Shown: in pieces, positions 1-64,000 of the stretch
How the letters are laid out: every line of letters begins with the position of its first letter
Position numbering within the stretch: position 1 is the stretch's first letter
Assembly: GCA_943736015.1 (NCBI GenBank)
Contig: OX031072.1
Coordinates: forward strand, 5,793,501 to 5,857,500
Direction: 5' to 3'
Length of the DNA: 64,000 bases
DNA from: Tridacna crocea
Taxonomy: Eukaryota > Mollusca > Bivalvia > Cardiida > Cardiidae
Position numbers and translations under genes: made by a program
The notes under the pieces: generated by a model
What the model saw: the letters and a program-made list of their open reading frames with translations, nothing else
The model's database searches: none
Told to the model about the DNA's origin: nothing

Positions 1-78
1 CACAAAATTTGATTGGTCATATACTGATATTGGGAAACCCCCAGTGGTTACGACGGTTTTATTTACCCAACTTACTAT

Positions 79-307
79 TTAACCCGTTACCAAACGACTA
101 AATTTAGACTTGTCCAAATTAACTGCATTTGCATACGACAAAATAAACTTGACACAGATGTTGAAACTTGACTTTAGAAGAGTATATAACATTGTAGGAA
201 AAGGAGAAAATGCTGCTTATTAGCATTTTCTCTTTTTCCGACAATGGTTTCAGAAGGCTTCTTCCTCTGGGGTCGTAAAAACCAGGGATTGTTTGGTAAA
301 GGGTTAA
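79..307 (-). mobile_element. HP1 TTAA-hairpin element
   Basis: Complete copy with TTAA at both ends, CCCGTTACCAAACGAC at the left and GGTAAAGGG at the right. The hairpin is slightly degraded (CTGCTTATTAGC centre). Confidence 0.85.
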
Positions 308-566
308 AAAGCATAACAAACACCCATGAAATGATATTAATTGAAAAATAGATTGAAAAGAACTAAGTATTTCTCCATTTTTCGGGTAACCACTAAATTG
401 CATTCTCATTAAGTTATGTAACATTTATAATTTATTAGAAATAAGGTGGGCTTACCAGAGATCGTATATACAAATACATGTATGTACGATGCCTGGGCAA
501 CCAAAGGCTATGGGTGCGGAGTGGTACAGAGTAAGATTTCAATAAGGAGTGGAAAACAAATCTCAG

Positions 567-780
567 TTAACCCTTTACCCCATGAGGCATTTCTATGGTA
601 TCTCTAATTGACCCTAAATGACAGCAAGAATGAAGTTGTTTCTTATGTGTAAATGACACCTTTTGATTGTATAGAAAACATTGTGACAAAAGGTGAAATT
701 GCTCACCTTTTGCCACAGTGTTTTCCAAAGGCTCCTACAAGCAATGCGTAGAAATGAGTATCTATGGAGTAAAGGGTTAA
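567..780 (-). mobile_element. HP2 TTAA-hairpin element
   Basis: TTAA-bounded. The left end is CCCTTTACCCCATGAGGCAT, the right end TCTATGGAGTAAAGGG. The hairpin arm GTGACAAAAGGTGAAATTGC pairs with a shortened second arm. Confidence 0.85.
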
Positions 781-897
781 GCAGGGCACTGCTACGACGT
801 TAAAAATGTTTTACATGATGCATCAATTTTCTGGCTCTTTGTAATCCTGAAATTTCTTTTTTTTTTCCCCCCTATCCTCTGCATACCCTTTTTGTCT

Positions 898-1113
898 TTA
901 ACCCATTACCACACAATCCCTACTTTTGACAACCCTGAGAAAGTAGCATCTAGAAAACATTGTGGGAAAAGGAGAAAATGCTGGTAACCAGCATTTTCTC
1001 CTTTTCCCACAATGTTTTCTACCCTTCCCAAGACAAATTTAAATTCATTTTGTCGTCTGCAAATGCTTACGATTTGGACAAACCTAAAAGTTTGTCGTTT
1101 GGTAATGAGTTAA
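898..1113 (+). mobile_element. HP1 TTAA-hairpin element
   Basis: Complete copy with CCCATTACCACACAATCCC at the left and GTCGTTTGGTAATGAG at the right. The hairpin around 955-1021 is perfect, with GGTAACC at its centre. Confidence 0.92.
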
Positions 1114-1765
1114 TGGTAACATACTTACAACTACGCGGAAGTTATTTCGATTGCACAATGCAGATCTCTTTAAATAGTCAGGTTAGATGCAGTATTTCAT
1201 ACCTATATTAGGGACCGCGCTTAACATTACAACCCCGTGGTAGAAGGCTTAGGAAAATACCCATAGATGGTACACAGCAGTTTCTCTTCTTTTCGCATTG
1301 TTTTCTCCTTCAGTGCTCAAATTTGTCGTCTATAAATGATTCTTATATGGGGAAACAGCATCTATCTGTTGTCTCCTGATAAAGAATAATACATCGATCT
1401 CTCTACTGCTGTTTGTGGTTTAGTTCCTACCTGTCACGGTTCTGTAGTTTTGAAAGGACTCAACAAAACTAACGCAGGTATCGTTTGAACAATAAAAATT
1501 GGTAAAAATAAACCCGCCATTATGGTCAAGGCTTAAATTTAAACAAACGCTCTTTAGACCCCATTTTCAACTTTTTGAGCATCGGAAATCTATGTGAAAA
1601 TTTTTGAATTTTTACCGAGGAAAAAAAGTGACCTTTTTCATCCATTTGAAGAGTTACAACTGAATATGTCGGAATTGTATAAAATGTTTAAATGAAGATT
1701 AAAGTTTAATACAGTATTAAAAAAACTGGATTTAGCAGCAATACTGGATTAGAAAAAAAACGGAA

Positions 1766-1838
1766 ATGACTATCAAGACAACTATTTTGTTGTTTTTGGG
1801 ATATGTCATTTCTTCCAATGCACAAATAATCTCTTTCG
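1766..1838 (+). CDS. Cont: Contactin exon 1: start codon and signal peptide
   Basis: The ATG at 1766 opens MTIKTTILLFLGYVISSNA followed by QIISF. This has a basic start, a hydrophobic core and small residues before a likely cleavage after Ala19. The donor is GTAAGT at 1839 and the exon ends in phase 1, which joins perfectly to the lectin exon at 18591 through a Gly codon. It lies 16.7 kb from exon 2, so the link rests on frame and signal-peptide logic only. Transcript data could show another first exon. The sequence upstream (about 1570-1765) is AT-rich and would hold the 5'UTR; I see no convincing core promoter. Confidence 0.7.
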
Positions 1839-4800
1839 GTAAGTAAGAAAAACTTTTTTCTCTGTTCATTTTTTTATTCGATGGGGCTTGACTTTAACAA
1901 ATCTAAACTCTGTCCTTTTAGTATTTTAGTATTTTTCCCAGACAGCAAATAAATTAGTTAAGTCGTCAGAGACTTTTTAAACAATAAATGATCACCTTAG
2001 TTCTGTTTGAGACAGTAAATAAATTAATAGATAAATAGATAAATAAATAAATAAAAATTATTTATAAAACTGACTTAGAAAACAAATAAATTTATATGAT
2101 CAGGGGAAAGGAACTGTACGGCAGTGCATGCAATGCATGGCAATGACGATTTTTAAACATTTAACAGTTGCAAAATGAATTAAAAAAAAAAAAAATCCAG
2201 CAAAGAGTGAAAAAAGTAGTTCTTTTACTTGGAAAAAATATCATTCCATCTCACATTTCACATTCAAGAACAGAAAGCGTGGTTCTGCGAGTCTGATCAT
2301 AGTCTACACTGTCAGCAAAAGGCTTTTTTTGTCACGCGCTTGTCAATTTCAGGATTACGGAAAGCTTATCATAGTTTATTTACTAGTAATTTGGATTGAA
2401 GATTTTCTCATTACACAGTTTTTTATGTTTAAATGTTACATAACCGTGAAAAGTAAAATTTGAAGAAAACCTTTTAGCCCTTAAATCTTTACCAAACAAC
2501 AATATTTTAGGTTAGTCCAAATCGAAAGCATTTGCAGACGACAAAATAAAAGTTGCTGAAAGTTTGAAATTTGTTTTGTGAAGGATAGAAAACATTGTGG
2601 GAAAAGGAGAAAATGCTGGTTAGCAGCATTTTCTCCTTTTGCCATAATGTTTTCCAAAGGCCTCTTTCAGTCTCAGGGTCGTCAAAAGTAGGGATTGTGT
2701 GGTAATGGGTTAAAGTGTTATACGGGACTTTCTGACTTGTGGACACTGTAGATCAAGATCAGGCTGCACCTAACGTGCAGTCTGATCTTTGGTTCTACAC
2801 TCTCTGATACGAAGATACTTTTTCTCCCGAATAATGACCTATGAAATAACAACTAGGTATATATTGTTTTAAATTTCGGCTTAAAAATTTCGTAAATGTA
2901 ATTTATACAGCAGGATGGGAGTTATTCGACTCTGACCTGACAATAAAATATTACACTCGACCATAATAAAGGTACTCATAAGCAACAAGATGATTATGAT
3001 GGGAAAGTGTGAAGAAAACATTGTCGTAAAAGGAGAAAATGCTTTTTTCCCACGGTTCTTAACTCATTACCAAACGACAATATTTTAGTCTTGTCCAATT
3101 CGAAAGCATTTGAAATTTGTATTGTGAAGAGTAAAAACATTGTGGGAAAAGGAGAAAATGATGGTTACCAGCATTTTCTCCTTTTCCCATAATGTTTTCC
3201 AAAGGCCTCTTTCTCAGGGTCGCCAAAAGTAGGGATTGTGTGGTAATGGGTTAAAGTGTTATACGGGACTGACTTGTGGACACTGTAGGACAAGATCAGG
3301 CTGCATTCAACGTGCAGTCTGATCCTTGGTTCTACACTCTCCGATACGAAGATACTTTTTCTCCCCAAAAATGACCTTTGACATAACAACTATATTGTTT
3401 TAAATTTCGGCTTGAAAATTTCGTAAATGTAATTTATACAGCAGGATGGGAGATATTCGACTCTGACCTGACAATAAAATATTACACTCGACCATAATAA
3501 AGGTACTCATAGGCAACAAGATTATTGCAGCCTATATGATGGGAAAGGGTGAAGAAAACGTTGTCGTAAAAGGAGAAAATGTTTTTTTCCCACGGTTCTT
3601 AACTCATTACCAAACGACAATATTTTAGTCTTGTCCAAATCGAAAGCATTTGTAGACGATAAAATAAAAGTGGCTGAAAATTTGAAAGTTGTATTGTGAA
3701 GAGTAGAAAATATTGTTGGAAAAGGAGAAAATGCTGGTTACCAGCATTTTCTCCTTTTCCCACAAGGTTTTCTCAAGCTCCGTTCTTAGGGTCGTCAAAA
3801 GTAGGGATTGTATGGTAATGGGTTAAAAATCGAGATGGCTGATAATGGTGTATATAGTGAGCAGCTTCATTGTTTGTAATGTTGTTCGTGTAAGACAGTG
3901 GCGTTTAGTGTTAGATGTCGGCCTCTCACACGAGTTGTTCTGGGTTCAAATCCCGACGGATGAGCGGGATCAAGCTTTGGAACTGCTCACACCAGCTCGC
4001 AAGTACTAGTTAAGGTTTTCGCGAACCAACCATCGAGTGATTTATATATATATAACTGTTGTGAAGAATTCTTCTCATGATAGATGTAAGCTAAAATATG
4101 TTAAACTCATTACAAAACAACAAAATATTTGGCTTGTCCAGATCGAAAGCATTTGCAGACGACAAAATGAAAGTGACTGAAAATTTGAAATTGTTTTGTG
4201 AAGGGTAGAAAACATTGTGGGAAAAGGAGAAAATGCCGGTTACCAGCATTTTCTCCTTTTCCCACAATGTTTTCAAAACGTTTTCTGTCTCAGTTAAAAG
4301 TTGATCCTCTCACTTGGAGAGAGAGAGAGAGAGAGAGAGGCATATTTACTGCTGGTTGAAAAGGCCTTTAACCCTTTTCCAAACGACATATTTTTGGACT
4401 AGACCAAATTGAAAGCATTTGCAGACGACAATTCAACTCCTGCTGAAAAGGTTATTTCTGTCGATGATAGGGTAGAAAACATTGTGGGAAAAGTAGAAAA
4501 TGCTGGTTACCAGCATTTTCTCCTTTCCCCACAATGTTTACAAAAGGCTTCTATTCCAGACCCGTAAAAACCAGGGATTGTTTGGGAAAGGGTTAAAAAC
4601 AGGGTCGGAAAAAGGAGAAAATGACGGTCCTGGATATTTCCTCTTGATTCAACCATGTTTTACACCATTTCAACGACAAACCCTACCATTTTATACATAT
4701 TTTACTTCGTCGTTTATACTTGCTTCCAATTTGTGAAAGTCTAAAATTTTGTCGTCTGCTTATTAACCCATTACCACACAATCCCTACTATTGACGCCCC

Positions 4801-7800
4801 TGAGAAAGAAGCCTTTTGAAAACACTGTCGGAAAAGGAGAAAATGCTGGTAACCAGCATTTTCTCCCTTTCCCACAGTGTTTTCTACCCATCCCAGATCA
4901 AATTTCAATTTTTCAGTCACCTTTATTTTGTCGTCTGCAAATGCTTTTAATTTGAACCAGTCTAAAATTTTGTCGTGTGGTAAAGAGTTAACCCTTTACC
5001 ACACAATGCCGACTTTAGACGCCCCTAAACCAGCATTTTCTCCTTTTCCCACAATGTTTAACTACTCTGTCAAAGAAAACTTACACCATTTGAGCCACAC
5101 TGAAATTGTCGTGTGCAAGTGCTTTCAATTTGGACAAGGCTAAAATTTTGTCGTCTGGTAAAGGGTTAATGAGTTTTAACTCATTACCAAACGACAAAAT
5201 TTTAAGTTTGTCCAAATCGAAAGCATTTGCAGACGACAAAATAAAAGTGACTGAAAATTTGAAATTTGTTTTATGAAAGGTAGAAAACATTGTGGGAAAA
5301 GGAGAAAATGCTGGTTACCAGCATTTTCTCCTTTTCCCAAAATGTTTTCTAAAGGCTTCTGTCTCAGAGGCGTCAAAAGTAGGGATTGTGTGGTAATGGG
5401 TTAAGTCTTACAAAATTGTTCCTGTCTAACACCCTAGCCTGTCTTTTTGTTAAGTATATGGGTCAATACAAGATTTGACTTCGTTCTATTGTTGCACCAT
5501 TATTGACTTTTGTAAAACCTGCATATGCAATAGTGATATGATCAATGTTCATTAAGGTTATTTTTGTATACTGTGTTAATTAGTACGAATGAGACAAAGG
5601 ACGAACAAAACGGAAGTTCGGTCTATTCTTAACCACACAATCACGAGTTTTAACGACCCTGTAGGAAAAGCCTTTTGAAAAAAATATTGGGAACCAGCAT
5701 TTTCTCCTTTCCCCACAATGTTTTCTACTCCATTAAAGACAATTTTCATCGTTTAAATAACATTTTAATTGTAGTCTGCAAATGTTTTTAATTCGGAATA
5801 GTCTAAATTTTTGTCTTGTGGTCAAGATTTAAAATACTGTAACACTATGAAAAGCGGAAAAGCGGTTACTAACTATGTTAATCATTTTCCAGATAACCTG
5901 TGTTGTAAACGGTTGACATGGGGGTCTTTTGAAAACAGTTAACGCGGCCAGTATTTTCTCCTTTTCCCTTAATGTTTTCTAACATCTCAAAGGGGAAACT
6001 CCAATATTGGAGCCATAATTAATTTCTGAAACGTCGAGGGAAAAGTAGAAAACTTATGCTTTAACTCCTTACCACAAAATCTGTTTTCGACCCTTAAAAA
6101 GGGCCTTGAAAACATAGTAGGAAAAGGAGAAAATGCTGGTAACCAGCATTTTCTCCTTTTCCCTCATTGTTTTCTACCCTATCAATAAACATTTTAAACA
6201 TCAATAAACAAATTGTACCATTTGAGCAACACTGAACTTGTCGTCTGCAAATGCTTTCAATTTAGACAGAACTAAAATTTTGTCGTCTGTTAAAGGCTTA
6301 CTGAAGATGTATGAAACTTTTGTCTCATATTTCACAAGTCGTCTGCTGGAAAATTGTTTCTTGGAGGATTGAATTTAATGATGCCAAAGTGGTCTTAGCG
6401 ATAAAGCGGTCTGAACCGATTACTTTTACCCTTTTCCAAACGACAAAATTTTGGACTTAACCAAATTGAATGCGTTTGCAGACGACAAATACAGTGTAAT
6501 GAAAATAATAATTTTTGTCGGTGAAAGGGTAGAAAATATTGTTTGAAAAGGAGAAAATGCTAGTTACCAGCATTTTCCCTTTTTCATATAGTGTTTTCAA
6601 AAGCCTTCTTTCCCAGTATCGTAAAAAAAAAAACCAAGGATTGTTTGGGAAAGTGTTAAGGCCTATATTTTCAGACGTCATCAAATTCTTAGACTGATTC
6701 TCAATGTTCTATTTTCAAACTATAGTCCAACTTCTCTTTGCGTACTTAAAACTATACCAGTCTTTGCTAACTATATATGGAAAAGGAAAGTAAAAACGCA
6801 CCTTCACAATACATGATGCATAAAACAATTAAAAAACATTTAATTAAAACTTTTAAAAAACATTCCCGCGTTTTAACGATTATAGTGAAGATATTTTTGA
6901 AAATGCTGTTGGAAAATGAGAAATTGCTGGTTTCTAAGAATAGGAACAATCGTTTGTACATAACACGTTTTTCGATTGAGTCTGTTTCAAAAATTCCGTT
7001 TCTGGGCACACGTGAAATGGTGCAGTATACGCTCTGATATAACCAAATACTGTTGATAGTGTCTTTTAACCCATTACCAGACGACAATATTTTAGGCTTG
7101 TCCAAATTGAAAGCAATTGCAGATGACAAAATAAAAGTGACTGAAAATTTAAAATTTGTTTTGTGAAGGGTAGAAAACATCGTGGGAAAAGGAGAAAATG
7201 CTGGTTACCAGCATTTTCTCCTTTTCCCACTATGTTTTCTAAAGGCTTCTTTTTCAGGGCCGCCAAAAGTATGGATTGTGTGGTAATGGATTAACAAATG
7301 ACAAATTAAGTCTTATCCAAATTGAAAGCATATGTAAACGACAAGTCATATGTTGGTCAAATGACATGATTTGCCATTGATAGAATAGAACAAAAAATGT
7401 TGGGGGAAAAGGAGAAAGTGCTGGTAAGCAGCATTTTCTCCTTTTCCCACTATTTTTTCGAAAGCTATTTTCTTCAGATTCGTTCAGTTTTTCTGCCATA
7501 GATCTAGCTGTTATAAAAAAAAAGTAAACAGTCTGATATTTTTGACTACCTGAATCTACCATAGGGGTGATTACCGTGTCAGAAGTTGTAACAAAATACT
7601 CTTTCCTCTGTTCTTTCGTAATATTGTTGCAATTGAAAAGCATAATAGCCTTGAAGGACTCAGTGGCTAAACTGGACAATATCGGTCCAAACTAGAGATG
7701 AAGATAAAAGGAAGCAGGAGGAAAAAAGCATCTGGACAATGGTATCGCCTCACACATCAAAGGTTCATGGTTCGAGTACCATTATTGGCTGGATCAATCT

Positions 7801-10800
7801 TTTGAACCAAGCAGATCGAGACATGAGTTCCGGTTTAAAACTCCCAACAAAACGACAAAATTTTAGACATGTCCAAATTAGAAGCATTGGCAGACAAAAA
7901 GTTAGAGGTTGCCCAAATGACCGGATTTGATTTTGATGGCAAAGAAAACATTTTAGAGGAAAAGGAGAAAATGCTGGTTACCAGCATTATCTCCTTTTCC
8001 ACAATGTTTTCAAAAGTCTTCTTCTTCGTGGTCTTTAAAAGACGAGGATGAGTGGTAAAAGTTTGTGGTTCCCAGGACGCAATCGTCAAGAGAAGTTGAT
8101 CGAAGTTGTAGAAGCTTGTTCGTTTAAATTGAATTAATAAATCAATGGAAAGAAGTAATATTGTTGAAGATTGATACCAGTCTTGAGTTGTTTAAAAATT
8201 TTGGTTTGGAAAAGGAGCACCTGTCTAGTTTAAGTTTGTCTGTCTGTCTCATAATCACTCTCTTATGAAAGCAGTTCGGGTTGAGAAAGGAGCGTTATAT
8301 AAAGAAACCACATTGTTCAAAATTTAGTAGCATATACCCAAACCAATGTTTTATTAAACTGTGTACAAAGACTCATGTATTGGTCATTGCTCTTGTTGAC
8401 CTTCGGTCAAATCTAATCTGTTCAGTGATGCAGAAAGACAATGACCAATATTTAAATAGCTGATCTTGTGTACATGTAGTCCAGTTTTATAGATTTTTTT
8501 CCAACTCAGATGTTCATTTTTACTTTTAGACTTAAGATTTTAAGCATATTCAGAGTGAGCGAAATCCAAATATTAAAAAGAAAAAAACCTCAAGTGCTAA
8601 ATACTGGGGAAAAAAGAAAACTACCAAACGTATTATTATCTCGTGGGAGCTAGATATTAAAAAAAGCACATGTCACTTCAGTGCCACCGTAACTGGCTCA
8701 CAGTACAGAATTTCCTTTTGGAAATCTTAACTCGTAAGCTATAGATGTTGACATGAACTACAAAAAAATGTTACTGCTCGAGTAAGGTCGATCTTCTTAA
8801 AACTAGCTTGGACCGGATCGGACTTATAACCGCATTGGCATTTGTATTCAACCTTGTAGGCCTACACATCAACTAAATTTTATCTTTTTCAAGGCCGCTT
8901 ATTCCATATTTGCCAGTTTTTCTGTGCTTTCATTGTTTCATTCTTGGCGAAATGATAACGTTCCTTGTGACTTCATTCTGTGGAACTGTCTGAAGTCGTT
9001 TGGTACCATGAACCCAAGGCCAACGGACACAATCTTATCAAACCTTAAATTGCTAAGAGCGACTCACAAAGCGTGCAGTCTGATCTTTGATCTACACTGT
9101 CCGTTAAGAAGATATTTAAAAAAATAACAAACAAATAGTCGATCACGAAATAATCATTTTAGGCTGAAATGACACAATTTGGGTTTTAACTATGAGCTGA
9201 ACTCTTTACCACACAACAAAGTCTTAGACTGCTCCAAATTGAGAGCATTAGCAGACGACAAAATTACGGTTACTCGAAAATTGAAATTCGTTTTTGGAAA
9301 GTTAGAAAACATTGTTGGAAAAGGAGAAAATGCTGGTTACCAGCATTTTCTCCTTTTTTCCCACAATGTTTTCAAAAGACTTCTTTCACTAAGTCGTGAA
9401 AGAGTTGGTAGGACTTGTGGTCCAACCCAATATCAGCTCATGTGAAAATAAATCTGTTTAAAATGAACCTGGCTTCTCTGAAACATTAAGAGAGAAGTTA
9501 GGAAGTATAAACTTGTATAAATGTTCTCAACTGTTTCAAAGAGCTAGTACAAAACAAGGGAGCCTCTGTAGGCCAAGCATCTTGAAGACGTGATAAATCA
9601 TTGAATTGAAGTTTTGAAGTGAATAATGCAATTCAAGCAGATTTACCTTTTTCTGTAAAAATGTATGAGTATTGACCTTAAACTGATTGTCTACTCAATA
9701 AAACTTTTAACTATTGTCTGAACATATGCAAGATTTATCGCTCTGGCTGTCTTATTATCCACAGTTATCTTGTTAATACTCTGAAACCGTCTTAAAATAA
9801 AATTTTGTATCTTGTATCACAACAGAAAATAATCAAAGCGTTGAGAACCCTGAAGTGGTATTTGTCTAGGAAGCCGTTGTGTGGAATAAATAGTTTGAAA
9901 GAAAAAGAGAGATATTATTAAAACATTGGCTTAAAAGTCAAGCAACTAAGCAAATGAATACCTTTCTGGTTGAAGGGAGAGTAATCATGACAATGTTAGA
10001 GTTATTTGTGTACTGGTGGTCATAAAAAGGAATCATGAGTAACGTCCCTTGACAGTATGATGCATGATGGATACAGAGAGAAATGATGTAAATATATCGA
10101 ATGAAGTTAAGTTTGTACCTGAAAACTATGATTTGAAATGTCTTCAGCCGTTAACATTTTAAAAATCCCAACATTAAAATCATTTATTTCGATCTATAAA
10201 ATTTTAATGTTCATGCTCATTCAAATCAGGGATCTTATATAAGATCCCTGTTCAAATGGAATAGCACCCAATTATAGGATGAATAAGCCATTGGACGAAC
10301 TGGTTTTGGAACGAAAAAGCCCAGGACTAAGCGATGGGTATACAAATTTTGTATCATTGCGCTTATAGATGGCTATGAGCGACTGCAGCTATTTTTAATA
10401 AAAAAATAGTATTTCCACAATTGATGGCCTCAACCATTGTATTTTAACATGCCATTTCGAATTACATATCTGAGTGCTACCGGAAAACTCATTTGCCTCA
10501 GAAAAACTGAGTTTAATTGGATTTATTTCCTTCAGCTTGGCACAAAGCACGATACATGATCTTCAAAATTCAATATTGAATTCATAGTGGTATTGTCTTG
10601 GACGAATACCACAAAAATGTAATAAATGTAATAAACAAACATTTTAACTTGAAACTTTTTTTCTTTGACACCACTGAATTTTCCATCGAAATTGGTCGAG
10701 TTAAACCCGCCTCCCCCCCCTTCCCGAAATTATTTCTGTGCTTATGTGGGAAGGTTAATTGTTTCTCTATTGACTGACCCCAAAAAGCGTCGAACTGGGA

Positions 10801-13800
10801 ACCTCAAAGGATTGCTGACCATGAAAGGGTCCCTGTTTTTGAAGCGTTTCGGCGTAGTACTTTTCTTTTTCTTTGCTGGTATCTACCAGTATTTGCTATT
10901 TCAAAATGCTGGAGTTTTCTTTTTGTGTAGTGACGAGATTTTTTACATTAAACACATCTGTAGTAGAAACTGTGCGAGGGCAATGCGTTCGATTATACAG
11001 TCACATTTTCGAATGCAATCGCATGCATAACAAAATATTTGGGATCCCTTTTTGGTTCACGAGTACGGATTTCTCGCAAGAGTAGGCCTGCCTACTTTGG
11101 TCTTCTTGGGTTAAGTCAACCTCGATTAATCCCATGCAAGAAGACTTTTGAAAATATGGTAACCAGTATTTTCTCCTTTTCCAAAGATATTTTTCTACGC
11201 TGCCACACACGCACCCACAACAAACCTCAACCGATTTGGAGTTCATTTTATCGTCTGCAAATACTTTCAATTTGCGCAAGCGTAAAATTTTGCCGTCTGG
11301 CAAAGAAGTAGAAGCTTAGTTATAAATTTTTTGCGCAAGGTTCATGAAAGAGAATACTCCCTTTGATGAAGACTTCAATAAACTTCTTGAAGAAAACTTG
11401 TAAATCTGTAAATGCTTGACAATTTATCCCTCTTTCACCTCATGCACTTCTTGAAGACTGTTGTAAATCTGCGAACACTTAACGAAAGGTCGGACGTTTT
11501 GGCGACAATATGGGGATTTTTTTTTGAAAACAATGTGGAAAAAGGAGACATGTTGGTGACCAGCATTGTCTCCTTTTCCCACATTGTTTTCAATCCCAAT
11601 CTGAGAACTTAAGGTAATTTTTGCCAATTTCAAGTTTAAAGATTAATTATCGTTCGCAGATGTTTTGATTTTTGAACAGTTTAAAAGTTGAAGTGTTGGA
11701 AAAGGTTAATGTCGCTAATTTATACCCCTTCAAAGCACTCGGTACATGAAAAAAATAAGATACAGAATTTTTCTGTCTGTTTATGATCTGTCTCTCTTTC
11801 TCTCCAACCAATCAACTAACAGCAACCTGCCGATCAGTCGATTATTTTGCTGTCCTAAAATGCCTTAACACCCGCCCGCTCTCTCTCTCTCCCAGATTTT
11901 CCAAAATTATTACTGCAATATTTAGGTTCAGTTTAATGTACTAAGAGCGAACCTGAAACTCTTCGATTGTGAAGATAATATTGCCGGTCCTAGTTACCAT
12001 AGGCGGGCAAAGTTCGAACCTGGGTTATTTTGTTGCTTAAATGCACAAGATATTAGACTTGTCCAGGGTTTAAAGGTGGCCCTTCAGATTTTGGGACGAA
12101 AATTGTACAAAAATACAAAAAAAAAATCATCCTTATACTCCCAGAGCCTTTTAATTTTCATTCATAAAACCCAGTAGTCGAACATCGTCCGACAACACGA
12201 GAAATTAGAGATTTACTACAGCCCAGGTCGACACCGACGGGAGACACGTTCTATTTTTAGATGATCAATTCGCTCATTTACATACAGAAATTATTGATTT
12301 TTGGCGCGAAATCTAAAAATACCTTAAAAGGCTACGTAGCCTTTTAAGGGAATACCATCAAAAAATTTTGTTTTGTAATTTTCTGAATCTTAATTATTGA
12401 TGATATGTATTATTTTTTCATATGAATTTCAGTAATCTATATACATTTTAATTTGGTGAGATGTAAAAGTTCTAAATACCCACCTTTAAAGCGTCTGTGG
12501 CTAAAACTGTACATATGCCCATTTTAAAACATTAGAATACACGGTCCCCAATAAGGCACTTCTATGGTAGGCCTATCTATAATTGATCCTAAATAACACC
12601 AAGGATGAAGCTGTTTCTTATGTGTATATGACATCTTTTGATAGCATAGAAAACAAAAGGTGAAATTGCTTGTCACGAGCAATTTCACCTTTTGCCACAA
12701 TGTTTTCGAAAGGCTTCTACAAGCAATGCGTAGAATGAGTATCTATGGAGTCAGATTCGTTTGAAGAAATGAAAACGTTACATTTGCTGAACGATTGGCA
12801 CTGATAAAGAGTGCAACTATTCACATGTCCAACAGATAGTGTGATAGGTTATATTATGTTTTGTGAGATGTACTAGAGAGAGTATGTGTGTGTGTCACGT
12901 GTCATTTACATTCTTTGTATTATTATATTGTATGACGAAAAACTTTGTTTGAGTCAAATTCATTTATTCATTCATTCATTCATTCATTCATTCATTCATT
13001 CTAACAGAAAACTAAAGTACGAAACCCGTTGCATAATGTGTTCGCCATTATGGTAATACATGACGTTAGAACATGTATGATATCCGATATTCCAGTAGAT
13101 CACTGTGGCAGCCATCACGTGATCTCACCGTCGTCCACCAGTCTCTGCGGATGATGTTTCATGTTACAATGGGGTATCGAGTCAACATGTCATTAAGAAT
13201 TCAAGGTCATTTATAACTATTTTATTTTCATTATTTAGGTTGAAAGGTCGATCGAGGGTCATTAGGCTACGGGTAAATTGTTCTTTAACTGTCACCTGGC
13301 AAAATCACGCTGTAATTCCCATTCGGTGAATTCTTGCATTGTGACCTAAAGCTCCAGAAAGATGGAGTGATTTTGATATCAAAGTTAAAAAATATTTTTC
13401 TCCCCTACACTTTATGTTATGGGCACTCATCAGAATTGTCTCGATGAGACGATTCTAATGAGTACCCACAACATAGGGTTTTGAAGAGAAATATTGGATT
13501 CTAAATACCATCACTCCCTTATATCATCTGGAGGTGTCTGTTAAGTATTCAGAGATCTGATTGTTTCTCCTTTTAGAGGATTTCCTCTCTTTAAACCTGA
13601 AAGTGAAAGTCCACAACCGCCCTAGCCTGGCATTCAGGCCGTGCATTTAGTCATTCTAATAAATAAGGTACACAACAACAGCAAAGTCACAGAAACATGT
13701 TTTGTTATTTATCCTTCTGAAATACAGGCGTTAAATAGACATTCAGAACATTGAGAACACAGGTGAAATCCAGGAAATACATGAATTTGTGAGCTGTCGC

Positions 13801-16800
13801 CGTGATATGACTGCTATAGTGTTGAAAGCGGTGTAAAACATCTATCAATCAAGCAAACAACGAATCAATCAGAAATTTTATATAAAATTGGCCGATTATT
13901 CCGTGTCGTTGGGAGATACATTCATGCCTTGAGATATATATTTCCAGAGCACGGCTCATATAAATTTGCCTAGGATTTATTGTTTTTACGAAACAGGGAA
14001 AGATGCACTGGTTTCTGCTGGTCGAATTTTTAACCTTTTCCCTCTTTTCAAACTGCGATATAATCATAACTACGAAAGACAAAGTTTCGCTGTCGAAGTC
14101 AACCATACTTTGATTGGTCAATATAAGCTAATTAGAAAAATATGCAAATTAGATAATTTTATGCGTACTCAGTTATTTTCAACCCCATACTTAAACTATA
14201 TCGTGTTCCATTGCCGGAAAACTGACGCGACAGGAAATTTCAACTACGCCGGATTGCATTTTTGCGCCCGTCTTTTATCTCTTAAATTGTGCACAACCTA
14301 GTTTAAATGCGTTTAAAAGCGTTGACACAAAAACAAGGCTTGAAATGAACCCCTGAGAGGACAGAGAACATTGTTGCAAAATGAGAAAATGCTGGTTACC
14401 GGCTGCATTTTTGCCTCTTCCCACATTAAGATCGCAATCCTTCTTTCTCGAGGTCGTAAAAACATGAACTTGATTTGTAAAATTCTTTCCTCACAAGTCT
14501 AGCCTGCTATCTTAGGAACAGAAAAAATACCCTAGAAAAAACACGGACAGGTTTTAGTCACTATGCAAAATTTTGTACGAATCATAATAAGCTCAGTCTT
14601 TGGTTTATACATGTATTTGAAAGTTACTTTGCCACGCACCTCACCTGATTGTCCAAACACCAGCAAGGTACCTCATTTTGGTATTATCAGTTAAAACCTG
14701 GTATAACATCCACGATAAAGATAATGATAAGTTTAGGAGGACACGGTTCAAACTTCAAGCTAAAAATCTCCCGAAATTCTCAGGGCAACGCTACATAGGC
14801 TTAAATTACTCATTACATAGACATAAAATCTGTGTAGATAATTATACCCGATAACCGGGCCAAGTTCTTCGTCACGTATACTAGTACTTAACTTGCAGGT
14901 ATCAAAAGTCGTTGGAGATCATTTAGCCTACAACACGCAAAAAGGGACATTAGGACATTTGCTTAAAGTGTCATCTCGGATTAGCATGCGCAGGCTAATC
15001 CGAGACGGCACTTCACGATTACATCCAAGTTTGTTCTACAATAGGCTTGCGCAAAACAGAGACTGGAATCCATGCTAGGTAGGAACTTGCCTCGGTGGCT
15101 GATAGGGCCCTAGAACTACTTCTTTTAATTTGTAAGCCTACATGTCTGTATTCGTATCAGAGTCGATAGTCAGACATTAATTGTTATTGACACATCGCAT
15201 CAATTGTGAATCACACCAGTCAGCTCTAAGGAAAAATATCCGTGTTTAGGGTTTCCCTGCCCTACCTAGAGAATGTTGCCAATCCTAAACTTTCCTTGCT
15301 TCGATTCAAAAGCAGCTATCTGTCGGGTGTGATTTCAGCGCATGGTCCACGGAAAACAAATCCCCACCTACCTTACCCACAGCATCGCGGACCGAAACCC
15401 TAAACACAGATATTTTTTGTTATGCCTCACCTGTTCTAAATCCGGGCCTGTTTTCACCAACCATTCTTAAGAACGTTCTCTGTCTTATCCTCCAGAATTT
15501 TCTACATTTGTAAGTAACACAACTTCAGATCGGCTAAACCGAATGGTGTGTTATTTACAAATTTAGAAAACCTTGGAGAATAAGACTAAGAATATTCTTA
15601 AGACTGGTTGGTGAATACTGGTCCTGTACAACTTGCTGCAATGGACAATGTAGATTCGGGTCAGAACTAGTAGCATGGTTTTTATGTTTCCTACACCATA
15701 AAAACAAATTTCAGTGTTTGAGTCTTTTATTTTGTCGTCTACAAATGCATTGAGCTTGTAAAATTCTAAACCATTGTCGTATGGTAAAGATTTAATTTAG
15801 TTGATACTGTAAGGGTTGTCCGAATATACCTACAACATCGTCTGCTGGTATAAAGACTAGATCTCCATTTCATCCAATTGTTGTCCCCCGTCTTTTGTGC
15901 CCCGTGTTTACCAAGCGACAAAGACGTGACTGACAAATTAATGTTGCTGAAGTAATGGTACTTTGTGTCTTTAAAAGTTATTGGTTATCTGCTTTTTCCC
16001 GATTCTGTACAACTGATGTTTTACACTACATTTTTACCAAGACAGAAAAAAGCTCAGGTCGGTCGATAAAGGATTAAATTTGAAAATTGAGCTAGAAATG
16101 AGTCTTGTGCCCGTAATAAGGTAATACTTCATGACAGAATGTCGTTAGTACTTACACCCTTTATGCTATTTTTACGGCCTATCCGTATTAAAGCTTTATA
16201 GACTGAACTGTTCACATTAATAAACAGGGGTCCAGATAAATTATGCGTAACGTTTTGTATAATGTGTCATGAATAGAAATACTTAAATTGTGAGGGTCAG
16301 GAATCTGAACACATACTTTAAAAAAGGTGCAACAATATTTTTGTATCATTTGTGAACTATGCGCAAGATATACAAAATTACACATAACTGTGTCGTTTCC
16401 TTTTATCCGTTCTGTGGAAACATAGATCTGTGATTTTACCATCCCCTGTAAGAACTCTCCAGTTTAGAGGTACTGTACTGTAGAGATCGACCAAAAGAAA
16501 GTTTTAAACTTTGATTTACGCGTCTAAACGATTTTTCCTCTTAATTCTCAGAAAAGAAACAATTAAACTATGTTCTAATTTATATACTTAGTAAAAAGGG
16601 AGTATTATTTATTAAAATTTAAGATAATTTTTCAACACATGTTATGATTCATAATTCGTAGAAGTCCAAGTATCTCGGCCAATCCGCTGCACGTAGATCT
16701 ACGTCGTTTGAGATCTTTGACCATGATCGGCATCGGAATGACCGGGCCCGTAATTTAGATCAAGAACCTCTTGAATACAAATTCATCGCCTATATAAGCA

Positions 16801-19800
16801 GATAGTCGATATCGATACATTTTTTTTTATGTAAATCTTATTCAACAGTGAAAGTATTTGCATATGTGTGTCATATGATGGGAATTGTCTTTGGCGAGAA
16901 AAGTGTTGGTCGTTTTGCAACAATGCTTTCGAAATCCCCGTTTGTCTGGTAAAAAATTCTTGAAAAAGGAATGGACAAGCCATTCTCACATTACTATAAA
17001 TGTGGAAAAGAATGGTGAATGTGTAATTGGGGAAAGATACACCATGGCTATTCTGTGTGGTTATGGACAGTGTAATTTTTAGCTCTACTGGCTTTCAGCC
17101 AGCAGAGCTTAAGTCACGGCGTGGTTTTCACCGAAAACGCACTCGTCTTATTATATGATACTTTGGTTTCCGGATTTCAGTGGATGTAAGCCGTTTACAA
17201 GAAAAGTCAAAGTTTCTAGTTCTAACCATGAGGAGGTCTCCACATTTAGAACCTTTTTTTTTTAAATTTATGACTGTATTTTATATAAATGCTGTGCAAT
17301 ATTAAACCAGTACCATTTCACGAATCCGATAACCACATTTTTGCTAAAATTCCAGGGGGGGTCCGGACCCCCGGTCCCCCCCTCTGGATCTGCCCTTGCT
17401 TTATGGGGTAAAGCGTTAATTAGAGCGGTATCGGGTATATTCGGAAAGCTAAGGATTTGTTTTCACAACTATTTTAATTATGCTTGAAATGGGTTTAACT
17501 ATGAAAATTTAGAAAGCACGACTGTATCCCGTTGTTTATTCTGGGAACTCGGCGTCGGCATAAATAAAATCGATGTAATATAAGCTAGCTAAAATGTGAA
17601 TGTACACAGTTAGTTTTCGGACACATCTAGAATTTTCGGACACGATGGAGGGTATATTCGGACACCTATTTTCTTTTTAAATAACTCTTAAAGGGCCTCA
17701 CCTCTAGATTTAGGGTCACGTTTCAAAAAGTGTAATTCCTTGTCCTTTAATTATAGAGGTGAATGGAAGCATATTGGCATATTTCTGGCTATGTCTCATG
17801 TGGATACTGTATCATCTGTATGCAACAAATACTTCCACTTGTAGTTTTGCATCGCCATTTTATTCCACTACGCAACGGGGTAGACTTTTCACTAACAGGA
17901 ACTTCTTTATTTCTGAGTCACTCTTGTGATAATTTTTTACGTCAGAAATATGTCAATATCCATATGAATCAGTATTGGTTGGAAAAACGATGGACAGTCA
18001 CGATTTTTGCATAAAAAATATGCAACATGATTTCTGGTTCGAAAATACCTGACTCCATCAAAGTTATGTCAGGTGTTTTCACACCACTCAGAAAGCAGAA
18101 TCGAGTATAGCTAGAAGAATGCAGACGCTCTGTGAGTGTTCTAGGCATGTTTGTATCTGGTAAATATGACTTAAGAATGGCAAAGGGCTGCTTTTTGTTT
18201 ACTTATATTGTTAAGAGTTAATCATATTTTTTTAGCTATGTGCTTAAAAAAAATATTCAACAGTATCTTCATGTTATTTTGCCAAAATGTTGATCCTACA
18301 TGGACGTGCAGATGACCCATTAGACGCATGAAAAAAAGGACAATTCGTTTGTGTGTTTCTGTTCATCACATTAATCGAACAATGCTCATAAACGAAATTA
18401 TACGATGTGTCCGAAAACTACCGATGGTTCGGGAATACCTGACAACACTCTAGTGGAACATGATAGAGGTTAAAAAAATTATCACAAGAAGCAAAGAATG
18501 ATAACGTACTAACATTCTTAAACTGCTTTGAAAAAAAAGGTACAATAAACAAGTCCACATAAAAAGTATCTACATATATTTTCATTTTAGGCTGCCCTGG
18601 TGGTTGGTTATTGTACAACAACAAATGTTACAAGTTTGTTGATGATGAAGTCAGAGTGTACGAGGAGGCTGACGCAGCATGCTGGGTATGAGGTTTAAAT
18701 GTCATGTTTACATGTCACCCTTAACCATTTACTCCATAGATACTCATTTCTACATATTTCATGTAGGAGCCTTTGGAAAACATAGTAGAAAAAGATGAAA
18801 TTGCTCATGACGAGCAATTTCACCTTTTGCCACAATGTTTTTTATGATATCAAAAGATGTCATATACACATAAGAAACAGCTTCATCCTTGCTGTTATTT
18901 AGGGTCAATTAAAGATACCATAGAAATGCCTTATGGGGTAAAGGGTTAAGTATTTATGAAGTAACTGAATTTTAGATCAGTTGAAATAGAAAGCATTTGA
19001 AAATGATAAATTGAATATGGTAGAAATGGTGGAAATTGACTCTGAAATGGTAGAAAACTTTGAAGATAAAGAAAAAATGCTGGTTAACAGTTTACTTCCT
19101 ACAATATTATAAAAGCTTTTATTTCCAGGGTCATTAACTCATAGAACTGTGTTGTAAAGGATCAACTTGTTATACCTGGAACAGAGCTCCAGATCTAGGG
19201 ATTGATTTTGATTTCAAGGTTGAAATTCTGTATTATTCTAAACTAAACCTATATTGTGGGGAGGCCTACTCATCAGAATTGTCTTGTCAAGAGGATTCTA
19301 ATGAGTACCCACTACATACGGTTTGGAAGAGAAATAATTGATTTAGAATACTATCACTCCCTCTTATCTGGAGCTCTGCCTGAAAGTAATTTGCTAAAAA
19401 TGAAGTAAGCAAATGACAGAGCGAGACCTACTTGTAACGTTAATTTCTCTGCCAGTGACCTACAGTTGGAATTACAAGAATGGATTGTTATTTCTGATAG
19501 TTTTATAATTGTAAATACATGTATTATGGTCTAAATTCAAATGCATTTTAAGATCTTTATTTGTTTTTTTTTTTGGCCACTATAGGGCCTTTGATAATGC
19601 TTATAGAAAAGAAGTTTTGGTAGTGATTTTGCAGTTAAATAGGAAATAGTACCTGTATGTTCTGTATAAGCTGACTTTAAATAAAGTCAAATCCGTGTCA
19701 GGGTTTTTTTAAACAGAAGACTGAGGACTTTTTTTTTTTACCCTTTTCTGTTCAAATACAATTTCATGATATTGCTACAGTAGTAAACAGCATTTTAAAA

Positions 19801-22800
19801 CTTTGCATGTAAAGTAGTAACTACTTGTAGCAAGCTATTTGTCTTTCTACCGCAATGTTTTTCATATTGCCGAAGAAACATCTTTTTCTGTCCTCCCAAC
19901 TCCTTATCACACAATCACAAGTTTTCTATTATGAAATAGGTCCTAATGTAAGGTCTATAGATAGCTTATAGAAAAATTATTTAACTTTTTAGCAGACCAC
20001 AGAATTTTTATATTTGTCTAAACTTTGAAAAAATTGCAAACAACAACAAAAAGTGTAGCTTGAATGGAGAATTTTTTGTCAAAAATTAGAAAATTTTTTG
20101 GTAAAGGAGAAAACACTGGCTACTAAATTAATCTTTCTAAAGCTCTGTTCTTAAATGTCATTGTTTAGTCATGGGCTGAGTGCCTTAACTGCTATTTTTG
20201 AAATGCCTGACAATAAATGTATTGGTGCAATGAAAATTATGTTGTTTTGACCATCAAGTAAGTCATCTCTGTGGCAAACAATCATGTTTTCACTACCTTC
20301 AGCCTTATAACTGTGTCTTATATCAAGCAGTTTTACCTGTAGCCGCATTTTTCTTTGTCAAAACATGTAAAATTGATGCATACATGTAATAAGGAAAGGT
20401 TTCTGCACAAGGAATGGATTAAAGCTAGGTATAAATACATGTAACTATAGTCCCATTAAACACTTTAGCGCACAATTCCTAGTTAAGAGTCTAATAAACA
20501 GGGCTATTAAAAAACATTTTGGGAAAAAGAGAAAATGTTGGTAACCAGCATTTTCTCCTTTTCCCTGAATGTTCTCTACCCCATAATAGAGAGAAATGAT
20601 AATTTTAGCCACATTTTATTTGTAACATGCAAGTGCTTTCAATTTTGGTCTTGTTTAAAGTTCTGTTATTTAGTACCAGGTTAAACATATCCTCCCACTT
20701 TGAAATTAGATATATCTAATTTCAAAGTGGGAGGATTTGTTTAACCTGGTACTAAATAACCAAATTTGTACATCCCTATTGTGATCAGGGTTTTCCCTTG
20801 GCCACAAAAATAAGGGGTCATTGTGACCCCCTAGTCAAAAATAATGGGGGTCATTTTGGAATTTGTGGGGGTCACAACAAAATGTAATTCGCTAAATTGC
20901 TTAAACAAAAAATACTATTTGTGAAAGTATGTGTTTGTTTTATGTGTAGCCTCTCGCTATGGTTTACGGGTATTTTGTTTTTATCACAGGAATTGACCAT
21001 TTCGTTGGCGAAGAAAGCTTGTTGTCGGCCAGAGTGGGAAGTCTCTGTTATTTTTCTTGATAAAGATTATCCGTTTCGGCCGAAAATAAACTATTTTCAC
21101 CAATTAGATAAATGACAGATTCTTATGTTTTGACACACCGGTCATGATCATGCCGCTGTTTTCAACGAATAACAAAATGTATCTCTAGCTAATTTACAGT
21201 AAACCCTTGAGACCTTGAAATGTTGTTCTGGGTGCTCTTACCAGCCGCTGTATTGTCTGATCTTTGTTTAAGGGCTCTTCTTCCTTGCAGACAGCAAGAA
21301 TGACGATTTTGACAGAGCTGAATTGTTTTCATTTGAGATAGACTGGTTTAGTTTAGACCCGTTTAAAGACTGATGGTATATTAGTAAAATCGATACACAG
21401 TCCAGTGTTTCGTCCCATTATCCCTTAGTACTCCAGATTTTTCATCTGCTCATGATGCAACAGTGTCAGAAGTATATACGATAATTATTACCTCTTAATG
21501 TATTTGTGCGTCCAACATGACGCATTACTGAAAAAAATGCAGGTCTTTTTCCTTAAAAGTGCGTCAAAACGCACAAAATCGTGCGTCAAGGAAAACCCTG
21601 TGTGATTCTTTACCAAAGGAGACAATTTTATACTTGTCAAAATTGCATGTGTTTGCATACTGTATGATACAACAAATTAAATATTGCTGAAATTATAGAG
21701 TCTGTGGGTAGAAAACATGGTGGGGAAAAGGAGAGACTGCTAGTTTCCAGATCATTTTTTCTCACAATATTTTCATAAATTCTTTTTTTTTTAGTATTAT
21801 TAAAACTAAGTGTTATGCTGTAAAAAAATTTTTTGTTGTTTGAAAAAAAATCTACCTAAGTTACCTTGCCTACTCCTACACAACCAAAGTTTTAATGACC
21901 CTGAGAGGAGAAACTTTTAAAAACATTGTGGGAAAAGAGTAGAAAAATATTGGTGTCAGGCATGTTCTCCCTGCCCCACAACATTTTCTAACCCATCATT
22001 TAAGCCACATTTAAATTGTTGTTTACACTTCTTTTAACTCATTACCAAACAACAAAATTTTAGGTTTGCCCAAATCGAAAGCATTTGCAGACGACAAAAT
22101 AAAAGTGACTGAAAATTTGAAATTTGATTTGTGAAGGGTAGAAAACATTGTGGGAAAAGGAGAAAATTCTGGTAACCAGCATTTTCTCCTTTTCCCACAA
22201 TGTTTTCTAAAGGCATCAAAAGTAGGGATTGTGTGGTAATGGGTTAAACCTGTTACCACACAATATCGACTTTTGACAACCCTGAAAGAGAAAGATTTAG
22301 AAAACATTTTTTCATCATTTGAGCCACATTGAAATTGCCGTCTTCAAATGCATTGAATTTGGATGGGTCTAACATTTTGAAGAACGTAATTTTATAAAGC
22401 TTTATTCTTTCAAGGTTTTCAAAGTTTGGTAAATGTTAGGCAGTACCAGACTCTTGACTATTTGAAATGCTCCAAGTTTTTTATCCTGTCACTTAGTAAT
22501 GTTTTCTTTTCCATTTGATTTCAGAGATATGGTGCTAGATTACTTAGTGTGAATGACTATGGGGAACACAAGTTTGTATCCGACTGGTTGATGAACAACA
22601 ATGCTATGAGGTAAATGGCTATGTGTTTCTTTCGTAATCCCCTTTCAAATGATACGATGTTTTTCACAACAAGTAAGAGAAATATATGCAAGAAAAGATA
22701 TGAGAGAAAAGGAGAAAATGACAATAAACAACATTTTTCAAATTGTTTTTTGATTGGAGAACTAAATTGTAGTGATCTGGCCAGAAAGAAACCTGGATAG

Positions 22801-25800
22801 TGACTCCTTATTTTGTATGCTAGTGGCCTCCTGAGTAATACATTCTTCCCCTACCCACTTTTGTTACACACTTCATCTTCAGATTATGTATTTAACCCTT
22901 TCCCAAACTATCGCTGGTTTTTACGGGTCTGGATTAGTAGCCTTTTGAAAACATAGTGGGAAAAGGAGAAAATGCTGGTTACCAGCATTTTCTCCTTTTC
23001 TCACAATGTTTTCTACCCTATCATAGACAGAAATCATCTTTTCAGCAATAGATGAATTGTCGTCTGCAAATGCTTTTCAATTTGGTCTAGTCCAAAAGTT
23101 TGTCGTTTGGGAAAGGGTTAATAAACAATCCTGTCTTTCAATAAACTTTTGGTAGAGAAGATAAAAATGCTGACTACCATTTCAAAGAAAATTATGATCA
23201 TCTAGGCCACATTTTATACATCATTGTCTGCAAATGCTTTCAATCTGGAAGAAATTTTGTTGAGAAGTTATGAGTTAAGCTTGTGGTACTGCGAATATCT
23301 CTGCACCCTCCCAGCCATATCCAACACCCCTCCTCCCAGCCATATTCAACACCCCTCCTCTAAGCTTTGACCAAAACTCATCTCCCAGCCATGTTAAATC
23401 CTCCTCTGTATCTCTCTCTCAGTCATTTCCAATCCTCTCTCTTAGCCATGTCCAATCTTCTATCTCACAACCATGTCCAGTCCCCCACCTCTACCAGTTA
23501 TGTCCCAGCCATGTCCAATCCCCCAACTCCAGGCTATGTCCAATCTCAGAATGTATTTGAGGAATAGGTTGCTATGCTACACTTTCAATATGAAACTGCA
23601 AAAAAATAGGTTAAGAATAGTAAGCCAAGCTTGGTAGTGCAGTAGGTAGGGCACAGGACAAGAGAGTTGCTTGTTCTGTTTCAAAGCTTGTCAATTTTTG
23701 TGGTATTTGTCGAAGACAATACCGCTATGGGTTCATTATTAAATTTTGAAGACCATGTAGTGTACATGTATTTTGTGTGAAGCCAAAGGAAATAAACCCA
23801 ATTGAAGTCAATTTTTCTCAGGCAAATTGTTTTTTCGCTAGTACTCAGATATATGATTGGAAATGGCATGTTAAAATATACTGGGTGAGGCCATCGATCA
23901 TGGAAATACTAATTTTTGATTAAAAATAGCTTCACTTGCTATTTATTGATATAAAATTTGTCTACCAATGACTTGGTCCTGGGCTTTTTCGTTCCAAAAC
24001 CAGTTCATCCTGTGGCTTGTTCATCACATGATTGCCTGCTACTCCATTTGACTGGGCATGAATATTTATAGATCAAAACAGTATCATATGTTAATGGCCG
24101 AAGATATTTCAAAATTATAGTGTTCAGGTACAAACTTAATTTTATTCGATTATTCACATGATTTCTCTCTCAATACATCATGCATTATACTGTCAAGGGA
24201 CTTAACTCGCGACTCTTAATGATCAAACAGAGACCATCAATACTCAAATGATCCTAACTTTGTCATGAGTACTCTGCCTTCAGGCAAAAAGGTATTCATT
24301 TGCTTAGTTGACTTTCAAGCCAATATTTGAATAATATTTCTCTATTTCTTTCAACTTATTACTTCTACACAATGGCTTCCATGACAAATACCACTTCAGC
24401 ATTCTCAACGATTTGATTTGTATAATAAGGATTGATATTCATTGAGACAATATTCACTTGTCTGATCATTGGTTTGACAATTGATATGTGGTACAGTAGC
24501 CAGTGTCTTGGGAAGAAGACTTTGTGAATAAATGGCTATAGAAACTCCAGGAAAGCATAGATAGGTGCGCTTGCTGGTCTGATATAACTGTTATAATATT
24601 GAAACAGCCTTAAACACCATACAAACAAAGATGGACTTATATATACCATGTTTGGTTTAACTCACTACCAAAAAACAATATTTTAGGCTTGTCCAAATTG
24701 AAAGCATTTCCAGACAAAAGTGAATGAAAATTTGAAAATTGTTTGAGAAGAGTAGAAAATATTGTGGGAAATGGAGAAAATGCTGGTTACCAGCATTTTC
24801 TCCTTTTCCCACAATGTTTTCTAAAGGCTTCTTTCTCAGGGATGTCAAAAGTAGGGATTGTGTGGTAATGGGTTTAAAAAAAAACACCTATTTACAGGTT
24901 AAAAGATAGAAGCAAAAGATGCATTAAAGGTATACAATAACAGTATACAAGAATGACAAATTGTGGTATTTATTTCCCTAAAATGGTAGTCCTGTATTGA
25001 CAGACAATGTGAACAGAATGACAAATACTGGTATTTATTTCATGAAATATGTAACCAGAGAAGACTTAATAATATGACATGGACTTTGTAAATAACTTTT
25101 TTTCATACTTCTGCACATTATCCAAAATCTAGTGCATATTAATCCCTTCAATCCGTCTACATACAGTTTTGAGTTTTAGAAAAAAAGCTTTCGAAAACAT
25201 AGAGAAATAAAGGGAGAAAATGCCAGTAACCAACATTTTTTTTTTCAATTTCCTCAAAGTCTTCTGCTCTTTCAAAGGCAATTTACATAATTTCAGCCAT
25301 ATTTTATTTGTCACTGCAAATGCTTTGAATTTAGAGACAAGTTTGATGTTTTGTTGTCTGGTTATGTGTACATGTATATCTTTAGATGCATATTCTGAAA
25401 GTATTTAGTCTTTACCAAAGAACAAAATCTTAGACTGGTCCAATTTAATAGCATTTGCAGATGACAAAATTAATGTTACTCAAAAATTAGAATTTGTTTT
25501 GGAAAGGGTAGAAAACATTGTGGGAAAAGGAGAAAGTGTTGGTTACCAACATTTTCTCTTTTTCCCACGTTTTCAAAAGGCTTTTTCCACAATGTTTTCA
25601 GTAGGCTTCAGGGATTGTTTGGTAAAGGGTTAAGACAAACATGGAAATTGATTAAAACTTAAGCTTTTACAACACAATCCCAAGTTTCATTGACCATGGG
25701 TTAAAACAGCTTCTGAAATCATTGAAGGAAACAAAAATTCTCTCCTTTTCCTACAATGTTCGCACAATGTTTTTCTCTAGTTTTTCTATGTAAAATTCTA

Positions 25801-28800
25801 TATTTTGAGCCCCATCCAATTTGTCATTTACAAATGATTTGACACAAGTGTAAAATTTTGTCGTCTGATAAAAGATGGGAAAATAAATTCTACTACACAA
25901 GCCATACATGGTAATTACGTTATCTACAATAGATCTAAGTTTTGTCTGCATTTTAGGAGGTCATGCATTTTTCTTCCTTTCAGACAGTCCTATTTCTTCA
26001 CATCGGCATATTATTTCAATAACCAACTCTTGTGGGAGGGTGACAATTCTGTTTTTGTTGGAGAGGGGTATTGGATTAGAATTCCAGAAGATCGGAACGT
26101 TGTTCACCGAGTTGTATATGCATATGGTGGTAAGTTTGCAATGTAATAAGCTTGACCAGTTGACCGCTATTGTCTGCATGAACAGTCCAATTGTTTTTAA
26201 AAATCAGAAGAAGAAGCCTTTTAACGTATAGTTGGAAAAGAAAATGCTGGAAACCAGCAATTTCTGCTTTTTCCACAATGGTTTTTTCACTGTTGTTTGT
26301 TATTTTTTGGGAAAAGAAAATGCTGGAAAGAAACCAGCAATTTCTTCATTTTCCACATTTAACCCTTTAACAGATGACAAATTTTTGGACTTGTCCAAAC
26401 TGAGAGCATTTGCAGACGACAAAAAAAATATGACTGAAAAGTTAAAATTTGCTATTGGAAGGGTAGAAAACATTGTAGAAAAAGGAGAAAATGCAGGTTA
26501 CCAGCATTTTCTCCTTTTCCTACAATGTTTTCTAAAGCCTTCTTTTTCAGGGTCATCAAAAGTGGTCATTGTGTGGTAAAGGATTAAGCCCTTACCAACT
26601 GGCATGGTATTAGAGCCCAGCCAGATAGCTCAGTGCTTAGCTTATCTTACTTGTGACCTTGTTGTTGCTGGTCAGATACTCTGTTGAGGCAAAATTTCTT
26701 TCCATTGATTCTTTGCCTGACACCTCTATTACAAGTGGGAAAAGTAGTCAGTAACAAGGAAAGAAAGTTGTGTGAGAACTGCTGCAAGAAAGCCACAAAA
26801 CACATGAATAGGTGCACTGATCAACATGAGTGTGCTGTAATATTTAGAATTTATGTTTACCAACTATTCTAAATAGCATTGATATACCCCTGCAAAACGA
26901 ATGTTTTTGGGTATACTTGAATCAGCCTGTCTGTGTGTTCGTCTGTATACAAAATACTAGTAATTTTGTGTCGCAAACTTCTCCCACAGTTTTCCTTCAA
27001 TTGTACTGAAACTTTGTACATATACTGATCATATATTGAAAATTTGCAAGATGTAATTTTCATGTGTCAACTCTTCCTGGTTGAGAAATCATCTCCCCTT
27101 GAACTTGACATTTTTTTCTGTCAAAGCACTGGCAGGATTCAGTGACAGCTCTTGTTTGTCTGATTTTCAAGAATTTTCCAAAACTCCAAGTAACACAGTT
27201 TCTGATTGGCTGTTACTTCCAAAGTGTAGAACTAGACTTAAATTGCTTTGAGAATGTTTTGTAAATACAAACCATGCTGTTTTTCAGGATCAAGACTTAA
27301 CCTGGATGGTTACGGTTGGATGAATTTAAGTAGCAGCCATCCAGCCAACTATATTTGTGAGATAGACAGACAGACAGCGTCCACTCTGGACTTCTTGGAT
27401 AGAGATTTTGGTGAGGACAGATGTGCTTTCTTGCAAATATAACAAAGTCTGTAGGAGATAAATAGGATCTGACATGAGTTGGCATTGAAATAAAATTTTA
27501 TTTATCCTTTACCACACAGCAGAATTTTAGACTTATCCAAATCGAAAGGATCTGTAGTTGATAGTTTCACAGTGGCTCAAATGATGCACTTTTTTCTTTG
27601 ACAGAGTAGAAAACTTTCTGGGAAAAGGAGAAAATGCTGGTTACCAGCATTTTCTCCTTTTCCCACAAAGTTTTCAAAAGGCCTCTTCCTCAGGGTCGTA
27701 AAAAGACTGTTGGTCCAATGACTTGGTGCCTAAAGTAAATGGTCTGAGTGTTTGACATTAAATTCAGTTTCACATAGAAACACTTCATATAAATATAGGA
27801 ACATGCAAATCAGTAAAGATAGAATTTCCTGATTCCATGAATGAGGTTTAATTTTTTTTGAAAAGGTCTATGAATAAATGCATTGGTGAATTCATCTTTT
27901 CAGAAAATTCTTGGTTAGAAAGCCAGTTCATATACATATATTTTGAAATGTTATTTAACCCTTTAACAAACAATTTCTGGTTTTCTCAACTCTGATAAGA
28001 AAACTTTTGAAAACATTGTGGGGAAAGGGGAAAATGCTAATAACCAGCACTTTCTCCTTTTCCCACAATGTTTTCTACCCTTCCCATTAAAAATTTCAAT
28101 TTTGTAGTCACATTAAGTTTGTAGTCTGCAAACTCTTTCGATTTGCATGAATCTAACTTTTTGTTGTTTGGTAAAGAGTTAACCTTTTACCACACAATCC
28201 TGACTTTGAACACCCCTGTGAAAGAAGTCACGTGAAAAAATTGAAGGAAAAGGAGAAAATGCTGGTAACCAGCATTTTCTCCTTTTCCCTAAATGTTTCC
28301 TTCCCTTCCAGAAACAAATTTGAATTTTTCAGTCACATAAATTTTGTCATCTGCAAATGCTGCCAATTTGGACTAGTTGTCAGTTGGTAAAGGTTTTATG
28401 AGCAGGAAAGAAACAAAATATTTTGTTTGAGGACAAAAATTCAAGGGAATTTGCTACCTTAATTCAGTCACATACTTTTCAAATTTGTATTTCACAGACT
28501 ATGGGATCGGTATCACTGATCCCAGAGAGATTGAGAGAGGCCCAGCAGTGGACTTGCAGCCACACAGCACTGTGGTAGGTTGAAAGTTACTAGATAGCAC
28601 TGATTGTTCAAGTGTAGTATACTGGTTTATCCAACAGATAGATGTAAAAGGTATAATGTAGCTGGGTACAGGTATTTGGTGATATATCTTGCGGCTGTAT
28701 CGACATGTGGTTTGGTAGCTCAGTTGGTTAGAGTGCAGGAACGGTATTTCTGAGGCCCTGGGTTCGAATCCCGGTCGAGCCGTGATAGTTTTCACCACCT

Positions 28801-31800
28801 GTTACATTGGCACCCGACGTAAAAAAACCCTCTTATTAGAAATATAGGTTAGCAGTGATTCAGGGATTCGTGGATGAATCTTCATGTGGCGGGGGAGTAT
28901 GTAAAATACTGGTCTATCCCACAGATAGATGTAAAAGGTATAATGTAGCTGAGTACAGGTATTTGGTGATATATCATGCGGCAACATGTGGTTCAGTGGC
29001 TCAGTTGGTTGGAGTGCAAAATATATGATTCCAATAACAAACTTGGTGTGATTTCATTACAATTTTCCATCTAAAAAGATTTTTAGGAAAAAAAAAAATT
29101 CCCTACCCACAGTATCTCGGACTGAAACCCTAAACACAGATATTTTTTTGCTAGAACACATGATTGTTAGAACACAAAATGGTTTAATGAAATGTTAAAC
29201 CATCAGTAGGTGCAAAAAATGTTTTGGGATAGACATGAAAATTAGAAACTGTCAGGTAACCCAGATCAAATACATGTATATCATTTGTTTTGGCCTTACT
29301 TCAAATTTTAATCCTGAGAGCCCAGGAATCATAAGTAGTTGTTTGTTTGTTTTTTCAAATAGTAGAAACAGCCTAAGTGTTGCAATGTCAAGGCTTTTGT
29401 GGCTAGAACATATTACAAAACAGCAGCTGATGTAGATCTGAGATCAAACTGCACATTTTGTACAGTCTGATCTTGATCTACATCATCTGCAAAAGCAGCA
29501 TTGTTCTAAGTACTCTAATGTTCTCAATTCTAAACTTAAAACATCGTAAAAACAGCATATAATACAAAATTAACCCTAATCTTGCTACGTAGCTAAAATG
29601 AAATTTTCAGTTCGTTAGTATAACCCCAAAAATTGCTTTTTCAAAGGTATGTTTCAGGGAATGATATTTTCTTAGCGGACAGTGTAGATCCAAGATCAGA
29701 CTGCACAGAATGTGCAGTCTGATCTTAATCTAGGCTGTCCATAAAAGTTCAGTAAGTTGCGCATAGCACCCCAAAGGTTAACTTGCAATACATGTACTTG
29801 ATTACAGTTTGTTGATGGAGCCATCACTGTAGAGCTAGAATGTGGAGCCACAGGGAATCCTTACCCCTCCTACACCTGGTATAAAGAAACCCTGGATGGA
29901 GTTGTGAACGTTCAAGACATCGCTAGTGACAGGTATTTTCTGTCTTTTTAACTGTTTGCTCACAATTTCTTGGTTTTAACCCATTACCACACAATCCCTA
30001 CTTTTGACGCTCCCGAGAAAGAAGCCTTTTGAAAACACTATGGGAAAAGGAGAAAATGCTGGTAACCAGCATTTTCTCCTTTTCCCACAGTGTTTTCTAC
30101 CCTTCACACACGATGTTTTCTTCCCTTCACAAAACGAATTTCAAATTTTCGGTCACCATTATTTTGTCGTCTGCAAGTAGCTCTACTTTCGATTTTGATG
30201 AACCTAAAATATTGTCATTTGGAAATAAGTTAACTATTTCAGTACCGAAAAAATCCAACTTTTCGATCTAGAATTAGGTTCAAATACTTGCAGTTACAAG
30301 GCAGCTCTTGTTCAGAAATTCCTAGCTAAGAGGATAGTGTAGAACTAAAACATGAAATTGGTTGTACACATACACGTAAGTATTTAATGTCACTTGTGAA
30401 GTGAGTTTCTATAACTTAGGTCATTTAATTTCTCAATGATTTAATAACAAAATACATCCACTGTGATTTGGACAGTTCCAAACATTGATCCTGCTCATCA
30501 TGGGATTTAGAACTGGGACTTCTAGTGTGAGAAACCAACACTTCATCCCTATATCCCTGTCTATTGTTTTAGGTACACACTATCTGGGGGCAGGTTCACC
30601 ATACAGGACCCTGAGAATGAAGATATTGGTACTTACCATTGCGAGGCGGAGAATGGAAAGGGCAAAGTTCTTAGTGATAAAGCAAGACTCATTTATGGAT
30701 GTCAGTATTTTACTCATTACCAAATGGCATAGTTTTAGACTTGTCCAAATTTACCGCATTTCTGAACAATTCCATGCATACCTTTACCAAACAATCCCTG
30801 GTTTTTATGACCCAAATTTCAATTTTTGAGTTACATTTATTTCGTTGTCTGCAAGTGCTTTCAATTTGGACCAGTCTAAAACTTTGTTGTTTGGTAAAGG
30901 TTTATTCAAATGTGGGTTCTATGATGGGATTTGTCCTGAAAGGGTAGAAAATTCTGCAGGAAAAGGAGAAAGTGCCGGATACTAGCATTTTCTTCTTTTC
31001 CCACAGTGCTTTCGAGACCCCTCTGTGTCAGGGTAATAAAGCTTGGGCACTTCTGGTAAAGGGTTAAAGAAATCACAGATAAGAGCCCTTTCACAGAAAA
31101 TTCGACAGTACAGAAGACAATCATTATTTTCAAATCAGCCAAAAGCCACTGTCTTCCTTTGTACAAGGTTGAACGAGGTACAGGGTAAAACCTTTAACGA
31201 TCGCTTCATATGTTTACTGTGTGGAAAGGAGAAAAGCAGGTGCTCATCTTGCCCTTGAATAGTCTGCAACTTTGTAGGAAAACTTTGACATTTTATCATA
31301 TCTCTGTTGTCACTTAGGATGTTTATTTCCAACTTGGACTAGTTGTTAAGTCTTTACCAAACAACAGAATTTTGGACAAATCCAGATTGAAAGCGTTTGC
31401 AGATGACAGAATAAATGTTAATCCAAAATTGAAATTTGATTTTGAAAGGGTAGAAAACATTGTGGTGAAAACATTTCCATAATGTTTTCAAAAGCTTTTT
31501 TTCTCAGGGTCGTCAAAAGGGATTGTGTAGTAAAGAGATAACCTGTTACCACACAATCCCTACTTTGACGACCCTGAGAAAGAAGCCTTTAGAAAGAATT
31601 GTAGGAAAAGGAGGAATGCTGGTAACCAGCATTTTCTCCTTTTCCCACAATGTTTTCTACTGTGATATTTTATGATATCTCTGTCATTACTGAAGAAATT
31701 TACGATTTACCAAGGTCTTAACCCTTTACTCCATAGATTCTCATTTCTATGCATCGCTTGTAGGAGCCTTTGGAAAACATTGTGGCAAAAGGTGAAATTG

Positions 31801-34800
31801 CTCATTACGAGCAATTTCACCTTTTGCCACAATGTTTTCTATGCTATCAAAAGGTGTCATATGCATATAACAAACAGCTTCATCCTTGCTGTTATTTAGG
31901 GTCAATTAGAGATACCATAGAAATGCCCCATGGGGTAAAGGGTTAACTAACTAAAGGAAACCCATACAACAAGAGCAGGTAGCTAACAATATATTATGCA
32001 GTTATGCCCCTTTTTTGACTATCATTAACTGCACTCCAGCAAAGCAATGCTCTCGTGTTTTCTTTGGATGTTTTCAATTTGAAAAAAAAAATAGAATTTT
32101 ATTTGGTAAAGAGTTAAGTTTCCAATATATAAACATTAAAACATTTTGGTAAATTGTTACAAGAAATGTCCTGGTACAAGACATGAAAATCAACTGGCAT
32201 TGGAAATGAGATAATGAAGATTTTCTTTTCCAGATTTAGATTTTTTCTATTTCAGATTTAGAAGATTTCCAGAACATAGACCCAGAGCCAGTGTACGCAG
32301 CCACCTTCAAAGGCACCAAAATGAGTTGTAATGCCCCCTCTCACTCTCCAGGTAAATTCCACCACTTGCCGTCTCTAATTTGTTCCAATCTACCATCACA
32401 CAATCCCATGTTTTTAAAATCATCAGGAAGTTGACTCTACATAACATTGTTGAGCAATAAGAAAAGGCAGTATTTTTTCCCTCACTCAAAATGTTTTCTA
32501 CCTAATCTTACCTTATCTGTGATGCTTTCAGTATGTGTAACCTAGCAATAAATCTAATATATTGTGATATGCAAAATATTAGATTATATTGCATAATTGT
32601 TAAAACTTCCCTTTTTCTTCACAAAATTAATCTTTCTTTGAGATCTACATTTGTCGAGTCTTTTATGTTTTAATACAAAGGATTTTGATGCAGTTTGGCA
32701 TTTTTATCCCAATTGTTAAGATTTACTGGACATGTTTTTACATGTTCTAGATTTAATCAGTTAGTTTCTTTTATCAATCAAGTCTGCTCTTAGCACCTTT
32801 GATTTTGGAATGTTAAGATCTAATCTTTTGTCACCATATTTGATTAGATGTGAAACCATAGCTTACCTCTGGTAAAACCTAATGTTAATCACTTTATATC
32901 TATTGGTTAATTCCCCCATGTATATTTCATTGGTTACTTAAAATATTAATTTTAAAATTTCATTGGTCTAGTGACTATGTTTCTAAGTAATATAAAATAT
33001 ATAGTTTTTCATGTAGAGACACACTTAGTTAGACACTAATCAGAGAAACTTAGAATTAAGAGAGAATTCAATATAACGATCTAAACATAACTTTATCAGT
33101 GCTTGTCTAAATCAGAAAATGTTATAAGTTCAATGAATTAAATAATATATCCACAAATACTATTATACACTTTAATAAAGGTATCAATATGGAACTGGAC
33201 TTGGACTTCAGTGTTGTATCTTAGTAATCAGGGACTTGGATCCCTGACCTTGCAAACATGTTTACATGTGAATCTTGTGGCTGCGGGCTAAGACTGCCTC
33301 TGCCTTACTGTTTGAAAGTTGATTCCCCGACGACAGCAGCCGAGTGCCATTTGACCCTTGGTCACATATGTATCAAACACTGTACTGTCTTGTAAGAAGT
33401 TTATTCTAACATGACACCTGAATTCGGCTCTATAAACACAGTGCATCAAAAGCTTGGTAAAATCTACGCTATTTTATGTAGAATCACATCATTCTGTATA
33501 AAGTAAATAAGTAAGTTATTCAATGGAATATTATCTGCACCCTCATTTTCACACTTAAGTATGAACTTACTTTCCTTTGATGAACTCTTTGCCACACAGC
33601 CCCAACTTTTAACAACCCTGAGAGAGAAACCTATGAAAAACATTGTAGGAAAAGGAGAAAATGCTGGTAACCAGCATTTTCTCCTCTTCCTACAATGTTT
33701 TCCACCCTATCAGAGTCAGAAATCATCATATTAACAAGATTTAATTTGTTGTCTGCAGATGCTTTGAATTTGGTCCAATCCAAAAATTTGCTGTTTGGTA
33801 AAGAGTTAAGAGTTGGTCAATCTTCATTCTATTGTGGTTCATTGTTCAATAAACCACATTGTGAATTATTGAGGCACAATAAATAAACCACAAGGGCAAT
33901 ATTATTTATTGAGCCTCATAACTCACAACTGTGGTTTACTCTTACATCTCAAAAAATCCCAAACAGACATATCTGTTCTTGAAATAAGACTCAGATGATT
34001 GCAATTTTTAACCCTTTACCACACTATGACAACTTTTGACGACCCTGAGGTGGAATCCTTTTGAAAACAAAGTGGGAAAAGGAGAAAATGCTGGTAACCA
34101 GCATTTTCTCCTTTTCCCACTATGTTTTCTACCCTTTCCAAATCAAATTTTAATGGTTTCAGTTTGGACTAGTCCAAAATTTGTCGTGTGGGAAAGAGTT
34201 AAGGAGTCCAAGCAAAAGCAGCCATTGTAGGTTACCAATTAGACAGCCAGCATGTTTTATTTACTCTGATCTTGATGTACATGTGCTGCAAATCCAGTTA
34301 TAGTAGTGCGAGGAGCCGAAGGGTCTACTTGCTGAAAAATTGTACCAAAGAAACCATTTTGAAATGTTGAATTTCAACTTTCAAAGTGGGATAGAAAAAA
34401 TATATCAAATCCAATTACCTTCTGTTTGGAGAAGTCTACAGTTTTGTCCTTTGGTAAAGCATTCGTTGACATACTTCTATTTTTAGGGGTCACTTTTGAA
34501 TGGTTTAAGAATCAGGCCACCAATATCTTCATCTGGCCCGACAATGCCAACTTTTTTGTGTCATATTCCGGCTACTTGTATGTTTCGGAGGTACAGCCTA
34601 CAGATGCCAACAAACGTTATTTCTGCATGGTGACCCTCATACCAACAGACGATTATGTCTTGGCCAAAGCTAACGCTCCAAGTGTCAGCAACCTGGGTCT
34701 TCTGATGTTGTTAACCTCTGAGGGAAGTGAGTGCTTTGAGAATTATTAACCCTTTTCCAAACAATCACAAGTTTTTAGAACCCAAAGAAAAGAGACCATA

Positions 34801-37800
34801 CAAAACACACTAGTAAAAGTAGAAAATGCTGATAACAAGCATTTTCACCATCTCCCACAATGTTTTCTATCCTTTAAATGCATATATGATAGCCACTTTT
34901 TTTAACAGCTGACTTCTTCTTTAGGTAGACTTGGTGTTTGACATTCGGAAAATTGAAAAGCTTGGATGGAGGTCAGCCTTGGCGGACTGTGCTGGCTAGA
35001 CCAGAGTCGATACTTTTCACAGATGGATTAAGTCCCCTTTTGACGGAGCATGGCTCATTTGATAGTTCAGTATTTATCAGGGCCCATATTCACCAACCAT
35101 TCTTTAGCACATTCTTAGTCTTATTTTTCAGAATTTTGTCAGTGTAAAAGTAATAGAACTTCTTATTGGCTAAACCATTTGGTTTAGCCAATCAGAAGTT
35201 CTGTTACTTTCACAGTTAGATTTGTTAGTTCAGTATTTATCAGGGTCCGCATTCACCAATCATTCTTTAGAATATTTGTAGTCTTATTCTTCAGAATTTT
35301 GTCTAAGTGAAAGTAACAGAACTTCTGATTGGCTAAACCATTTAGTTTAGCCAATCAGAAGTTCTGTTACTTTCACAGTTAGATAATCTTGAAGAATAAG
35401 ACAAAGAATGTTCTTAAGAATGCTTGGTGAATACAGACCCAGGTCTACCAAAAGGAATTGATTTCTACCTAAAAAATTGATATTTGATCCTTAACTCTTT
35501 ACCACATGACAATATTTTAGACTGGTTCAAATTGAAAGCATTTGCAGACGACAAAATAAAAGTGACTGAAAATTTGAAATTTGTTTTGTGAAGAGTAGAA
35601 AACATTGTGGGAAAAGGAGAAAATGCTGGTTACCAGCATTTTCTCCTTTTCCCACAGTGTTTTCTAAAGGCCTCTATCTCAGGGGTGTCAAAAGTAGGGA
35701 TTGTATGGTAATTGGTTAACTATAATTATATTCCCTTACACTTACAAACCAAGTTTCTGAATGTCAAGTTAAAACTGTCAGATATTACCTTTCAACTCTT
35801 CACATATTTGCTTTAATATTAAAACCCGTTTCTAAACAATAAACTATTCCAAAATTTGTTTTATTCAAGGCACTGATAATGACTATGGACCAATATTAAA
35901 CACCCATGCCTTTCCGTCCCCAGCTCTGGTTGGGCGTACCATCAGAATAGAGTGTATTGCATATGGAAGGTAAGTTATTTAATAATTTCTTATGAAACTT
36001 TCATTGTTTACCTACAAAAGTGTACCAATTTTTCCCATAGGCAAACTTTACAGACCATCAGTCAAATGTTTGGATGAAAAAGGTTCTTTAACCAAACGAG
36101 AAAGTTTTAGAGTTGTCTAAATTAAAAGGACTCGCAGACAACAGTTTGAAAGTAACCAAAATGATGATTTTACTCTTTGAAAGAATGAAAAAAAACAATG
36201 TATTTTCAAACTGTATTGGAATCACATGGCAGCTCCACAAAACACTAGTTTTCAGCATGTATTATTTTAAGCATTCTAGATGCCTACCTTTAGATTATCA
36301 GGCTATGTCCAGTAGATTAAAATTTGCTAGGTCACCCTGTCTTCTGTGTACTTCTTACCTATTTTTAAAGCTAAATTTTCTGAAAGTGGCCATCAGTTGG
36401 ACTGACACACAATTACAGATTGTCATTTTCAGAATAATTGTCGCAAAGATCCTTTTAGTCCTTTATTTTAATTCTCTGCGCATTGGGTGTTATTTTAAAC
36501 AAGTCCGTAGTTTCAGTTTACTTCCTTTATTTTCATTCTTTATTTTATTCATCTATTTATAAGCCAAAATATAACAGCAACGAAAACAATCTTCTTCATT
36601 ATTTTTAATTAGCTGACCAACAACAGCTATCCAAAGAACCTTTTTTATTTTCATTTCTTTGTTTTTCTTCTTATTTTAATTAGCCGATTTTACAGCTATC
36701 GAAAGAACACTTTTACGTTCTCTTTTATTCTCGTTTGCTTTCCAAACTCCTTTTCAAAACTCCCCCTTCGTCATTCAAACCCTGTTATTTATATGGTTTT
36801 AGTGCTCCGTTGGCTCCGCTGCATGAAAATCATATGAAACATAAGAATCAGTTGAAACCCAAGCAGCGCACCAAAGGAGCAATAAACGGAGTATAACTTT
36901 AACTTGGCATAAAACCGGAGTCTTACCGGAGTAGACAAAAATGTACTCTTACTACATGAGATAACTGAAATTAGCCAAACAGGCGATTTAACAAGTAATA
37001 TTTGAAAACATTGTGACAAAACGATAAAAAACTCGCAGAATTCGCGACACTCCCACCTGAGGGAAAATCAAATAATGAGTTAATGAGAACTCAAAATTTA
37101 ACACATTCTTTAAAATCAGTTAGTTGAAGTTCAGAAAGTTAAAAATTATTTCAGTATGACAACTGTCCCTTATTTTCTTTATGCTCTTGATTCCACCGCT
37201 GGCCCAGTCTTAAATGTCTTGCCTTTAGATTTGAAATATTATTTGAAGGTTGTTGACGAACATCGTTAACACCCTAATCCAGAGTTCACTCAGCAGATTT
37301 TAGTGGTCTAAACAGCACTTCTTGGCTCTTCAATGGACCCTTTTTACATTTAGCCTTTTTCAGACATTTAATGAACCGTAAAGTATAGATAGGTATTCTG
37401 AATAACCTACTAATCAAAGAAAATTTATTTGTGTTCAAGGAAAACTGAGATGTCGGACCAACCACAGACTGTTTATTTACGTTATGATTTGCGCTAAGCA
37501 TTTTGACTTCCTCTTTATTTTGATGCTGCTCATTGTTTCTGTGTACAGAGGTCCTCATTTTTTCTTCCATAGTCGAGTCCTTTATTCCAATACTATCGAT
37601 AGTCCGAAAGTCTTCGAATTCAGGTTTCATTTGGATCACATTTACAGAACTTATCAACGCTTCATTCTTCGTCAAATTTGATTCGTGGGAAAGAATCAGT
37701 AAGTTTGTTTCATTCACAGCTTTGTTTACTTCACTTGTACGTCCAGTCAGGATCCAACCGAATTTAGAACTAAGTAGATATAATCCGGGCTGCAGCTCAA

Positions 37801-40800
37801 GCCTATGTGGCAATACTAAATCAAGGTAGTAATCATTTCCGATTAGAATTTCAACACTTGAGCTCTCAGTTTCTGTCGGAATTGTATCTGCCATATCTAC
37901 ACTCTTTAACAAATGTTCAAGATGTCCTAACGACGACATATCGATATGCTTTCTGATTATACTTCCACTTATGATAGGAACTATATTAGCTGTCACATTA
38001 ATGTATTGGCCATTATTCAATTTTAGAGACAACTTCGTTAAGGCTGTCTTAATAACCTTTGGATTGTCACTACCAAAAGTAGATAATTGTATTTCTTGCT
38101 CACTTTCCTGTTTTAGTCCTAGCCGATTTGCCAGTGACTCCGTTATATATGTTCGTTGCGAACCACAATCGAGTAGTAGTCGAGTCTTAAGACAAAAAGC
38201 ATTTCTGGGATTGTTAATTTCTACAAATGCAGTTTGCATTAGAACCATATCATTGGATGATACTAAGAAATATTCTTTAGGAGTCTTTTCAGATGTTTGA
38301 TCATTCTTTTCAATGAAACTCATATTTGAAGATTCATGAAGTGTCTTAGTTTCAAACATTTTCGGACAAAGGCTTCGGTGATGTTTGTTTTCTTCTCCGC
38401 AATAAACACATGTTTTGTTTCTCTTGCAATCCTTGGACAAATGTCCTTCACGTAAACATCTGAAACAGCTTCCTTTTAATTGTTTCTTTCTTTCGATATC
38501 AGTCTTATATTTCCAACATTCATCACTGTAGTGTTTCTCTGTACAGTATCTACACTGATCAGCTGAGAATTTTGTAGAGACAGGTTTATCCACTTTATTC
38601 CGATTAGAGGCCGCGAATAAAGCCTCCGTTGAACTTTTTACTACAGTTAACGGAGCATTCTCTTTCCTCCCGGAGTCACTTTCCACTAGTGATTTAGCGG
38701 GAGTTGAAGTTTGTGCATTTCCTTTATATTGGAAAGATGTCTGTTCTGGAACAGCAGATTCAATGGCAGTTACGTAATGTTTTAGCTCATCCAGTAACCA
38801 AGCAACTGTCCATGAAGAACTGATATCTTTTTTTATTTCAAGTTGAACCAAAACTTTAGTCGGCAATTTGGATTTTATCATAGATACAAATACTGCTTGG
38901 TTCACATCCTGTTTTAAAACCTCCAGGCTCCTCAAATGTCTTTGAATTTCACTTAAAAACGAGCGCAAACTCTCGGCTGTTTCTTCCGGTCTTTGGATAT
39001 TCATCAGATGCGAATAGTGTAAGTCAATAATATCTTGTTTTCTTCCAAATCTCTCTTCCAAGAGTTTTACCGCCACTCGGTAGTTATCATTCGATAGTGC
39101 TAGACCAGATATTGTTTTCTTAGCTTCTCCGGTCAATTTACTCATCAGGTATGTCAATTTTTCTACATCAGACAGGTTTTTGTTGCTGTGGACAGCGCAG
39201 TCAAAAGTATCCCAAAATTCTGTCCATTTGATTTTGTCACCATCGAATTGTATCATTTCTAATTTAGGTAGTTTTACAGTGGATTGATCATGACGTCCTT
39301 TCTCTTGTCTTTCAAAGTACTCTTGTTGCAGCTTCATCTGATCCATTACCATTTTCTGCATCTCACTCTGCAATTTAACAAGATGATCTCCTTTTTCCAC
39401 AGTGCTTTGGTCGAACTTTTCCTCGTGTTTTATTTGTTGGTCAAGGATCGAATCCTTGAATTCTTCAAGTTCAATACGGCTACTGATAACCTGCTCACAA
39501 AGAATTCCGTCATCATTGAGAATTTCGGCAACTAAATCCTCGTCCGAATCGTCAATAGCACAACACAATTCTTTAGATTTGTCTTCAAGTTTCTCACGAT
39601 ATACATCCAGTGTCTTTATGCACTTGTTAACTTTCATTAGTATTTCTTCTTTAGCATCGAGTTCAAAGTCACTGTCTATTAGTGAAGCACATCGTTGTAG
39701 TTCATTCTCTAAAACGTTCCGGTATCTTGTTCTTACACCTTTAAAGTATTTCAAGTCCGCCATGGTTTAATGAGTTTAAAATTCTCAAGTCTGATTCTGT
39801 TCCCGGGTTCCGGCGCCAAACAATGTCGCAAAGATCCTTTTAGTCCTTTATTTTAATTCTCTGCGCATTGGGTGTTATTTTAAACAAGTCCGTAGTTTCA
39901 GTTTACTTCCTTTATTTTCATTCTTTATTTTATTCATCTATTTATAAGCCAAAATATAACAGCAACGAAAACAATCTTCTTCATTATTTTTAATTAGCTG
40001 ACCAACAACAGCTATCCAAAGAACCTTTTTTATTTTCATTTCTTTGTTTTTCTTCTTATTTTAATTAGCCGATTTTACAGCTATCGAAAGAACACTTTTA
40101 CGTTCTCTTTTATTCTCGTTTGCTTTCCAAACTCCTTTTCAAAACTCCCCCTTCGTCATTCAAACCCTGTTATTTATATGGTTTTAGTGCTCCGTTGGCT
40201 CCGCTGCATGAAAATCATATGAAACATAAGAATCAGTTGAAACCCAAGCAGCGCACCAAAGGAGCAATAAACGGAGTATAACTTTAACTTGGCATAAAAC
40301 CGGAGTCTTACCGGAGTAGACAAAAATGTACTCTTACTACATGAGATAACTGAAATTAGCCAAACAGGCGATTTAACAAGTAATATTTGAAAACATTGTG
40401 ACAAAACGATAAAAAACTCGCAGAATTCGCGACAATAATTGCCATACATTTAAATGGTGTGATTTAGATTTAAATGCATTTTAGTAACCTATTGTTTACT
40501 CTTGGCTGCTATTGGGCCTTTAACCCTTTACCACATGGCAAAAATATAGACTTGTTTAATTAGAATACATTTGCAGACAACAATTTAAACATGGCTCAAG
40601 TGATGGAATTTGCAAATGATAGGGTAGAAAACATTGTGGGAAAAGGAGAAAATGCTGGTTGCAAATGCTGGTTGCAAATGCTGGTTGCAAATGATAGGGT
40701 AGAAAACATTGTGGGAAAAGGAGAAAATGCTGGTTACCAGCATTTTCTCCTTTTCCTACGATGTTTTCAAAAGGCTTTTTTCTTGAGATCGTCAAAACTA

Positions 40801-43800
40801 AGGACTGTGCAGTAAAGAATTAAACTTTTGCTAACAGAAGTTTAGTTTTTGAAACATGTTAATGTTTGTTTTTTTACAAGGGAATTAACCCTTTTCCAAA
40901 AAAAAAAAGAGAAAAAAATAGACTCTTCTTTGTTGAATGCAGTTGTAGACCACAAACTGGACATTGGTACAAATAAACAAACTTCTCTGACTGGGTAGGA
41001 AATTTTATGGGTTAAAGAAGAAAATGCTGAATACCAGCATTTTCTCCTTTTCCAACAATGTTTTCAAAAGGCATCTTTTTCAGGATGGTGAAAACATGGG
41101 ATTGTTTGCCATCCATCTTCACTCTTTTTCTTTCCAGTCATCCTTTGTTCTATTCCTGGAGAAGAGAAGACGGACGAGATTTTGTACCTGGCACTGTGCT
41201 ATCAGCCAGAAACAGAGTGTTGACCATCACAAATGCCCCGCTGGAGGCAGAGGGTGGATATGTTTGCAGATGCGTCAGGGGCAGTGGGGCGTCAGCTGAA
41301 AAAGTTATCAATGTGTACATGGAGGGTGAGTGCTTTTGACCTCTTGCCAGGAAATCCTGTGCTTTAACTCTTTACCACACAATCCTGACTTTTAACCAGC
41401 TTGAGAAATACAGCTTATGAAAACATTGTGGGAAAAGGAGAAAATGCTGGTGATCAGCATTTTCTCCTTTTCCCACAATGTTTTCTACCCTATAAAAGCA
41501 AAATTGTACCATTTGAGCCACTTTGAAATTGTCGTCTGCAAATGATTTCGATTTGAAAAGGTGTAAAATTTTGCCGTGTGGTAAAGGGTTAATGCGTCTT
41601 AGCCCTTTCCCAAACAAGCCCTGGCTTGTCTGCAGTAAAAGTGTTTGAAAACACTGTGGGAAAAGGAGAAATTGCTTGTATCAAGCAATATCTCCTTTTC
41701 CCACAGTGTTTTCTACCCTTTTAGAGAAATTTCTGCCATTTTCTCAAAATCTAAAATTGTTGTCTACAAACTCTTTCAGTTTGGAAGAGTCCAAAATTTG
41801 TCGTTTTGGAAAGGGTTAATGCCTCTTAACCCTTTCCCAAACGACAAACTTTTGGACAAGACCAAATTGAAAGCATATGCAGACGACAATTCAACTCTTT
41901 CTGAAAAGATGATATCTGTCTATGATAGGGTAGAAAACATTGTGGGAAAAGGAGAAAATGCTGGTACCAGCATTTTCTCCTTTTCCCACAATGTTTTCAA
42001 AAGGCTACTATTCCAGACCCGTAAAAACCAGAGATTGTTTGGAAAAGGGTTAAGGAAGAATGATCATACGAAAAGGAGAAAACGCTGGTATCACTTTTCC
42101 ATCAATGATTCAGTTATTTCAAAGACAGATCCTATTCTTTGAGCCACTGTTAATTTGTTATTCATCATGTGCAAATTCTTCGCATGTGGACAAGTAAGAA
42201 ATTTTGTCATCTGGCATAGGCTGAAAAACACACATTGTAGATGTGTGTGACATAACATTTGAATGTCTGGGATATAATTTTTGAATGTCTGCTCATAGGT
42301 GTGTGAAAGAGTTATCACCCTTTTAATGCAGGTAAGATTTAAGTTATCTCTGTCTTAGGTCTTGTATTACCTGTTTAGATTTTGGAGTGCAAATGAAACA
42401 CAAAAGATATGTTCAGTGTAAAAATATGACTTATGTAATTGCATTTTCAAAGTATATTTTGTCGAGCGTGCGTCAGCAAAGTGGGAAGTGAAAAACGAGC
42501 ATGAGACTGCATGTTTGATCTTAACCCTTTACCACACAATCCTGACTTTTAACGACCCTGTGAAAGAAGCCTATAAAAAACATAGTGGGAAAAGGAGAAA
42601 ATGCTGGTTACCAGCATTTTCTTCTTTTCCCGCTATATTTTCTACCCTATCAACATCAGAAATCATCATATTAACAAGATTTAAATTGTTGTCTGCAGAC
42701 GCTTTGAAGTTGGTCCAGTCCAAAAATTTTTTGTTTGGTAAAGATTTAATCAGGATTTAACCCTTTACCTAGCAATCCCAACTTTTATAAACCATTTGAA
42801 AACATTGTGGGAAAAAGAGAAAATGCTGGTGACCAGCATTTTCTCTTTTTCCACAATGTTTTTTTTTAAACCTACATAAGCCAGTCCTGTTATTTCAACA
42901 ACATATAATTTGTTATATGCAAATGCTTCCAGCTTGGACCAGTTCGAAATTTTGTAGTTTGGTGAAGAATTAAATAGTTAGAAATATTCATAAATTGTCT
43001 AACATTGATTATTTCAGCCAAACCGTACTTCCCTTTTCCAATGAAAAACATGTTTGCCGATCCTGGAATGCTATTGGAATGGCACTGTAAAGCCGTCGGA
43101 CGACCCAGGCCAGATTACACTTGGTATAAAGATGGACAACTTCTAAAGAATATACCAGGTCAAATTGAAATCTACAAGAACACTTTGAGGATTTTCAGTG
43201 TGAACAGCAATCGAGATGAAGGGATGTATCAATGTGCAGCAACCAATCAACATGGAACTACTTACGACTCTGGACAGCTGAAAGTGCTATGTAAGTTTTG
43301 TGTGATTCTTGTCAATCAATAAGTTCTTACTTGTCTATATGATTGATTAATCCTTTACCACACAATCCCGACTTGTAATGACCCTGAGAAAGAAGCCTTC
43401 TGAAAACATTGTGGGAAAAGGAGAAAATGCTGGTTACCAGCATTTTCTCCTTTTCCCACAATGTTTTCAAAAGGCTTCTATCTGAGAGTTGTAAAAACCA
43501 GGGATTGTTCTGAAAACATTGTGGGGAAAAAGGAGAAAATGCTGGTTACCAGCATTTTCTCCTTTTCCCACAATGTTTTCAAAAGGCTTCTATCTGAAAG
43601 TCGTAAAAACCAGGGATTGTTCTGTAAAAAAAATTAAACATCATATTTCAAATTAGTGATAGGAAAGGATGATTCCATTTCATGTTTATTCTTTCAGGTA
43701 TAAGTGCAGCAGCCCCTCCCCGGTGGCTCAATGGTCAGCATGTCGGACTTGTGACCTAGCGGTTGTGTGTTTGATACCCGGTTGAGGCAAACTTTCTTTA

Positions 43801-46800
43801 TGGCGTATTTTGCCTCTTACCTCTGCTAAAGCATGTGAGGAAAGTAGTTGGTGGCTTTGGGAGGAAAGTTGTGTTAGTACTGGTATAAGAAAGCCAGGAA
43901 ACACATGTGCATCACGGACCGCCTTAGCTGTTAAAGTGGCGTTAAACCCCAATTGAACTAACCAACAACATAAGTTCTGCAAATATATGTTAAGCGTAGC
44001 AACCCTTGTATTGGTATGCTGGTGGCATAAACCTTGCTGCAGATAGATCACCCACTAAACAAACATTGATCATAATCTCATTTAGCCTAGCGATAGACAA
44101 GACAATAATGTACCTGTGGCATCCGGCGATACCTCAGTAGACACCTTTCAACCAGAGATATCCATCATGTTTTACAGCTCTATCAGGACATTTTGATTTA
44201 TCCGGGAGGCCATTCGCTGACGTCACAAGAAGTGCAAGAAGGTGTATTTTCGTATTACTTATTACTATTATTTTTTTCGTTTTTAAGATACTTATGGACA
44301 TCACATGATACTACAGATTTTTCTAGAATCTTTAGTATCATTTGATGTCCATAAATATCCAAACGAAAAATGTAATAGTAATAAGTAATACGAAAATACG
44401 CTTCCTTGCACTTCTTGTGACACCAGTGAATGGCCACCCGGATAAATCAAAATGTCCTTGGAATGTTGCATTCCTTGTGTTTATATTATATAGGGGAGAT
44501 TTTTTTTTCATGTTTTATCATTTATTTTGGTTATAGAATGTCAAATTCTTGTGCATACAATGTGTTCTTTGCAATACATGTAGTAAGCCGATATACTTCT
44601 TTTTCTTTCTTATTAAATGTTGTGTAATGGAAAAAGGGCACTTGATGTATGATTTCACCTTAACCCATTACCACACAATCCGTACTTTTGACGACCCGGA
44701 GGAAGAAGCCTTTTGAAAACACTGTGGGAAAAGGAGAAAATGCTGGTAATCAGCATTTTCTCCTTTTCCCAGTGTTTTCTACCCTTCCCAGAAGTTTCAT
44801 TTTTCAGTCACCTTTATTTTGTTGTCTGCAAATGCTTTCAGTTTGGACCAGTCTAAATTTTTCTCGTGTGGTAAAGAGTTAAAAGGTCTTTTTCAGCAGA
44901 GAATATCATTTCTACAGAATAACTTGTTTTTACTAGTGCAAATTACTAGTTATTCATTCAAGACCAGTACAAAAAAAGTTAAAAGTCAATGTTTTCATCC
45001 ATGCCTCAACCCCACTTCCCCATCCCCAGCCCCACCCCCACCCCACCCCCTTTTTAAAAAAGGGAAATTTCGTATATTTCTTCTGTTTCAATGTTGTCTT
45101 CTTTCTATATTGCAGTGTTCGAACCAAACTTCAAAAGATACCCTCTCCCACCAGTTACCCTTGTGCCTTTTGGAGGAAACATTACAATACCCTGCAGTGT
45201 GGAGGCGGCTCCTGTACCAACTGTAAGTAGATCATGACCTATTTAACCCTTTGCTGCACAATGCAGACTTTTAACGACCCTGTTTACCCTGGGTAAAGAG
45301 CCTTTGTCGTTTGGCAAAGAGTTAACTCTTTACCAAACGACAAAATTTTAGACTGGTCCGAATTGAAAGCATTTGCAGAAGACAAATTGAGTTTGACTAA
45401 AGAATTGAAATTTGTTATAGGAAGGTAGGAAAACATCGTGGGAAAAGGAGAAAATGCTGGTTACCAGCATTTTCTCCTTTTCCCACGATGTTTTCAAAAG
45501 GCTTCTTTCATACAGGTGTAAAAAGTAGGGATTGTATGGTAATGGGTTAAATACATTTTAACTCCCACTTTGTTTACCTCTAGCAGTAATTGTTACCTAA
45601 ATGTTTCATTCATCAGGTATCCTGGCTCAAAGATGGTGGGGATCTAAACTTGATGATAGGCGATACAGGTGGCCGTATTGGTATGGACTCAAAATTTGGT
45701 CTGGTAATGACAAACATTGCGTATCGTGATGCAGGCATATACACTTGCCGTGCTTCCAACATTGAAGGGGACGCTTCTAATACAACTCAAGTCAGGGTTG
45801 CAGGTTTGTTAATTTTTTTACCAGATTTATCTCTTTAGCACCCAATAAAAATTTTGACCTGTCCAAATTGAAAACGTTTACAGACAACGATTTAGATTTG
45901 GCTCTAATAATGGAGTTTGTCTTTGATGTGGTAGTAAATATTGTTGGAAAAGAAGAAAATGCTGGTTACTAGCCTTTTCTTCTTTTTCCACAATGTTTTC
46001 TGAAGGCTTTTTTTTTCTCAGAGGTCTTATAACCCTTTACCACACAATTACGAGTTTTAATGACCCTAATACAGAGACCCAAACATTATGGGAAATGGAG
46101 AAAATGTTGGTAGCCAGCATTTTCTACGTTTCCAACAATGTTTTCTACTTTAGTATAGAGAAATTCCCACAACGAAGTGGAGGGGGCGTATACTGGAATC
46201 ACCATGGTTGTCTGTCCATCCATCCGTCCATAGAACAAATTTGTGCGCTGCAAATCTCCAATACTTTTCAAGGTACTGAACTCAAATTTACACACAGTGT
46301 TTCTATATATACAAAGTTGTGCATGTGCAGTTTCCATGACCCTTCTGCGATTTGTTTTGGAATTATCTCCCCTTGAACATTTTTCAACTCTTACTTTTGT
46401 ACTAAACAATTCTGCATTATGTGACAAAGACATGTTTTTGTGACAAGGAGCTTGTGAGGGGGATAGCTCTAGTTTGAGCTATGTTTAAACTGTCGTCTGT
46501 AAGTGCTTTCAATTGGGACAAGTCTGTTATTACCTTGTTTGGTAAAGAGTTAACCCATTACCACACAATCCCTACTTTTGAGACCCTGAGAAAGAAGCCT
46601 TTAGAAAACATTGTGGGAAAAGGAGATCTTACGAACGAAGTCCGTAACAAAGAAACAAATGAATAAATGCATGGCAGAAATAAGGATCGGAGCGGGATTC
46701 GAACTCCGAACTCCTGGACGTAAAGCCAATACCCTAACCACTGAGCCAAAGAGATATCTCCCTGACGCAGTAGCCAGGTATTGTATTTAAATCGGGAGTA

Positions 46801-49800
46801 TGCCATGCAGGAAGGAGTGGTCTCCCGTAACACACCCCCTCTTAAAGTCATCATTTATTGATGACTTAAAGCCTTATTAGGCAGGAAGTCCAATTTTGGA
46901 CAACAAATGGGATTAATGGCTCAATGGCCAATCCCGGACGAGCCCCCATCTTACGAACGAAGTCCGTAACAAAGAAACAAATGAATAAATGCATGGCAGA
47001 AATAAGGATCGGAGCGGGATTCGAACCCCGAACTCCCGGACGCAAGGCCAATACCATAACCACTGAGCCAAAGAGATATCTCCCTGACGCAGTAGCCAGG
47101 TATTGTATTTAAATCGGGAGTATGCCATGCAGGAAGGAGTGGTCTCCCGTAACAGAGAAAATGCTGGTCACCAGCATTTTCTCCTTTTCCCACAATGTTT
47201 TCTACCCTTCACAAAACAAATTTAAAATTTCCAGTCTCTTTTATTTTGTTGTTGCGAATGCTTTCGATTTAGACAAACCTACAATTTTGTTGTTTAGTAA
47301 TGAGTTAAACTTGGATTCTGTGGCAAAGGGATAAAGAGAGATATTTGATGTTTGTGCTGTAGATAAAAAAATTCTTGTAAAACAGTGATGAATACAACAA
47401 GATATTTTTCTTTGTTATCATATAGAAACTATAAGGTCATATCCAGTAAACATGGATAATTACAGATCTTTAACTCTTTACCTAATGACAAAATTTGAGA
47501 CTGGTCCAAATTGAAAGCACTTGCAGATGAAAAAAATAAACATAACTCAAAAATTGAAATTTGTTTCCAGCAGGGTAGAAAACATTGTGAGAAAAGGAGA
47601 AAATACTGTTTACCAGCATTTTCTCCTTTCCTGCCATGTTTCCTGAAAAGCTTCTTTCTCAGGGTCATTAAAAGTCAGGATTGTCTGGTAAACAGTTAAA
47701 TACTGTATATGTGGATAAAGACGTGTGGAAAAATTTGAAACCATTGATTACAGACAATTTGCCTGTAGAGTTGGTTGCAAATTCTGGACACTCATTATCT
47801 TTGGTATATCAGTGGTAAAGCACACAAACAGAATACATAGCATTTTTTTTTGTAAATGGCGAAATTGCAAAAATGTCCACATTTCAAAAATTTCCACTTA
47901 AACAGCAACAGCTGGGTTGTTCTGCAATATGTAACACTCCTTTTATTACATCAGATGTGACATCATCACACTGATTTGACTCTAAATCATGGTAAGCAAC
48001 TCGTGCCACATGTGACACACCCTCAAGTCTTTGCAAAACTATTGTGCAAAATCAAAAACTACTCTCAGGCTATGTAACTCATCAAGGAAATACCATTGAA
48101 AATTACTTTTCTTTGCTTTTGTCATTATTTTTTACTGATGATTTGCCTGCTATTGCTTTGCTTAATTTATTGATGAATCATCTTTGAAGTTTAGTTTGAC
48201 TATGCAAATCTGAATAGCCTCTTTAAACCTATTTCCTGTTGGTTTCCAGCATTGCCTCCTATTCAAACAATAGTTTTTAGCTCACCTGAGCACACCGTGC
48301 TCAAGGGGAGCTTTTAGGATCACCCGGTGTCCGTCGTGCGTCGTCCGTCGTGCGTCGTCAACAATTCTTTAAACATCAACTCCTCCTAAACCGCTGGGCG
48401 GATTTGGACCAAACTTGGCAGGAATGTTCCTTGGGAGGTCCTCTTTAAAAATTGTTCACAGAATTTGATTCCATCAAAAACTCTGGTTGCCATGGCAACC
48501 AAATGGAATTTTTTAGCAAATTCTTTAAAAATCTTCTCCTCTGAAACCGCTGGTCGGATTTTGAAATAATTTCACAGATATGTTCCTTGGGTGACCCTTT
48601 TCAAAAATTGTTCGTGAAATTTTGATTCGTCAAAAATTGTGGCTCTGGTGAATGGGGGCTTCTTGCACTATACAGAAATGAAGGAATTCTTTAAAAATCT
48701 TCTCCTCTGAAACTGCTGGTCGGATTTTGAAATGATTTCACAGATATGTTCCTTGGGTGACCCTTTTCAAAAATTGTTCGTGAAATTTTGATCCGTCAAA
48801 AAATGTGGCTCTGGTGAATGGGGGCTTCTTGCACTATACAGAAATGAAGGAATTCTTAAAAAATCTTCTTCTCTGAAACCGCTGGTCAGATTTTGAAATA
48901 GTTTCACAGAGTTGTTCCATGGGTGACCCTTTTAAAAAATTGTTCGCGAAATTTTGATTGGTCAAGAAACATGGCTCTGGTGAATGGGGGCTTCTTGCAC
49001 TATACAGAAATGAAGAAATTCTTGAAAATTCTTCTTCTCTGAAATGGTTGGTCAGATTTTGAAATAATTTCACAGAGTTGCTCCTTGGGTGACCCTTTTC
49101 TAAAATTGTTCGCGAAATTTTGATTGGCCAAGAAACATAGCTCTAGTGAATGGGGGCTACCTGCACTATATGGAAATGAAGAAATTCTTGAAAATTCTTC
49201 TTCTCTGAAACCCGTGGTCAGATTTTAAAATAATCTGACAGAGATGTTCTTTGGGTGACCCTTTCCAAAAGCTGTACATATAATTTTGATCCGTCAAGAA
49301 ACATGGCTCTTGTGAATGGGGGCTACTTGCACTATACAGACATGATGAAATTCTTTAAAATTCTCTCTTCTCTGAAACCCGTGGTCAGATTATGAAATAA
49401 TTTCAGAGAGATGTTCCTTGGGTGACCCTTTTCAAAACTTGTTTGTAAATTTTGATCCATCAAGAAACATGGCTCTCTTAAAAATTCTTCTTTTTGAAAC
49501 TGATGGTCAGATTTCGAAATGACTTTTACAGGTGACCTTTTGAAAATTGCTTGGCAAAATTATAAATTTGGTTCCAATGTTTCAGTACCTCAAAAAAAAA
49601 AAAGATAGACTATGGTCATCTCAAAAATTCAGGTGAGCGATCCAGGGCCATCTTGGCCCTCTTGTTGAACCTTTTTTTTCCCTAAGAGTCTTTAAAAACT
49701 TGTGGTTTTTAGCTCACCTGAGCACAACATGCTCAAGGGGAGCTTTTAGGATCACCCGGTGTCTGTCGTCCGTTGTGCGTCAGTGCGTCGTGCGTCATCA

Positions 49801-52800
49801 ACTCCTCCTAAACCGCCGGGCGAATTTGGACCAAACTTGGCTGGAATGTTCCTTGGGAGGTCCTCTAAAAACACTGTTCACAGAATTTGATTCCATCAAA
49901 AACTCTGGTTGCCATGGCAACCAAATGGAATTTTCTAGGGAATTCTTTATAAATCTTCTCCTCTGAAACCGCTGGTCAGATTTTGAAATAATTTCACAGG
50001 ATTGTTCCATGGGTGACCCTTTTCAAAAATTGTTCGTAAAATTTTGATCCGTCAAAAAATGTGGCTCTGGTGAATGGGGGCTACTTGCACTATACGGAAA
50101 TTAAGAAATTCTTTAAAAAATTCTTCTCTGAAACGGCTGGTCAGAATTTGAAATAATTTCACAGAGATGTTCCTTGAATGACCCTTTCCAAAACTTGTTT
50201 GTGAAATTGTGATCCATCAAGAAACACAGCTCTGGTGAATGGGGGCTACTTGCACTATAGGGAAATGAAGAAAATCTTAAAAATTCTTCTTCTCTGAAAC
50301 CGCTGGTCAGATTTTGAAATAATTTCACAGAAATGTTTCTTGGATGACCCTTTTTAAAAACTGTTTGTGAAATTTTGATCTGTCTAGAAACATGGCTCTG
50401 GTGAATGGGGGCTTCTTACACTTTTTGGCCATGAAGAAATTCTTTTTCTCTGAAACGGCTGATCAGATTTTGAAATAATTTCTCAGAAAATTAATGTTTC
50501 TTAGCTAATCCTTTTCAAAAATTGCTCTAGAAATTTTGATCCATCAAGAAACATGGCCCTGATGACTGAGGGCTATTTACACTATACAGACATGCAGAAA
50601 TTCTTAAAAATTCTTCTCTTTGATTACATTTTGAAAGAAATGGCTATGGTTCTCTCAGAAATTCAGGGGAGCGATCGTGGGCCATCTTGGCCCTCTTATT
50701 ATTTGTTAGTTCTTTACCACACTGTTCCGGCTTTTAACCACCCTGATAAAGAAGACTTTTGAAAAATTGTGGGAAGAAAAGGAAATGCTGGTAACCAGTA
50801 TTTTCTACCATTTCCCACAATGTTTTCTATTCTTCCAAATCTAAATTCCAATTTTCGAGTCACATTCATTTGTTGTCTTTATTTTGATTCTTTCAATTTT
50901 GTCAAGTCTAAAATTTTGTTGTTTAGTAAACAGTTGAGAGTGGAAGTGAATTGTTTTATTTTTTGTTTTGTTTGTTTTTTTTTTCAGAGGGAATACAGAT
51001 CATTCAGCCGCCATTACCCACCACTGTACAAGTAAACAGAACTGCTTTTATGTATTGTCAAGCCTCATATAACAGCATGGAATTTGATCTCATCTATGTG
51101 TGGAAATTTAACGGCCGACCCATTGATTATAACTTAAACCCAGAAATTATTGCAGTAAGTCTATTTCAGCAGATATACAGATTTATTTTGTTTATAGATG
51201 AACTATACTCTATGAAAAGGGGGTGTAACCGATTACCACACAATCCCTACTTTTGATGCCCCAGAGAAAGAAGCCTTTCGAAAACATTGTGGGAAAAAGA
51301 GAAAATGCTGGTAACCAGCATTTTCTCCTTTTCCCACAGTGTTTTCTACTCTTCACAAAACAAATTTCAATTTTTCAATCACCTTTATTTTATCGTCTCC
51401 AAATGCTTTAGATTTGGACCAGTCTAAAATTTTCTCGTGTGGTAAAGAGTTAACTCTTTACCAAACAATAAAATTACAGACTGGTCCAAATTGAAACCAT
51501 TTGCAGACAACAAAAGTCATGTGACTGAAAAATTGAAATTAGGTTTTGAAGGATAGATATCATTGTGGGAAAAGGAGAAAACATTTGCAGATGATATAAA
51601 AAATCTAACTCATATTTCAAATTTTGTTTTGAGAATGGTAGAGAACATTGTGGGAAAAGGAGAAAATGCTGGTTACCAGCATTTCCTCCTTTTCCAACAA
51701 TGTTATCAAAAGGCTTCTCTCTCGGGTTGTAAAAACCAGGGATTGTTTGGGAAAGAGTTCAAACATGGGAAAAGGAGAAAATGCTGGTAACCAACATTTT
51801 TATGCTCCCCGAAACATTTCGGGGGAGCATATAGGGTGCATACATTCATTCGTCCGTCTGTCCAAAGCCATTTCTCAACAACCCGCAGACCAAATTTTTA
51901 CGAAACTTCATATCTGACCTCCTTGGAACAACGCGCAAATACATCTTTCCCTGTTTCTCAATTTGAGCATATAGGGAACCAAATTATGGCCTACAAAGGG
52001 AAATTCAGACATTGATTTGCGTGAACTGTTGTCTCGGATAAGCCTGCTGCAGTCCTCGCAGGCTAATCTGAAACAACACTTTACGCTTTTTTTTTGTCAT
52101 TTTCTGTTTTGCAGAATTTTACTGAAGATCAAAATATAATGTAGTTGTAAAGTGCTGTCTGGGATAAGCCTCTGCGGACTGTGCAGGCTGATCTAAGATA
52201 ACACTTTAACCCCTTTACCACAAGACAAAATTTTAGACTGGTTCAAATTGAAAGCATTTGCAGACGACAAAATGAAGCTGACTGAAAAACTGAAATTTGT
52301 TCTGGGAAGGGCAGAAAACACTGTGGGAAAAGGAGAAAATGCTGGTTACCAGCTTTTTCTCCTTTTCCTACAGTGTTTTCAAAGGGCTTCTTTCTCAGGG
52401 GCGGCAAAAGTAGGGATTGTGTGGTAATGAGTTAAGCAAATACCTGAATGCCCCTTTTTGCGTGTTACAAGCCATTTTGCACTGCATTGATACACTTTTT
52501 TTCTGTTGTGTGTGATATCTATGTGTGATGCTTGTATTTGAGTCAGACCATTTTCAGATACTAGTCTATTAACCCTTTCCCAAACAACAAATTTTGGACC
52601 CTTCCAAACCGCAAGAATTTGTAGACAACAATTTTAGATTTGGAGAAAATGGCAGAAAGTTCTTTAAAAGGCTAGAAAACACTGTGGGAAAAGGAGAAAT
52701 TGCATGTTACGAGCAATTTCTCCTTTTCCCATAGTGTTTTCAAAAGACTTTTACTGCAGACACATAAAAACCAGGGCTTGTTTGGGAAAGGATTAAAAAA

Positions 52801-55800
52801 TCTTGTACAATATTTCAACTAGGGCATGCAGCAAAACAGTCCAGGTCTGTATATAACAAATGCACAGTATAAGCATATTGGTTTGTACGAATGTGAGGCC
52901 AGAACAACGCTACATTCTGTGTCAAGGTCAGCTCTTCTTAGTGTTGAAGGTCAGTTACGCTTTAACTTCTTTGTTTTATTTTCACATTGCAGGTCATGAG
53001 TGTGTATGTACTAAAAGTATTAACCCTGTACCATGTAATCCTATGTTATAACGACCCTAAGGAAAGTGCCTTTTGAAAAGGGAAAAGGAGGAAATGCTGG
53101 TAACCAGCATTTTCTTCTTTTTCCACAATGTTTTCTATCTGTCCCAAGGTGAATTTCTATTTTTGAGTCACAGTTATTCTGTCCAATGCAAAAAACTTTC
53201 GATTTGGGCAAATCTTAAAGTGTTTTTTTTTTATTTGGAAAAGATTACATGTAGTTTGATGAAGTTGGTTTTATTGAAAGTTTCAAAGGGTTTTATCCAC
53301 TTTCAGCAGTTTTGCTTGTGTACGTCCTTTGCAGTAATTGTCAGGTGTCGTCATACAGGGCTTATAACCTGGAATTCACAAGTTCGGAAACCGCAGCTTG
53401 ACCATTTCTTTAGAATGATTGATGATTGTCACTGTGAAAGAGTTATTTGCCTCTGTCCATCGATAAATGTTTTGATAATGGTTAACCCATTACCACACAA
53501 TCCCTACTTTTGACGCTCCTGAAAAAGAAGCCTTTTGAAAACACTGTGGGAAAAGGAGAAAATGCTGGTAACCAGCATTTTCTCCTTTTCCCACAATGTT
53601 TTCTACCCTTCACAAAACAAATTTCAATTTTTCATTCACTTTTCTTTTGTCGTCTGCAAATGCTTTCAATTTGGACCAGTCTAAAATTTTCTTGTGTGGT
53701 GATGAGTTAACTCTTTACCAAGCAATCGCTGAGATAGAAGCCTTGTGGGAAAAAGAGAAAATGCTGGATACCAGCATTTTCTATTTTTCCCATAATGTTT
53801 TCAAATGGCTTCTATCTTAGGGTCATCAAAAGTCGGCATTGTGTGATAAAAAAAGTCATGAGTGTTTGGTAAGGGTTATAGGGAAAGCTGCACGTGGCTT
53901 GTAAAGAGGATTGTGAGAAGTTTGGGTATAAGGAACTTCAGGAAAGCTTTGGTAAGTGCACTTGCCATAGCGATATAACTGATATAATGTTGAAAACAGC
54001 ATAAATCACACGTTTGAACAAACAAAGCAACAGTTTCCGATGTGTTCCTATCAGGTAATTGTTGATCAGTTTTCCAGTGACGAGACTGTAGATTCTGGCA
54101 AAAAACACCCTTTATATACAGTGATTACAGTATTTTATTGAAGTCTATTGCAGCTTGATCACAATTTTTTTTTTTTTATCTCTGTATTGAAAGCAGTTGT
54201 AGACATAAAATTTTAGTGTACATATCTAAAATAATGGTATTAGTATTCATCGGTTTACTTCCAAAACCTCATAACTACAGCTTGTTTCAACCTGTAGTTA
54301 CGACGTTTAGGAAGTAAACCGATGATTTTAAAAGACTGAAAATGTTTTGGGAAAAGGAGAAAATGCTGGTAACCAGCATTTTCTCCTTTTTCTAATATAT
54401 TTCCAAAAACCCTATTTCTCAAGACCATAAAAATATTGGATTGTTAGATAAAATGTTATTTTTGTATTTAATTCTATTTCAATTCAAACCAGGACCCCCT
54501 GACATGCCGGCAGGAGTGTACGCTGATGATAGCAGTATTACCGAAGAATCTGTGATGCTGATTTGGACCGTCACTGCAGAAATAAACCATGGTGCCCCAG
54601 TTACAGGTTATGACATTGAGGCCGAGACAAATTTCCACCCAGGTGTCTGGCAACTGGTTGCCTCAGGTAAACAGTTCAATTACTTACTGAAAGTGTAGTT
54701 TTTAGCTCTGCTGTTTTTTTTTTTTTTTTTTTAAAAAGACAAATTATTATATCCCCCACACAACAAAGTGGAGGGAGGTATATTGGAATTGCAATGGCTG
54801 TCCATCCATCCAGCCACCCGTAGACACAAATTTGTTTGGCGAAATACTCCGACAGTTTTTCAAATTTACACACACTGTCCCTATATCAATGAAGTTGTGT
54901 ATGTCTAATTTCTATGACCCTGCTGGGAATTGTTGTTGAATTACCTCCCCTTGAACTTTTTTCAACTCTTTACTCTTGTACTAAACCATTCTGCATTTTA
55001 TCACCAAGACCTGTTTTGTGACAAGGAGCTGGTGGGGGGTATGTTCATGTTTAGTGATTGCTCTTTTATCATAACCCTGGGTCCGTATTCACCAACGGTT
55101 GTTAAGAACGTTCTTGGGCTTATTCTTCAGAATTTTGTCAATGTGAAAGTAACAGAACTTCTGATTGGCTAAACCAATTGGTTTAGCCAATCAGAAGTCC
55201 TGTTACTTTCACAGTCAGAAAATCTTGAAGATTTAGACAAAAAAATGTTCTTAAGAATGGTTGGTGAATACGGACCCTGGTTTCATCATCATCTGTGTTG
55301 TCATGCCAAACTTGACATTGTGTAATATCTCTATTATTACTGAAAATAGCTACTTTAACCCATTACCACACAATCCTTACTTTTGACGCCCCTGAGAAAG
55401 AAGCCTTTAGAAAACATTGTGGGAAAAGGAGAAAATGCTGGTAACCAGCATTTTCTCCTTTTCCCACAATGTTTTCTACCCTTCACAAAACAAATTTCAA
55501 ATTTTCAGTCACCTTTATTTTGTCGTCTGCAAATGCTTTCAATTTGGACCAGTCTAAAATATTGTCGTTTGGTAATGGGTTAAACTTGGACAAGATGTTA
55601 ACTATCAAAAGAGGAGCTCATAAGATAGGGACAGGTAGCCATGGAGGTATTTTTGACACAGTTATGTCCCTTTTTCGACTTACAATTGTCACAAAAACTG
55701 GTCTGCTTCATTGTTTGCATGGTCATCTGTAGTGTTGTCATCGCGTGAATACTGTTACATTTTGTAATTATCTCTGTTATAATTGAAAATATGTACTTCA

Positions 55801-58800
55801 AATTTGGACTATTTGTCAACTATCAAAAGGGTAACCCATGCATACAACAGGGGTAGGTAACCATCAAGGTATTTTTGACACCATAATGCCTCATTTTTAT
55901 TTGGAATATTCATTGAAAATCAAACACTTGCAGCCAAGTATTGGCACCTGCATGTTTTGCTCTTGTTATACCCACAAAATGTTGAACCCTTACTGCAAAT
56001 AAGGAGCGTTAATAAATTTGAGGAAGGTTACTTTTGAAAACACTTGTAGAAAAGGAGAAAAAGCTAGTAACTAGCATTTTCTCTTTTTCCCACAAGGTTG
56101 ATAAAAACCATTTGAGCTTTATTTTATTTGTCTTCTGCAAATGTTTCGAAAAGTTTTGTCTTTTGGTAAAACGTTAAGCTGTTTCTTGCCGAATAACTTA
56201 AATAATACCTTCAAGTCGATAGTAAAATCCCCAAGGTTGCTATTTTTAGGTTATTTTGGGGATGATAAATATCTCCTTAACCCTTTACCACACAATCCCG
56301 ACTTTTGACGCCCCTGAGAAAGAAGCCTTTTGAAAACACTGTAGGAAAAGGAGAAAATGCTGGTAACCAGCATTTTCTCCTTTTCCCACAGTGTTTTCTT
56401 CCCTTCCCAGAACACATTTCAATTTTTCATTCACCTTTATTTTGTCGTATGCAAATGCTTTCAATTTGAACCAGTCTAGAATTTTGTCGTGTGGTAAAGA
56501 GTTAACCCTTTACCACACAATCCTGACTTTTAATGACCCTGAGATAGAAGCCTTTTGAATACATTGTGGGAAAAGGAGAAAATGCTGGTAACCAGCATTT
56601 TCTCCTTTTCCTACAATGTTTTCTACACTCCCAAAATCAAAAATCAATTTTTGATTCACATTTCATTTGTTGTCTGCAAATGCTTTCGATTTGGAGTAGT
56701 CCGAAATTTTGTTGTTTGGTAAAGAGTTAACGGACAGTGTAGATTAAAGATCAGACTGCATGTTCTCTGCAGTCTGATCTTGATCTACATTGTCCGTAAA
56801 AGGTCAGTGAGTCGAGCTTAGCAGCATAAGGGTTAATATAGACAGTTTTCATCGATTCTATCTCTTCTACATACAGATATTCCAGAGTACATCACTGTCA
56901 CAGAGGCCCAGAACAACAACAAGCGAGCAGACCAGAGGGCCATTGTTGTTCAGTCTCTCATACCCAACACCAGCTACAAGTTCCGAGTTCGAGCCATCAA
57001 CTTGTATGGCAGGGGACAGGAAGCCAGCAAACCATCATGTGAGTGCCTGTTTTCTATATTCCAGACTGGTAACCAGCATTATCTCCTTTTCCCATAATGT
57101 TTTATACCTATTTAACCCTTTACCACACAATGACAACTTTTGACGCCCTTAGGAAAGAAGCCTTTTGAAAACATTGTGGGAAAAGGAGAAAATGCTGGTA
57201 ACCAGCATTTTCTCCTTTTCCAACAAAGTTTTCTACCCTATCAAAGTAAAATTGTAGCATTGGAGCCACTTTGAAATTGTCGTCTGCAAATACTTTCAAT
57301 TTGGATAGGTCTAAAATTTTATTGTGTGGTAAAGGGTTAACCCTTTACTCCATAGATACTCATTTCTACACATTGCTTGTAGGAGCATTTGGAAAACATT
57401 GTGGCAAAAGGTGAAATTGCTCGTGACAAGCAATTTCACCTTTTGTCACAATGTTTTCTATGCTATCAAAAGGTGTCATTCGCACATAAGAAACAGCTTC
57501 ATCCTTGCTGTTATTTGGGTCAGTTAGAGATGCCATAGAAAAGCCTTATGGGGTAAAGGGTTAAAAACAGGTAAATTGTCCTCTGTGAATTCCATCAGTA
57601 AAGACCAGTTTGAAATTCTGCTGTGTGGTTAAAGGAATAATACGTGATTGTTTCAAAAATATTTGAAGCCATCTTGTAGAAGTTACCCCTTTACCACACA
57701 ATCCTGTTTTTATACAACCCTAAGGTAATGGCTTTTTAACCCTTTCCCAAACGACAAACTTTTGGACTAGACCAAATTGAAAGCATTTGCAGGCGACAAT
57801 TCAGCTCTCGCTGAAAAGATGATTTCTGTCTATGAGAGGGTAGAAAACATTGTGGGAAAAGGAGAATATGCTGGTTACCAGCATTTTCTCCTTTTCCCAC
57901 TATGTTTTCAAAAGGCTACTATTCCAGACCTGCAAAATCCAGGGATTGTTTGGGAAAGGGTTAAAACATCATGGGAAAAGGACAAAAGGTGGGAAACAAC
58001 ACTTTTTTTTTCCTTTTTTTCCACAATGTCAACTTCAACCCTTTAACAAACATCCAAATTTTAGACTGGTCCAAGTTGAAAGCACTTGCAGACGACAAAA
58101 TAAGAGTGACTGAAAATTCAAAATTTGTTTTGTGAAAGGTAGAAACAATATGGGAAATGTAGAAAATGCTGGTTACCAGCATTTTCTCCTTTTCCCACAA
58201 TGTTTTCAAAAGTCTTCCTTTTCAGGATCATTAAAAGTCAGGATTGTGTGGTAAAGAGTTAAAGACAATGCCTCTCAAATGAGCATCATTTAGCATGTTC
58301 AAATGCTTTTGATTTGAATGAATCTGAAAATTTGTATCCTGGTAAAATGTTGACAAAACTGTAGCTTGTTACATAATTTGCAATTGTACTGCCTTACTGT
58401 AAACCTAGTTTCTGTTGTGAGTTTGTCTGTCACCCTGTCTTTAGTTTGGAGCCTGTATTTTACAGCAAGTGTCAAGATTAGATCCAGACCGCCTGTAGTT
58501 GCACCAAGAAATGTGGGAGGAGGTGGAGGAAAAGTGGGAACTTTAACAGTGACCTGGGAGGTAAGTTAATGGAGGTATTTTAACCCTTTCCCAAACAATC
58601 CCTGGTTTTTACGGGTCTGAAATAGTAGCCTTTTGAAAACATTGTGGGAAAAGGAGAAAATGCTGATAACCAGCATTTTCTCCTTTTCCCACAATGTTTT
58701 CTACACTATCACAGACAGAAATCATCTTTTCAGCAAGAGTTGAATTGACGTCTCCAAATGCTTTCAATGTGGTCTAGTCCAAAAATTTGTCGTTTGGGAA

Positions 58801-61800
58801 AGAGTTAACCTTTTATCTTTGATGTTGTTGGTAAGCCATCATGAGCCTGTCACCTAATGCACAGTCTCAACTTTTAAAGATGCTGAAGCATAAGAAAGCC
58901 TTTAAGGTGTTGAAAAAGGAGATAATGCTGGTAACCAATCGTCGCCCCTTTTTCCACAATGTTCTCTAACCATTTGAAGACAAACCCATAACACAAGACA
59001 CATAAAACTATCCATCTTCAAATGCTTTCAAAATGGGCAAATCTAGAATTTTGTCATGCAGTAAAGAGGTTATCAATTATCTTTTTTTAGACACAGAGAA
59101 AGGATTTAACCCTTCACCATACAATCCCAACTTTTAATGACTGTGAGAAAGAATCCTTTTGAAAACATTATTGGAAAAAGAGAAAATGCTGGTAACCAAC
59201 ATTTTCTCCTTTTCCCACAATGTTTTCAACCCTATCAAAGGCAAATCCCACCATTTGAGCAGCATTTAAATTGTCATGTGCAAATGCTTTGAATTTGGAC
59301 AAGTCTAAAACTTTGCCGTTTGGTAAAGAGTTAACCCATTACCACGCAATCCCTACTTTTGACGACCCCGAGAAAGAAGCCTTTAGAAAACATTGTGGGA
59401 AAAGGAGAAAATGCTGGTGACCAGCATTTTCTCCTTTTCCCACAATGTTTTCTACCCTTCCCTACGCATATTTCAATTTTTCCTTAACATTTGTGTTTTC
59501 CTCAGCAAATGCTTTCAATTTGGACCAGTCTAAAATGTTCTCATGTGGTAAAGAGTTAAGAAAGGCTGATGGAAAAGAATTAAAATGCCGATTGATATGA
59601 GTATAAGGCATCTTTTGAGACCAAGACTTTAGAGGTGGACAAGTTTTCTTTATCTTACCATTAGAGGTGGACAAGTTTTCATCATTGCACCATTAGAGGT
59701 CGACAAGTTTCCTTCATTCCACCATTAGAGTGGACAAGTTTTCTTCATTCCACCATTAGAGTGGACAAGTTTTCTTCATCCCACCATTAGAGGTGGACAA
59801 GTTTTCTTCATCCCATTATTAGAGGTGGACATGTTTTCTTCATCCCACCATTAGAGTTTGACAAGTTTTTTTCATCCCACCATAAGAGGTGAACATGTTT
59901 TCTTCATCCCACCATTAGAGCTGTACAAGTTTTCTTCATCCCACCATTAGAGCTGGACAAGTTTTCTTCAAAAAGTGGGAAAGGGAACATTGTGGGAAAA
60001 GGAGAAAATGCTGGTCACCAGCATTTTTTTCTTTTCCCACAAAGATTTCAAAAACTGTCTTCTACAGGGTCTCACAAAGTCAAGATTCCGTAGTAAAGAG
60101 TTATGGATTATTTATGTTACTAAACTGGATGACTAGTCCATATTGTGGTAAAAAGATAAATACACATTCTCAGTCGGTAAAATGGATGCACATATCATAA
60201 TTTCAAAACTTTTTTTATCATGCTATTTTGAAAGAAAAGCAAGCAGTGCAGTTCCAAGGTATTGTGCAGTCTGATCTTGATCTTCACTGTCTGCATGAAT
60301 GATTAAATCATTGTTTTAACACAAAGGTTAAACCTTTACCCCATAAGGCATTTTTTCTGGTATCTCTAATGGACAGTAAATAACAGCAAGGATGAAGCCG
60401 TTTCTTATGTGTATATTACACCTTTTGATAGCATAGAAAACATTGTGACAAAAGGTGAAATTGCTCGTCACAAGCAATTTCTCCTTTTGCCACAATGTTT
60501 TCCAAAGGCTCCTACAAGCAATGTGTAGAAATGCGTAGCTATGGAGTAAAGGGTTAAGTAAACCGGTTACTAAAGTAATGTAGCAGTGTCGCTGTCTGTT
60601 AACAACATCATTTTGATATTTCACAGCCACTAGATATATCGGAACATTGTGGTCCTGGCTTGGGATATCATGTATACTGGAAGAAACTTGACGACAATAG
60701 GGACTGGAAAAGAGTAAGTTTTTAATATTTGATACTATTAGCTTGATGTCTTAACCCTTTACCCTTTACGCACAATGACGACTTTTGACGACATTTTGAA
60801 ACTTGTCTTTCTAAAACATAATGGGAAAAGGAGAAAATGCTGGTAACCAGCATTCTCTCCTTTTCCCACAATGTTTCTATCCTACCAATAAACAGTTGCA
60901 CCATTTGAGCCACATTGAAATTGTTGTCTGCAAATGCTTCCAATTTGGACAGAGCTAAAATATTTGTCGTCTAGTAAAAGGTTAAGTGTATGCTTATATG
61001 CCATTACCCATGTCAGAGCAAATTTAAAGTGGTCCAGAATTTTAAAGTTACATGTTAGGGCAATAGGCAATAAAAATGGAAAGTCAAAAACTGTTTGAAA
61101 ATCTCACCAACTATTTCAAGCAATAGATGGTCTTGCGTAGAGCTTTGATATTTGGTATGTGGCATCTCCTAGTGGACCTCTACCAAGTTTGTTTAAATCA
61201 TGCCCATGGGGTCAAAACTGGCCCCCGCCCCGGGGTCACAAGTTTGAACATAGGAACAAAGAAAGAAAATTTTAAAATTCTTCTTCTCTAAAACTAGAAG
61301 GCATAGAGCTATGATATTTGGCATGTAGCAATTCCTAGTGGATCTCTACCAAGTTTGTTCATATTATGCCCTTGGGGTCAAAACTGGCCCTGCCCCAGGG
61401 GATCACAGGTTCGAACATAGCAACAAAGAAGGAAAACTTTAGAAATCTTCTCTGAAACTTGAAGGTGCAGAGCTTTTATATTTGGTATGCAGAATCTTCT
61501 AGTGGACCTCTACCAAGTTCGGTCATATGATGTCCCTGGCATCAAAACTGGCCATGCCCCGGAGGTCGCAGGTTGAAACATAGGAACAAAGAAGGACAAT
61601 TTTAAATTTCTTTTTCTCTTAAACGGGAAGGTGTAGAGCTTTGATACTTGGTATGTAGCATCTTTGAGCGGACCTCTACCAAGTTTGTTCCAAGGATGCT
61701 GCTTTGGTTAAAACTGACCCAGCCACGCGGACCACAAGTTCGAACATAGGACAAAGAAGGAAAATTTAAAATTCTTCTTTGAAACTGGAAGGTTGACCAT

Positions 61801-63245: not shown

Positions 63246-63342
63246 GTAAGTAGTATAAGACATGTATACAGAGACCGTCCAAAGGAAGTCATGATAGTTG
63301 TTTCTTTAGAAGGTGGTCCCAAATTGCAAGTTCAAACATGTT

Positions 63343-63561
63343 GATTGAACTCTTTACCAAATGACAACTGGTCCAAATACAAAGCATTTGCTGATGACAA
63401 AATAAATATGACTGAAAAATCGAAATTTGATTTGAGAAGGACAGAAAACTTTGTTGGAAAAGGAGAAAATGCTGTTTACCAGGATTTTCTCCTTTTCCTA
63501 CAATGTTTTCAAAAGCTTTCTCATGGTTGTTAAAAGTCAGGATTGTGTGGTAAAGGGTTAA
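63343..63561 (-). mobile_element. HP1 element
   Basis: CTCTTTACCAAATGACAACTGG at the left without TTAA, GGTAAAGGGTTAA at the right. The hairpin is sound except for the centre (TGTTTACCAGG). Confidence 0.85.
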
Positions 63562-64000
63562 GCAGACCTGTTTACTTCTACGGATTCGCCGTAGTTTCTA
63601 CGGATTTTTCGTTAAAATTACGCGCTACGGATCGAAAATCGAAAACTACGGATCGTCCCATCAAAATCGGGACATTTCTGTAAATAGTGCGTTTTTAGTA
63701 GTTTCTGTAGGGTACTTAAATATAGATCGTAGGCAGTCAGACGCATGCGCGATTAAAAACCAGAGGGTTTACAAGCCTGTCCATGACAAGGAGAAGCGTC
63801 ACCAAGACCCGGATGTTGGGTGATGCAGGGTTCTCGTTTGACATGGGACTCCGGATTTTAATACCGATTTTAATGCTTGGAAATCCGAAATGACCTGTTT
63901 CTGACGCTCAAAAATATCTGCCTTAGCGTCATTCTGACGCATGAGATAACCAGTCAAAGGGTCATATAAATTATGTCGGATGTGCCCGGCAGGAATGTAG
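63562..64000. other. Window end, unclassified repeat-like sequence
   Basis: CTACGGAT/ATCCGTAG words recur at 63578-63660, and GACGCTCA..GCGTCATTCTGACGC at 63900-63945. No further contactin exon and no HP copy seen. Confidence 0.4.

Follow-up and report, generated by a model that had tools for sequence, protein, structure and literature searches.

The coral CMITEs are the nearest described elements that we found to the repeat analysed here. CMITE of Acropora corals shares with it the TTAA duplication, CCCTTT-type ends and the presence of copies side by side, and in both elements the internal region is more conserved than the ends and of unexplained origin (PMC2872659). In the element studied here, the mean majority-base fraction over 200 near-full copies is 0.91-0.92 in the internal palindrome, compared to 0.84-0.85 in the inverted ends and 0.77-0.78 in the arms. 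The two are likened by description, and the available part of the CMITE report describes neither a palindrome nor changes on both sides of one. They also differ in size and number: CMITE is about 100 bp long and is estimated at 1,600 copies in A. millepora (PMC2872659), compared to 229 bp and approximately 1.17 million extrapolated copies for the present element. The latter is several hundred times more numerous, roughly 700-fold by extrapolation, than CMITE, the single related family with which copy numbers were compared. The solo terminal repeats of KolobokP are likewise non-autonomous, numerous and members of a TTAA-duplicating superfamily, but are approximately 450 or 660 bp long, possess 5'-RR termini and originate from terminal direct repeats, according to the accessible text of PMC9587614. 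In common with TTAA/piggyBac-type MITEs in general, the element is non-coding, has short inverted ends and targets TTAA, and it differs from them in occupying about 19% of sampled stretches and in its off-centre palindrome, which is symmetrical across subfamilies. In our judgement, this abundance and the palindrome are unusual for such MITEs. The new aspect is the symmetry kept across subfamilies, the element being otherwise of a known kind with exceptional abundance.

The window, i.e. the whole stretch of 64,000 nucleotides of Tridacna crocea DNA analysed here (C17:5793501-5857500), provided 16 complete copies for a first profile, and a second was re-estimated from 152 full matches in the window and in fetched loci. 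The resulting consensus is 229 bp long including both TTAAs, and is arranged as TTAA, a 12-bp inverted end of CCCWTTACC type, a left arm of about 88 bp, a palindrome of about 67 bp, a right arm of about 36 bp, the other inverted end and a second TTAA. The left arm ends around column 104 and the palindrome is centred on column 141, with 33 bp on either side of a single central base, in agreement with the 66-bp hairpin of the preliminary description. On both sides the commonest end letters are TTAAC[T/C]C[T/A]TTACCA (200 near-full copies of 378), with CTCT as the commonest left end and CCCT as the commonest right end. The short inverted ends carry a terminal motif of, or close to, the CC[C/T]T type, given as a hallmark of piggyBac in the part of PMC2872659 available. 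The length is uniform, with 46 of the 152 full matches measuring exactly 229 bp and 123 having one of the 15 commonest lengths, between 214 and 235, and the element is short and, as judged from the list of open reading frames alone, non-coding. A typical complete copy with TTAA at both ends is located at 55355-55583 on the minus strand (229 bp; RNA fold of -101.6 kcal/mol, z -10.6), and a typical palindrome at 951-1022, inside the minus-strand copy at 898-1113. The complete plus-strand copy at 567-780 has CCCTTTACCCC-type arms, resembling the consensus of the divergent subfamily 1, in which the palindrome is of a different sequence (assigned by eye). Of 317 palindromes, 280 are at least 50 long, and of these 175 have both arms typed while 105 are without one or both. 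As 173 of the 175 are left-right, two right-right and none left-left, the asymmetry of the element is stable. In the window, two palindromes with right arms on both flanks are found at 43402-43471 and 53738-53804.

A search with the second profile detects 123 non-redundant copies in the window, the first base at 79 and the last at 63561, covering 33.4% of the bases; reversed and Markov-simulated sequence yielded no match at E up to 0.1 in a control run with the first profile. The span is precisely that over which the preliminary description had recognised one palindromic element, and its impression of abundance holds, although its figures of 80 or more copies and perhaps a quarter of the window were too low. 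Most of the palindrome is kept in 82 of the 123 copies, and both ends are reached within five columns in 54. Complete copies had been described as having TTAA at both ends, and this is found, in exact form, in 36 of these 54, with an exact TTAA at one end in 15 and at neither in three. Overall, 105 of the 153 termini reached in the window have an exact TTAA, compared to 0.8% of positions.

The element targets TTAA, duplicates it, and has inserted in both orientations and into itself. An empty site is available for L022:8934-9162, a complete copy that lies within another dispersed repeat. When joined at one TTAA, its flanks match four other copies of that repeat with 89-93% identity, L013, L014, L016 and window:12419-12291 (minus strand, 12291-12419), all with a single TTAA where L022 has the element. 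This is the one clear case among the 84 complete copies with exact TTAAs whose flanks were joined, and weaker spanning matches were obtained from L004 to L014 (80%) and in two further cases (about 73%). Neighbouring copies can also share the target, as 19 pairs in mixed orientations overlap by exactly four bases, i.e. one TTAA. Two complete copies with one common TTAA are found on the minus strand at 56277-56730 (56277-56505 and 56502-56730), 57112-57564 and 59106-59559, and genome-wide there are 10,747 shared-TTAA junctions with exact ends, compared to none in the control. Insertion of the element into itself is seen in five of the 84 joins, where the element model aligns straight through the junction of the flanks with E < 1e-10, including the copies at 57736-57964 on the plus strand (E 7e-19) and 62422-62650 on the minus strand (E 9.1e-15). 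The empty site and the shared TTAAs, together with the exact TTAAs at the ends of window copies, thus establish the duplication and strengthen the piggyBac-type character first suggested from the termini.

The palindrome remains symmetrical while its sequence changes. Clusters were called from the arms alone, five of them comprising 151 of 210 copies, with the remaining 59 in clusters that are too small for this comparison. The consensus palindromes of the five have 0, 0, 0, 1 and 0 mismatched pairs of 33, and a slightly different set of copies gave two for subfamily 1. One palindrome sequence is common to three of the clusters. Four left-arm changes set cluster 1 apart from the main cluster, at pairs 3, 8, 13 and 20 counted from the centre, and each is accompanied by its complementary change on the right side, which has one additional change. 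In cluster 9 the changes at pairs 3, 8 and 26 are matched in three of three cases. A matched change at pair 26 is also present in 16 copies of the main cluster. The changed palindromes are from two clusters only, with pairs 3 and 8 changed in both, and the independent events are hence few. In the genome, a pattern allowing any combination at pairs 3, 8 and 13 is found at 209,043 places; among the matches listed, the first on C1 and inspected by eye, ten have three pairs changed and three have two pairs changed, all fully matched, and no unmatched combination was seen among them. Shuffles point in the same direction. In a random draw of 90 from the 208 complete palindromes, 62 cells are changed on both sides compared to 17.7 +/- 3.8 in the shuffles, 90.1% of cells are paired compared to 49-58% when the partner is slid, and in each of five measures all 500 shuffles stay short of the observed value. 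We consider the cluster comparison better evidence than the shuffles, as relatedness inflates the latter.

Single copies behave differently from the consensuses. In the five clusters, 6.8-10.3% of their pairs are mismatched at a palindrome divergence of 4.3-5.6% per site, i.e. a ratio of 1.5-2.1, where about 2 is expected if the arms decay independently, and only 16 of 171 palindromes are perfect. With the consensuses (near-)perfect and the copies losing pairing, symmetry is therefore kept mainly in the multiplying lineages, much more than in single copies. In isolated subfamily 1, departure from the consensus is similar in the arms (90/1416) and the palindrome (35/697). With the arms evaluated on held-out columns, the differences between palindromes are about half those between arms at every distance, which unresolved subfamilies, arm alignment or slower decay after insertion could each explain. 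A first reading, in which the palindrome/arm difference was equal in close copies, vanished with the held-out columns.

Because the palindrome is symmetrical in five subfamily consensuses, two of them with changes on both sides, while copies lose pairing, it seems to matter for amplification. The kept symmetry would most likely be due to a contribution of the palindrome to mobilisation or amplification; the palindrome might bring the two ends together, or might form a hairpin or cruciform in single-stranded DNA. In a more far-reaching reading, which we consider somewhat less likely than not, it would be a selected amplification device that stays symmetrical while the sequence drifts, and through which the element, with more than one million copies, would have come to make up more of an animal genome than any other single component. 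The subfamilies with matched palindrome changes make such a role concretely testable.

Alternatively, the palindrome may be without a role, its symmetry being kept by arm-to-arm correction in source copies through template switching or recombination, an explanation that we regard as less likely than not. Palindromes mutate by such processes, which can make near-palindromes perfect, and the mismatch ratio of 1.5-1.8 in four of the five clusters is below the two expected for independent decay. Shared matched changes, such as that at pair 26, lower this ratio too, and copies may undergo some internal correction. Of 34 double changes confined to a single copy, 21 are complementary, as arm-to-arm correction would predict; we do not count them as support, since transition bias alone could, we argue, give rise to much of this. 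Single copies nonetheless lose pairing (0.103 mismatched pairs compared to 2 x 0.050 in subfamily 1), and correction after insertion is consequently weak at most, while the two right-right and zero left-left copies among the 175 typed indicate that arm exchange is rare.

It has also to be considered that the host may benefit from the palindrome, for instance through small RNAs derived from it, and that the copies are retained for this reason. A single strand of one copy indeed folds so that the palindrome makes up a long stem, and the copies are located between the exons of a gene. Since most copies have lost perfect pairing and both orientations occur, we judge a host role improbable, and at the gathering threshold Rfam detects only a tRNA in the window. 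The gene itself is of the neuronal adhesion type, as previously supposed, based on one Ig I-set exon at about 43023-43286 on the plus strand, whose best solved relatives are neurofascin and the contactins. No copy overlaps this exon or any of five putative exons identified by eye, the latter being without a Pfam match, and nothing ties the element to the host gene.

Regarding its mobility, the element is very probably a non-autonomous DNA transposon (MITE) of the TTAA/piggyBac type that was multiplied genome-wide by a transposase acting in trans. A piggyBac-family enzyme supplied in this manner would have cut and pasted it, and the source element may now be lost, or located outside the loci examined. 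The genome contains 118 matches to the piggyBac transposase family PF13843, some of them pieces of one locus and many with open frames, and none falls in the window, as had been concluded from the letters alone. Both flanks were read for 16 of the 118, and for eight more a 3' stretch of about 850 bases, in one case together with a 5' stretch of 701 bases. A search for a longer element with the same ends and a transposase had been suggested; piggyBac transposases do exist in the genome, but none among the 16 flanked and eight one-side loci has the element's ends as its own. Clear ends are present in ten of the 16 flanked loci and represent four families, L027/L030/L035/L036, L028/L039/L040, L037/L041 and L034; the ends found in the four families are CCCTTTATATAC, CCCTAGTCATGC, CCCTTTCAGYGC and CCCATTTATGCC. 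L029, L031, L032, L033, L038 and L042 are without clear ends. Like the element, the piggyBacs of these four families have ends starting with TTAACCC[T/A], and they differ from it after the first bases.

Of the eight loci read on the 3' side, five are without any part of the element in these approximately 850 bases. At L045:125-362 and L047:268-521, two fossil piggyBacs 6.6 Mb apart on C3 carry downstream one and the same damaged double element, and their similarity stops within the palindrome of that double element. At L046:724-828 a left-end fragment of the element directly adjoins the TTAA of a CCCATTTATGCC-type piggyBac end, and here another piggyBac has probably inserted in a copy of the element. 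The 701-base 5' stretch of one fossil piggyBac contains an ordinary complete copy, with no other piggyBac end seen in it by eye. The frame at L027 was considered as a source, as it lies between two element ends; its own piggyBac ends are found inside these, and L035 and L036 share only the inner part, so we read L027 as a 2,766-bp piggyBac with a 624-residue frame inserted in a copy of the element. The 2.76-kb copies of the L027, L035 and L036 family are 98.8-99.9% identical and have long open frames, and judging from these features the family has probably been active recently. The element itself comprises several subfamilies of unequal divergence. Among 200 near-full copies the smallest pairwise difference is 2.2%, the overlap between two fetched loci being set aside, and copies diverge from the consensus of their subfamily by 5-12% on average. 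A very recent amplification of the element is thus excluded, in keeping with a source that has been lost.

Duplication of TTAA is common to piggyBac and Kolobok, and a Kolobok transposase could in principle have moved the element. The KolobokP lineage is rich in bivalves, and Kolobok termini are 5'-RR and YY-3', as given in the accessible text of PMC9587614, while the element begins with 5'-CC or 5'-CT. Kolobok is excluded only by these different termini, which largely refute it and leave it a very slim chance.

The assembly comprises 1,048,827,098 bases in 31 contigs, 18 of them of 40-77 Mb, and from each of these large contigs the 10-kb stretch at 20.00-20.01 Mb was taken as a sample. These 180 kb contain 200 copies with a mean coverage of 19.2% (SE 2.0, range 3-35%), and extrapolation from the 18 stretches yields the figure of about 1.17 million copies, fragments included. 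Exact patterns provide counts for the whole assembly, with 86,803 exact end pairs 188-216 bases apart compared to none for the reversed pattern, 183,553 occurrences of the exact 31-bp palindrome core compared to none reversed, and 133,483 of TTAACCCTTTACC on both strands compared to 48 reversed. The preliminary description had left open whether the density is genome-wide, and the presence of the element in all 18 stretches together with these counts establishes that it is. Its presentation as a feature of the introns of one gene was an effect of sampling, the family being genome-wide. That the density is local or an artefact of assembly can be dismissed. In its favour is only the higher density of the window compared to the sampled average (33% compared to 19%); every sampled stretch, one per chromosome-size contig, carries the element, the genome-wide counts contradict a local origin, and these counts together with the divergence between copies exclude an artefact. 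A mild local excess in the window is possible, given 33% here against a mean of 19% and a range of 3-35% in the sampled stretches. This MITE family, at near 19% of a genome of 1 Gb, raises the question of how an element multiplies to this extent without an enzyme of its own. Outside this genome, no exact match to the palindrome core was found in viral contigs or prokaryote genome contigs, nor any blastn match in phages, and of the open-access literature text searched for six stretches of the palindrome only one zebrafish paper matched.

Several other features were observed alongside the element. At 36789-40449 on the minus strand, the window contains a retroelement, which we take to be BEL/Pao-like, with an 826-residue frame carrying DUF1759, DUF1758 and aspartyl protease domains, flanked by near-identical frames at 36789-37067 and 40174-40449 in the list of open reading frames. 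A tRNA-Thr (GGT) at 28708-28783 on the plus strand may be a tRNA-derived repeat, and at 2700-3830 a tandem array was recognised by eye, in which a stretch of roughly 0.5 kb, with copies of the element, is present two or three times. Other hairpin repeats, of different sequence and located outside the element, number 16 in 244 kb, some recurring between contigs, with examples at L021:5965-6079, L025:4422-4536 and window positions 13413-13475, 29692-29726 and 54247-54325. Haemocyan_bet_s gave no match, in a search run without a positive control. Finally, 29,009 bases is large for an animal mitochondrial genome, and C31 is a mitochondrial contig of this length containing COX1, whose frame is open with either the invertebrate code or code 4.
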